A stretch of 64,000 nucleotides of DNA from Edaphochlamys debaryana (taxonomy: Eukaryota > Chlorophyta > Chlorophyceae > Chlamydomonadales), in contig JAEHOE010000055.1 of assembly GCA_016858145.1 (NCBI GenBank), positions 62,001 to 126,000 of the forward strand, given 5' to 3'. The position numbers and the translations under genes are program-made. Below are positions 1 to 64,000 of the stretch, piece by piece (position 1 is the stretch's first letter; the number at the start of each line of letters is the position of its first letter). The notes beneath the pieces were generated by a model. That model saw only the letters and a list, made by a program, of their open reading frames with translations, had not been told where the DNA came from and made no database searches.

Positions 1-1301
1 CCAACGCTTGGAAACCCGTGACAAAAAGGGGTGATGCGAGCGAGTGTACCACTGCCCCCCTGACTTGGGGCCCGTGCGCCGGCGTAAAAGTCTAGTTGTA
101 GGGTCAACCAGTCATACGTTCTGATGTTATCTGTGTGTGAAGCAAACCAGAGGTGCGTCCACACTAGTCATGCGCCCCGTCCCTTAGTCAAGGGGTCATG
201 TGTTGCGGCAGAGCGTCCGCAATAAATCCAGCCCAGACAAGCTGCCACTAGCGTGGCTAAGAGACGAAGAGTTAAGACGCTCGTCAGGGAAATATACAAG
301 CCGGCGCGGAGCGCCAGAAACAGCCGTTCACACTCGATCACACGGATGCAATCGAGCCCTGACGGCCGACCTGACTTTGCGGAACACTGCATGGAGAGGT
401 GAAACCAGACAGCTAGCGAGAGGGGCCCAGTAGCAGCGCAACGCAACGTGGGCTCACAGACTCCACATGTTTATCAGGCGAAGCACAAAGCACGAAAACT
501 CACGAGGCGGGAAGGACGGTACGCGATCAATCAACTGCCGGGGCCCGAGTGGCCTTGGGAAAAAAATGAACTCACTTCCCTCACCTCCCAAACGACACGC
601 CCAACCCACGGGCACACGCCAGATGCAGGGGGAGACTCCTTAGATCAATGTACTATGCGCCCGACCCAGATGCCCGGACAGACTCTTGACGTTCATGTAA
701 TAACCGCCCGACCCCATGCGTGCCTGCGTGACGCCAGTTGCTGCACGTACCAACCCGTACGGCAGGATCCCAGACCCAGACGCGGCCCCCCCTGCCGCAC
801 ATTAAGATTCAACCGTTAGAGATGTATGAGGATACACCACACCCACCCGTGTTGATCACGCGACTGAGAGCCAGCCTTCCTGGGCGTGTCGGCGGTACAG
901 CACTGCCGTACACCGCCGTCCAGCCCGCATGTTCCCAGCGACCATCAACATGCCCTCCCCCCCGGGGCACCCGGAATCCACGCCTTGCCCTCGCCATCTC
1001 CTCAAGTAAAACCAAACCGCCTAAGAAACGGCAATCAGCGGCGAAAGCGAGGCCCGTCCAGCTCCGAATGGGGGCGCTACATCCGGCTTGCGCATCACTG
1101 CCCCATGAAATGGTCCGGAAAGTTAAGCCGACGACCTGCCAGATTAAGATGCAGACGCGCAAGATCTAGTTCCAGATCCAGTTCCGAAGTCCGCCGCGGC
1201 GATAAAGCCCCATCGAGGTGCCGCCGCGCGGATCCCGCCGACGAAGCCCATGATGCCGGTTTGCATCCAGATCCAGTGACAGCGCCAGACCGGGCAATCG
1301 C
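1..1301. other. Left flank, no gene recognised
   Basis: No reading frame here resembles a known protein, and overlapping frames on both strands are short and compositionally uninformative. The right part, from about 1150 to 1301, must hold the 3' untranslated region of the minus-strand sulfotransferase. I found no TTACA (TGTAA on the minus strand) in this stretch, so its poly(A) site is not located. Bases 1150-1370 are unusually rich in GATC tetramers. Confidence 0.5.
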
Positions 1302-4300
1302 CTAACAAGATCCGACGCACGTGGGCATGCGGTCGAACCGGATGGGGTTCTGATCCGGATCCGCGCCCAGGAAGGACACCAGGCGGCGGGCCAGGTCGGG
1401 GCTCCTCTGAGGGGCGAGGATGGGGGCGGAGGGGGTGGGGGGGGCGCAGGGGGTTCGGTGTTGGGAGCGGAGCTCGTTCAAGGGTGCCGTCAGAGAGTCG
1501 CAACAGCGCGGAAATGGCACGCATTCTGATGAGGCGATAACTCGTACGGTCCGTGGTGCGGCTGATCGTGCAACCGCTGAACAGCAGGCCACCCGCCAAT
1601 CAGTCGGCCCCTGGCGCCTCCAGCCGAGGTGGCACGCTACCGTTTGATGAGCATCAGGCCCCACGCGATACGGTCTGCCCCCGCAATCCTCCTGCCGCCA
1701 GCCGCCTCGACCACCCGCCCCCCACTCCCCCATAAGGCCCCCGCTTACTAAGATCGCACTCAGCCCCTTTTTACTAAGCCCGTACCTACCTCAGCGTCAA
1801 ACATGTCCTCCATCAGCACCCGAATGGCCTTGGTGGGGTGGTCCTTGGCGAACTGGTCGAACCTGCGAGCGGTTTGGGTGCAGGGATGGGATGTTGAGAG
1901 GCTTTGCCGCGGCAAACAGCAGGTCTCAAGAGCACACCGTCCCTGCCTCGGGAAGGCGTGGTTGGCAGCCAGTGTGCTTCACCGAGCCCGACACATGGAT
2001 AGCCGCCAGACCGCCAGTGCCGTCGCTCACGGAACCCTCCTCTCCTCCCTTCCTCGCATGCAAGCGCGCACGCGCCCTGTTGGTGCTCCCCTTCTATTTG
2101 CGTGCTTCGCCTCGCCTCACCTCACTCCCAGCTGTGAGCCCTGCCTCGCTTCCTGCCCTCCCCACTCGCCCCACTTCCGTCAAAAAAGTGCCATACATCT
2201 CCCTCTACTTGTGTGCCCTGCCGTGCTTTGTGTCAGTACCCCTCGCCCCCCTTCCCTCGCTTGACCCCCTCCCTCGCCTCACCACGCGTGTGTTGCCCGC
2301 ATGTTGCTCTCAAAGACCTGATCGAACTTGGCATCGCGATTGTACATCTCCTTCTGCGGGTACGGATGCCGTACACGTTCGGCGGGCAAAACGGTTGGTT
2401 TTTGCCGACACGCCCCGGCCGCTCGGCAGCTGCCACTGCCAGGTGTCAGTGCTCACAGCGCCGCACACTCTTAGTGAATGGGTTGCTCAACCTAGCAGCT
2501 GAACTGCGTCCAGTACTTGTGACCCCGAGCAAGAAGCACATAGGGGTGTCAGCTATGAAATGGCGCGCACCCAAAAACTTGGATGGAGCCCCTGTAAACG
2601 CGAAAGGCGACTTACGAGCTTGATATTCGCCGCGAGGTCACTGGTGTTGCGCGTGTTGAGAACAAACTGGCGTTGGGGAACGGGGGGTAAGGGGATGGAG
2701 GCGGCGGCTTGAGTGGATGGATGCAGACAATGTGTGGCACGTGCTCTAAAGGCTGGCAGCCACCAAAACAGTTGGGCTTTGAAAATGCTTGCCGGGCATC
2801 CAAGTATCAAGACCTCACACCTCGGGATCTTTCCACTGACCCATAGGCTGTCCTACTGCGTCCGGCAAGAGCTTCGCCTCACCTTGACGTCATTGCAGAT
2901 CCCCGACAGGAAAGCCATGAACTCCTGTGTGCACACGTGGGTAGATCCCAAGGTCTTAGGAGGAGGCTGGGACCGGGGCCGACCGCGGCCCAGCTGGCAG
3001 CAGTGGCACAGGGCAGGGTACCCGAACAGAAAGTTGGAGCAGCAGCAGCCGGTTGCAGCACGGCCCACCTCAAACTCCTTGTACGATGCCTCAGTACGGA
3101 AACTGTTGCCACGAACGTAGCGGATCTCCTTGAATCCAGACACCACGTCTGTGTGGCATCAGGGGGACACAGGCGCCGGGTCGTAAGTCGGAGCGCACAC
3201 AGAGCAGCCTGCTGACAACGCAACGCCGCTGGACCGCACTCGTGAAGAGGCCTGAATGCTTGCATCCAAATAGAGCCGCCTCCGCCTCCCACCCCCTTGC
3301 CCGCGAGCTAGGCCTAGATCTGGATCCTGGAGCCATGATCATGCCCAGAGCCACCCAGATCCGAATCTCCTAGATCCGAATCCTCACACCTAAATCCTGC
3401 CCCTGCAGCACCCACACGCCGCCTCACCCTTGCCCAGGTAGCCATAGGTGGCCGTGTAGAGCGCGCGCACTCCCAGCATCGCCCGCTCCGGGTGCAGGTC
3501 GTTGAACCACGGCTCCTTGCGCCGAGTGGCGACGCTCTCGTACAGGCCCTGCGGGCAGCGCACGTCCGGGACAGTGGGTGTTAGGCGAGGGGAGGGCAGG
3601 ATCGGCGGGAGAGGATCGGATCCTCAAGCGCTCACGCCCTTCAGTACAGCTCATGGCGATCGCGAGACACGCTCAGTCCAGCTTCCCTGACGCGCTTTCA
3701 CCCCTTGGGAACGCACCTTGACGGTGGGAAGGCCCAGCCTCGCGCCCAGAGGGAGCGCCGCCCACGAGTCCCCGGCAGCAGTCGCCGCGGGGTGCTCCAG
3801 CAGCTGCTTGCTGGTTCCGGCCGCCAGGTCCAGATCCAGATCCGACTTGTGCGCGGATCCAGAGTGATGGGATCCGGACTTTGATCCGGAGTGGTGAGAT
3901 CCGGATCCAGAGTGCTTGCTGTGCGCGTGCCGGAAGTGGTGGTGCTTGTCGCCCTGCAGCTTCCGCCAGCTCAGCATGGGGACCTGCTCGTCCACCCGGA
4001 AGATCGAGTCTGAGTCAGTCTGCAGATCCGCATCCGCCGATGCTGAGTCAGCGGCCAGGAGATCCTCGTCCACGCCGTTGCCACGCAGGATGCGGCGGGG
4101 CCGGGAGGAGGAGCCGGTGGAGGGGGAGCCGCCCGTCGATGCCGTTGCTGCGAGCGATGACACAAAAGACCGGTACTCATCCGAATGGTGGTAGGCACGG
4201 ATCAGGTTCCTGCGTACGGCAGCAGGGCGTGTCGTACCATTAGTCATACATCATACACCTGGCCGATGACTAGCCAGTGACTTCCACATTAAATTCTAGG

Positions 4301-5356
4301 CCGCACGCAGCGTCCGCAGTCTTCTGACGCCAGGGTCGAGAAGCAATGGCAGACAATCGAGCTTGAGGAGCCCACGGGGACTGGAGCACAATCGCGCCTC
4401 ACCGGTACATGTTGTACAGGTGGTACATCGCGCCCTCCTGCTCTCCGCGAACCATGTGGTTGGGCAGCTGGTGGGGGTGGATCGGGCGGGAGATCGGGTG
4501 CGGGAGGGGGTCAGGCGCCACGTTTAGCAAGCAGAATGCAACATACACCTTCCCTCGCTGGGTATGACTAAATGCAAAGCACAGCCACTGGCTGCAGCGG
4601 GCTCTTTCCGTTGGGGCTACTGGGGCTGTGTAAGAGCACGCCCGGGAACATGGCCGGCAGTGTTCCTTGACTCACCCTGCAAGGCGAGGTTCGTTGTGCG
4701 GTGCCCAGCAGGGAAGCAGACGGGGGAGGAGCGCACGACAAGGGGCAGGGAGGGAAGGGAAGGGCGGGAGGCTCCGGTCAGCGCTGTATGGGTCCGGGGC
4801 CAGAGAGCACGTGTCCCAAGCGCTGACCCATCCCGTCCCAGCACGTCTGCAACCGTGCAGCTGACACCTCCTGAGTCCATTCCGACCCCACCCCAGCACG
4901 GCACCTGCCCTCAAACCCCTCCTCACGTAACCCAGCGTGCCCATCCTCCCTCATCGCTGTTATCACCCCTTCCTCATCAGCTCGCTGATACCCGTAGACT
5001 ACTCACTGGTTGATCGCGTCTGTGAGGGCCGAGGAGCCAGACCGGCCCGTTCCCAGCACGAACACGCAGCGATCTGACGTCAGCGGCCAACTGCCGAGGG
5101 GCGGGGCCGTCGTAATGGGACCGGTGAAGGCGGGGACGCCACCCTTGGCGCCCGAGCTCGCTGCGACCGAGGTAGAGGTTGTGGCAGGAGTCGATTTGGA
5201 GGTGGAGGCGGAGGTGGCGGAAGGACTGGGGCTCGAGGAGGTGGATGTGGAGTCAGCCGCCCAAGCGGCCATGGGGGTTGCCAGCACAGCTGCCAAGATG
5301 CATGCTAGACAGGATAGGGTTGGGTGGAGGAGCGCGGGCCGGCGAGCGCGGGCCAT
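1302..5356 (-). CDS. Sulfotransferase with signal peptide (10 predicted exons)
   Basis: Predicted PAPS-dependent sulfotransferase of about 484 residues, probably Golgi or secreted. Exons, in minus-strand order: 5356-5007, 4467-4403, 4209-3717, 3548-3428, 3148-3069, 2924-2883, 2666-2616, 2353-2283, 1862-1790, 1406-1302 (stop TAG). The N-terminus has a hydrophobic signal peptide or anchor followed by a Ser/Thr-rich stretch. Exon 1 ends in the 5'-phosphosulfate loop GTGRSGSSALTDAIN. FVLNTRNTSDLAAN (2616-2666) fits the 3'-phosphate-binding Arg/Ser motif. KEIRY and RAMLGVRALY are also family-like. Exon 3 carries a His/Ser-rich insert (about 3840-3960) that is not part of the fold. All phases agree except the exon 1/exon 2 join, which is one base short with canonical sites, so an assembly error or unusual splice is possible. 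The acceptor sulfated is unknown. Confidence 0.8.
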
Positions 5357-7880
5357 GGTTGCTGGGAGGGCGGGGTTGGCGCTGGCGCCCCTTCGTGTGA
5401 CGCGGCCCGGTTCAAGTCAGCTGGCCGAGCGGGCGGGAGCGCCGAGTCGATAGCTTGGCGGTCTCCAATCCACTCCGTGCGCTGCAGTGTGTTGTGCCCA
5501 GCCGCACGACAGAGTTCGAGTGCAGCGCAGCGCTGCTGCAAATGGCCGACGGGTCCTACGCAGCAGTCGGGCGCCAAGCGGTTTCAGAGCACAGGCGGCC
5601 AGTGGCCTTCCCGACACAACCACGACGATGGTCTGGTCTCAAAGGCAACACCAGGACTAGGAGCCGGGCTACAGGCGGGGGCGGCAGGATGCTATAGGGG
5701 GTTGCTCCTCACCGGGCACTCTCTTGTGTTTGCGTCTGTCGGCTATCAAGAGAGTGTGTGTATTGTTTTCAATAGAGCGGCTTTGGAGTGTTCTCGAAGT
5801 CCGTCCCAAATTTTGAACTAGACTCGAGTTCTCACCGCAGACGCTCGCGGCATCGCGGAACTCGGCCCGCGCGCTCCGAGGCGAGACACCGCGTAGTATC
5901 TCCATAGCACTGCTAGTCGCAACACGGCTGAAACGTCTAAGCTAGGGCTACCGCAACAGCGGGGTGCTTGCAGCGAGTCAATGGCCGAACAGCTGGCGAG
6001 TCGGCGGTGACTTGCCGGCTTTGCCCGAAGTACAGTGATGTTGCACAAGGCAGCCCTTGCTTGCCATGCACGGAATGGGGCTTGGCCTGCGGGGCCTGCG
6101 GCCTGCCGGCCCAACTATTCGCACCCCGTTTCCAGGGCGCCCCGTTTGCCGCCTCCCACCCCAAACAACACATCGCTAACACGGCTACTCAGCAGAGGTG
6201 GTGGCCTGAGGCAGCGCGTATGGAAGGCCGACCGTCGCGGATTCCGACTTGCACGCACCGCATCACCTCCAAACAACCACAACCCAGAGCCAAGTGCATG
6301 CCATCCTTTGTAAGCCAGCTGTCCCGCTTGGCATCCATGCCCCGTCTCCGACGACACGAGCACACCACGCTTGGCCTTCCCTCCAACCCATCAGCGGCGG
6401 GCGCGGACAGCCATGCAGGGTTGATGCGAGCGGCCCCTCTCGCCTGACGCCCGAGGCGCACGTGAGTTACGGTACGTACCCAGCCCGTGCAAAAGTACCC
6501 CCCCTTCAACAGCAAGTGTGGGGGCTCGCCCCCCGTGTGTCTCTTTGTCGGCTCTGTCGCCCGCGGCGCGGTGCCCTCGGCTGGCCCCGGGCAGGCTCCA
6601 CTGCGCCCTAGACGGAGTGGGGAATGCACGGGGCTGCTTCGAAGGCCCTCTCACTCGCGCCCTGCTTGAGGCGCCCGTGGGTTTCACTCAGCCCGTGCTG
6701 CCGTGCCGTCCCAACTGCTGCCCAAGAATGCTCACCCGTCCCGCTAGACTGCCGCGCTGCTTGTGCGCTGCATGGACGCTTTGCCCTCCGATCCCCCGTC
6801 ACGCTCCAACACACATTGGGGACGGTGGCTGGGCGCACGTGCAGCACACACGGGGCAAAGCCCCTCGGCACTACACAACATGAGGTACCGTACAGCGTAC
6901 ACACCCTCGCGGCCTCGCCGAATCCCTTCCTACCAGGGTTGCATGCACAATCCCCGTCCCGCGCTGGCCTACGTCCGCCGCATTTGCCTAGTGGCCAGTG
7001 GCTGGTACCACCAGGCAGCAGCCCTCGCTCACGTGTAAGGAAACACTGCGTCCTAACATACGTCTCACGCATCAAACAACCGATTCCTAACCTTGTGCCT
7101 CTATGCTATTTTGCCGCTTGTGGTTCGCACACGCACTGTGCTTCTTCCTGCTGGAAGTGCCGTTGTCGCGCTGCACCCACCACCGTCTCAACTCCTTCCA
7201 GCCCTTTCCATCCTGAAAGTTAAGACTGCTGTCCCGTAGATACCCGCAAAGCGGGCGAGAGGGCACACAATGAGGCCCCCCACCCCATTCACCCACACTC
7301 ACAGCTGCCCCAACGGGCCACAACCGACCGGCCACTGTGCACCCTCTTTGTACATGCAATAATGCAGTGCAGTTTGCGATGTGTCAGCATGCCGGAAATG
7401 TACCATTAACGTCCAAGGTAGGCAGGCAAGGGCTAATCACCTGTCATGCAAGCCGCCACACTCGGCTTGACCGCCTTGCTCGCGCGCTTGCAGTGCGCCG
7501 ATCCCAACCCAATCTCCCTTGCCGCTGCCCCCTGCGCTTCCCTACCCACTCACCACTGTCAACGTCGCCCTATCTTACACACGCCAACACACCGTTGTCT
7601 ACTAAAACCCCTGGGCTTCCGTACCCACTCCTATCGACGTCACCCTATCTAACCCGTGCTCCACGCCTCAACCTGCGCTGCATCCCGTCTGCTACATCTA
7701 GTCTGCTGTACGCACTTGTGCCCTGTACACTGTGTCTGATTGTGTCAAGCGCCACTGCCGACTGACCTCGCCGACTCCGGCAGCGTGTATGCGTCGCCAC
7801 CGCATGTCTCGCACCGTGCTGTACTACTGGTACGGATAAAGTACGACGCAGCTTGAGGCCACGTGGAGGTCGTGCGTGGG
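5357..7880. other. Spacer: sulfotransferase promoter and VASt gene 3' UTR
   Basis: Both flanking genes are on the minus strand, so the left part should be the promoter of the sulfotransferase and the right part the 3' UTR of the VASt gene. Overlapping frames on both strands show no recognisable protein. I see no tandem repeat, tRNA-like fold or transposon signature. Confidence 0.5.
7575..7579 (-). terminator. Candidate poly(A) signal TGTAA for the VASt gene
   Basis: TTACA on the plus strand reads TGTAA on the minus strand, about 300 nt past the TAA stop at 7881. TGTAA is the usual chlorophyte polyadenylation signal; the spacing is typical. Confidence 0.5.
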
Positions 7881-10800
7881 TTACTGCGCGCCCACGCCCT
7901 CGCCGCCGCCGCCGCCGGCGGAACCGACAGAAGTGCCCTGCGTCGCCGCCCGCACCGCCGCCGCGGCCGCCTCCGCCACCGCCCGCCGCAGCTCTTCCTC
8001 CCACGCCGCCCGCGCCGCCGCCATCTCCTGCGCCGCGCTGACTCGCGCCGCCGCCTCCGCCGCCGCCTGGTGCTGCTGCCCCCGCATCGCTGACGTCAGC
8101 AGCAGCAGTACGACGCACACCACCGCCAGGATCCAGGGCAGCATCGCGCGGATCTGGATCTGGCTGGATCCGCCGCTCGCGCTGGGGCCTAGGAGGGCCG
8201 ACCGAAGGGCACCCAGGATGCCGCCCGAGTGGGGGCCCGAGCTCGCTGCACCCTCCGTCGTGCCAGCGGCGGGGAGGGCCGGGGCGACGGAGCCGTCGGG
8301 CGGAGGCGGCGGAGGGAAGTCGCAGGGCCCAAACTTGGCCGCGAGTTTGGTTTGGAGCAGGTTGTATACCCTGCGCGGAGGGCGGCGGTGGGTGTGTTCA
8401 GTGCTGCCGGCTGCACGACGTGCTCAAGCTAGATGCTTCAATTTGCGCCTCTGCGCCAGCCGGCGGCCGTTCTTGACAGCTGCATGCCAGCCCGCCCACT
8501 CACGTCTTGGTGTCCGCAGGCACCTGCTTCTCGATAGTCGACCGCACGGGGAACATGCCGACCTTGGGATTGGGGATGACCCACTCAATCTGTTCAAAAG
8601 GCACGGGAATGAGTGAGCGATTGTGAGACAGAATCAGCAGGCAGATAGCAGCCAAGCCACCTGGGCTGCCCAACAACTCCAAACACCGTTTCAGCCCCAC
8701 CACCTCCCCGGCCCGAAGCCACCCGCACCTTGGCCGAGACGCTGAGGAAGACGCGGTCGGGGCCGGCGTGCTGCCCCACCACCTGTGGCCATTCGTTTAA
8801 GAGCGAGCACGAATGTTATCTTGGCGGTTTGCTAACTCAAACCCGGCCCATCTGCAGCCTAGCGCTCCACCAGTACAGCAGCAAGCAATTCACCCTGGTG
8901 GCCGTCTCACCGCGAACCCCCGCCAAGGCCTTCCTTTACCTTCCCCCCTACAGTGTATCGATGCGGGCGCCTGGCCCCCGTGCGCACGCACCTGCACGTG
9001 CACCCGGAACACCTCCTTGTCCCCGTAGCCGGGCACGGGGGGCGTGGCGATGCTCAGGAACACAAACCCGCCGGCGTGCTTGGTCAGGATCTGGGTTGGG
9101 TTGGGTTGGGGTGGGGTGGGGCGGGATGAGAGGAAGGGGCGGGGACAGGTACCGGAAGGGATGGACGGGGGTAGCTGGTGCTGTTTGCAAGAGGGCCGGC
9201 TACCGGGCGGGTGCGTGATGCTGCTGCAGCGCTGCGTACGGCGCGGATCTAGGATCTGCAAGTGACTCAGCATACCGGCACAGCATGCATTTCATGGCCC
9301 GCATGGTCGGGCTCCGCAGGCCACGCACGCACCTTCTGCACGGAGGGCACTTTCGCTGGGCCTGGGAATGGCCGCGGGATGGGCACGTAGCAGGCTGCGG
9401 CAGTTGGGGAAACGCGGCAGTTAGCAGTTTACTAATCCGGGTCACAGTCAGGTGACGAGGGCGTGCGTCTGGGCGGCCCTTCCCTCTGCAACCATGCCTC
9501 TTCCTAGTACAACTTAGTACAGTACACGCAAAGAAAAGGCGCCTACTCACTCATAACTCGCTCCGCCTCGCCGTTGGGGCCCTCCCGGAATGGCTCGTAC
9601 GTAATGTTGGTGATGCCCTGAGGGGTCGGTGCGGGTCGGTGGGGGTTGTTATTACGCACTCGTACTCAAGCCGCAGCCTCCCTTGCGCTGCCCAAACCTC
9701 GTCGTCAAACTGCTGCCCATGTCGTTCTGGAGCCGATCTCACCTTGACAGCAGATATCTCGTCCAAGACGCTGGATCCAGGGCCGTACAGCTCCCGGCAC
9801 AGCCTGTGAGGAGAGCGCCGAGGGAGGAGCGCAGGCCAAAACCAGTTGAAATGCCCGCCGAAACAATGGCTCCCTCGACGGCCAAATGCTCAGTACACCA
9901 AGCTCAAGACATCAGGGAACCCGGCCGCACTTGTGGCGGGGCCATGGCTTCCTCGGCCTCCATCCCTCTCACCAAACCCATTCTGCTTCAGACACCTTCG
10001 CGCCACACACGAGGTGAACTCAACCCGACCCGTATCTCACTTGTGGGGCCCAACCGCCACCGGAAACTCCGCGATTCGGAGCTCGAACGGTTGCGGGAGC
10101 TTCCAGGACAGAGCAGGGGTGGCCACGTCCGGGGCTTCCCAGCTGAGGGGCCAGGCGGCCGTGGCGGCGGCGGCGCCGCCGTGGGCCGCCGCGGCAGGCT
10201 CGGGAGAGGCGGCGGCGGCGGCAGCCGCCGCCGCAGCGGCGCCGGGGCCCGGCTTCAGGTTCTTCTTCAGCACCCTGCCCGCTGGCGCGGGCTTGGCGGG
10301 GGTGGCGGCGGGGCCGGGACTGGCGGGGACCTGGGCAGCGGTCGCGTTGGGCCCCGGTGGGATGACGAGGCCGGAGGGGGGCGCCAGGGGTGCCGCCGCC
10401 GCGGCTCCGGCGGCCACTGCCGCAGGCGCTGGGGCGGGAGCCTGCAGGAAGGCCCAGCAAGGAGGGGCGACTGAGTTGGTGGCGGCAGCTGGGGAGGCGT
10501 CCATCGGGGACATGGTGATCGATCCGGCAAGCATGTGGTTGTCTGAAGGAGGGCCCCCCAGCCAGGGTGGCGCCAATGGCGAGGTGGCGGTGGTAGCAAC
10601 AACTCGAGGCAGACAGGTGCTGCAACTCCCTGTGAGCTTTCCATCCGGGGATGCCCCCGCCCCCCGCAAAGAGGGCGCCCCCGCCCCTCGACTCTTCCCC
10701 ATCTCATGTCCACGCCGCTCACCGCCCTGACTAGCTGTAGCGTGAACTCGATGCTGGGGTTGCATGCGAGGTTCCTGTCGGTCGAGGAACAAGAAAGATT

Positions 10801-13800
10801 TAGAGATTGGGGTCACAGACGACTCCACAACGGCTCCAGACACGCGTCTGCAAGCCAAGACCGCCTCAACGAGCCAAGGCCAGGCGGTGAGTGACTACCG
10901 GTACGCTGTACGGCCTCATCGCGCGGGCTCTCCCTGGGCGGTACCAGCTACCAGGTCCTGTCTGCTCATCATGCGGTGCACGACCCAGGACCCTTCCTCG
11001 GTCCACACGCACCGGGTGTCCGGTACCGGTACCGGTACACCTCACGGCCTCTGCCCGGCCCCGTCTTTTCATGCGGCGTACGACTCGTACCCCGGAGTCG
11101 GACCCAGCCCTATCCCGGACCGCACGCACCGGGTGTCGACTCGGTCCATGACGCGTGCGACGCAGCAGCTGCTCTCCCATGACCCCGTGTCGGCACCGGC
11201 GGCCGGGTTGGGTGCTGCGGCATCGGCCGGGTTGGGGGCTGCGGCTGCTGCTGTGGTTGCGGCGGGTGGGGAGGCGGAGGTGCTGGGGCCCGTGGGGTCG
11301 GCGGCGCCCGGCGCTGCGGCGCCCGAGGGCGGGGCCCCGCTGGCGGGGCCGGAGCCTCGACCCCAGATCGGGTACTGCAGGGGCGAGGGAACCGGCAGCG
11401 GAGGGCTGAGTTCAAATTCTTTGCTTTGAGGGGATTCCTTGACTACTCCCTTCTCCCCGAACCCTGTGACCGGCGCTCAATACCGGTACAGCCAATAATG
11501 CCATGATGCCCGTTCCAGCAAGTGAGTATGGCGTTTATTGCTGAAAAGGCGATACAACTTGCCTGGGTCTTCGCCAGTCGGACGCTGCTGGCGCCGTCCT
11601 GGGTCGTTTGGACGAGGCAGAGGTGGAGGTGGGCCTCCTGGGGAGGAAGGGTGGGGCGCCAGTGGGCGAAGGAGCGAGGCTTTAAGCCACCTAGATGTAG
11701 GGAGGGAAGCACTGACTGCTCCTCCAGGGTAGAGTCCGCCGCTGACTGGGATGCCAGAGCATCACCACTCTGTCTCCTCCTTCCTGTCCCCCTGCGCCTC
11801 TGATCCCCACCCCCCACCCACCCCACACACACAGACACACCGAGCATCTAAGCAAACCTTGAGGGCGTCCTGCTGGGGGTGCTTCTCCATGAACGCGACT
11901 CGACGCGTGCCGAAACACACACGCTTTCCCCTCATCCCCCCACCCACGCCCCCAACCTCCCCCACCTTGAGGGCGTCCTGCTGGGCCCGGTGAAGGCGCT
12001 CCTCCGTGAACGCCTTGTTCAGCGGAATGTTGAACTGCAGTGGACGGAGGCCGCATGTGTCAGAGGAGCTGACGAGGCCCGCGTTCCGCAGGACTGTCCT
12101 TACTACTTTGCCGGAACAAGTTCTATGAAGACCGGGCCGGAGCCCCACCCCGCCCGCCCCCGCATGCACCTCCATAGCCGGCGGGTGGGCCTCGTTGCCG
12201 AACAGTCCGCATCCCAGGGCCTTGTACTGCATCTTGGCCCCTCCCAGCCTGGACGGGGGCAGGACCGACAGGAGGATGGACCCTCAGGGGCCTGGTTGGC
12301 AGAGGAGAGCGCGTGGCCGGTAGGGAACACTCCCAAGACAAGCGGTATGGTTCCCAAACCGGTTTCTTCTCTAAACTACCAACCGAACAGAGGCCCGCCC
12401 TTCTGTGTTCTGTCCCACGCCCGCTCCCCAGCCCCCCGGCAGTGCCGCTCCCAACCGCTCACGTGGCTTGCACGCCCAGGCCAACCGCCGGCATGGGCAC
12501 GTGGGCCGGCAGGCCCTTGATGCGGGTGACTTTCACCCGTACCTCGTACGACCCAAACTCTGCCATGATCTGGGGTTGAGGGCGGGGTGAGCGGGTTCAA
12601 CTGCTGAGCCCCGGCCACTGACACAGGGTGTGGCGAAGGCTGCTGTGGCTGGTCTGCGAGTGATTGTGAGGGCCCCCCCAATCAGGCCTAGTTCTGGCCC
12701 ATGTGAGTGACGCACGTACGGTGCGGCTGTTGACCAGGCTATCCAACCCTCAGCCCATTCAGATCGGCGCCCGCATGCCGTACCCGTGCGAAGTCGTAGT
12801 TGCGGATGATGTCCATCATGGACGCCACCTGCAGCCAACGGTCAACCGTCAACGGTCAGCTATCAAGCAACGGTCAACCGTTTCTAATGCCCGCCTTGAA
12901 GCTTGCCGCGGTCCAAGGCCGTCTGCTCGCAGGTTGCAGCACGGCGGCGCTCCAACCGCTTTATCCGCTTCAACCGTTTCAACCGCTTCAACCGCTGCTC
13001 GCTTCAGTCCATCAGACCCACCTCCCTATGCCGCGCCTTCTCCACCACCGAAAGGGTGTAGGTGAGCTTTCCCACGTGCGGGGTGACCGCATCCTGCTGA
13101 TACAGGCTCATGCTGGGCACGGAGACAGAGGGAAGAGGGAGGCAAAGGATGGCGGTTAAGGGTTTGGCAGGAACGCCCGCAGTGCGGGTGCGAAAGCCGA
13201 CCGTGCTACAGAGGAAGCACCGCACAATGCCCCATTCCTGGCAGACCCTGGCCGCACACAGGGAGCGTAACCCGCCCTTGCCTGATGCGCCGCGGTTGCA
13301 ACTAAGGATCCCATGCCGGCAAGGCGGCACCCCTATCACAGTATCACTGCCCCGCAAAACACACCTGTGGTAGGTCTTGGTGTGGCCGGGCGCCTGCCGC
13401 AGCTCCTCCAGAACCGTGGCCAGATTCAGATGGATCTGCGGCGGCGAGTCGCGGCAAGCTGTTATTACATGTAGTAGCGTCAAGGTATGGCTCAGGACAT
13501 GGCTCGGTTCGGCATGGTTGCGAGCGGTTCGGGCACTTGGGGGCCCTGGGGTTTTGAGGGCCTGTCGCCAGCGGGGTGATCACGGCACTCGTGAAGGAGC
13601 TCCACCAGACGCACGCACCTTTCCGCTGAAGCTGTCACGGGCAATCCCGAGTGCTGTGTCCTTGTCAATGACCTCGAGGGCCAGCGTGGTGGCAGCGTTG
13701 CCGTGATCGAGCGCCAGGGGCAGACTGCATGGTGGGGTGCGAATGGGGAGGGAGGTAGAGGAAAGAGGTGTGAGCGGTGTGGGAGGGGCGCCGAGCGGGG

Positions 13801-14647
13801 ACCCAGCACTCCAGCAGCGGTGGAAGAGGACTGTGCGGGCGGGATAGCTCGGGATGTTGGACCCGGTATGTGGATGCGAGCGAGGGGCCATCATCGGACG
13901 GAAGATTACTGGCACACACTATTACTGGTACGGGACTTACTGCTGCTCCCACGCCGCGTGGCTAGTGTCATCGATGATGGACGTTGACGAGTGCTGAACC
14001 CGCTGGGGGGCGCCACCCCAGCCGTCGGCGGGTACCAGCAGCGATACCTCCACACGCCTGCGATTGAAAGAGTCGAAGTGGACAGTGAGTCCGTCGTGTG
14101 CCCAGCGCGTGGCGGCGAGAGCGGGGTAGGGAGGGCCGGGTGCGGCCGGGAAGGCAAGGGCAGGGAGGCCCGCGCAGGCCCCGCCTGCCTGGTGGAGCAC
14201 GGCACAGACAAGCCCGCTTGTCTGCTCCCGCGTCTTTCGCACTCACGGGTCGCAGTCGGCGAACTTCTGCTTGTGCAGCGCCTGAGCGCTGTGAACCCCG
14301 ACAACCAGGAAGTAGCCATCGAGCGGGCCCGGCCATTCCAGCCGGCGAACAGGAGCAGGCGCTGGAGCAAGGACCGATTGCCGCGCCAAAAGGGGTTCCT
14401 GTCCAGACTCGCGGGCCTCGCCGCGCGAGACCCTGCTCAAGCCGAGCTTGGCCAGGAAGGAGCGAGCACGCCCATCGGGCCGGTTCACGGACCCCGCCTG
14501 CGATCGCCCTGAATCGCTTGTTCGCAATGTGTCCAGTGGCTCCTCTTCCTCTTTCATGTGCTTCGTCGCGCTCTTCGCAGCGCGCATCACGCTCCTGTCC
14601 TTCTTGCCGTCGATCGCATCCTGCCGCTCAAACTTGAGAGGAGACAT
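7881..14647 (-). CDS. C2 / VASt-like domain protein with C-terminal TM
   Basis: Multi-exon gene starting MSPLKFERQ at 14647 and ending TAA at 7881. Exon 1 (14647-14249) opens a C2-like fold (YFLVVGVHSAQAL) that continues through 14057-13941 and 13727-13620 (LALEVIDKDTALG). A second C2-like stretch runs over about 12570-11560 (VRVKVTRIKGLPAHVPMP). After an Ala/Pro-rich linker (about 11370-10041), exons from about 10100 to 8500 give a VASt-like domain: RLCRELYGPGSSVLDEI, NITYEPFREGPNGEAERVM, a VPGYGD-type motif, FLSVSAKIEWV and STIEKQ. The last exon gives a TM helix (LAVVCVVLLLLTSAM) and an Ala/Glu-rich coiled tail. Known GRAM/VASt proteins (yeast Lam/Ysp, animal Aster, plant VAD1) move sterols at ER contact sites, so a lipid-transfer role is inferred. 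No GRAM domain was recognised. One intron starts GC (near 11562). Some exon limits, especially 10620-11400, are uncertain. Confidence 0.65.
10970..11133. repeat. Imperfect local duplication with GGTACC repeats, intronic
   Basis: Two imperfect copies of a stretch beginning CATGCGGYGYACGAC and ending CGCACCGGGTGTC lie at about 10970-11022 and 11069-11133, separated by a run of GGTACC units. They lie in a predicted intron of the VASt gene. Confidence 0.45.
11899..11965 (-). mobile_element. Introner-like element, copy in the VASt gene
   Basis: On the coding (minus) strand this 67-nt segment begins GTGGGGGAGG after the exon ending CTCAAG, and ends GACGCGTCGAG-type sequence with a terminal AG. It carries a diverged core, GCGTGTGTGTTTCGG then CACGCGT. 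It is followed by a second, 10-nt shorter copy of the preceding exon end (GCGTTCAYGGAG ... CAGCAGGACGCC). The same core is found in the large gene (35855, 35957) and in the GST gene (58376), each time between duplicated exon edges. The mobile-element call is inference. Confidence 0.5.
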
Positions 14648-16061
14648 GTCCTCCTAGCAGACACGGGATGCTTCGAGGCGCGGGGGTGACCTGCTGTGGC
14701 CCTGCGCGCTATGGCGCTGGAAATGCACCGCTGCTCGTGGGCTGCAACGTAGGTGGGCAGCAGCGTAAGTTGTATGTACTGGGTGTGTCAAGTGCTGGGA
14801 ATGCTGTCTCAGCGGCTCGGACAGGCTACATCGGGCGCTCATCCGGGAGCCATGGGTGGGCCCGCGCCGGGCCTCCATCGCGCGAAGGCCCCCTAGGCCC
14901 CCCTAGGCCCGGCTTGCCCTCCCCTAGCCCCGGTTTGCGAACTCTCTGCTTGGGTTAGACTCTTGTTGCGCATCGGGCTTCACATGTGGGGCCAGCTCTT
15001 GCGGCGAGGATGTCCGCGACGTGCCCGGCAGCCTAACCGTTCAAGCCCAGACCGAGCCCGCAATGGCTGCTGTGGGACCATAGAAATGAAGGCCGTGTGA
15101 TGAAAGACGGTCGCAACATTTTGTCGCGGTCCGTGTGGAGAGAGATGTGTTTCACCCCCGCGCCCATTTAGCGACCCCCCGCGCCCGCGTCGCGCGAAGC
15201 GCACTCCATCGCCGGTCCCCCACTTCCCCCGCATCACACGAGGCACGACCCTGCCAGCAGGTATGTCCCAGCTCCCAGCCACTCGTGCTCCACTAACGTT
15301 GTCCAGCTTCGAAGGGAGTGACCGGAGCCCACCTGGCGGAGATCTGGATACACGCCGCCAGGCATGCCGCCGCCACAGCAGCGCTCACTGTAGGCCCTTG
15401 CTGTTGGCCATAGGGGCATGTCTCCTTGCTGTCCATGCCACTAGTGAGCTACTCGGCGCGTTAAGGAGCGAGCCCCGGGCCAGCAAGCAGACTATCCTCG
15501 TTACAGATCTTCCTAACCGCACGCCCGACACCGTGCCTTGCCGTGTGCGCAACTGCTCAGTAGTCGTCAATTGAGAACCCTTTCCTAGTTCCATACTTCG
15601 GCCGCAGGTAGGGCTGCACCCATACCCTTCCATACCGGCAGCAACTCCCAACCATGCTGCCTCTGCGCCGGCTTCAACGCATAAATTCCCTCCGACTTTC
15701 GAATAAATAAGTCCTAGCGCTAGCCAATTTGTTCTCGCTTGTGCGCACACCATGCAAGCCGCGCTTGACATTCCCTACACCCCTGTGTTCTGCGAGCGCC
15801 CTGTACCTGTATGTGAATTCTTTGTACGCATCCATTGCTCCTCGACGGGCCGTCGTCCTACCAATTGTCGGTGTCATCCGCGCGCGCGGTACCATTTGCA
15901 GGTCCGGTACAGAAGATCTTCAGGGCACGGCCGCTCCTAGGCCTCTCCCCCAACACGTGTGATAGCACATACTAACATGACCACACCGTCCCCCCCATCA
16001 GCCTGAGTAATCTCTCTCCCCAAATATGTATACGCCCGCGGAGTTGCGGCACGCCGCGGGC
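14648..16061. other. Spacer: VASt promoter and LOX A 3' UTR
   Basis: The flanking minus-strand genes imply LOX A 3' UTR on the right and the VASt promoter on the left. No reading frame resembles a known protein. A short CCCCCTAGGCC-type duplication occurs near 14888-14912. Confidence 0.5.
15501..15505 (-). terminator. Candidate poly(A) signal TGTAA for LOX A
   Basis: TTACA on the plus strand, about 560 nt past the LOX A stop codon at 16062, reads TGTAA on the gene strand. Confidence 0.45.
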
Positions 16062-19000
16062 TCAGATGCTGACGGAGTACGGCACGCCGCGCATGGTAAC
16101 GCCCGAGCCAGAGCTGGGCATGAGCAGCGTGTACGGCAGCGGCGACTCGGTGTCGGGCCCCGGCGGAACCAGGCCGTACCGGGCCCACATCTCCGGATCC
16201 GCGTTCCGCATCTCGAAGGTCGCCTCAGCGTCCTTCATGGCCGCCGCGAACCGGGCGTTGGCCTCCACGGCGGGCTTGTCCTGCGAACGGACAACGGTTT
16301 GAAAGCGCATTTAGCACACACTGCTCAGGATGCGCAGCAGGTCCCCCCCTTCCCACAGCCTCAGCGACGGGTGTAGCGTAACGGGCTGCGCGGTGGCACC
16401 TGCTCTCATGCGCCCCATTGGCTCAAGGGCCTCCGTGCCACAGCGCACACACGGTTTCCCAGTCCCACCTCCTCCTCGCCCCGGGGGTATAGGCGACCCC
16501 AGCACTTCCCCAGCGACCGCAACAGAGGACGCCAACCACCCAGGTGGATGACTCACCACCAGGTACTCGTTCAGCTCGTCCAGGGTCTGCTCGTCCCGCG
16601 CGTGGCTCGACAGCAGCTTGATGGTGGCCATGACCTGTGGGATTGGGCCGTTGGACAGTTGGGCGTTGGGGCACAGCGGTTAGCTGGAGAGTTCGGACTG
16701 AGCATCCCCTGAAACCTTCCCTTCCCACCAGCCTCGGTCGGCTCCCTGTGATGCCCACCCAAGGTTTGTGCGGCCTGGCTCCTCAGTAAACTTGTGGCCC
16801 GCCCATATTATAATCACAAATATTGGCTGGACGAATGACTCGCCTGCACCGCCGAGAAGGGGTCCGCCAGGTAGGTCATGTAAACCTTCTCCTGCGCGTT
16901 GCCCCGGGCGCCCACCAGCTCCTCCCAGGCTGCCGTGCCCTCCACCGGCATGTGGCGGCGGATGAGCGAGCTGTTGTTGAGGATGAGCGAGGAGAAGTCG
17001 TACTGCACGCATGGGAGGGAGGGAGGAAAGCGGGGCGGAGAGGGTTGGCGCGCGGTTGGAACGGGGCGGCGCTGGTCCCGGTTTAACCCTTCAATGCCCT
17101 CCACCGCACTGCACCGCGCCCCATCCATCCAGGCTCGCCCTCATCCATCATCCTCCATGCTACCCATCAGCCTCGATGCTATCTATGTATGCGTCGCTGC
17201 CTGTCTCACCTGGCCGAAGTTGACGGCGGCGTGGTGCGCCGAGGCCATGTAGGCGATGGTGACCAGCACGTGCACCAGCTTGTCGATCGAGGGGATGGGG
17301 CCCTCGAAGCCCCACACCTCGGCCTCCGTGCGGCCACACACCTTGACGGGGTCGGGGTGGCCCTCGGCCTGCGGGGACGGGGGCGGAAGGCGCCGTGCTA
17401 GCTTGAGAGCGGCGTTGGGGAATTTGGGACCTAATGCTTTTCCCTGCCCCCATCGAAACGTCCGCCAGGCTGCCGGTAACCGTCGCCCCGCCCCACTGTG
17501 TTAGCATCACTGCCAGTAACCACTGCCCACCGACCCCGCCCACCGTCCCCTGCACCCACCTTGACCTCCGCCCACCAGGCCTGCAGCTCCTCGTCACCCG
17601 TGACGTCAGCATCCGACTTGTAGTACAGCTGCAGGTACGAGTCGAAGTACTTCTCCAGCTCGTCCCAGATGCGCATGCCGTCCTGGGCGTACGGGTACTG
17701 CAGCCACGGGTTGCCGTCCGGGCCCAGCATGCCACTGCGCGAAAAGCATGTGTGTGTAGGTGATTAGCTTCTGTAAGATACATGGCCCATGCGGCGGAGC
17801 AGTTGTGGCCCCGAGGCTGCACGGCCTCAACGGCAGTTGACAGACCCTTACTAAGGTTCGTACGTACCGGCGCTTCAGGTCCTCGGGCAGGGCCTGGCCC
17901 GCGAAGGTCCACGTGGCGCCGTACAGCTTGGCGGCGAGGCGCATGGCGTACTCGCCCGCCGAGAAGGTCTTCTCGATGATTCCGCCCGCGTTGATGAGGG
18001 ACGAGCGGGCGTTGCGGTTGATGTTGAGCGTGTAGCGGAAGTGCGGCAGCATCAGCTTGAAGACCTGCGCGGATAATAGGATCAGGGTGTGGGGGTTGTC
18101 AGCTCACCAGTCCACATCTCACACCGTTCCTGTCCAGCCAGTCCGCTCGATTCCGCTCGTGCCACAGCCGACTTTGCCCACAAGCTGCCCTGCGCCAGAC
18201 CACGCTGCAGGCCCCGCCTGCCCACTCCGCTAAACCCCCAACACGCTGCATGCATGCGTGTAATGCGGCCACTCACGGGGTGCATGTAGCTGATGTTGCG
18301 GCGCATGGCGATGAGGAAGGGCTCCAGGCAGGCGTGCGTGCGCGTGAAGTGGGAGTCGAGCTGAGGGGCAGGACGCATAGGTGGGAGCGGGGCAGTTGGC
18401 ACCAGCACTGAGGGCCCCATGCAAACCGTACCGCAGCCGTACATGCCCTGTTGCCGTACACCTCCGCCCTGCCGTACCACTCCGTACCTGGTGCACGCTG
18501 GTGTCCAGCGAGCGGAAGACCGCCTTGGCCAGCTCCCACACCACCCAGGCGTCGCCCGTGCGCAGGTGGCTGCGCGAGTAGACGACGCCCTCGGAGGGCT
18601 TGAGGCCCAGCTCCTTGGCGGTGTTGGGGTGGGCCAGCTCGATGGCAATGGGGACCAGGCCGGCGTCCTTGTCGCCCTTCTCGACGTCCCTGCCGGAGCA
18701 CAGGCGATAGTGGGGATTGGAGGAAGGCGGGATGTCAAGAGCAGCACAGTGTTGCTTGGGCAGCGCGCAAGCACGCAGAGGGCTTGCAAAGACAGGGGTT
18801 GCTTGCAAGGGGCTGACGCTCAGGTCCGTCCCAGCCCAGCCCACCGCCCGCTCACTTGCGCAGGTAGTAGAGCGCGCGGCCGGCGTGCTGCACGATCTTG
18901 CCGGGCTGGTTCTGGTCCTTGCCGGCCTCGCCCCAGTAGGCGCTCAGCGCCCAGTAGTCCTGCCAGAATAGCCGCGGCTTGCCGCCCGCCTGCGCGTCCG

Positions 19001-22000
19001 CCACCAGGGACTCGAGCGTGGCGCCCTGCAGGTCGTCTGCGTGATACGGGGCGGCAGCGGAAGATAGGGCGGGGTTGGCACTTGGCAGGCGAAGGTTGAG
19101 GTTGAGGAGACGCGGAGACAAGGGAGCGGGGCGAGGCCATGAGAGGGCGCGCAAGAGGCTTTACATATGCACGCGCTCGGCAGGGAGGGCTTGTGGCTTG
19201 TGGTCCATGCCGTTAAACGAGGCACCTGCAGGACACACGGCCCTGCAGCCCGAGCAATCCCAACCGCTCAACCCACCGTTGACGTGCTCAGAGCGAATGG
19301 CGGAGCCCAGCTTCTCGGGCAGCTCGCGCAGGGCCGTGAGCGTCACGGGGTTGAAGCCGGCCAGCGCCTGGCGGCCCATCTCAGTGTCAGAGTCCCAGGC
19401 GTCACGCCGGCCGTCCAGCACCTTGGGCACCTGCATGTCGTGTCAAGAGTGCCAGCTGTTGAATTGGAGTGCGTGGAAAGTGGAGTGGCAGCCGAGCGTG
19501 ACAGCCTGCGTGTGGCTGGCCGCATGCTGACCACATCCCAGTCCACCACACAACCACTAGAACCCAACCGCCAACCATCAACCACCAACCACCGCCACGC
19601 ACCGGGAAGCGCAGCAGGTCGTTGATGCCCTTGTTCTTGACGCGGTCCAGCACAGCGCCCAGAACGCCCGGCTCGGGCAGCAGCCCGTGCCCGTCCGCCG
19701 CGGCCCGCGCGCCGCGCGCGGCGGTGACGTCATCAATGTCGTCATCGTCGTCCGCGAACCCCGGGGCCCCGGCGGGCCCCTTGCGGTCCGCCAGAATGGA
19801 GCGGTTGATGCTGTCGGCCTCTGCGTCGTCCAGACTGAAGTCCCAGCCTGCGGAATGCCGAAAGGACAACGTTCGGTTGGTAGGTGCGGGTGTATGTGCA
19901 CGTCAGCGGGAGTGCTGGGCAGATGTGAAGCGGGGCCAGTACGAGTGAGGCGCGCACCCACCGGCGGCCTTGGTGGCTGAGGACGGGTTGAGCTCGGCCG
20001 GGGCGCGGCTGTCATCCTGCGGGGGACGCACACACGAGGAGCAGCATGGTCAGCTCAAGGAAGTGCGTAAACCCCGCCCCCGTCTCGGGCCGCCGCCTGG
20101 CCCCAAGCCAACGCCCGCTCTTGGCTAAGCCCCTCTCCATTCGCTCGCCCCCGCTTGAATCCCCCTCCAGCAAGACCTGCTCATGTGCGGCAGTGCAGTA
20201 CGACAGCCCCCATCGCAGTGCCGTACGGCATCTGTCGTACACTCACGTAGAACATGCGCAGCACGTCGTCGAAGCTGTTGAAGGTGCGGCGGCCCAGCCC
20301 AGCCCGCGCCAGGCCCGCGGCGGCCGCAGGCAGCGCCTCCAGCGTTGCGCCCTGGAAGTCAACCGACTTGTGGTAGCTGAACTGCTCGTCTGCAAGCAAA
20401 CGCAATCAAAAGCAAAGATAAGTAACAATTGCAGACCCAATAAGGTTGAACCGCACGGTGGCCCGTTCAGAGCGTGTGAGGGCACGTGTGAAACCGGGCC
20501 CACGCCGCTTTGCGGCCGCAGCAGGGGCGCAAGAGGCGCCGGAGCAGGGGCAGGGGCGCCGCCGCTACAGGGTACGGTACCAGCACATCAGGAGTTCAGG
20601 GCCCTCCTCACCGAAGGGCAGCCACATCTTCTCGCCCTTGGCCGGCGGCTTCTCGCGGTCGCTGTTGGGCTGAGTGCCGCGGTTGGTGGCCAGGCGGCGG
20701 GGGTAGGGCAGCTCCTTGCTGCCACCCAGACGGGGGCGGTGCTCGCTGCCGGCACTCAGGTCGTCGTACGTCTGCAAAACGCGGGTGTACGACAAAGGGA
20801 GTGTATCAGAGTCGAGTTTAGAAGCGCATGGAGTGCGTGGAAGCGCCCGCGCCCTCCCCTTCCCCCCTTGTGAGCAGCGCCACACCGCCACACCGCGTCG
20901 CTGAACGCACGTGCTTATGCTGCCGCCAGTACCCATGTTGACCCGACCTCTTCAGCGCGTGATCCGCCCCCTCACCTGGTACCAGTAGATGCGGTCCGCC
21001 GGCTTGCGCTCCTCCATGCGCGTCGTTGGGTTGCCCTGCAGGTACGGCGAACGGAACAGATAACCTCAGCGCCTCCCCACAATTTATGCCAGTCCTCCTC
21101 TCCTGCCTCCCGAGCCTTCGGGCCCCAACTGCCGAGCCCGAGCCGCACCGAGGCCAACCGCTACCCGCCACCTGCCTGCAGCTGCTTGAGCTCGTCCTTG
21201 CGGTCGTCCAGCAGCGAGCGCGGCGTGTCCTTGGGCAGGAAGGCCTCTCCGATGAAGCAGGTCCGCCAGCCCTGGTCGGAAGAAACCCACGAGTTGGGCG
21301 TGAGCACGTACACGTGCTTGGCGCTGCGGGACAGAGAGAGGTGTGAGAGGGAGGTGTGGTTGAGAGAGGAGGCGTCAGGGGGGACAGGGGTTTGGGGCAG
21401 AGGGGTGGATGCGAAGAGCTGGATCGGTTGGGTTTCGTGGGGGGTCAGGTGGCCAGTATCTCCCGGTCGCCTTCCGCGCCTCACCTGACCAGCTTGATCG
21501 TGCCGATGAACTCGACAGTCGCGTGGCCATCCTTCTCGCGGTCCGTACGGATGAGTACGGCACCCGGCTCCGAGATGGAGGCGGGCAGCGTGATGGGGCC
21601 AGAGCGGCGCCAGCCGCTGGTGCCGTCCGTGTTGGGGTTGACGACCGGAGGACGCCACGTGTCAATGCTCACGGGGTCGGAGCGGGTCTCGCTAACGCGG
21701 TCCACAATGACGATCTGGATCCCGGTGCCGGTGTCGCTGAAGGGCGGGGCGTGGAGGCGATGCGCCGCGGGGACGGGGCGGTTAGGCAGGATTCCGCAGC
21801 CATCCGCAGGATTCGTGTAACGCCACGTTTCAGCGGTTGGGCCGCGCGCCGGGATCAACTCCCACCTACTCCCGCCCCTGGCGAGGATAAACGAGTCCAC
21901 GGTGCAACGCTCACACGACGTCAGTCTGCCGCCCCGGTGCTCACCGCTTGAGCGGCGCGCCCGACGTAATAGTGCACTCCCAAACTTTGACCTTGCTTGC

Positions 22001-22234
22001 ACCGTTGCCTCCAGCGCTCCCGGAGTCGCTGCTGCTGCTAGCTGCGTTTTGCTGAACTCGCAGCGGGGCAGCGGAGGTTGCTGCCTCGGTACTCTGCGTG
22101 TAGCCCATCCTCGGTCCTCGGAGACGGCGACCGCTGGACGCACTCCCAAGTCGAAGTGCTGTCGCCTTGCTGGAATGCACAGCAGCGCGGCCACTCAATC
22201 CAGTCTGCGCAACACCGCTGAGCAGCATCTGCAT
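16062..22234 (-). CDS. Lipoxygenase A (PLAT + lipoxygenase domain)
   Basis: Non-heme iron lipoxygenase that inserts O2 into polyunsaturated fatty acids, at the head of oxylipin synthesis. The start is ATG at 22234; a Ser/Ala/Arg-rich leader suggests plastid targeting. Exon 1 runs to about 21945. A PLAT/LH2-like domain follows (about 22000-21480, WECTITSGAP to HATVEFIGTIKLV), then YWYQ, LPYPRRLATNRG and WDSDTEMGRQALAGFNPV, all family hallmarks. The iron ligands are visible: SHFTRTHACLEPF (two His, HX4H), ASAHHAAVNFGQYDF (third His and the Asn four residues later), and a C-terminal Ile in GVPYSVSI. The arched-helix segment SSLINAGGIIEKTF keeps the Ala that in soybean LOX1 marks S-stereospecific enzymes (the Coffa site). 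Exon structure parallels LOX B (43033-49289) in opposite orientation. It is separated from the 27 kb genes by a 4.8-kb divergent spacer. Regiospecificity (9- or 13-) cannot be read with confidence. Confidence 0.92.
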
Positions 22235-25200
22235 CAGATTTTGAACAACTAGCTCACAGCTGAGGGGTACCGGTGGTGTGGATCGGCGAGGTCGTTCAGT
22301 CTGGGTGATAGTGACGGAGTGTTGTGGGAACGTCGCTATATAGGCCGTATAGGCCCGTCGGGGCCTGTCGCTCGAACTCTAGTGATTCCCGCACGAGTCG
22401 TCCCTATCAGAGCGCGCGCCAAGTGTCGAGTTTAGGCACCGCAGTGGTTTCTTACAGGCTGCTTTGCAGCGGTCAAATAGGCGGGGCAGGAATAGCGTTC
22501 TGCTACTGCTACAGCGTCTGAGGCCGCGGGGCGCCCGTCCGCCATTGCACGGGACACGTAACCGACTTTCTCGCCGAGTGCGCTGGCCATTCCGGCATAG
22601 ACCGTAGGGTGGTCTGTCTGAAGCTCCCGGCAACGTGGCGGACGGGCCGCCAACGCGGCCCTAGCCGTCAACCGACGCCCTTCCATGAATTGCCACGAAC
22701 CCGACCCCGAAGCGCTCCCCGCTGCCCGTAGTTCTGGCTTCACGCCCCTTCAAGTCGCATGACAACCGTGCGCTCCCTCGCTCAGAGACGTGGGCCCCAC
22801 GGTACCCCTGGTGAGAGCAATGGCAGTTAATATGGTAAGGGCATGGGTCCCCTCACTGCAACACTCGGCAACACCGGGCATCGAGGGCACGGGTCCCCTC
22901 ACGGCGGCCCACAAAGATCTGTCACGCTCCTCATCCGATGGGAGCAGTTGCGGTGCACACCTGGAAACCCCCCGAATTATAAGAGATATAAGCTCACGCA
23001 GGCTGATAAGGGTGGAGGTGTCCAGCCGTCCGTCCACACGTGGTGAGCAGGGGGGCCCCGTCGGAGGCCCCCGTAATTCAGGCTCCATCGTCGCTCTGAG
23101 CCGGACGGCCGCTCGTCGCCCCCGGCTCACCACCCCTGTCCTCACCATGTGTCCCCACCGCAGCCAGTGCACTGGAGGCTGCGCTTTAGCACTTTCACTT
23201 CCACCCTCACGGGGGTCCTTGCAGCTCAGGGTGTCGACATGCCCGTCTCGTGCGCGGCTGCTTCACCTACACGATGCGGCTTCTTGCCACGTTGTTCTCG
23301 TCAAAGGGTGCCGGGCAGACCTCTCCCCATCTTGTGACCCCGCCTGGGTCAGAGGGGGTTACCACTCGTGCCCCGTGCTGGGAGGCGAGGCGAGCGTAGC
23401 CTCTCATGCTTGTGGAATACGTGTCTGCGGCCCACGTGGCGTGAGCGGCTGTTCGAACCACCGTGTGTGGACTTTCAGGTCTAGGCCTACTAGGCTCCGT
23501 CGAAATGCGAATCTAGAGTTATACAATCAAGTGAATTATGCTCTGGAGCGCATCAAGCATGCCATTTGCAAACTGCCATGCTTGCATGACCTGCAATCCG
23601 CCCTGAGGTGCAGTCCGCAGTATCCTGGGGTGGATGCGTACCGGTAGGAGGTCTGCACGCTGCCCCTGTTGCAGGCCTTCAGGGACCCCATCAGACAACA
23701 CGCCTAAACCTCACACGTGTGGTGGTGTGCACGTCACACGTCACCACTGCTGCTCCCGCCGTTCGTCTCAGTCGCCAGGAGACTCTTGTCGAGGGGCGAC
23801 CTGTTTTCGGGTCCAGGGTCTGGAGTCCAGACCGGCTGCTTGACACTCGGTGTGGGCCTCCCTTCTGCACGCGGCGGAGCCGGTCCAAATTCCGACGAGA
23901 GCAATGCTGGAAGCAGGGCTGACTGCTGAGGAGCGCCCCAACGACCACCAGATTGCTGGGCATCGAAGTGGGGAGCCACAGTGGGGAGCAGGGGTGGTGG
24001 GGAGCGACAGTTCCCTTCGGCTGGTGGAAGTAGTGGCAGGCCCGCCCTTGTTGCGGTGCCGTGAGCTGAAGGTCATCCCCGTCCACCGGGCGCTGCGTCT
24101 TGCACGGCGCAAAGGCCCACGCAGATTGCAGCTTGGGATGTCAACAGGGGGCAACAGCCTGTGGTGGGCTGGTGGCAACCTGTGGTAACGGGCGTGGCGC
24201 AAGGGGGGCCGCCGCACAGCGACGGGAGCTCTCTGGGGCCCGACTGCTGTCGAAGCGCCGGGTGGGTGGGTAAGCCTGCAGCCTGCGGAGAGGAGGGTGT
24301 CACACGCACGCACGAAATACTCCGAATGCGTTTGTACGTGTTTGCGTGGAGACCCCCCGGAGACCGCTTTGCGGGTGGATACCAGTTCGCGTGGTGCCAC
24401 CCGGGGAGCACGCCGGCGGGTACGTGTCAGATATCGCGCGTCGCGGACCCTTCTCTTCTAGAAGCCCGTGGTGGACTGCTTCCGATGCTATGTTGATGGC
24501 CGCAAGACTGTGGAGCGGCGCGTTCGCTAGGAAGTGGAAGGATGGAGCAGTCGCCTGGACCCCCCGGCCCAGGTCGCATATAAACAGTAAGCAAAAGGAT
24601 GTTTGGAGCCTTATGTGAGCCAGCCGAGCGCCAGCGGCGCGAGGCGGGCTGCGTTCCCGGGTATCACCCGATGGCGCGTCTCCCCGAAACGCCCCCGTGA
24701 GCCCTGCCGACCAGCGGACTACGAGCCTCTGGCAACAACGTTAAACCTGGTGCGGCAATGGGTGTATTGGAGCAGGAGGAGCAAAAGAAGCTTGGGCGGT
24801 GGGCCGAGCCGGCCCACCGTATGAACCCGAGCCCGCATAATGGTAAGGAGCTATTTGGAGTATGGACATCTGGATAAGGAGGAGTTGTTTTCCTGAAGCG
24901 GGCGTTCCGTCGTGACGGGCGCCAAGTACGAGAACCGGCCGGAGCCTGCAGACGACTGCAGAGTTGCCGGCAATAGGTTGTTTGTGTGAGTTGAGAGCGA
25001 GTCTAGGTGAGCGAGCCAGGTAGGCGTGTGCGCTGCGGGTAGGCTGTTTGGGTTTGGGGGTGCGGCAGCCCGCGCAGGCAGCAGCCGGCCCCCTAGCGCT
25101 TGTGTTAGGTGAACTGTGGACTTTGGGCGCGAGCGCAGGTCAGCGGAGGCTCCGCAAGAGGAGCCCTGGCTTCACGCTCTGACCGGGCGCGCCGAAGAAG

Positions 25201-27011
25201 CGTCCGGCCCCCAGCCGCCTTCCGCCGCACACAAGTCGATACACCCGGATACGGAGGCGCCGCCCACACGCCCGGGACGGCCCCTGGCGCTGCTTCGGCA
25301 CCCGAACGGTGCGGGGCCCGCTCGTCCCACTGGCGGCTGCCGCCAGAGCCGCCACTGGGCCTGCATGGGGCAACCGAACGGAGCGCCCATCCCAGAGTTC
25401 CGATACCGCATGGGCGACTGCCGTACCAATCCGGGCGCGACGGGAGGCTTAAATAGCCGCCCGGCCGCATTTCCAGGCATAACCTACCCACGAATCGAGG
25501 CGCTCAAGGCCTCGAACCCGGCTCTCTTCTCCCTCTTCGCTCTCTTCTCTCTCTTCTCTCTACGTCCTTGGTACTGCACGACTTGAGCACCCGTACTCTC
25601 GATATCGCGTCCTGTAATCCCGCTTCCTTCACCCACGCCCACTTTCCCCGCTTCACCCTTTCCCACATCACGCGATAGGATACGGCCTGTGTGAGCTTGC
25701 TTACGTAGGTCGCCCCCGATTACCGTGAGCTCGGTAAGCCTAGGCCCGGCTTACCCCTGTTCCCCCAATTGCCCGCAGGTGGACGCACCTCCTGCCTGGC
25801 CCGGACCCACGCGCGGAGCCCCTCCCGTCTCCCCCCGTGTGCCCCCCTTTTCCCGTGCCCGCAGGTGTTCAAGCACACCTGCCCTGCACTCGCACCCGAG
25901 GCGAGTCAAGCCACTCCCCTCCGAGTGCCCCCTTTGTGTGTGCCCCGTGCCCGCAGGTCTTCCCTGCCGGCCTTGGACGTGTGAGCGCGCGTGCAGGACA
26001 AGCTCTCCTGCATCGAGCCCCGTGTGCTCTTCCCTTGCCCTTGCCCTGCCTCCCCGCAGGTCACGGACACACTGCACCCAGGACTCGCCGGAGACCCTTG
26101 CCCGCACGCCTCGAGAGATACCTGCCTGTGGGGTGCACATACCCCAGTCCGCCAGGGTCTCTCACCTTTAGGCATCTGTGGGTTCGAAAGAGCCGAGCGC
26201 CAGCGAGGCGGCACGGCATAGATTGCATTCTGCACTTGCACTTTGCTCTCCGCCTTGCCTGCCCTGCCTTGCCTTGCCCTGTCGCCCTGCCCTTTCTTCC
26301 CCCTTGCCCGTTCCCCCAGGTTCGTACGCGTCAAGCCTTCCCTGCTCACGCGTGAACCCTCTCTCCGTCTGCTCTGCCCGTGCACCCCCTCTGTGCACCG
26401 GCCCTTCTGTCTGGTTCCCTTATCGCCGCGTGCATTGCGCCTGCACCCCGGCCCCTTGCTTTCCCCTTGTTTCTCCCTTGTTTCCCTTGCCCCAGGTCTG
26501 CGCCGACGCCCTGACCTGGTGACACACCCTTGTCTGCTCAACCGTACTTGCATTCACTCTTCGCACGGGATTGCACTCCGTTTCCCCTGCCTTCGGTTAT
26601 TCCCTGTTCTCCCCTCCGGTGTGACGAGTCTTCTTACTCGGCACTCCGTAAGACGTTAATCCGGTCCAAGGGCGCTTGTGGAGAACATCGTTGAGGCTTA
26701 CTAACGTGCTACACCCTCTGCTTCGAGCGAAATTTTGGGTACGCACTTTGGTCAGCCTACTAATCCTTGCGTTCCTCCCCGCTCTGCGTGCCACAAGGGG
26801 TAGGGCAAGACTGGAGAAGGCAAGGTCAAGGGAGGGAAACGAGCGAGCGGAGAGCGAGGGAGGGGAAACAGGGGGAAAGCAGCGGAAGGGGGCGTGCCGC
26901 TCGGATTGAGGGCGACGGCGGGAAACCCCTCGCGCAGCAACAAAACTCTCCCCCAAGCACCTTCCACCGCAGCAAAGCGCAGAGCAAGGCATACTCTTGC
27001 AAGCAAGCAAG
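22235..27011. other. Divergent spacer between LOX A and the TM frame
   Basis: This should hold the LOX A promoter on the left and the promoter of the plus-strand gene at 27012 on the right. The longest frames (a 285-codon frame at 22790-23647 and several minus-strand frames at 23.7-24.4 and 26.6-27.7 kb) match no family I recognise and look like GC-rich chance frames. Bases 25500-26560 are strongly pyrimidine-rich on the plus strand. No terminal inverted repeats, tRNA or rRNA were seen. Confidence 0.5.
25776..26060 (+). repeat. Degenerate pyrimidine-rich units ending GCAGGT
   Basis: TGCCCGCAGGT recurs near 25777, 25856 and 25946, each after a CT-rich run, and a related CCCCGCAGGT occurs near 26050. 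Units are about 80-105 nt and strongly diverged. Each looks like a 3' splice site, yet no clear exons follow. Confidence 0.4.
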
Positions 27012-27890
27012 ATGGGCAGCACTCGCGCGGCCCTGGCGCTCTTGCTCCTGGCCGCGCTCCGAGGCAGCGGCGCCGCGACTCCCCCGGTCGCAGCGTCCCA
27101 CAGCAGCAGCCATGCGCAGGAGCAAGGACACAGCAGCAGCACGGACGTCGCTACAGTGTGCCTCGGTGAGGGCCTGCGGCGAGTCTCCCGCCTCGGGCGC
27201 TCCCCTGTCCCTGCTTGCGAAACCTGCTTCACAGCGAGCTGTTCCTTGCTTTTTTCCTGTGCCGCAGGCGCAACCGAGGCGCTAGCAGCGGCTGTGTTGG
27301 TGCTGGACCTGCGAGCGACCAGCCTGGCGTGCTCGCGATCTGCCTGCAGGCTCGAGCGCGAGACTCCAACAGGGCACGAGGAGGGTTCTGAAGGGGCGCT
27401 GGTGCTGGGCACCAACGTGCTGAAGATCCCGCCATCCTGGCCAGCTGACGCACGGGTCGCCGAGGTGAATGGCTTGAGCGCGACCCAGTCGCTCTCGATT
27501 AACTGCGACTCTGGTTGCACTCCTGAACCACATCGGGTGGTGATTGGTGCGAGCGCTTGTGAGCCGGGTTGGGGACATGGCCAGCAGGCCCCGATGGGAG
27601 CTGGCGGGGTAGAGGGGCCCCCATCGGCAGGGGACTCCGTTCGTGGCGTCGGTAACTCCTCGGGCCTGGATGGCATAAGCTTCCCTGTGTACCGCGTTGA
27701 CGTGCGGGTGGATCTGCCGGTCAGTCAGGTCACGGCTGGAGGAAGGGAGTGCAGGTCGTCGGGCGGGCGTGGGTCCCTCGCGATGGGCATGTCGGTGACC
27801 CTAGTCGTGTTGTTGGGGCTGGTGGGGACGGGGCGGTATGTGGCCATGTGTCAGGTGCGCAAGCTGTACGTCATGTCAGGTGGCCGGTGA
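27012..27890 (+). CDS. Signal-peptide plus single-TM protein, unknown family
   Basis: The ATG at 27012 opens MGSTRAALALLLLAALRG, a clear signal peptide. A likely intron lies at 27166-27267 (102 nt, GTGAGGG...GCCGCAG, in frame whether removed or not). The rest has several cysteines, an NSS glycosylation site, a stretch FPVYRVDVRVDLPVSQV, then a hydrophobic helix (SVTLVVLLGLVGTGRY) and a short basic tail (QVRKLYV) before TGA at 27888. This predicts a type I membrane protein of about 250 residues. I recognise no family. A diverged copy at about 49760-50108 keeps the frame through the TM helix. No TGTAA lies between the stop and the next ATG at 28228, and a donor at 27880 (TCAG|GTGGCC) would join in phase to an acceptor just before GTCGCCAGCATGG, so this may be the first part of the large gene downstream. 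Confidence 0.55.
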   Translation: MGSTRAALALLLLAALRGSGAATPPVAASHSSSHAQEQGHSSSTDVATVCLGEGLRRVSRLGRSPVPACETCFTASCSLLFSCAAGATEALAAAVLVLDLRATSLACSRSACRLERETPTGHEEGSEGALVLGTNVLKIPPSWPADARVAEVNGLSATQSLSINCDSGCTPEPHRVVIGASACEPGWGHGQQAPMGAGGVEGPPSAGDSVRGVGNSSGLDGISFPVYRVDVRVDLPVSQVTAGGRECRSSGGRGSLAMGMSVTLVVLLGLVGTGRYVAMCQVRKLYVMSGGR

Positions 27891-28024
27891 TGACAGCTGG
27901 AGCGAGGGCTCCCTGGTGAAAGGGGCGGGGGGCGAGGGAAAGAGCGGGGGTTCCGAGTGTATCGTGTCGCGGACAGGTCGGCCTTGACCCACCAGGGCTG
28001 CAAAAACCCATGAATTAGCCCTAA

Positions 28025-28044
28025 TTGATACAATTGTGTATCAA
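28025..28044. other. Perfect 20-bp palindrome between TM frame and large gene
   Basis: Arms TTGATACA and TGTATCAA are exact inverted repeats around ATTG. It lies in the 340-nt gap between the TM reading frame and the large gene. The duplicate locus near 50261 has lost the symmetry. Function unknown: possibly a protein-binding site or an RNA hairpin. Confidence 0.5.
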
Positions 28045-28227
28045 CGCAGTAAGCGATGTACACTGTCCCACCTCGGCACTCTGGGCCCGTAAAGTCGCAG
28101 CGCTGACCGCTAGCACCCTTTACCCGGGCGTGCGCCCAAGCAAGCCCCATAAGCAGGCGCATAGCAATGTATATGTAGACCATACTGGTGCGGTTCTAGG
28201 GCCTCGCCGGTGTCAGCAGTCGCCAGC

Positions 28228-31200
28228 ATGGCTTCCGACTCGTTCGAGCTCACCAGCAGCATCAGCGGCCTGTCGACGGATATCAGCATCGACCATGAAG
28301 ATGCTCCGCCAGCTCGCGCGGCCCCGGCGGGTCGAGCAGGCGCTCCGGCCGCTCGGCAGTCGGCATCAGCGTCGGCAGGGAATCGCAGCGCCCGGCCTGC
28401 GGCCAAAGCCTCGGACTCGTTTGAGCTGTCGGTGTCGGGATCGATCGACCTGTCAGGCTCGCTGGAGATAGACCACGGGGCTGCCCGTCCCTCGGCCCCA
28501 GCGCGCGGCGGAGGCGCCAGCATCCCGCGGCCCGCCTCCCGCGGCAAGCCCAGGCCGGTATCAGGTGCGGACCCCGACCGGCTCTGGTTCTGGCATGTGT
28601 GGACAGGAATCTCTCACCAGGCCACCCCTGAGGGCTCCGCGCATTGGGGTTCCTGCCGCTGGGTGCTTGCCGCCCGTTTGAGCGTTCATGACACCCGTCA
28701 TCCCCCTTGCGCCCCTTTCCCCGGTGCCCTGCACCCAGCCGGCCGCGCCCCTGCACCCTGGGCGGGTGCTGATGACAGCGGGAGCCTGTCCATATCTCTG
28801 TCTGCCTCTGAGGACCTCGGGGACATCTCCATAGAGCACTCGGGCTCCACTGCAGGGGCGGGCGGGGGCAGGGCCAAGCCAGCCGCACGGGGCGGGGCCG
28901 GCGGCAAGCCGCCGCTTCCCAAGGCCGCGTCCCATGGCAGGCCCCCGGCAGGGCGCAGGTGCGGGTGGGATGCCGGGTGCGGAGGGGGCTGGCGGCGTGG
29001 CGAGGGGTGAGGGCAACGGGGGCATCGGCACTGGCTTGGATGAGGCTCACTGCCGCCAGAGGGGTCGTATTGTACGCTAGGAGAAGAGGGAGAAGGCAGA
29101 GGCTCAGATGGCGAACTGCTTGCTGGCACTTGACATAAGTGCTCTTTAGCTGAGTGTTGGATCACGCCCCGGGATTGCTGTGCAGGGAGTCGGCTGTGGA
29201 GGTCCTGAACCTTGATGGCCCCCGTCCCAGCAAGGCAAAAAAGGTGCGCACGGCGGAAGGGGCCGTGGGGACAGACGCATCAGGGGGCGCTCGGGAGGGC
29301 CCTCTGACAGCTCCAACCTGTACCCTCACATGCCAGTGCCTGGCACTGCCAGTCCGGGTTGACACGCTGCATGCGCGGTACGTATGCCGCAGGGCCCCGC
29401 CTCCAGTGCGTACGTGGACTCGGATTTTGAGATGAGTGGATCCAGCATCTCGATTGACCAAAGGTGCGCTGCCAGGCGGCAAGTTCCGGGCCGCATCCTC
29501 GTTCCGTCCTGCAGCATGTCCGCTAAGCCATGCCCCTCTCACGTTTTGCCCCGCACTTTACGTCTCATACCCGCAGCATGTCGATCGAGCATAGCCTGGA
29601 GATGGAGCCACCCCCGCGCCGCCACGTAACGCCCATCAGCGGCACCCCCGCCGCGGCCGCAGCCGCCAAGGCCAAAGCCCGAGCGAGCGAGAGCTTCGAG
29701 CTCTCTGGCAGCATCGACTTCAGCGGCAGCGGTAGCATCGAGGTTGGCGCGGGCGGCGGCGGCAGGGCCGAGGTGATGCGGGTTCCGGCTGCCAAGGCCT
29801 CTGGCGGGGGCAACATCAGTATGGGCAGTGACCCCAGCATCAGCGGCAGCATCAGTCTCAGCGGCAGCAGCATAGACATCACGGGGAGCCTAGACCTTGA
29901 CGCGTCTGGGGGCCGGGCCGGCGGTGGCAAGGCGGCGGCAGGGAGGCCGCCCACGCGGCGTCCGCCGCCGGCTCCTGCACGGGAAGAAGCGCGGACGCCG
30001 TCTCTGTCGGGTGAGCCTTTCTTGCTGGGGACTTGGGTGGGAAGCTGTAGCGCTTTGCTCTCTGGGCATTTGGGTTAGCAAGCTTGATCTGGGGACTTAG
30101 GGTTCAGGGCGAGGCCGCCGTCCACCCATAGTTGCCTTTACGCGCCCGCCCGCCCGCCCTTACTGTGCTTACAAAGCTGGGGCACTTGGAGAAGGCATCG
30201 CGTGTCTTACTGCTTCTTGGCTCTATTCCCTCACAGGCTCCAGCTTCGCATCGTCCGACGACGGCGGGGACCGGCGCGGGGGCGGCTCGGGCCGGCGGCC
30301 AGCCTCAGCGGTGCGCCACCTGTCCCACCTGAAGGTGACGCGGGTGGTCCGAGCGCCGTGTGCAAGGCCCAAGAAAGCAACTTCAGCGAAGCTTAGCGAA
30401 AAGTCTTTTGATGCTGACTTGGATGCGGCATCTCTGTTCCTCTGTGTCTGCAACCGCAGGACGGCTCCCCGGCAGGGCGATCTGGGTCGGGTCGCAGCTC
30501 CGTGGGCGGGCTCACGGCCGAAGCGGCCTTTGCTAGCGGCTCCTCCCGCAGCCGCAGCCCCAGCTTTGGAGCCTCTCCGCGCCGCAGCCCCAGCCGCAGC
30601 GGCACGCACTCCCTCAGCGGCGGCAGCAGCGACGGCGGCGGCCGGACGATGCTGATGTCAGCAGAGGATCTTGACGACATGCGCGCTCGGGGAGGCGGCG
30701 GCGGCGGTGCCGACATGACCTTCAGCATCAGTGGTGACATCAGCATTGCGCACAGCGACGACTTTGAGACACCGAGAGTTGTGGCGGCGGCGAAGGCGCC
30801 GGCGGCGGCGCCAGCGCGGCAGGCACGTGCCTCGACTTCGATTGAGCTTAGCGACTCGCTCGTTTCGGTTGGATCGGATGGCTCGGGCACCGCCGCCAAC
30901 CGTCGCGGCGGCGGCGGCGGCGGCGGCGGCCGGTCGGCGTCGCAAAGGCGCATGGGCGAGAGCGGCGGCGTCAGCTCGCTACGCGCCGCCAGCAGTCGCG
31001 ACGCTTCGTCTTCCGACGACGGCGGTACGCGGCGGCGGCACGGCGGCAAGGGCCTGGCGTCCGCCTCCGTCGACGTCGGTGTGTCGGTGGCAGCGACCGC
31101 CGGCGACCGCCGCCGCAGCTCCGCCACTGTGTCACTGTCTGAATCCAAATCATCAGGCGCCTCTCGATCCGCATCCCAGTCGATCGTTTCGGAGGCTAGT

Positions 31201-34200
31201 AGAGACGGCGGTCGGCCTAAGCTGATGACTATGGATGACCTTCAGGTGAGGCTTTGCGCTGCAAAGGTTGTGTGTGGGACTGCGGGCACTGGCGTAATCA
31301 CTGCTGAGTGCCGGGGTCGGGTGCTGATTGCTGGGCCTGGTCCTCGTTATACCAGGGGCTGGCAAGGAGCCCTGCCGTACGGACGGTGCTGTTGCCGTAC
31401 ACTTGTGTACACGCTTGCTGCTGCCGTCCTCTGGCTTCTCTCGCGGCTGGATCACTCTCACGGCGGTTCCTTTCCCTGTCGGCCCCTCGCCTTTGCGTGC
31501 AGGAGGTGGCTGCTTCCGTGAGCGCCCGCAGCGACTCCCTCCACAGCCACAGCAGCAGGCGCAGCAGCCAGCGGCGGAGCCGCAGCCCGAGCCGCAGCCG
31601 CAGCGGTACCGTCTCCATGACAAGCGGTGACAGCCCCCCACGGGTGCGGCTGCTGGGCATCGACGCTCTGGAGGCGGCACAACCTGTGGTACTGCCGCCA
31701 AGGGCCAAGAGCCCTGAGCCGGAGAGCAGTGTAGGCGGGAGCGAGGTCAGCAGCATCCTCAGCAGCCGCAGCGGACGGAGTGGGCAGAGCGGGAAGAGCG
31801 GCAAGAGCGGAGGGAGTGGGGGGAGCGGGCGGGGCAAGGAGGAGGCGGGGGAGGAGGAGGACCCGCTTGCGGACCTGGAGATGGTGCAGGAGGACAGCGG
31901 CAGCAGCGTGGAGCACATCATGGACATTACTCAGCTGACGCGGGTGGCCTCGGTCGGGGCAGAATCCAAGGTGAGCCGTGCTGGGGCCTAGCTAGGATCT
32001 CGACGATAGCAACTTCGTGACGGCGGGACCTGGGTGCCAACGGCCCCCAGGCCTTGGCACGACAGATGCAAGGACTAAGTCACGACGGGTCCTTGCCGTT
32101 GGTTGGGTCCGCAGGCAAGCTCCCGGCGCGCTGCCTCCAGCCCCCGCTCCAGCGTCCGCAGCCCTCAGAGCCGCAGCGCCCGTAGCAGCCGCGGCGGCGG
32201 GAGCCGGGGGAGCGACGACCGGAGCAGCGTCAGGAGCAGCCGTGAGGGCGGGGGTGTCCGCCAGTCGGACGATGACCCGTTGGCTGGGCTTCCGATGGTC
32301 CAAGAGGACAGCGACAGCGATGCTGAGCACATCATGGACATTACTCAGCTCACGCGCGTTGTGTCGGCGCGGACGGGGTCGCCGGTGAGTGGGGCTTGAC
32401 GGCCTCTTGGCTTGTCGCGCGGCTGGGGCTAGACATCCGTTCTCGGGCGTTGGGTGCAGGGCGGGGGTTGCCATGTGGTTGTCATGCGGTGGTGCGGGGC
32501 CGGCTCTGTCGCATGCCGTACGTTTCCATCTACCTGGTTTTATAAGCACGTGGGCCACCTGCGCCTCTGCCCACCAGTCCGGCCGTGCCAGCGCGGGGGA
32601 GGAGGGCGACGCTTACGAGGAGGACTTCGAATCCGTGCCGACCGAGTCAGCAACGGCCTCTCGCGACGTCTCGCGAAACACCTCGCTCGCGAGCCGCAGC
32701 CTGCGTCGTCGCGACTCCCTGCCAGCCGGCTACGTCGAGCCCAGCTTCACGCAGCCCGGCGGCGCGTCTCGTCCCATCCCGCCGATCCAGGAACGCTCCG
32801 AAACCGGGTCCGCCACCAGCTCGTACGGCAGCTCGTCCAGATCCGGCAAGCGCAGTCGAACCGCCGCGGCGACGCCAGGGGCGGCGGCGACCGTGGCGCG
32901 GCCGGTCGCCGCGCGGCGGGCCGGAGCCGCTGCATCGCCGCCGCCAGCGCTGCGGATGACCCCAAGCGGCCGTATCCCTGACCCGGCGGCGGTGGGGAGC
33001 CCGCTGCCTGCGTCACGGGCCGGCGAGCGACGGCCTCGGTCAAGTGCGGGGACCGTGGAGGCGGAGGAGAGCCTCATGGCACAGGCCGTTCGGGAAGGTG
33101 CGTGCCAATCCTGGGACCAACCAGAAGCTGCGGGGGAAGAGCAGGGGAAGCTGCAGCTGCCAGGGAGCATGGCATGGCGTGTCGTGTGGTGAGGGCCTGG
33201 TCGGGTGACGGTGGGAGGAAGGCTTCGGGGCATGGTGCTCGCCGTGTCGAATTTACAGCTCAGCATGAGTAATGCTACGCCGCCGTACCCTGCCGTACAG
33301 ATTCGGAGCTGTCGTCTGCTTCCATGCGGGGGGAGTCGGCGGACGCCTTCGAGTCCCCGGGCGGGACCACCCTGGACGCATCCCGCATGTCACAGGTGGG
33401 CGCAGCTTTGCATCCGATTCGGACAGAAGTCCGGACGTTTTGTCACCACGGGGTTTTCTTCATGCTCCAGGGCCTCTTGTGAACACGTCGGGCCATACCG
33501 TACTCACGGGCCCCGCCGTGCCGCTGTTCTTGCATCCGCATAGAGACCGTGTTGCCACAAAGGGGACTGCGGTCTGCTGAGGCTCTCCCTGGGGCTCCCA
33601 TCGTGCAAAGCTTCCTAGCGGGGCTTCTTCTCCTGCTCTCAAACCCATTCCTGATCCGCCCCATTGAAACCATGCCCCTCCCTCTCGACCTCTGCTGCCC
33701 CCATGTCCAGTCCGGCACGCTGCCCGGCGCCGCCCCCGTGGCCCCCGGCTGGACCATCCCCCGCGCCGACCTGGGCCGGGGTGGGCACGGCGGCGCGGGC
33801 GGCTACCGGGGCGACCCCCTGGCATACTCGCGGGACTCGGAGCTGTCGGAGGAGTTCATCCCGTCGCAGGTGGGGGGAAGCCGTGGTTGGGGCTATGTTG
33901 GAAGTTGCGTGCTGGTCTTCGGCTTGACGCCTTGCTCACGGCATGCCACCGCACATGCTTTGCCTTCTTCCCTGCTCCTCCCGCACCGCAGGGCATGCAG
34001 CGAGTGCTGGGCGCAGGCCACCCGGAGTTCCGGCCGCTGCTGCCCGCCCACCCCGCCGCCGGCCCCGGCCTGGCCACGCCCGGCGGCCAGGTGCCCGTGC
34101 CGGCCTTCACCACACGCGGCGTGCCCTCGCCCGCACAGCCCTCCTCGCCCTTCGCCGGCCAGCCCACCACAACCCCCTTCACCCCTCAGCCGCTCCAGCC

Positions 34201-37200
34201 CCAGCCCGCCCAACCCCAACCCCAGCCGCTCCAAGCTCAAGCGCAGCCCCAACCACAACAGCTACAGCCGCAGACGCAACCGCAACAGCAGGCACAGGCC
34301 GCCTTCTTCCAGCCCCAGCCGCAGCCGCTGCAGCGGCCGATTCCGGCGCTGTCGTTTGGCATTCCAGCGCCGCCGCTGACGTTGGAGGCCAAGCTAGAGG
34401 CGCTGGGGCTGTTGCCTCCGCCGGAGCCGGACTTTGGCTCCCCACGGCGTCGCTCCACGTACGGAGGCACGCCGCCGTCGCTGCAGCCCCTGACGTCGGC
34501 AACACTGCAAGAGGATCAGGTGAGGAGGGCGGAATGCTGGGCACCGGGTAGTGCTTGGTTGCGGTTGCAACGAGGGGTAGCGATGTGACAAGCTAGGAAG
34601 GTTCTGGGAGGGGTCACATGAGCGCATTGGTACCGTATCCGATGGCTGGGGAGTCAGAGGCTTTCCCCTCCTGTTGCTCTTGCTGTCTGGCCGCTCACAT
34701 CCAGCGTGTTGTGCCTTTGTACACCGCCAACAGGCGCCGTACAGCCCCGTACACTACGAGCAGATCTACACCAGCAGCCGCTCCCCACCCCACTCGCCAC
34801 AGCGGTACGGCGAGCCGCAGCCCTCCGCCGTACGGACGTCGACGTACGGCAGCGCCTCGGAGCTGCCGTACCCACCCCCCGTCCGAACGTCGTTGTACGG
34901 CGGTCAGGACCGGCCCTCGTCGTACGGCGGCGCCCCGGAGCCGTCGTACGCTCGTCCGCTGCCCGCGATGCCCAAACCATCCCCGCCGCCACAGTCGCCG
35001 CCGCCGCCGCCGCCCCGGCCGCCGCCGGAGCCTGTGTCCCCGGAGGTTGCGGCGGCCGCCGCGCCGCCGCCGACGCTAACCGCCATCATCGCCACGCAGA
35101 CAGACGTGTACTCGAATGTGGTGGATCTGGATCCGATCCCACGGCCCGGCACCGTCAAGCTCCGGACCGTCGCCACGCAGGCAAGCTGCGGAACCGGGAA
35201 GATGCGAGTTAGGGGTGCCAGGTTGCCAAGGGGTGGTGGTCGACGCGGGCCCACGAGAGCCGGTAGCCGCTACTTCTACTGGAGCTCTTTCCCCAAACCC
35301 GCTTGACGCTGTGACTTACTCTAGCGTACTTGCTGCACACTCGAAGCATGTCACATGGGTTCCACCTTGTTGCGCTCAACCAACTCGGCTTTTGTTTATC
35401 CGCACCCCGCAGTGGGGCACTCTGCACGAGATTGGGACCCAGGTGGGGAGCGGAAAAGGGGCGAAAGGGGCTGGGTCGGAAGGGCAGGCCTGCAGGGTCA
35501 CGGGGCAAGAGGCCGTGTCTGAGGGGCATGGGCACGGGGCCACAAGGGGTGGCGTTAAGGGTAGAGGACGAAGAGCCGTCTTGCAAGTCTCCCTCCACGC
35601 CTCAACCCCCGCAGGTGGCCTTCAGCCCGGGCTCCAAGCAGCTGACGGAAGCGCCCCCCTACCCGACGCGTCGGCAAAACACACACACATCCCCCCACCC
35701 ATCCCCGTCTTCCCTCCCCTCTCTCCCACAGGTGGCCTACGACCCGGGCTCTGAGCGGCTGACCGAGGCCCCCCCCGAGGGCCAGGAGCCGCTGAGGGAG
35801 GCGGTGCTGCCGCCCGAGGTGCGGGCGCAGCTGGCGGCACAGGCGGCAGCGCAGGTGGGGAGCGGGGTGGGGGATGAAAGGGGGAGCGTGTGTGTTTCGC
35901 CGACGCGTCAGGGGTGTGTGGTGCGGGCGCAGCTGGCGGCGCAGGCAGCAGCGCAGGTGGGGAGCGGGGTGGGGGATTGAAGGGGGAGCGTGTGTGTTTC
36001 GCCGACGCGTCAGGGGTGTGTGGAGCGGGCGCAGCCGGCGGCACAGGCAGCAGCGCAGGTGGGGAGCGGGGTGGGGCAGTGGGGTTCAAGGTACCGGCAG
36101 CTGGCAGTCTAGGTGGTCTCAAGAGAAGGTGCTGCAAGCCTGCTCAACCGCAACACCTTCCTCTCCGTGGGGAGTCCCTTGCCTCGAGGTGCCTACGCCC
36201 TTGAGGTCGCAGATCTCAGCCCATCACTCCTTCCCCCCGGTTCCCCCAGGCCGCCCACCAGCAGCAGCTGTACGGCCCCTTTACTAAGCCGCCGCCCTTG
36301 GGCAAGAGCCAGCACTCCCTTCTGCAGGTGGGCGGGGAGGGGTGGAGGGCCAATACCGCACACCGAGTGCACAGTTGCACCGGGCTTTGGCATCGAAATC
36401 GGCAATCGGCGCGGGGCCGCAATGCTGGGGCTGTACCACTGACCCATGCACGCCCCATGCACTCATGCTGCCCCCACCAACCCACCCAGTCTGGCGCCGA
36501 CGCGCTGTTGGGCGGCGTGGGCGCTCCCCTCAGCGGCATTGGCCCCGGATTCGGGATCTTGTCTTTGGCCTTCCACTCCGTCAAGACCGCCGCCATGCTT
36601 GAGAACCTGGAGAGAAGCCTCACCTCCGCCGGCGCCGCCGCCGGGCTCAGTCATCCCCGTCACCTGCCGCCGCCGCCGTACGGCATGCCGCCGCCGTACG
36701 GGATGATGCCGCCGCCGCACGGCGTGCCGTACGGCGTGCACCCGGGGATGATGCCGCCGCCGCCGCCGGGCTGGCCTTGGCCGCCGGGTGCGCCGCCGCC
36801 GCCGCCGCACGGGGCGTCGATGCCGCCGATGGGCGGCGGCCCGGCGGCGCCGTCAGCTTCGCCGCCGCCCCCAGCGCGGCCGCCGGGGTCGGATGGCAAG
36901 GCGGCTGTGGCGGCGTACCGCGCTGCCGTCGAGGCTGCTGCTGCCGCGGCGGCGGCTGCCTTGGCGGCATCACCTAGCGCCGTCAAGCGGACCTCCACAA
37001 CCGGAAATCCCAACAACAAAGACAGCAAGGACACGTCGAAAGCCGACGGCGGTTGGCCGACAACCACCACAATCACACCTAACGCCAGCAACGGCGGCGG
37101 CGGCGGCAACTCTGGCCTCAGCCCCCGCGGCGCCCCCTCCCGCCTCCGCTCCATCTCCTTCCGCCACGATCCCAGCACTGCTGCCGCCGTGGCATCCGCC

Positions 37201-40200
37201 GCCGCCGCCGCCGTCGCTGCCGTACCCGCGCTCAAGATCCCTGCCGGCGGCGCCAGCACGCTCTCCGGCGCCCTAGACTCAACCGCCGACCTCTCCCCCG
37301 GCCGTGCGGGTACCGTACCGCGCCAAAACCCGAAACGCTCCGTCAGCATCTCGCCTGCCGTACACACGCTCGGCCCGGAATCTTCCAACGTCTATCTGGG
37401 TCGGCAGCGATCTCGCCGTTTCAGCGAGATGAGCGGCGTTTCCAACGCCTACACGGAGGCGTTTGACGAGGATGACGAGGATGCTGACGAGGACGGAAGA
37501 CCAGGGGGCGGATCCGACGAGAGTTCCCGGTCGCATGGTTCATGTGCGTCGGAGGAAGGCATCAAGGAGTCTCGGTCTCTTCGGAGCATACGCAGGTGCG
37601 GATGTGGGAAGGAAAATGATCTGGGATCGGGGGACAGCAAGCAAGTTGAAGACAAGGAGCTTATGGGGGATGGGGTAAGGAAGGGAGGGGGGGATAAGGG
37701 AGTCTCGGTCCCTGCGGAGCATTCCCAGGTGAGGGGTCGGGCGGAGAAGCTTGGTTGACGAACAAGGGCCGGGCGTTGTGGGTGGGGTTGTGGGCGGTGG
37801 GGTTGTGGGTGCGGGGTTCGAAAGACGGGAGGGCGTTGGTACCACTTGGTAAGCCTTTGCACGTGCATGTCTTTGACTTGCGTAGTGCCCTGAGCCTCCC
37901 TTTACCTCCCCGCTCTACACACATCCCTCCCACCCCCGCCCCCTTCCCCCTCGCCCCCCCAGCCTGCGCAGCATACCCAGCTGGAAGTCGAGTCGCAGCG
38001 CTCGCAGCCGCCGCAGCCGCAGCGGCGACGGGGCGGACGAGGTGGAGGAGGACTATGAGGAGGAGGAGTGGGACGAGGACGATGGTGAGGGGCAGGGTGC
38101 TGGGGGACGAAGGCCCAGACTCTGTGCCTCTCCACCCGTCCATACCTTACCTTCGTGCATGTTCGTTCATTTCCTTGCTGGCGGTCCTACGTGCTTCGCC
38201 TTGCGCCCGACATCCCCCTTTGCTTGAGGCCTGCCGCAACTTCCACTTTGTCCCCCACTCCTGCCCCTGCTGCAGACGAGGGCGCCGAGAGCGACTGCTG
38301 ACCCACTGCGCTCACCCCCTGCGCTTATCTTGCCCAGTAGCCACCCCTCACTCTTACCGCCCTGCCCCTGCTGCAGACGAGGGCGCCGAGGACGATGATG
38401 AGGTGCTGGAGGAGATCCGCTCGCGGTCCCGGTCCCTTCGCTCCATGCGCTCCCGCGTCAGCTTCCGCAGCACGAGGTCAGAGGTACCCGAGGAGGAGGA
38501 GGTGCTGAGCTCCTCGGAGGAGAAGGCGTCGAAAGAGGAGGAGGTGGGACAGGAGGGGAGGAGGGAGGGAGGGAGGTCTCGGAGGGAGAGAGGGAGGGAG
38601 GCAGGGAAGGAGGGAGGGAGGGCGGACGGGGTCTTTCGGGTTTGGGAGGGGAGGGGGGCCAGTGGGCCGCTGAGGAGGCGGCGGGGTCGCATGTCAAGGG
38701 AGGAGGAGGAGGAGGAGGCGGGGCTGTGGTGATGCCGAGTGCTCCCATCTCTTTTGTCCCATTGCGCAAGAAGAGTCTCCTGTCGGCCCGTCGCACGCGT
38801 CCAAAAGACACATGCGTCACCCCCTCCCAACCCCGTCCCTTTTTTCTCCGCCCTGCCCCCCAACCCCCGCGCCGTTGTCCCCCCCCCCCCCCCCTAAGGT
38901 GTCCGAGTCCATCCCCGATGAGGCCTCCTCGGCGCCCACCTCCTCCGACTCGTACGGCAACGCGTACAGCGAGGACTTTGACCCCGATTCAGCATCGCCC
39001 TCGCGCGCCACGTCCTTCCGCCGCCGCAGCCTGGCGGGCGGGACCAGCAGTAGACAGGTGCGGCCCCTTTCGGGGAGGTGAAGTGTCGGAGGCGGGGTTA
39101 CTAGGAATGGGTAGCGGGAACGTTCGTCCGCTCTACCTCGAGTACGACCCAAGATCCGCGTGTGAATGTCGTACGTGGGGTGAGCTCTTTGGCTCACGGC
39201 AACAGCCACAAAGACGCCCCGGACAAATCCGGGACCCTTCGGAACCCTGTCGCCCTCTTTGAGCCTGCGCCCATCTGACACCAACCCTCACACAACCCCA
39301 CCCACCCCCAACACCCCTTCCCCCCTCCAGCTTATGTCCGCCGGCTCCTTCTCCTCCCGCTCGCTGCTGCGGCGGCCCTCGGTGCTGGTGTCCACCCTGG
39401 CGCCCATCACATCCAGCCGGGAGGAGGGCTTCGACGCGCGGGGGTCGTACGACCTGTCGGCGGGGGCGGAGGGGGAGGACTCCGGGCCCATGAGCCCGGG
39501 GCAGCAGGCCAGGTGGGTTGTGTCGGGGGCGGGGGTGGGTGGGTGCGAGAGCGGACCGGGAGGAATACACAGCAGGGACGAGCGGGGGATGGTAGTTGAG
39601 AACTTGAGATCGGGGCTTGCTTGGATAAAGCTCATGGGAGTTAAGCTTGGTTGTGTGAGGCAGGGTAGCAGTGCGGATGTTTTTTGCCAAGCTTCATTCT
39701 GTGACCATCCGATTGCTTGGCGGTCCGGTTCCCCAGGAGCCCGAGCAGGACCGCGCTCAACCGCATGGGCAGCATGATCCTGAAAACCTCATCCGGATTC
39801 AAGCGTACGGCATCCATCTCGATCACCATGGCGGACGACCCCATGGCGCCCAACCAGATGGAGCGCATCATGCCCGTCGTACACACGCCGACGTACGGCA
39901 GTGGCGGCGGTGGAAGTACGGCGGCCGGCGGCCGACCCACATCGGCTGGCGGCGCAAAGGAACGGCCGGCGTCGCCGTACGGCGGTGACCGCCGTGTTTC
40001 CTTCGGCGGAGGTGACCCCAAAGAGTCCAAAGCGGAAGCCGCCGCAAAGGCAGCGGAAGCCAAGGCGGCCGCCGAGGCAAAGGCAAAGCAGGAGGAGGAG
40101 GCAAAGGCGAAAGAGGCGGCAGCGGCAGCGGCGGCGGCAGCGCAGCAGGCTCAGCAGCAACAGCAGGCCTGGGGCCCCTGGATGGGCTACCCGCCGTCGC

Positions 40201-42398
40201 CGTACGGCGGCTACGGCTATAACCCGTACGCGCCGTACTACGGCGGCGGCTACAACCCGTATCTGCCGTACGGCGGCATGATGCCGCCGCCCGGGGCCCC
40301 GCCAAACGCCGCCGGGATGCCCGACCCGTCCTCAGTCCTGCAGTACCTGCCTCCGCCCATCCCCGTCTCATCCGGACTGTACTTCTCTCCCACCCAAGCC
40401 CACGCCCAACCCCACCCTTACGGGGCATACCCCGCCTCCCCCACCGCCTCCCAGCCCAACCGCTTCCCGGCATCCGCCTTTGCCGCTGCACCTGCACCTG
40501 CCCAGCCCAACTCCGCCAGCTCGCCCTCTGCCTCCAACTCCGGCTCCCGATCCATCTCGCCCGTGCCCTCAATCTCTGGCCAAGCCCCCACCCGCCACTC
40601 GAACCTCGTCGCCGCCGGCTCCCACCACCACACCCACACCCACCATGTCAAGTTTGCCGACTCTGCAGCCCCTGCCTCCTCCGCCGCAGCGGCGGTAGGC
40701 CTCGGAACCGCGGGGGCTGGGGCCACGGCGGCAGGTACGGCAGCGGCGGCGGCTGCCAGGGGCGGTACGGCGCCGTACGGCGGCTGGGTCGGCGGGCCGC
40801 ATCCGTACACGTACCAGCCGGGTGCGCCGGGCCTGGCGGCGGCTGCCGCGGCCGCGGCACCGTACGGCCCGTCGTACGGCCTGGGCGGAGGCGGTTTCGG
40901 CCTGGGTGGACCGCCCATGTTCTCCGCAACGGTGAGAGGGGGGTCGTAGTCAGGGGTTTAGTTGCAAACACAGCTTTGACGGACGAGAGGCAGCACACGT
41001 GTGGCTGTAGGCCTGTGGTCCCTGGCCCTGAACGCTCTTCCCTTTCCTCCTGCTGTCACGGCTCTTAACCTCGCCCGCCTCATCCTCCTAACAGCCCCGG
41101 CCCCGCCCATTCCCCTGACCCCGACCATACCGGTACACCCACCGAGCCCGCCCCCGCCCCGAGGCCTGGGCAGCACCACCTCCTTCTCCCCTGCCTCATG
41201 TTGCTTAACCCGCCATCCCTTCCCCTCCCCCCACCCCCTCCCTCTCAGAGCACCTTCTCCCGCCTGGGCAGCACCCTGGCCGCGGGGGCCTACCCCGGGC
41301 TCGACCCCATGTCGGTGCGGACCATACGGCGGGACCTGGTCAACACGGCGGCAGCGATATCGGGTGAGGGCAGGGTGAGGGCAGGGTGGAGGCAGTGCAT
41401 GGGGCAATCGAATGATCACCCCAGGGGAGGCAGCGCGTGAGTCGCACGAGCGGTTGCTGCGCTGTGGCCGCGGGCCTCTGCGCAAGGGCTTGCAGGGCCG
41501 TATTCTCTGAGCTAGGCCTCCTCTGAGCCATTTCATCGGCGTGGGGTTCGCTCATGGCTGCAAGGGTGTAGGAAAGTTTAGCTGGGGAAACCGAGCCCTC
41601 TTCCCGTCCCAATACTTCTTCTGCGGCTCCGGTATGCCGTGTGTTGTGGAGCAAGCGACGGCCGTCATTCCACAATCAACCCCCGGCCCCTACCGTCCCT
41701 CACCCAGGCTCCATCGGCTACGAGGACATTGTGGCGGAGGCGGGGGCGGCGGACGAGTACCGGGCACAGCTGGCGCGAGTGCGGGCACGCCTGGCGTCGG
41801 CGCGGGCGGGGCTGCCGTCGGTGAGAGAGGGGCGGCCGCGGCAGCGCTGGAGAGGGATTGGTGGGGTAGTGGCCAGACACATGCGGGGGAGGGCGGGAGC
41901 GTTAAGAGCCCATGCGTCTCTTGCACCATATCAAAAACCTCCCGACTCTATCGTGGTCCGCAGGTCCTGCCCAGCCAAGACCGGGAGGTCTACCTCTCCC
42001 GCCCCATCCGGCGGCCGGCGGGCCCCGGCTCCGGCCCCGGGGCAGCGGCAGGCACACCCTCACCCCTACTGGCGGCGGCCGCAGCGGAGGTCACAGCGGC
42101 AGCGGCGGCGGCGGAGCTGCGGGCGGCTGCGGCGGGGGTGGGAAGCCAGGGGGGCGCTGGGCGGCTTAGCAGTAGCGGAGTGGGAGCGAGGGCCGGGCTG
42201 GGGCTGGGGCTGGGCGGAAAGCTGGGAAGCACAGGCGCGGGGCTGGGGCTGAGGTCCGCGGCTCCGCCGCCCAAGATCAGCATCGTCGGGTACGGCAGTA
42301 CGGCACCCGGCTCGTACCGCTACGCCACGCTGGAGGACACGCGGCGGCTGATCGAGTCCACGCGGCCGTACACGGAGGTGCCCGTGCGGGCGGGTTGA
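28228..42398 (+). CDS. Giant low-complexity protein, about 2,700 aa, unknown family
   Basis: ATG at 28228 (MASDSFELTSSISG), stop at 42396-42398. About 26 exons were traced with consistent phase, among them 28228-28564, 28739-28958, 29577-30010, 30460-31245, 31503-31970, 32115-32384, 32578-33097, 33711-33869, 33992-34519, 34734-35180, 36490-37595, 37963-38085, 38377-38543, 38900-39057, 39331-39512, 39737-40931, 41249-41363, 41708-41820 and 41964-42398. The product is nearly all disordered. It has repeated Ser-Asp-Phe-Glu acidic motifs (ASDSFELS, YVDSDFEMSGS), Arg/Ser tracts, Pro/Gln and poly-Ala stretches, PYGG-type repeats, YEEDFESV and YSEDFD motifs, and a possible dynein light chain (LC8) site, IIATQTDVYS. 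The 3' exons (LGSTLAAGAYPGLDPMSVRT, IGYEDIVAEAGAADEYRAQL) are less degenerate and may be the ordered part. No catalytic domain is recognised; a scaffold role is speculation. A GC donor follows 35180. A partial copy lies at 50424-52364. Confidence 0.7.
31836..32384 (+). repeat. Duplicated acidic 40-residue module in two adjacent exons
   Basis: Two consecutive exons of the large gene end in near-identical modules: MVQEDSGSSVEHIMDITQL (exon 31503-31970) and MVQEDSDSDAEHIMDITQL (exon 32115-32384). Both are preceded by a DPLA motif and followed by TRV. They are among the best-conserved segments of an otherwise low-complexity protein and probably arose by exon duplication. Confidence 0.75.
35615..35776 (+). 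repeat. Duplicated exon start flanking an inverted element
   Basis: The acceptor and first 45 nt of an exon occur twice: CAG then GTGGCCTTCAGCCCGGGCTC at 35615 and GTGGCCTACGACCCGGGCTC at 35732. Only the second continues into a long open exon (to 35854), so the first is probably a decoy or an alternative 3' splice site. Confidence 0.7.
35660..35731 (-). mobile_element. Introner-like element, inverted copy in the large gene
   Basis: The core is present in reverse orientation (ACGCGTCGGCAAAACACACA), followed by a C-rich run ending CCCACAG. In this orientation the element's G-rich side becomes the polypyrimidine tract and 3' splice site of the host intron. It sits between the two copies of the exon start described at 35615-35776. 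Confidence 0.5.
35855..35911 (+). mobile_element. Introner-like element, first forward copy in the large gene
   Basis: 57 nt, beginning GTGGGGAGCGGGGTGGGG and ending CGACGCGTCAG, with the core GTGTGTTTCGCCGACGCGT. It has exactly the GT and AG ends of a minimal intron and lies directly after an exon ending GCAG. Confidence 0.6.
35957..36013 (+). mobile_element. Introner-like element, second forward copy in the large gene
   Basis: 57 nt, nearly identical to the copy 102 nt upstream; the visible difference is GATTGAAG in place of GATGAAAG. It probably arose by tandem duplication of the first copy together with its flanking exon end. Confidence 0.6.
37567..37728 (+). repeat. Duplicated exon end with donor (RSLRSI module)
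   Basis: GAGTCTCGGTCTCTTCGGAG followed by CATACGCAG|GT (to 37595) is repeated about 133 nt downstream as GAGTCTCGGTCCCTGCGGAG followed by CATTCCCAG|GT (to about 37728). The next exon (37963) begins with a related LRSIPS stretch. The first donor is in phase with that exon; the second copy is probably a decoy or an alternative site. Confidence 0.7.
38268..38405 (+). repeat. Duplicated acceptor with exon start (DEGAE module)
   Basis: CCTGCCCCTGCTGCAG followed by ACGAGGGCGCCGAG occurs at about 38260-38290 and again at 38361-38390. After the first copy the frame meets TGA within a few codons, while the second opens the exon 38377-38543. The first acceptor is therefore probably a broken duplicate or a poison exon. 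Confidence 0.75.
38792..38827 (-). mobile_element. Introner-like element, diverged inverted copy
   Basis: Reverse-complemented, this reads a diverged core (ATGTGTCTTTTGGACGCGT) after a G-rich run. It lies in the intron 38544-38899 of the large gene and again supplies C-rich sequence upstream of the 3' splice site. It is the weakest member of the family. Confidence 0.35.
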
Positions 42399-43032
42399 GC
42401 TGCAAGGAGGTGAGCCGTACTATGGCGAAAAGAACAAAGCTGACGATGTGGTAGCGTACGTGGCTGGGAGTAGAAGACATGGCTGGGCTGTGATGACGTC
42501 CCGAGTTCAAGGGACCAAGGGGTAGAAGATCAAGTGCTGCTGCGTCTGACTTCGGCCATGGGATAGCGCGTTCTATTCCGCTCCTCTCAGTAACCAGGAG
42601 TATGCAATGTGTGGACTGCACGGAAAGCCGTCAAGACGCCGCACGTCCAGCTGCCGGGTACCAGCCGCCAGCAGCCGGGTACCAGTTTACTGTAAACCCT
42701 CCAAAACCGCTGAAACTCTTGGACTGCCTAACGGGGTTGATAAACAACTGCTGGTCCCTAACTCGGCCCAGCTTTGGCCCACATACAGCGGAACAGCTGT
42801 CGCCTGCAACCGATACCGAAGTGGGCACAGGCACAAACATTCCCCATGCCGACTCCACTGCTGAAACTCGACACTTGGCGCGCAATGGGGCGGGGGGGGG
42901 CCTGTACGGCGTACGGAGTCCCCTCTGGAGACTAGTTAGCACTCGTGAGGCATTTAGTCCCTCTGTGGCCTTCGCTAAGTGCTTGCCGCGATCTAGAAAT
43001 CTAACAAGAGCTGTGTCCTGTTGCTGGGCACG
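42399..43032. other. Spacer: large-gene 3' UTR and LOX B promoter
   Basis: Contains the 3' UTR of the large gene, then the presumed promoter and leader of LOX B. A 21-nt tandem duplication (CCGGGTACCAGCCGCCAGCA, about one and a half units) lies at 42655-42686. No other gene was seen. Confidence 0.5.
42691..42695 (+). terminator. Candidate poly(A) signal TGTAA for the large gene
   Basis: TGTAA lies about 290 nt past the stop codon of the large gene on its coding strand, a typical chlorophyte arrangement. Confidence 0.5.
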
Positions 43033-46000
43033 ATGCCGGCATTCTTGGGCAGCAACAGTTTCGCAGGCTTGCAGGGCCGCGCATACGCTGTTACGAGTAG
43101 CGTGGCATCATGTCGGCCGGCTTCTCACAGCCGGCGGAGTAGTGTCGCGGTTCCACGCTCATCAGGCTCCATTCGCTCTGCTGCTCCGCCGCCTGTGCGT
43201 GGCCTTCATACTACTGCCGCCGCTGTCGGCAGCGGCAATTCAAGCCCTGAGGACCACGAGGACCGCTCTGGAAGCTTGACATGGCAATGCACAGTCACGT
43301 CGAGCGCGCCGCTCCAGCCGTGAGTGACGATGCTGCAAGGCTAGCATGGCAATTAAGCTGATTAGGAATCCCGAGGTTGAGTAGGTACCGGCGGTTTGAA
43401 CCAACCGTCGGTCAAGTCGCCCCAACCGCCATCCATCCCCCCGCCGGTGCATGTCGCCCGTGCTACCTTGTTCTTAAGTAGCCCGCCCCGCCCGGCCCCC
43501 CCCACGCTCGCCCCCCGCCTTACCGCTCCAGTGGTACGGGCAAGGGGATACAGATTGTTGTCATCAATCGTGTGAGCGATATCCGCTCGGACCCAATGAG
43601 CATCGACTCCTGGCGCCCGCCGGTTGTCAACCCCAACCCGGATGGGACAAGGGGCTGGCGCCGCTCCGGCCCCATCACGCTGCCCGCGTCCGTCTCGGAG
43701 CCGGGTGCCGTACTCATCCGTACAGATCGCGATAAACACGGCCACGCGACTGTGGAGTACATCGGCACTATTGAGCTAGCGAGGTGTGCCGTACGTTGTG
43801 CATGTGCATGCCGTGCATCTCCCGATGGCTGCATGCAAAGCCCTTGCCTTCCTGCCTCACTCCTGAATTTCTTTCTCCTGCTCTCAACCACACCTCCCTC
43901 CCAATTGCCCGCCGCATGCAGCTCCACCCAGATCGTCGGGCTCACCGCCAACTCGTGGGTGTCGTCGGACCAGGGCTGGCGCACCTTCTTCATCGGCGGG
44001 GCCTTCTTGCCCAAGGACACGCCGGAAGCCATGTTGAAACTTCGCAAGGAAGAGCTGGAGAAGCTGCAGGTGCGCGCTTACGTGGCGGTTGCAATAGGGC
44101 GTGAGCTTGATGGCGGGGGGCGGGCGGCGGCGTGCAATGGGCGCCCCTTTTGGGCTTGCGCAGTGTACAGCAGCAGCAGCAGGCGCACCACATACCATCA
44201 CTGCCCGTCCACCGCAGGGGGATCGCACAACACGCAAGGAGAAGCGCCTGCCAAGCGACCGCATTTACTGGTACCAGGTGCGTGCGTGCGACCGCGCGCG
44301 AGTACTGCTACCAGGGTGGAAGGCAGGGGTGAGAGAGGAGTGATCGAGGGGACTCCCGGATTCCTGGCTCGGGGGGCTTTGCATACGTACGGAAGAACGT
44401 TATCCGCTCACACGCCACCCGCCCGCCACCCTTGCAGCGGTACGACGACCTGAGTGCCCCCGGGAAGCCGCGGCCCCAGCTGGGCCTCGATGATGCCGGC
44501 GAGGGCCTGCCCTACCCCCGCCGCCTGGCCACCAACCGCGGCCTCGAGCCCGGCAGCGACGACCGCGAGATCCCGCCAGCCGATGGCGAGTCCATGTGGG
44601 TGCCCTTTGGTAAGTGTGCCGCTGCATCGGTGCATGCATGGAATTGTCGGCTGGCTCGCTCAGTGGTAGAGAGATGCCGTACGTACACTGCCGTACAATT
44701 CCACATGCAGACGAGCAATTCAGTGCGCACAAGGCTTCCGATTTTTCATCGACCGCCGTCAAGGCAAACACCGCTCGCTTCTATGCCCGCTACATTCTTC
44801 TCTTCGGTAGGCCCTTTCGCGATTTCAACAGCGTGCTGAGTGTCTTCAAGGTGAGGCACAGCAGGTGGTACGTGTAGCACGTGTGCTTCAACGATATGTA
44901 CCTGTGTGACCATATCATCATCTCATTAATCTCATCATACATGCTCGATCTCAGGATGACAGCGGCAAACAGGCATCGCCATTATCGGACAATGACATCG
45001 ACGCTTTCGAAGCCTTCCGTGAGTGTGGATGTAGAGAAGGAGTGGTAGATGGGCTAGATGCATGTTGATGACGTACTGCAATATGTGCGGATGTGTGTGT
45101 GTGCCCGCGCACCTTCAGGTGCTTGGGACCTCCTGAACACTGCTGAGGACTCGGCCGCCATCTACCAGGCCATGATGGCTGATCGCATGGGCTCGTCCGC
45201 TAGCAGGGCGGCTGGTCTGCCGCCAACCCCTGGACTGCTAGCAGCAATCTCAGAAGACGAGGCGGAGGACACGGACAGGGCCTTCTTCACCAACATGGCA
45301 GCGGACGGGCTGAGGAGCATGGGCATCATCAAGGAGCCGCGCTTTCCGGTACGTACGTACCGAAGCACCTACCCCCGCCCCGCCCGCCCACTGGGGCACC
45401 TAGGGCACCCCGCCCCCGCCCCCGGCCCCGCCCCCCTCACCCCCGCCCCGCCGTTGGTTTAAACCATACAACGCCGCTATCGCGCCGTGCGTATTTACAC
45501 ATACACTTCGCGCGCGCCCGTCGCAGGTGCCCAAGGTGTTGGCTGGCCGGCTAGATGCCTGGGACTCAGACGAGGAGATGGGCCGCCAGGCCCTGGCCGG
45601 TATGAACCCCGTAACGCTCAAAGCCCTGTTCAAGACGCCTGAAGACCAGGGCTCCGCCATTCGCGATGTGCACATCAACGGTGAGTGTTGGGGTTGGGGC
45701 AGGAGGGGGGGGGTAGGAGAAGTTGCTGCTGACCTCATGCCTTCTTTGGGCCCCCCACCCCCTGGAACTGTACGGCAAGGAGTTTCTCAGTACGGCAGTC
45801 TTTCTTCTTGTGGTTCTTGACGGACTCTACATCATTGCGCCTTTATATTCAGCGTAACCTTCGGACGCTGGTAGCTGAAGCTGAACAATGTCCAGCCCGA
45901 ACGACATGTCCAGACAAGTCCGGACCATTGCAGAAGCCGCATTACTGATAAATCCACTTGGGGATGCTTGCTGGATCTTGCATCGCTTGAAGAACATGCT

Positions 46001-49000
46001 CGCTCGGCGGCGACTCCGTGGAGAACATGCGAGCGTGGTCGCGCTTCACAGCCGTGTAGCAGGACGTAGTGTTGAAAGCAGTTGGTCCGCGCAAAGTCGG
46101 GGTATAGCTTCCCGTCTACACCAAACAAAAGAAGAAGAAATAACAACTAGTGAGAGCGGAACGTGCTAAGCGATAGGAATGCCGAGGGCTGTCGCTGATC
46201 AGCTTCACCGGCGACGGCGACTTTGGTTCTTTCTCGGACCCCCACCCCCCGGGGCGCCCCCCAACCCTCCCCTTCGCAAGTCTCGAGCGAGGCCAACCTG
46301 CCAAAGCGAGGGGTTCCAATGTGACTTCGCCGCTTCACGTGCAGAGGATGAAGACCTGCAGGGCGCCACGCTCGCATCTTTGGTCGCGGACGCGAAGGCG
46401 GGCAACAAGCCCCGGCTGTACTGGATCGACCACTGGGCGCTGGGCGAGTGCTGGTCCGAGGCGGGCAAGGCGCAGAACGAGGAGGGCAAGAGGGTGCAGC
46501 ACGCGGGCCGCGCGCTCTTCTACCTGCGCAAGTGAGCCTGCTGAGGAAAAGCCTTGCTTGGCTGGGTTAGTTTGTGGCCATGGATACTTGTGTCATGATA
46601 TGCTCCTGGATGGACGGATGGCCGTGGCTAGTCATTAGACCCACACTTTCCCCCCCCGGCCTAGCTTTCTTCCATACATACATGTTGCGAACTCTCATCG
46701 TGTTGCGAACAGGGACCCCGAGAACGGCGACAGGGACGCAGGCCTGGTCCCCATTGCCATCGAGCTGGCGCACCCCAACACCCACCCCATGAAGGAGGGG
46801 ACGAGAGAGACCCACGGTGAAGTCTACTCCCGCAGCCAGCTGAAGGGCGACAAGCGGGTGGTGTGGACGCTGGCCAAGGCGGTGTTCCGCTCCCTGGACG
46901 CAAGCGTGCACCAGGTGTGTAAGTATGTACGGGCGGGCGGAGGGGTACGGCAATAGATAGGGGCATGTGTACGGTAGCGGCGCGGTTTGCACGGTGCGCG
47001 CTTTGTGCATGCCGGCCGCCCCACTTGCTATTGCTCCTTCGTGCCCCTCGCCCGCCCGCAGCTCGACTCGCACTTCAACCGTTCGCATGCGATGCTGGAG
47101 CCCTTCCTCATCGCCATGCGCCGCAACATCAGCTGCATGCACCCCGTGAGTGGCCCCATGCATGCGGTATTGGGGAAAGAGCGGGGTTAGTTGGGCAAGC
47201 GGGTCCCTGCAACTCATGTGACGTGGGTTTGGCGCAGGGCAGCTTGTGGGGGCATCAATGTTGACAGCCATCCGAATCTGGCCCTCATCAACCATTAATC
47301 CAGTATCAGGCGAGCTGACAACCCCCACACCCTGGCTCCGAAACCTCTCAGGTCTTCAAGCTCATGCTGCCGCACTTCCGCTACACCCTCGACATCAACC
47401 GCAACGCCCGCTCGAACCTCGTCAACGCGCCACGCGGAGGCCTCTTGGGCGGCGGCATCATTGAGCAGGCCTTCTCGGCGGGCGAGTACGCCATGCGCCT
47501 GGCCGCCAAGCTGTACGGCGCCACGTGGACCTTCGCGGGCCAGGCCCTGCCCAAGGACCTTGAGCGCCGGTGCGTGCGTGCATACCCGGGCGCGCGGGCA
47601 ACGACTGCAAACGCCCCGCCGCACGGGTTGAGTCAACGCAGCAGGCCTTGTGATGCCTAGTCTCAGATATCGATCCCGCCGGTTTTGCTTGCCAGGAACA
47701 TTCTGCTAAAAAAGGACGAGAAAGGCAAGCTGATGAAGCCCTACAAGCTCCGCTGGCTGCACTACCCGTACGCCGAGGACGGCCTGCTCATCTGGGAGGA
47801 GCTGGAGAAATACTTCGACGAATATCTGCGGCTGTACTTCAAGTCAGACGATGCCGTGGCGGGTGACAAGGAGCTGCAGGCCTGGTGGGCGGAGGTCAAG
47901 GTGGGTTCATGGGTCGCTGGTCGGGTGGTAGCTAGCTAGGTAATGGGAGGGAGCGAGGATGGGCTCACGGGTCGGCGGGTCAGGTGGAGCGGACTTGCTT
48001 GCGGTAGAGGTATTGGAGGCCAGTGCCCGGAGCCGCTGCTGCTTTGCGCCTTCTTTCCCTATCCAGCCCATACAGCCCTGGCTGCATGCCGTTAACCGCC
48101 CCCGCCCGCCGCCCCCAGGCCGAGGGCCACCCCGACGCCAAGCTAAGCGGCCGCGACGAGGAGCAGGTGTGGGGCTTCGAGGGCCCCATCCCCTCGATCG
48201 ACGAGCTGGTTCAGATCCTGGTCACCATCGCCTACATGGCCTCGGCGCACCACGCCGCAGTCAACTTTGGCCAGGTGAGGCGGCGGGGAGTCATGACTGC
48301 GCGCCAGCAGGGCAAAAGGGGGGAGGTACGTAGTTGTGCTGCTGGGAAGGAGGCAAGGCCGGATCCGGTAGGTGGGCACGCAAGTGTCTGATCTCTCCTC
48401 TCCTCTTCATCAGGCCCATGCATCCACCTACCTACCAGCCATGCCTTCCCCACGTACGCCCTCTTCCCTCTCTCGCCCGCAGTATGACTATTCCGCGCTC
48501 ATCCTCAACAACAGCTCCCTCATCCGCCGCCACATGCCTGTCAAGGGGACACCGGCCTGGGACGAGCTGGTGGGCGCCCGGGGCAACGCGCAGGAGAAAG
48601 TCTTCATGTCGTACTTGGTGGACTCTGAGTCCGCGTTTGCGGTGAGTCATTGAGCACCACACAGATGGACGCACATGCAACCAAACTTGACGGCCCCTCA
48701 TCAAACCTCTATCTCTTCTCACAATCGACAACCAACCACACATCCCGAAACCACCACCGTCAGGTCATGTCCATCATCAGGCTGCTGTCGAGCCACGCGC
48801 CAGACGAGCAAACCCTGGAGGAGCTGAACGAGTACCTGGTGGTGAGTCACACCCAGGGATGGCCAAGGCAGTGTGAGGGGCGGGAGGGCGGAGTAACGGG
48901 TCAGGGTGTTGGCTGAGGGCGAGGCGTACGTAATGGACATGCAGGAGAGCTCGTGCTGTGGTGGTGGGGGGCCTTGACAAGACGCTGCCACAGCCACAGC

Positions 49001-49289
49001 CACTGGCCGGGTGTGCACCCCGCACGCGTGCTGAGCGTGCTGCGGGCTGCAAACCCGTCGCCCCCCGCAGGACAAGCCCGCCGTGGAGGCCAACGCTCGG
49101 TTCGCGGCGGCCATGAAGGTCGTCGAGGACACCATCAAAAAGTCGAATGCGGATCCTGCCATGTGGGCGCGTTACGGCCTGGAGCCGCCAGCGAATGGCG
49201 GCGCGTCGCCGCTGCCGTACACGCTGCTGATGCCCAGCTCTGGCTCGGGCATCACCATGCGCGGCGTGCCGTACTCCGTCAGCATCTGA
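43033..49289 (+). CDS. Lipoxygenase B (PLAT + lipoxygenase domain, 18 exons)
   Basis: Paralogue of LOX A, predicted at 1,004 residues with every splice phase consistent. Exons: 43033-43319, 43532-43783, 43922-44069, 44218-44277, 44438-44609, 44711-44850, 44955-45018, 45119-45348, 45527-45680, 46345-46531, 46713-46914, 47062-47145, 47352-47569, 47696-47900, 48119-48274, 48483-48641, 48764-48841, 49071-49289. The leader (MPAFLGSNSFAGLQGR, Ser/Arg-rich) suggests plastid targeting. The PLAT-like domain spans exons 1-3. Iron ligands are intact: SHFNRSHAMLEPF, ASAHHAAVNFGQYDY and a terminal Ile (GVPYSVSI). Unlike LOX A, the arched-helix segment carries a 7-residue insert (PRGGLLG, 47430-47450) right after the Ala of the stereocontrol site, so substrate handling may differ. 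The intron 45681-46344 is much longer than its LOX A counterpart. It lies between the large gene and that gene's truncated copy. Confidence 0.93.
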
Positions 49290-49759
49290 GCGCGCGGCGT
49301 GGCGTGCGGTGACTGGCGGGCGCGGGGAATTGCTGAAGCCGGCTTGGAGGGCGGAGACTTGGCGAAGCTTTTGGAGACACCGTGCTTGTGTTATCATTTT
49401 CGCATGTGCGCGTTGGCTTGGGGCGGTAGGGCTTATGGAGCGGCCAGGGAGGACCATGGGGACCGGTTAGGCGCGCGTCGCTGGCGGGATAAGCGAGCGG
49501 TGGTGGCGGTGACCATGTGTGTGACAAGAAAGTAGAGACTCTACACGACAGACGCACAACAACTCTTTCGCGTTTGGGATCCCAAATCCCATCCGGGTTC
49601 CACCCGGATGGTGGCGGCCAGTGGGTGCGGAATAGCTGTCGTCGGGTGGGGGCTGCCCGTACACACGGCGAGCTCGGGGTGGTAGCCTGTTGTTTTGGAG
49701 ACTGGGAGGACTTGACTCAAAGGCTCCGGGTTCTGGAGGGCTGTGATGACGCCATCAGG
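49290..49759. other. LOX B 3' region with two adjacent palindromes
   Basis: Presumed 3' UTR of LOX B. A perfect 14-bp palindrome TTTGGGATCCCAAA (49573-49586) is followed by a hairpin with arms ATCCGGGT and ACCCGGAT (49591-49609). I found no TGTAA up to 49760, so the poly(A) site is unplaced. Confidence 0.45.
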
Positions 49760-50108
49760 GCCTTGATGCGAGCGCTTGTGAGCCGGGCAGCGGACCCAAC
49801 GAGCATCGGCCTCGGCGGGGGCTGGCGGGGTGGCGGGGTCCACATGGGCGGGGGACTCCAGTCGGGCTGTTGGTAACGTCTCGGGCCTGGATGGCATAGA
49901 CTCCCCTGTGTACCGCGTTGACGTGCGGGTGGGTCTATCGGTCAGTCAGGTCAGCGCTGGAGGAAGGGAGTGCCGGTCAGGCATGCGGGGGTCTCTCGCG
50001 ATGGGCATGTCAGTGAACCTAGCAACGTTGCTGGGGCTGGTGGGCGCCGGGCGATATGCGGCTATGCGTCAGGTGCAGAGGCTTTATGCTTCGGCGGTTG
50101 GCCGGTGA
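49760..50108 (+). pseudogene. 5'-truncated copy of the TM reading frame at 27012
   Basis: Alignable with about 27545-27890: SGLDGIDSPVYRVDVRVGLS, GGRECRS, then a hydrophobic helix (NLATLLGLVGAGRYAAM) and a terminal GR before TGA. The signal-peptide half is absent, and no ATG opens the frame upstream. The frame is retained through the TM helix and one length difference is 3 nt, so decay is limited. Probably a pseudogene fragment. Confidence 0.7.
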
Positions 50109-50423
50109 TGACAGCTAGAGCGAGGGCTCCCTCGTTGAAGGGGCGCCGGGGGGGGTGAGGGAAAGAACGGGGGTTCTGGGTGTATCGTGTCGCGCCGTGT
50201 CGGCCCGCAGGTCGGGCCTTGACCCACCACGGCTGCACAAACCCGTGAATTTGCCATTATTGATACAGTTCGATATAAGCGGTACACACTGTCCCACCTC
50301 GGCGCTCGCTGACCGCTAGCACCCTTCTCCCGGGCGTGCGCCCAAGTGTTGCCCACAAGCAGGCGCATAACGATGTATATGTAGACCATACTGGTGAGGC
50401 TCTACGGCCTCGCCGGTGTCAGC

Positions 50424-52364
50424 AGTCGCCAGGCATGGCTTCCGACTCTTTCGACTGACCACAGCATCAGCGGCCTGTCGACGGATAACAGCATCGACCA
50501 TGACGATGCTCCGCCAGCTCGCGCGCCCCCGGCGGGTCGCGCAGGCGCTCCGGTCGCTCGGCAGTCGGCATCAGCGTCGGCAGGGAATCGCAGCGCCCAG
50601 CCTGCGGCCAAAGCCTCAGACTCGTTCGAGCTTTCGGCGTCGGGAACCATCGATCTGTCAGGATCATTGGAGATAGACCACGGGGCTGCCCGCCTCTCGG
50701 CCCCAGCGCGCGGCGGAGGCGCCAGCATCCCGCGCCCCGCCTCCCGCGGCAAGCCCCCGCCGGTGTCAGGTGCGTCTCGGGACCGCGCGCATGGCTCTGC
50801 CTCTAGCACGTAGAGAAAGAAAGCCTTGTATGTGGCGGCCGATGACACCCCCATTGCATCCCGCTTTCTGGTGCCCTGTAGTTAGCCGGCCGCGCTAGCC
50901 ATACTGATGGACCGTCACCCTCTTCTCGTGACCTATCTTCAGCCGCAGCCGTCCTCCCGCGCCACCGCCTTCCAGCGCCGGACGAGCAGCATGCACGCTA
51001 AGACCGCAGCCATACACACACAGCCGGGTGAGCCGGCGGCGGCTGCTGTAGCTGCGGCGCCGTATGGCCCGGCATACGGCCTGCGAGGTGGCGGTTTCGG
51101 CCTGGGCGGACCGTCCATGATTCCCGCAACGGTGAGAGGGGGGTCGTAGTCAGGCAGGATCGTCCCTGGCCCGCGGCCCTGCACGCCCTTCCCTTTCCCT
51201 CTGCCCTGTGCACCTCCTCTCCTGCCTGCCTTTCAGCAAGGGCAACACTGTAGCGCGCCTTCTCCCTCTGGCCCCCGGCCCCCGACCCCCGACCCTTGTT
51301 CTTGTCCCCCAGCCTCATCCTCCCAACCGCCCTCTCCCCTCCCTTTCCTCCATCCCATCCCCCCCCACCCCGCCCCACCAGAGCACCTTCTCCCGCCTGG
51401 GCAGCACGCTTGCCTGGGGGGCCTACCCCGGGCTCGACCCCATGTCGGTGCGGACCATACGGCGGGACCTGGTCAACACGGCGGCCGCGATATCGGGTGA
51501 GGGAACAAGGGGGGCACACGGTGTAAGGGGAGTCAAGGGAGGCGGTACGGTACCCTGGCCGCGACCCTCTGCCCTCCGAGCCCTTCACCACGCGCACCCC
51601 CGCCCTACACCGTCACGCCTCCCCCACCCACCCAGGCTCCATTGGCTACGAGGACATTGTGGCAGAGGCGGGGGCGGCGGACGAGTACCGGGCGCAGCTG
51701 GCGCGAGTGCGGGCGCGCCTGGCGTCGGCGCGGGCGGGGATGCCGTCGGTGAGAGAGGGCCGGCCGGCAACAATAGCTGCGGCCGGCAGCGCTAGCTAGC
51801 AGGGAGACTTGCAGGGCTTCACGGGCGGGCTGCTGGATCAAGTTTTGCCGGGGGAGGCCGGTTGCGTTAAGTATCCGACTCGTGTTTTTGCATGACTTTG
51901 ATGTGCCCGGCCTCTCGGTCTGCGCACAGGTCCTGCCCAGCCAAGACCGGGAGGTCTACCTCTCCCGCCCCATCCGGCGGCCGGCAGGCCCCGGCTCCGG
52001 CCCCGGGGCAGCGGCAGGCACGCCGTCGCCCCTACTGGCGGCGGCCGCAGCGGAGGTCACGGCGGCAGCGGCGGCGGCGGAGCTGCGGGCAGCTGCGGCG
52101 GGGGTGGGAAGCCAGGGGGGCGCTGGGCGACTCAGCAGCACCGGAGCGGGAGCGGGGGCCGGGCTGGGGCTGGGGCTAGGCGGAAAGCTTGGGAGCACGG
52201 GCGCGGGGCTGGGGCTGAGGTCCGCGGCTCCGCCGCCCAAGATCAGCATCGTCGGGTACGGCAGTACGGCACCCGGGTCGTACCGCTACACCACGCTGGA
52301 GGACACGCGGCGGCTGATTGAGTCCACGCGGCCGTACACAGCGGTGCCCGTACGGGCAGGTTGA
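50424..52364 (+). pseudogene. Internally deleted copy of the giant gene
   Basis: The start region matches 28228 onward, but a net 2-nt loss turns the first codons into ATG GCT TCC GAC TCT TTC GAC TGA, so the original start is dead. Homology continues to about 50890 (matching about 28745), then resumes at about 51020 with sequence matching about 40820, so roughly 12 kb of the parent is missing. The last four exons are well preserved: to 51131, 51382-51496, 51637-51748 and 51930-52364 (stop TGA). An ATG at 50907 could open a shortened protein of about 290 residues that keeps GLDPMSVRT, IGYEDIVAEAGAADEYRAQL and the C-terminus, so expression is not excluded. Confidence 0.7.
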
Positions 52365-53742
52365 GCTGCACGTGTGGCAGTTACACGTGGGCCGGAGTAC
52401 GGAGGGGGAGGCGAGCAGGGGCCGGGGGTTGGGAAACACGTAATGACGGAAGGGAGGCCCAGGGGTGGTACCAGCGAGGGGTGTACGACGGGGCAGGCAT
52501 TCATGGGGCAGGCATTAGGCAATGTGGGTCAGCGGTTACCATCAAGGCTTCCTTGCGTGGAGCTACGAAGCCCGGCTGTGGGCGGCGAGCATAGGTGGGG
52601 TACAAGGCTTTTGCGCATGGCAAGGGGTGGGTCAATGCAACATGCAGCTATCCGGCTAATCCGGGTCAAGGAGGTGGTGGCTGCAAGTGCGCTGTGGTCT
52701 TGCTTGCTTGTTCCTGCCTGTCGCTCGGCCTCTCCCTCTTTCTGTTGCGTTGCGCACAGCCTAGTTGCGTTCAGCTGCATCTCCCTTCGTCGTCGTCCGG
52801 ACTACGCTGCACGGCCCCTGCGAGCATAGATTCCCCCCAATCGCACTGGCATGCATTGGGGGCCCTGGCCGGCCCTGCCTCAAGGCCAGCTGCGTGTCGG
52901 ACCGTGATTTGACCGTACTGTCTGGACGTGAACCCGCCAGCCGTGTCGCCCTGCACTCCCCGACTGGTCCCCGGGCCGTGCCCTTGCGCACTCGCTTGCC
53001 TGGCACCCCTGTTCTTAGCCCTGCACTCCAGGCTAGGTCCATCTAGGCGCCCTCCCTTCGGCCCTGCACAGATCTGCGGTTCCTCTTGGCGCCCCAATGT
53101 GGCGCCCCCAAACCGCCCCAGCCCAAATAAACCGGTTCGCCCCCACCCCCCAGCCTAGCTGGCAACTGACGTGCTTAACGACAGCCAGGGCAGCTGCCAC
53201 CAGGGCCCAGCCCAGATAAGCTGCAGAATGACGCCATACAGACCCGCTATCCGGATCTCCGGATATGAAGCTGAAGGCCGGGCGGCCTTGCACACGCTGA
53301 CAGGCCCCCAATGACAGGCAAAAGGCAACATGCAAGCCAAGCACAGCACCGATAGCTTACAAACGACGGGCTCGTGCGCTTGCCCCGCGCGAAACCCGTC
53401 AGCACGTTGTCAGCGGTTCTTGTCACCGTGACCATGTCTGCTAGCGTCAGGCCTACCTATCCCTTGCCCCCAGCCCGCCCCACGCATGTCCCTTGGCTCT
53501 GCCGTCAAAGTCTCATCCACATGAGCGGCCTAGCACAGGCCACACCGCTCTGTCAAGGCATCGTCTCGGGCGCCTCCCCGCCGAGACAGGTGCCGCCTGC
53601 CCCGCAGTGCCCTTAACCCTAACTCCCCCGAGGCCTCCCCCCCATGCGCCACTCTCCACCGGTTATCCACCCCCGAGCTGCTCCTGCTGTGCACTACGGC
53701 CTCCTCCGTGCTCCAAGCGCCAGGCCGCTGGCTAGCTGTTGC
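52365..53742. other. Spacer downstream of the truncated copy
   Basis: No recognisable reading frame. The sequence does not obviously match the spacer after the parent gene (42399-43032). The right end is the 3' UTR of the minus-strand UEV gene. Confidence 0.5.
53357..53361 (-). terminator. Candidate poly(A) signal TGTAA for UEV
   Basis: TTACA on the plus strand reads TGTAA on the minus strand, about 380 nt past the UEV stop codon at 53743. Confidence 0.5.
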
Positions 53743-54165
53743 TCAGTACATGGTGCCCTCGGGCGGCTGCGGCAGCTTCCGGTTCGAGGGCGAGGACATA
53801 TCCCGCCTGATCTCCGTCAGCAGCTGCTCCAACGTGTATTCGCGCTTCCAGTTGCCCAGCATGACGAACTTGATAGGGTCTACGCGCCCGTCGCGCTGAT
53901 CCACACAAGCCAGGTTGATACGCGACTTGAAGTGGACCTTCGGCGCGCACTCCGGGTAGTTCAGGTCGCAGTGAATCTTCAGCGAGTAGATGCGCTGGTC
54001 GTGAGCGGTGTTGGGCGGCCCAATAATGGTCCCGGTCCAGTTCCTCATGTGGATGTCGTCTGGGTCCTCCATGCCGTAGGACACGGTGCCATCACCAAAG
54101 CCCTTCTCTCCACGTTCTAGCTCCTCCAGCAGCCTAAAGGAGCGCGGTATGGGGACCCCGGCCAT
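53743..54165 (-). CDS. UEV1: Ubiquitin-conjugating E2 variant, UEV1/MMS2 type
   Basis: A 140-residue, single-exon frame from [20 protein letters not shown] to PEGTMY. The whole sequence fits the UEV family: [50 protein letters not shown] and [15 protein letters not shown]. The position of the E2 active-site cysteine is not a catalytic Cys-containing HPN motif, as expected for variants, which pair with Ubc13 to build K63-linked ubiquitin chains in DNA-damage tolerance. Length is normal and nothing is broken. It is the only clearly full-length gene here without introns. The bases just before ATG read CGCAGA, so a 5' UTR intron ending there is possible. It is divergent from the GST gene, with 577 bp between start codons. 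The symbol is by family, not orthology proof. Confidence 0.93.
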
Positions 54166-54742
54166 TCTGCGCGTAGATTCGGGGCTTCTGAGGGCAAGCT
54201 ATGGGCACCTTGTGGAGTAAGGGAGTGTGCTGTGAGCGCCTGTATGCGTGCAGCGCCCGTGTCTACGCAGCGCCGCAGCCCAGGGCGCGCCATCGGGGCT
54301 TCTGGCCCATCCCGGCGCTGGGCCCCAAACACCGCCGTTCCCGCGTGCTACAAGGGCTCTGGCATCTCTACATCGCGCCTAGCAAATTGGACGCGCGGAG
54401 GAACCGGTTCTACGCCAGAAAGGGTGCGTGTCGGTGCGCATGCCGTCCCGGCAGCTGTTGAAACAGACCCCGAGCCCTGCGAGCCACCCCAGCCACTCTC
54501 GCTGAAGCACCAGAGAGCTGGGAAGGCAGCGCGATAGACGGCGAGGACGCTGGCGCGGAAAGGCGTGACGGGGCGTGTCGAAGCCTTGCGTGCCGTGCCG
54601 CCTGTCGAGAGCCCCCGTTTGACCGACCGCTCCTTTGCAAGAGTTTCCAACCCCCCCGGCTTTCTTGATCCTAGATCCCTTAACCTCTCGCAAATTCCTT
54701 CTCCCGTGCACCTCAAGAGCAGAGTTGACTGCACCGCCGGTC
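54166..54742. promoter_or_regulatory. Divergent promoter region between UEV and GST
   Basis: A 577-bp gap between two diverging start codons must contain both leaders and promoters. No TATA box or named motif is convincing. Confidence 0.4.
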
Positions 54743-57700
54743 ATGGCCACCGCCGGTCTGGGCATGGCGCCGACGGCGGGTGCCGACGGCAGCCCAGCTG
54801 TACGGCTGTACGTGGACTTGATGAGTCAGCCATCCCGTGCCGTCGTCATCTTCGCCAAGTGAGATTGCGAGCACTGCGGGCTGACAGATTCTGGTCAGGG
54901 TGCACAGGCCCCAGGTCCCAGCAACCCCTGTGGTCCGAACACGCGGGTCGCAGGAAGGGGGTCCGAAGGCAGTGAAGCACTTGCGCTCGGAGGTCTTTGC
55001 CCTTTGGGGCGCAGCTCAGAACCTCTTCAGGTGCCGCATGAAGCCAAGATCCGGATCCCAGCCATCCCCCGGGGGCCGGGGCTCAAGGCCACGGCCCAGC
55101 GGCCATGGGCCCCTCAGGGCTATGCGTTCCACCCTCGCTCGCTCGGGTCCCAGGGACTGGCTTCACCCCCTTCACCCCTTCACCCCTTCCACCTTACTGC
55201 AACCTACCGACCTACCGTGCTGCAGGATCAACAAGCTGCCGGTGGAGGTCAGGAACGTGTTCATCCACAAGGGCGAGACCCGCGCCCCCGCCTTCCTGGC
55301 CATCAACCCCATGGGCAAGGTGCCGGTGAGTGGGCAGCGGTGGGGAAGGGGGAGGAAGCGAAGTCACAGGCGAGACCCTTGCTGGAGCATGCTGAGACGG
55401 GCAAGGTGCCGGTGAGCGGGGACTGAGACGGCGCGTGGTGGCTGGGGGTCGGTCGGTGGTGGCTGGGGAGGGGGCAGGGGGGGATTTAAGGGCGAAAGAG
55501 GGGCGCAGTCGGCATGGGAGCTGGGCCGGAGAAGGGCGGCAGTCGTCCCCCTGGGGCAAGTTGGGGGGAGCGGGCAAGAAGCCGGAATGGGGTATCAATG
55601 TGTGGATGCTTACATACCCGTAAACCCGGTTAAAGCGGCAGGGCGCAGAGACGGGGTGTGGGAAGGGGGAAAGGGGGGGGGGGAGAGGGCAGGGGAGGGG
55701 CGGAGGAGGGACGGGGCACAAGTGATCTATCTGGGCTGGGCTGGGGATTCAGGCCCCGGGGCAAATGCCGGTTAGCGGGCAGCGGGGTGGCAGAGAGGGG
55801 GCAGGGGGTCGTGCAGGGGCGAGCAACCAGGAGTTGGCGAGGGCAGGGAGGGGGACGCACGACAGCGAGGTCTGGGAGGGGTCAGGAAGGGCAGAGAGGG
55901 GCAGGGAGCACGAGTTACAGATAATAGAGATCGACAGGTCTTGAGAGGAGTGGCATTCCACTATCAGGGGGAACAGGGGGATCAGCGAGGCGCAGATGAG
56001 GGCAGGAAGCACGGGTTATGGGAGGAAAGCGCGGGTGGTAAGAGTAAGGGAGCCGCATGTGGGGTACCTGGGGGCGAGTCGAACGCAACCAACCCGTCAC
56101 TCCCACCACTCCAAGCTCCCTCTCCAACCTTGCTCCCCCCCTTGCTCCCCCACACCCTCCCTTCACCCCCACCCCATCCACCCACGCCCCCCCCCTCAGG
56201 CCCTGGAGGACACCCGCCTCTCGCCCCCCCTGTGCCTGCCCGAGAGCGGGGCCATCATGGGGTACCTGGCGCGCAGCTTCCCGGACAGGGTGAGGCGCCG
56301 GGGGTTGCGGATTGGGTTGGGGATTGGGTCTGGTGGATCGGATTGGGTTTGAGAAATTGGGATTGGGGATGCCGGGTTTGGGATTTGGGAGACAGCGCAA
56401 AAGCAAGAGGAGCCCTTGGCCGTGGAGTTGGTTCCGGCCAGTTCCGGGGTTGGGAGGGCGAGGAGGAGACGCACCAACTGCTTTGTGGCATCCCCTCACC
56501 TTTCCCCCGCTCCCCCCCCCCTCAGGTGCCCGAGCACTGGTTCCCCCGCGCCGACCCCGCAGCCGCTGCCCGCGTGGAGTCCGCCCTGCACTGGTACCAC
56601 GGTGGGGGGGGGGCGTGTGTGCGGGGGGGGAGAAGGGGAAGGGGAAGGGTGGGGGGGAGGTTATGCGTTTGTGGCGTGGGCGGGGTTTCCACGGTACCAC
56701 GGTGCGGGGGGAGCAGGGGGGGGAGGGGGGAGAAGGGGAAGGGGAAGGGGAAGGAGGTGAGGGAGGCCATGTGTATGTGACGGAACCACGGGCAGCAGGA
56801 GCCAGCCAGGGCCAGCCACGGGGGAGCTTGGTTTGGCAGGTGGCCTCTACGCGGGCGGGGGCGGGGGCGGGGCGCGGAGGAGGTGGAAGCGGAGGTGGCG
56901 TTTGGGACGGGGCGTGGGGCGTTATGTATCATGGACTGCAGGTAAGTAGAGTACAGTGTGAGTGAAGTGGGCTCTGCACTGGTGCCGCGGTGGGTGTGCT
57001 GACAAGAAGGTGGGTAGGGAAGGCGGGAGGGTAGGGACGGGGGGAGACGGGGGGCGGGAGGCTGCGTGTGGCCGGGGTGGGGTTTTATGTGGAATGACAC
57101 AGCATGGTCAGAATGTGTGGCATGAGCTGCTCGCTGTCGGTTGGCCCTCACTGGTGTATCGAGTTGGCCCTCACTGGTGTTACGGTGGGTGGGGGAGGCG
57201 GGGCTGGGGAGGGGGGAGGGGGAGTGAGGGGTTGGGGAGGGGAGTGAGGGTTGGGGAGGGGGAGGGGGAGGGGGAGTGAGGGTTGGGGAGGGTTGGGGAG
57301 GGGGAGTAAGGGGTTGGGGAGGGTTGGGGAGGGGGAGGGGAGGGGGAGGGAGGGGGAGGGGGGGGAGGGGAGGGGAGGGGAGGGGAGGGGAGGGGAGGGG
57401 AGGGGAGGGAGGGGAGGGGAGGGGAGGGGAGGGAGGGGATGGGAGGGGAGGGGAGGGGAGGGGGAGGGGGAGGGGGAGGGGGAGGGGAGGGAGGATTGAG
57501 AGGGTTGGGGAGCGGGAGGGGTAGTGAGGATTGAAGCGGGCTGGGGAGGGCGAGGGGAGGGGGAGGGGGAGTGTAAATCGGAGAGGGTTGGGGAGGCGAG
57601 GGGGAGGGGGAGTGAGGGTTGGGGAGAGTTCGGGAGGGACATGCGGTGCAGGCGGGAGCGGGGGCGCGGGGTGAGCGGGCGTGGGGGACTGTTCTGGAGG

Positions 57701-59452
57701 TTGGCGAGGTTGGGCGGCAGGGAAGGGGAGAAGGGATGGGGCGTCGGGAGTAGGGTACCGCTGACGTGGGGGTAGGGGACGGGGAGGGGGCGTGCGGCAG
57801 CGGAAGGGGGGACTGTGTAGAAGAGGGGGGTATTAGGGAGGCGGCGTGCGCGAAGGGTACGCTAGGAGGATATGACAGTTGGAGCGATCGGGTAAGACCT
57901 GAAGCAACCCCGGGTGTTGGCTTGGCCGGGGGCCTGCATTGAAGAGCCCAAGGCATGGAGGGTCAGCGAGATGGAGCGAGAGGGAGCGTCGGGGGTTCCG
58001 CAGGCTCGACCCACATCAACTGACCCCGCCCCTCCCACCCCTTCCATGCCCCACCCCACCCCCCGCCCCCACCCCAGCCAACATCCGGATCGGGGCCATG
58101 CGGCTCGCGTGGAACAAGGTGGGCGGCCTTCCCCCGTGTACCGATGTGGATGCTTTGTAACCCAGACCTGTATGGCTCAGACCCTAAGGCTGGGGCGGCC
58201 TTACACTTGCCCCGGCGGGGCATATGGTCACCCCACAAAGACCCAGGCTCTTAGGGCAGGGTGGCGATACGCTCGTGCCCGCGTGGCCTCTCCCTCCGAC
58301 CCCCAGGTGGTTGCGGGCATGATGGGTCAGAAGGGCGATGACGCGCTCGCGGCGGACGGTGCCAAGGTGCTGCAGGTGAGGGGGAGGGCGGGGGAGGGGG
58401 AGGGAGCGTGTGTGTTTTGCCGACGCGTCAGCCAGGGTGATGGGGCGCTGGCGGCGGACGGGGCCGAGGTGCTGATGCGTCTGAGCTCATGCGTTTGCCA
58501 GGGCATCCTCAGCCCCCCAAATGCGTGCATCTGCCCTTCTTGCTGCGCGCCCCCGCCCCCCGCGTCCTCTTCCCAGTGTCCCGAGTTGTGCCCGTGGACC
58601 GACTTGTGCCCGTCACACCCTCCTCAAACCCCTCCTCAAACCCCTCCTCACACCGTCCCCAACTCGTCCTCCTCACCCCCTTCCCCCGTCCCTCCTCCCC
58701 AGATGGCCCTAGCCAACCTCCAGGCCGTGTGGCTGGGCAACGGCTCGCGGCGCTTCATCGGCGGCTCCCAGCCCTGCGCCGCCGACCTGCTGTGCGCCTG
58801 CGAGCTGGAGCAGCTGCAGGTGGGTTGGCGGTTGGGAGTTGGGAGTTGGCGGTTGGCAGCGCTTAGCTAGATTGGCGTCGTGAACCCGTTGACTGCAGAC
58901 AGACAGACAGATGCTACGGGTGTTGACCCAACCCGCACGCTCCGTAAGGGCCAGAGTCGGGGAACACCAAGGACTCAGATACGACAAGCTCTCCAACATC
59001 ACCTCCATGGAATCATAATCCAGAGGCATAATGCAGAGGCTGGGTGGAGGGTAGTGCGGTCAGGGAGGGATTGGTGCCTCGCTCGCGGAAGCCGACCTCA
59101 TTGCCTCAGTGCCTCATTACGATAGTTGCAGTATGAGTGAAAAGCCTGGTCCCTGAAGCGGACCACGGCGACAAACCACGCGCGAACCCTCCGTGTATGA
59201 TGCGTTGCCCGCCCGGCCTCCCTCGCACCTGTAACTGGTACCCCCCCTCACCCATGCCAACCCCACCCCCCGCAGCTCCTGCGCAAGGAGGCGCACGGCA
59301 CCTCGCTGGACGAGATCCTGACGCCGTACCCCGTCGTACGGACGTGGCTGGACGACGTACGGCGCACGTGCGGGCCCGAGTACGGCGAGGGCCACAAGGT
59401 GCTGGGCGTGGCGGTGGCGGCGCAGGCAGCCAAGGCCAAGGCCAAGATGTGA
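54743..59452 (+). CDS. Theta-class glutathione S-transferase (8 exons)
   Basis: Predicted 261-residue cytosolic GST that conjugates glutathione to electrophiles. Exons: 54743-54858, 55226-55325, 56200-56289, 56526-56601, 58078-58118, 58307-58375, 58703-58819, 59276-59452; all phases agree. The N-terminal thioredoxin-like half has LYVDLMSQPSRAVVIFAK, with the Ser of SQPSRA as the expected theta-class catalytic residue, then NPMGKVPALED (cis-Pro region) and ESGAIMGYLA (glutathione gamma-glutamyl contact Glu-Ser). The helical C-terminal half has RRFIGGSQPCAADLLCACELEQL, a standard GST motif, and ends in a Lys/Ala-rich tail (AAKAKAKM). Two introns (55326-56199 and 56602-58077) are inflated by decayed copies of the preceding exon's donor edge and by a G-rich tract. 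An introner-like element follows exon 6. Substrate unknown. Confidence 0.93.
56583..57195 (+). repeat. Serial decayed copies of GST exon 4 donor edge
   Basis: Exon 4 ends GCCCTGCACTGGTACCACG|GT (56601). Related strings recur in the intron after it: ACGGTACCACG|GT near 56692-56703, GCTCTGCACTGGTGCCGCG|GT near 56970-56990, and two GGCCCTCACTGGTGT copies at about 57143 and 57167. This indicates repeated local duplication of the exon edge and its 5' splice site. Confidence 0.65.
57186..57640 (+). repeat. G-rich polypurine microsatellite in GST intron 4
   Basis: About 450 nt of (GGGGA)n-like sequence on the transcribed RNA strand, purest at 57340-57490, with interspersed GTGAGGGTTGGGGAGG units. 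Runs of four or more G at short spacing make G-quadruplex or triplex formation likely in principle. Confidence 0.9.
58376..58431 (+). mobile_element. Introner-like element, copy in the GST gene
   Basis: 56 nt directly after GST exon 6, beginning GTGAGGGGGAGG and ending GACGCGTCAG, with the core GTGTGTTTTGCCGACGCGT. It is followed by a diverged second copy of the exon 6 end (GGCGCTGGCGGCGGACGG, about 58442-58475), which has no usable donor, so the working intron runs on to 58702. Confidence 0.6.
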
Positions 59453-60616
59453 GGGGCCTCGGCCTGAAGCATTGAAGCAGTCCTGGCTAGAATCTGAAGG
59501 GCAAAAGGAGAAGCAAGCCCATAGGAAGCGGAGGACATGAGAGCTGCGAGCGGTCCAGCGGTCTGGCGTTGTGGTCAAGGCGGAAGTTGATGTGGAAGAG
59601 GGGGATAGAAGACGGGGGAGTGGATGCTGTAGTAAGGAAGAAGACGGACGAGATCGGTAGGGGGGATGGATCTTGGGTGAGGGAGCGCGTGCTTACGGCG
59701 AGGAGCAGCAGGCGCGCGGCGTGGACGGGCGACGGCAGGGAAGGGGCATGCACCCCTAGATGTGGGAAGCCCGGCCAAGCATGGAAGTGGATGCCGGCCA
59801 TAAGCGCATAAGATAGAGGTAAGGCCAAGGGGCCGCCGAGTCCCCTGACGTTGTGTTCGGATGCATAGTGCGTGGGAGATGAAAGAGTCCTTTGGTAATA
59901 CTCGTAGCTGCCCGAGCTGGGGTTGTTTCTGCCTTTCTGGCCCAGCCAGCCGAGGACCGGGAGCCTATGTCTGTGTTTGGAGTGATTGGAGCTCGTGTTA
60001 TGAGGGGACCGCAGACAAGGGGCACGAGTGCGATGTGCCTGGGCCTCATGTCGGTGCCTCCTGCCTGACTCAGCCCTGACTCAGCCGAACCTGCAAGTTA
60101 AAGATACGCATGCATTGCGGATGGTGCTAACGAGCGAAGCGCCACGTACCGCTCCCGGAGCGTTACGTCACGCTCCCGGAGCGTTACGTCACGCTCCCGG
60201 AGCGTTACATCTGTCACACCGTCGAAACATATCACCACCTGTAGCTACCCGCCCCTAGTGGAAGTCCCCTCAGCGTTGTATCTTTAGGGCCAAAGAAACA
60301 CGGTTATTCACGCGCCCTCGAGCACTCGCTCGAGCTCGCTCGCGGAAAGCTCGGCTGACATGGGGGGCCCTCTTGCTCCGGTTGCGTGCTGATGCTTAAT
60401 GTCAAGCTGTATGTCCTCGCATAAGTTTAGTTTTTGCGCGCGCGGTGGCTCGGCACAGGCGCCTCCTTGACCGGACGCCCCTCATCCCGCGACCAAGCTG
60501 GAAAGAAAGGAAGCCATCTGCACGGAAAGCAAGCCACAGACAAGGGATTGGACACTCAAACCACGCAAAAGCGCCACACGACAGCCCCCAAAGGATACAT
60601 ACCAAAGCCTCTGCAG
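59453..60616. other. GST 3' region and intergenic spacer
   Basis: GST 3' UTR followed by the presumed promoter of the small frame at 60617. No TGTAA was found after the GST stop, so its poly(A) site is unplaced. The only structured sequence is the 21-bp triplet listed separately and a short self-complementary CTCGAG-rich stretch at about 60317-60345. Confidence 0.5.
60150..60208. repeat. Three 21-bp tandem repeats, each with a hairpin
   Basis: CGCTCCCGGAGCG followed by TTACGTCA occurs three times with exact 21-bp spacing (starts 60150, 60171, 60192; the last is slightly altered after the palindrome). Each unit has 6-bp inverted arms CGCTCC/GGAGCG and an ACGTCA bZIP-like box, so it could be a regulatory array upstream of the frame at 60617. 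Confidence 0.75.
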
Positions 60617-60982
60617 ATGAACCGCACGCCACGTACAGAGATTCGTGGGCTCCTATCCGCCTCGACCGAGGTGGTCGCCACCGCGGTGCGGGTCAGCCTT
60701 CTGCAGGCAATTCGCCGTGCGCGCAGCAGCGCGGGCGGCCCTGCTGGCCGCGCAGCCTTCACCGACGTCACTGGCAAGCTGTGTCCCGAGACCCGCAGGC
60801 TGGGGCGGGACCTGCTTGCAGCAGGCGGGGCCTCGCTGGTGAAGCGGGTCCTGGCCGAGGTCGAGGCGGAGCTCCGCGCCTCGTCATCCGCGGCAGGAGG
60901 CGTGCTTGAGAAGGGCATTGTGGAGGAGCTGCAGGCGCTGAGGGCGGCGTGGAGTGGAGTGGAGGTGTGCGAGTTTGACTGA
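60617..60982 (+). CDS. Small orphan protein, 121 aa, unknown
   Basis: ATG at 60617 (MNRTPRTEIRGLLSASTEVV), stop TGA at 60980-60982, with no intron needed. The product looks helical, with Leu/Ala/Arg/Glu heptad-like stretches (VKRVLAEVEAELRASS, VEELQALRAAW), and I recognise no domain. CTGCAG immediately precedes the ATG, so the frame could instead be a later exon after a 5' UTR intron. The 31-bp minisatellite starts about 265 nt downstream and a TGTAA only at 63354, so the array could lie in its 3' UTR. Moderately likely to be a real gene. Confidence 0.5.
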   Translation: MNRTPRTEIRGLLSASTEVVATAVRVSLLQAIRRARSSAGGPAGRAAFTDVTGKLCPETRRLGRDLLAAGGASLVKRVLAEVEAELRASSSAAGGVLEKGIVEELQALRAAWSGVEVCEFD

Positions 60983-61246
60983 GCGCCTCAGCGACAGACG
61001 GTCCCACGCACGGTCCACTACAGCCGGCAGGGCCCTGCAGGGCACTACGCTCGTACGGCCCTGGCTGCTGGATGGAGCATGGGCTGTTTGCCAGGATTGC
61101 GTGCGCTGCTTGGTAGCCGTGGTGGCCGTGGACGGGGGCGCCACGTGCCTAACCCTGGGGCATGGAAGGGACGACTGAGGGGCAGGGCAGGCTCCATCCG
61201 CATGCCTCGGCAGTAGGAGCGCCTGACGAGAGCACGACGGAAGCAA

Positions 61247-63212
61247 GCGCTGCAGGCGTCAAGGTCGGCATGGGTGTGCGCTGCAGGCGTCAAGGTCGGC
61301 ATGGGTGTGCGCTGCAGGCGTCAAGGTCGGCATGGGTGTGCGCTGCAGGTGTCAAGGTCGGCATGGGTGTGCGCTGCAGGTGTCAAGGTCGGCATGGGTG
61401 TGCGCTGCAGGCGTCAAGGTCGGCATGGGTGTGCGCTGCAGGCGTCAAGGTCGGCATGGGTGTGCGCTGCAGGTGTCAATGTCGTCATGGGTGTGCGCTG
61501 CAGGCGTCAAGGTCGGCATGGGTGTGCGCTGCAGGCGTCAAGGTCGGCATGGGTGTGGCGTGCAGGCGTCAGGTCGGCATGGGTGTGCGCTGGCAGGCGT
61601 CAAGGTCGGCATGGGTGTGCGCTGCAGGTCGTCAAGGTCGGCATGGGTGTGCGCTGCAGGGTCAAGGTCGGCATGGGTGTGCGCTGCAGGCGTCAAGGGT
61701 CGGCATGGGTGTGCGCTGCAGGTGTCAAGGTCGGCATGGGTGTGCGCTGCAGGTGTCAAGGGTCGGCATGGGTGTGCGCTGCAGGCGTCAAGGTCGGCAT
61801 GGGTGTGCGCTGCAAGGTGTCAAGGTCGGCATGGGTGTGCGCTGCAGGCGTCAAGGTCGGCATGGGTGTGCGCTGCAGGCGTCAAGGTCGGCCATGGGTG
61901 TGCGCTGCAGGCGTCAAGGTCGGCATGGGTGTGCGCTGCAGGCGTCAAGGTCGGCATGGGTGTGCGCTGCAGGCGTCAAGGTCGGCATGGGTGTGCGCTG
62001 CAGGCGTCAAGGTCGGCATGGGTGTGCGCTGCAGGTGTCAAGGTCGGCATGGGTGTGCGCTGCAGGTGTCAAGGTCGGCATGGGTGTGCGCTGCAGGTGT
62101 CAAGGTCGGCATGGGTGTGCGCTGCAGGCGTCAAGGTCGGCATGGGTGTGCGCTGCAGGCGTCAAGGTCGGCATGGGTGTGCGCTGCAGGCGTCAAGGTC
62201 GGCATGGGTGTGCGCTGCAGGCGTCAAGGTCGGCATGGGTGTGCGCTGCAGGCGTCAAGGTCGGCATGGGTGTGCGCTGCAGGCGTCAAGGTCGGCATGG
62301 GTGTGCGCTGCAGGCGTCAAGGTCGGCATGGGTGTGCGCTGCAGGCGTCAAGGTCGGCATGGGTGTGCGCTGCAGGCGTCAAGGTCGGCATGGGTGTGCG
62401 CTGCAGGCGTCAAGGTCGGCATGGGTGTGCGCTGCAGGCGTCAAGGTCGGCATGGGTGTGCGCTGCAGGCGTCAAGGTCGGCATGGGTGTGCGCTGCAGG
62501 TGTCAAGGTCGGCATGGGTGTGCGCTGCAGGCGTCAAGGTCGGCATGGGTGTGCGCTGCAGGTGTCAAGGTCGGCATGGGTGTGCGCTGCAGGTGTCAAG
62601 GTCGGCATGGGTGTGCGCTGCAGGTGTCAAGGTCGGCATGGGTGTGCGCTGCAGGTGTCAAGGTCGGCATGGGTGTGCGCTGCAGGTGTCAAGGTCGGCA
62701 TGGGTGTGCGCTGCAGGCGTCAAGGTCGGCATGGGTGTGCGCTGCAGGCGTCAAGGTCGGCATGGGTGTGCGCTGCAGGCGTCAAGGTCGGCATGGGTGT
62801 GCGCTGCAGGCGTCAAGGTCGGCATGGGTGTGCGCTGCAGGCGTCAAGGTCGGCATGGGTGTGCGCTGCAGGCGTCAAGGTCGGCATGGGTGTGCGCTGC
62901 AGGCGTCAAGGTCGGCATGGGTGTGCGCTGCAGGCGTCAAGGTCGGCATGGGTGTGCGCTGCAGGTGTCAAGGTCGGCATGGGTGTGCGCTGCAGGTGTC
63001 AAGGTCGGCATGGGTGTGCGCTGCAGGTGTCAAGGTCGGCATGGGTGTGCGCTGCAGGCGTCAAGGTCGGCATGGGTGTGCGCTGCAGGTGTCAAGGTCG
63101 GCATGGGTGTGCGCTGCAGGCGTCAAGGTCGGCATGGGTGTGCGCTGCAGGCGTCAAGGTCGGCATGGGTGTGCGCTGCAGGCGTCAAGGTCGGCATGGG
63201 TGTGCGCTGCAG
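61247..63212 (+). repeat. 31-bp minisatellite, about 63 copies
   Basis: Unit of 31 bp containing GTCGGCATGGGTGTGCGCTG and a PstI-type CTGCAG. Units are nearly identical and differ mainly at one C/T position (GCGTC or GTGTC). Single-base indels cluster in a dozen units between about 61555 and 61900. No unit contains a plus-strand stop in any frame, so all three plus frames stay open for 640-700 codons. Translation in each frame gives the same 31-residue repeat. The minus strand is interrupted. Protein coding is doubtful. Confidence 0.95.
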
Positions 63213-63353
63213 GGACCGAGGGGCAGAGGTTACTGAAGGCAGCGGGGCGAAGTGACACAGGGGTCGCAGGCTGCACGGAAGGCAATCAAGCAATCAATTA
63301 AGGCCGTGCAGGGGGGAGCTGTACGACGAGGCCTGCTGATTACCCAAGCGGTT

Positions 63354-63358
63354 TGTAA
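63354..63358 (+). terminator. Possible poly(A) signal TGTAA
   Basis: First TGTAA on the plus strand after the frame at 60617 and the minisatellite. If used, the minisatellite would be transcribed within a long 3' UTR or intron. Confidence 0.25.
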
Positions 63359-63492
63359 CATACGTGCGTGTCGCTATGACGTTGAAACGGTCCCGCCCGA
63401 TCGAGATCTGCCAGCACTACCGGCGCCTCTCCAGCGTATCCTGGGGCCACGTCCAGAGGGGGAGGGGGGGAGGGGGAGGGGGCATAGGAAAA

Positions 63493-63650
63493 GGGAATCT
63501 AGGTTGCGAAGCCGCAGGGAGTCTAGGTTGCGTAGCTGCAGGGAGTCTAGGTTGCGTAGCTGCAGGGAGTCTAGGTTGCGTAGCTGCAGGGAGTCTAGGT
63601 TGCGTAGCTGCAGGGAGTCTAGGTTGCGTAGCCGCAGGGAGTCTAGGTCC
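63493..63650 (+). repeat. 24-bp minisatellite, about 6.5 copies
   Basis: Unit GGGAGTCTAGGTTGCGTAGC plus TGCA, period 24 bp. Because 24 is a multiple of 3, frames across it encode 8-residue repeats (plus strand RLRSCRES; minus strand LDSLQLRN). The edge units are slightly diverged (GAAGCCGCA, GTAGCCGCA). It lies about 270 bp upstream of the gene starting at 63921. Confidence 0.9.
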
Positions 63651-63920
63651 TCTAGGGGCATAAGGGCTAAATTATCTACGTGCGTGGAGCAGCCATAAAT
63701 ACTCTGACTGGAACTTCGATTGCGGCAGTCCAAACGCTTGCAAATGCGGTAGGCACATCAGGCAGGCAGGCGAAAGGGTTGACATGGTCTACTCACAGGG
63801 GTCCCTGGAAGCCAAGATCTTGCAGCCTCACGCAGACTCGCAATGTCCGCGCGATGCAACACAAGAGCGCGAGGGCCATCACACGAGCACACAATTCCAC
63901 AAGCTAGCTAGTCGATCAAC

Positions 63921-64000
63921 ATGGCAGCTCCCAACGCGCCAGAGCTGACGGCGGCCGCCACGGCCTTCCTGCTCGACAAGATCCGCGCCTGCAGCGTGCG
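63921..64000 (+). CDS. Start of a gene cut by the window edge
   Basis: ATG at 63921 opens MAAPNAPELTAAATAFLLDK and continues IRACSVR to the last base without a stop. The CTAGCTAGTCGATCAAC leader before the ATG looks like a 5' UTR. Too short to assign. It could be an Ala-rich N-terminus or an N-terminal helix. Confidence 0.5.
   Translation, partial: MAAPNAPELTAAATAFLLDKIRACSV

Follow-up and report, generated by a model that had tools for sequence, protein, structure and literature searches.

A short core sequence recurring at G-rich splice edges may spread by break repair that duplicates exon edges

A core of about 20-24 bp recurs at hundreds of places in the genome studied here, probably that of a green alga, and most of the copies that we read lie behind a G-rich tract adjoining a predicted splice site. 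About half of the sites are arranged as exon edge, G-rich tract, core, filler, exon-edge copy and, mostly, a second G-rich tract. We propose that the core may spread by break repair in which the core and some of its flank are copied and the end is then rejoined about 80 bp back, a reading to which we give a probability of roughly 45%.

Results

The window (the whole stretch of 64,000 nt of DNA that was analysed) contains four matches to the core GTGTGTTTYGCCGACGCGT at up to 3 mismatches, all 4 of them exact, compared to 0 in each of 100 shuffles. Two are in the large gene on the plus strand (35890-35908 in unit 1, and a second at 35992-36010), one is in the GST gene (58410-58428, plus strand), and one is inverted (35666-35684, minus strand), its G-rich tract reading as a C-rich tract before a predicted acceptor. 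The sequence-only reading, from which the gene labels GST and VASt are taken, had placed the core at these positions, and its statement that the stretches open with GT directly after an exon end was confirmed at the large, GST and VASt genes. The duplicated exon edge that it had described beside each strong copy could be aligned in all three genes, and in the large gene at both the donor and the acceptor.

On the donor side of the large gene (all positions on the plus strand), the duplicated exon edge (35818-35854) is identical at 35 of 37 positions to its copy in unit 2 (35920-35956), and unit 1 carries the predicted donor GT with its G-rich tract (35855-35889). The second G-rich tract (35957-35991) falls within a 102-nt repeat family, D16, whose third unit (36022-36123) consists of an exon-edge copy and a G-rich tract without the core; this unit is 61% identical to the reference copy, and its parts were assigned by eye. 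The acceptor-side edge of the same exon (35732-35776) aligns with a score of 45 to a predicted intronic copy at 35615-35659. In the GST gene, also on the plus strand, the exon edge at 58332-58372 aligns to an imperfect copy at 58434-58474, and the predicted donor GT and G-rich tract occupy 58376-58409. The GST_C_2 domain of this gene scored 20.3 bits without the exon copy and 20.1 bits with it, both below the cut-off of 24.9, and this comparison does not discriminate between the two joins. The VASt copy, reported at 11899-11965 on the minus strand, proved a genuine member of the family but one with a damaged core, GTGTGTTTCGGCACGCGT, behind its G-rich tract (11902-11924); its exon edge (11965-12013) aligns to a copy with two deletions (11857-11896), 12013-11965 being matched to 11896-11857. 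Two inverted relatives had also been reported. One has the exact core at 35666-35684, whereas the other, at 38792-38827 on the minus strand, is a weak relative whose core, behind a G-rich tract, has decayed and whose best exon-edge alignment is unconvincing (score 15).

We searched the whole genome to which the window belongs (141.89 Mb, 502 contigs), a check that had been proposed with the original observation. At up to 2 mismatches the core gave 303 matches compared to 5 for the reversed pattern, the exact core was present at 142 places (control 0), and a sister core gave 235 further matches (control 0). The sites that were read fall into 95 groups with unrelated flanks, which bears out the earlier description of a dispersed family in unrelated genes. 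About 105 sites (104-108, depending on the test) of the 538 matches to the two cores were read in detail. All copies were collected by a core search, so the constancy of the core is partly a product of that search. The far end of the core varies in length: there are 158 occurrences of GYGTGTGTGTTTYGCC (control 1) and 69 of the full 24-mer core, and shortened cores are also found. Twenty places lacking an exact core were retrieved as well. At three of them, L110, L111 and L118, a G-rich tract and an edge copy accompany a core shortened behind GCC; by a threshold run without a control, 11 of the 20 have no edge copy, and of the 9 that have one, L105 and L117 lack a G-rich tract. The tract is likewise missing beside a few full cores (C34:191515, C57:176503, C125:162138).

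Of the 95 flank-unrelated groups, 46 lie sense at predicted donors and 45 antisense at predicted acceptors, and the G-rich side faces the exon at both kinds of edge. The GT/CT tally at the edge of the G-rich tract (GT 81 and CT 73 of 105 sites) is weak by itself because that search yields further dinucleotides at equal or higher counts (GG 102, AG 96, TG 96, GA 92, GC 90). The splice-edge orientation is instead carried by a codon test, in which codon preference agreed with the assigned orientation at 67 of 85 decided GT/CT sites and disagreed at 18, the preferred-codon list being one for Chlamydomonas-like genomes that may not be that of the host. Some of the 18 disagreements look like misplaced edges.

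A test that used the exon side only, with the 99th percentile of 2,080 mismatched comparisons as its threshold, detected an exon-edge copy after the core at 53 of 104 sites; 51 of the 104 showed no detectable copy. It supersedes an earlier version that included the G tract, whose 99% control was exceeded by 14 of 79 single copies and by 49 of 63 tandem ones. The filler between core and edge copy is short (median 11 nt, 0-56), a stretch that is at least half G follows 44 of the 53 edge copies, and the splice dinucleotide is kept in 36 of the 42 copies that reach the edge. Measured from the edge start to the core, the duplicated length has a median of 82 nt (62-96 for the middle 80%). Edge copies are generally imperfect, some being still identical to the exon; the mismatch gradient along the copy is weak (5-7% down to 3%) and was not used. 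The 53 sites thus have the pattern of a tandem duplication with a junction insert, that is, a direct repeat plus an insert. A DNA transposon or MITE, which would have terminal inverted repeats and a short target duplication of fixed length, was rejected given the end of varying length, the duplication of 62-96 nt and the lack of a fixed second end.

Direct repeats of this kind could also come from minisatellite slippage at G-rich intron ends, with spread between genes by gene conversion. At least two tandem cores, some in near-identical units, are present in 24 of 105 sites, and sites are common to paralogous genes: in PDR-type ABC transporter genes the core sits at the same donor in 6 of 8 paralogues, so that inheritance or gene conversion explains part of the copies. 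Nevertheless, 81 of the 105 sites have a single core, an edge copy is found in 33 of 80 single-core sites, and the occurrence of the same core in 95 flank-unrelated groups goes beyond slippage alone and does not fit a minisatellite confined to tandem arrays; we consider this explanation improbable. To an assembly artefact or adapter-like sequence we give almost no credence, since the edge copies are locus-specific, carry their own substitutions and occur in many unrelated genes. Our analysis found no sign in its support, and the number of units in very similar tandems could be mis-assembled.

The sequence-only reading had taken the GT-to-AG stretch itself as a new intron, that is, as an introner. 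Its evidence stands that this is a dispersed family, sited at edges resembling splice sites and accompanied by duplicated exon edges, and donor-type copies do start with GT. The AG end is no family trait: CAG follows the core directly in three of the window copies but in no more than 13 of the 108 sites. Roughly half of the groups have the core antisense at a predicted acceptor, an orientation that leaves no GT...AG to be read, and the near-equal split between sense donors and antisense acceptors does not fit an element with one orientation relative to its gene. In three genes (HDAC, UCH and kinesin) the protein domain continues, through predicted exons, from the exon that precedes the core into an exon beyond the edge copy, which places the core and edge copy inside a longer intron; the exon joins of the PDR and CBS genes gave no Pfam hit. 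From the domain continuity and the CAG count, the ends of the stretch do not appear to be those of a spliced intron, and the core does not seem to form an intron by itself. Where introns are gained through tandem duplication of exonic sequence, the mechanism is an AG|GT one. At C2:3509921 the duplicated segment contains AG|GT, and an intron could conceivably have arisen there. In Gozashti et al. 2022 (PMC9860276), introners with target duplications have duplications of 3-9 bp, compared to about 80 bp including the splice site here. Introners as presented there resemble our family in that numerous short, mutually similar sequences occupy splice sites in genes unrelated to one another (95 flank-unrelated groups here), with the target duplicated in some families, but differ in that our core seems to be part of an intron, occurs in both orientations and rarely precedes CAG. 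As a whole, the introner reading is very improbable.

We compared the tails behind the core among flank-unrelated sites, using 120 pairs within 100 kb and 5,192 others (tail BLAST was not used, being swamped by tandem repeats). Shared tails were denser among near pairs at score 7 (7 of 120 compared to 23 of 5,192), score 8 (6 compared to 11; Fisher p = 1.2e-6), score 9 (3 compared to 5; p = 6e-4) and score 10 (3 compared to 2; p = 1e-4), and the 3 near pairs at score 9 were equalled in 1 of 400 shuffles of the labels. At score 8, no shared tail is seen in 114 of the 120 near pairs, and 4 of the 6 pairs that share one form one cluster of four C10 sites and are not independent. The best pair joins the GST copy to an unrelated gene 20,997 bp away (G000:C55:141407). 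The common stretch (58393-58462, plus strand) covers the core together with part of the G-rich tract and aligns over 71 columns at 86%, with a pair score of 19 compared to a maximum of 11 in 50 shuffled sets; between the 5-kb GST stretch and the 3-kb C55:141407 locus there was no other blastn or tblastx match. With the last core letters included, the C55:141407 tail is identical to the GST exon copy at 25 of 28 positions and to the GST exon at 21 of 28, and this greater closeness points to the copy as the source. Copying of the insert from the GST copy to C55:141407 thus appears well supported by these alignments. Copying is suggested for the C10 cluster and for two C2 sites 24.6 kb apart, which have in common a 26-mer that has no other match at up to 3 mismatches. 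Across the 108 sites read no shared body follows the core, and this 26-mer is the only extension found.

The tails also bear on the main rival to repair, a very short retroelement. Reverse transcription of an RNA ending ...GACGCGTCGGCRAAACACAC would begin at a nick in a GT/CA run by the G-rich tract and would stop early, a long gap between two nicks producing the 80-bp duplication. One end of the copies, which were found by their core, indeed lies at a GT run and the other varies in length. A SINE-like family in the same genome starts at the same kind of run and shows, by eye, a 15-bp target duplication in L099, and GT runs occur inside some right-hand duplicates (C20:191529, C108:217996). Yet most tails read diverge directly after the core, no longer version exists among the copies read, tail sharing is denser among neighbours, and in the GST case the source pre-mRNA would probably be the wrong strand for a template. 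We therefore regard a retroelement as unlikely, less so than slippage. Rfam searches of five loci returned nothing at gathering scores.

Discussion

Under the repair reading, a break or fork stall would occur at the G-rich tract beside a splice site, and the core with a little of its flank would be copied from another copy, the template presumably being DNA. Copying resembling SDSA would be followed by end joining about 80 bp back, and the rejoining would leave a second exon-edge copy inside the intron. The duplication brings its own splice site, so each event is predicted to lengthen the intron by about 110 bp and leave the message unchanged. Several points stand against this reading: shared tails are few, about half of the sites show no detectable edge copy, some sites lack the G-rich tract, and a fixed core in hundreds of copies should exceed what is expected of random repair filler. 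The repair model leaves the abundance of one particular core unexplained. A further step, which we put forward more tentatively than the repair route itself, is that the core might be a self-spreading repair parasite: a 20-24-bp sequence without ends, genes or enzyme that would hijack repair at splice-edge G-rich tracts, duplicating the exon edge with its splice site and lengthening introns at hundreds of places with messages unchanged.

Our literature search, which covered its sources in part, found no description of this core family. Tandem duplications in helq-1 C. elegans, as described in PMC8654963, span about 100 bp-10 kb, with a median of about 1 kb, and a templated insertion occasionally sits at their junction; G-quadruplex breaks there lead to deletions, the duplications arising elsewhere. 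The direct repeat and the at times templated junction insert are alike, but the worm inserts are private to each event, whereas in our family a single core is repeated hundreds of times at G-rich tracts. PMC4974935 deals with intron gain through tandem duplication of an exon piece; an exon piece is duplicated here too, but with a dispersed core in the junction and a host intron that, where tested, extends beyond it. Direct repeats of 4-30 bp near splice sites across unrelated introns, as given in Rogers and Bendich 2025 (PMC11782384), are similarly placed at intron edges, whereas those described here are about 80 bp and surround a shared core.

Intron growth and splice-site duplication are usually inferred from old, blurred remains, whereas this family offers many events with readable junctions, some with edge copies that still match the exon exactly. 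It opens three questions to testing: do G-rich intron ends act as break sites, is a nearby template preferred in repair, and is the duplicated splice site used? If the repair model is true, a sequence can be mobile without a transposase or a fixed second end.

Non-LTR and SINE insertions have one end at a GT run, a variable other end and a target duplication. The present copies, as collected by their core, resemble them in these three respects but differ in that no longer copy or body sequence was found among those read and that neighbours share some flanks. An 83-nt sequence common to L016 and L047 was considered as a longer parent element and rejected, as it belongs to the separate SINE-like family. 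In L016 this SINE-like sequence is nested in the GT run of the core.

Distribution of the core

The core, a dispersed motif of about 20 nt (GTGTGTTTYGCCGACGCGT), is present in 4 copies in the window and in 0 copies in each of 100 shuffles, and a fifth, damaged copy lies in the window's VASt gene. The sequence-only reading had described an introner-like family in the window's large, GST and VASt genes, and its window coordinates proved correct when the sequence was read again. A genome-wide search with the core, which it had also proposed, returned 303 copies at up to 2 mismatches, whereas the reversed pattern gave 5; the genome comprises 141.89 Mb in 502 contigs, and the window is on contig C55. 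Exact cores numbered 142, 65 with C and 77 with T (controls, 0). A sister core, GTGTGTTTCGTGACGCGTSGG, occurred in 235 copies at up to 2 mismatches (control, 0). The G-rich end followed by GCGTGTGTGTTT (GGRRGCGTGTGTGTTT) was found 155 times (control, 1) and 30 times with NNCC behind it, indicating that the GT-TTT part precedes several different cores. On contig C106 (G000:C106:54058-79780), exact minus-strand cores are spaced 8,608, 8,612, and 8,502 bases apart, a regularity suggesting that a large gene or module is repeated in tandem there.

Position and orientation at splice edges

We examined 150 copies, allowing up to 2 mismatches, spread over 105 sites, of which 81 hold one core each; of the 142 exact cores, 125 lay in the fetched sequence. 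In most copies the core is preceded by a G-rich tract some 30 to 60 nt long, which is absent at a few (C34:191515, C57:176503, and C125:162138, given as contig and position). In 95 flank-unrelated groups, an edge search placed the start of the tract at GT in 46, CT in 45, and neither in 4, a tally that is weak alone because the same search also finds other dinucleotides. CT is an AG acceptor read antisense. The edge assignment was supported by codon preference on the exon side (4 of the 105 sites had no edge), which was forward at 31, backward at 11, and tied at 11 GT sites, and backward at 36, forward at 7, and tied at 5 CT sites. The median coding score was 0.64 on the side facing the tract versus 0.35 on the far side (104 sites), so that the former looks coding and the latter less so. 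Together, the edge search, codon preference, and coding scores suggest that the element lies mostly within introns, at the donor or the acceptor end, and is oriented so that its G-rich side faces the exon.

Cores also occur at both edges of a single predicted exon, G-rich sides facing it, at window 35615-36123, G000:C59:56388/56604, and C164:57679/57868. At one fetched locus (L051; G000:C29:559361), the core adjoins a fold-back repeat with arms of roughly 100 nt and, by eye, lies away from an exon edge.

Duplicated exon edges and the introner question

Beyond the core, a second copy of the adjoining exon end was detected in 53 of 104 sites (33/80 single-core and 20/24 multi-core) and went undetected in about half. 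A site was counted when the 70 nt leading up to the splice edge aligned to the 120 nt after the core with a score above the 99th percentile of those from 2,080 mismatched comparisons. Core and exon-edge copy are separated by a filler with a median of 11 nt (range 0-56), and the duplicated edge started a median of 82 nt from the core (middle 80%, 62-96). A stretch at least half G followed 44 of the 53 copies, and the splice dinucleotide was kept in 36 of the 42 that reach the edge. A clear example is the acceptor at C94:275966, with 37/37 identical positions.

When the exons on either side are joined, a Pfam domain spans the junction in the HDAC (FCYVNDIVLAILELLK to YHARVLYVDIDVHHGDG), UCH (LSNLGNTCFMNSSLQ to CLAHTVPLMRAFLGG), and kinesin (INRSLLALANCINALGKTNAG to GKSAASYVPYRNSKL) genes, and in all three the exon-edge copy falls in the intron between them. 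This predicted domain continuity would rule out the core stretch as an intron of its own there, and the introner interpretation is not supported for these genes. The proposed AG end of the element fails as a trait of the family: CAG directly follows the core in only 13 of 108 sites. The window's GST gene has the same layout, with domain scores that fail to separate the two versions; the PDR and CBS exon joins gave 0 Pfam matches. An acetate kinase peptide matches its domain, which, as a single exon, identifies the gene only. At locus L002 (G000:C2:3509921), a duplicated piece has CAG|GTGG on both sides of an insert, past which, judged by eye, the reading frame runs on; this is a possible case of new intron creation.

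Introners have been described with target duplications of 3 to 9 bp (PMC9860276). The word Chlamydomonas is absent from the main text of that 2022 survey, and introner from the E. debaryana genome paper (PMC8226300), as far as the accessible parts of both go. A literature search covering few subscription papers and no supplements found no published description of the core family.

Free end and tails

GYGTGTGTGTTTYGCC occurs 158 times and the full 24-mer 69 times. Among 20 places without an exact core, chosen from the 100 of the 158 matches listed, 9 had an edge copy (score of at least 24, without control) and 11 had none. Three loci (L110, L111, and L118) have a G-rich tract, an edge copy, and a core ending early after GCC; two (L100 and L101) have an edge copy and an altered core end, and two (L105 and L117) an edge copy but no G-rich tract. 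The element thus appears to have one end at a GT run and the other end free.

Tails beyond the core were mostly dissimilar from site to site. Among 120 flank-unrelated pairs at most 100 kb apart, 7, 6, 3, and 3 matched at scores 7, 8, 9, and 10, versus 23, 11, 5, and 2 of 5,192 other flank-unrelated pairs (Fisher p = 3e-6, 1.2e-6, 6e-4, and 1e-4, respectively). At score 8, the near pairs are not independent, since 4 of the 6 come from one cluster of four C10 sites, whose tails are alike (CGGGGYGGGCAC-like). At score 9, the 3 near pairs were equalled in 1 of 400 label shuffles. Two C2 sites have in common a 26-mer absent elsewhere at up to 3 mismatches.

The best tail pair joins the window's GST copy to C55:141407, 21 kb away, with 71 columns in common at 86% and no further similarity between the two stretches by blastn or tblastx. 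The C55:141407 tail, including the last core letters, matched the GST exon copy at 25/28 positions versus 21/28 for the GST exon itself. Most simply, the gene at C55:141407 would have acquired the core together with part of the GST copy.

Proposed mechanism of spread

From the structure of the products, spread likely occurs by break-repair copying. A break or fork stall at the G-rich tract would leave a 3′ end composed of Gs and GT repeats, which could anneal to a similar end of another copy, often nearby, and copy its core plus some flank; the extended end would then be joined again some 80 bp back from the break, giving the order edge, tract, core, filler, edge copy, and tract. Since the splice site is duplicated along with the exon edge, each duplication is predicted to leave the message unchanged and the intron longer. 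Worms lacking HELQ-1 resemble this model in showing tandem duplications, from about 100 bp up to 10 kb long and occasionally carrying a templated insertion, but differ in that G-quadruplex breaks there led to deletions (PMC8654963).

It is also possible that a short retroelement primes at GT runs, as a SINE-like dispersed family of the same genome begins at such runs. This family (start GTGTTTAGGATGCGTAGGG; loci L095-L099, L016 near the core, and L047 at 2287-2369) showed 91-100% identity to the query in the 40 of 166 candidates scored; by eye, the L099 copy has a 15-bp target duplication, and the L016 copy is nested in the GT run of a core. Two observations fit break-repair copying less well: about half of the sites lack a detected edge copy, and the core varies too little to be random filler, although a search by the core itself favours constant copies. 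Such a core must have some advantage.

Paralogue series

The exon end after FMDEPTSG, in genes that we take to be PDR-type ABC transporters, gave ten matches in eight genes, two of them exon-edge copies. The donor carries the core (0-2 mismatches) in 6 of the 8; the C73 paralogue has a weak core remnant, and the C94 paralogue has none at the donor and one at the acceptor. The exon-edge copy of the C55 paralogue has the gene's own substitution (TTTATGG) and is thus younger than the gene split, unless converted later. The introns of the C29 and C52 paralogues can be aligned by eye, so their cores probably trace to a common event. This series seems to reflect inheritance and new events alike, possibly along with gene conversion.

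Other features of the window

Window 16047-21777 and 43491-49304 show inverted matches in the same order (76-92%, 22-33 kb apart) and probably represent a gene region present twice, in opposite orientations. A large tandem array of 31-nt units extends from 61083, and a short 24-nt array lies at 63453-63692.
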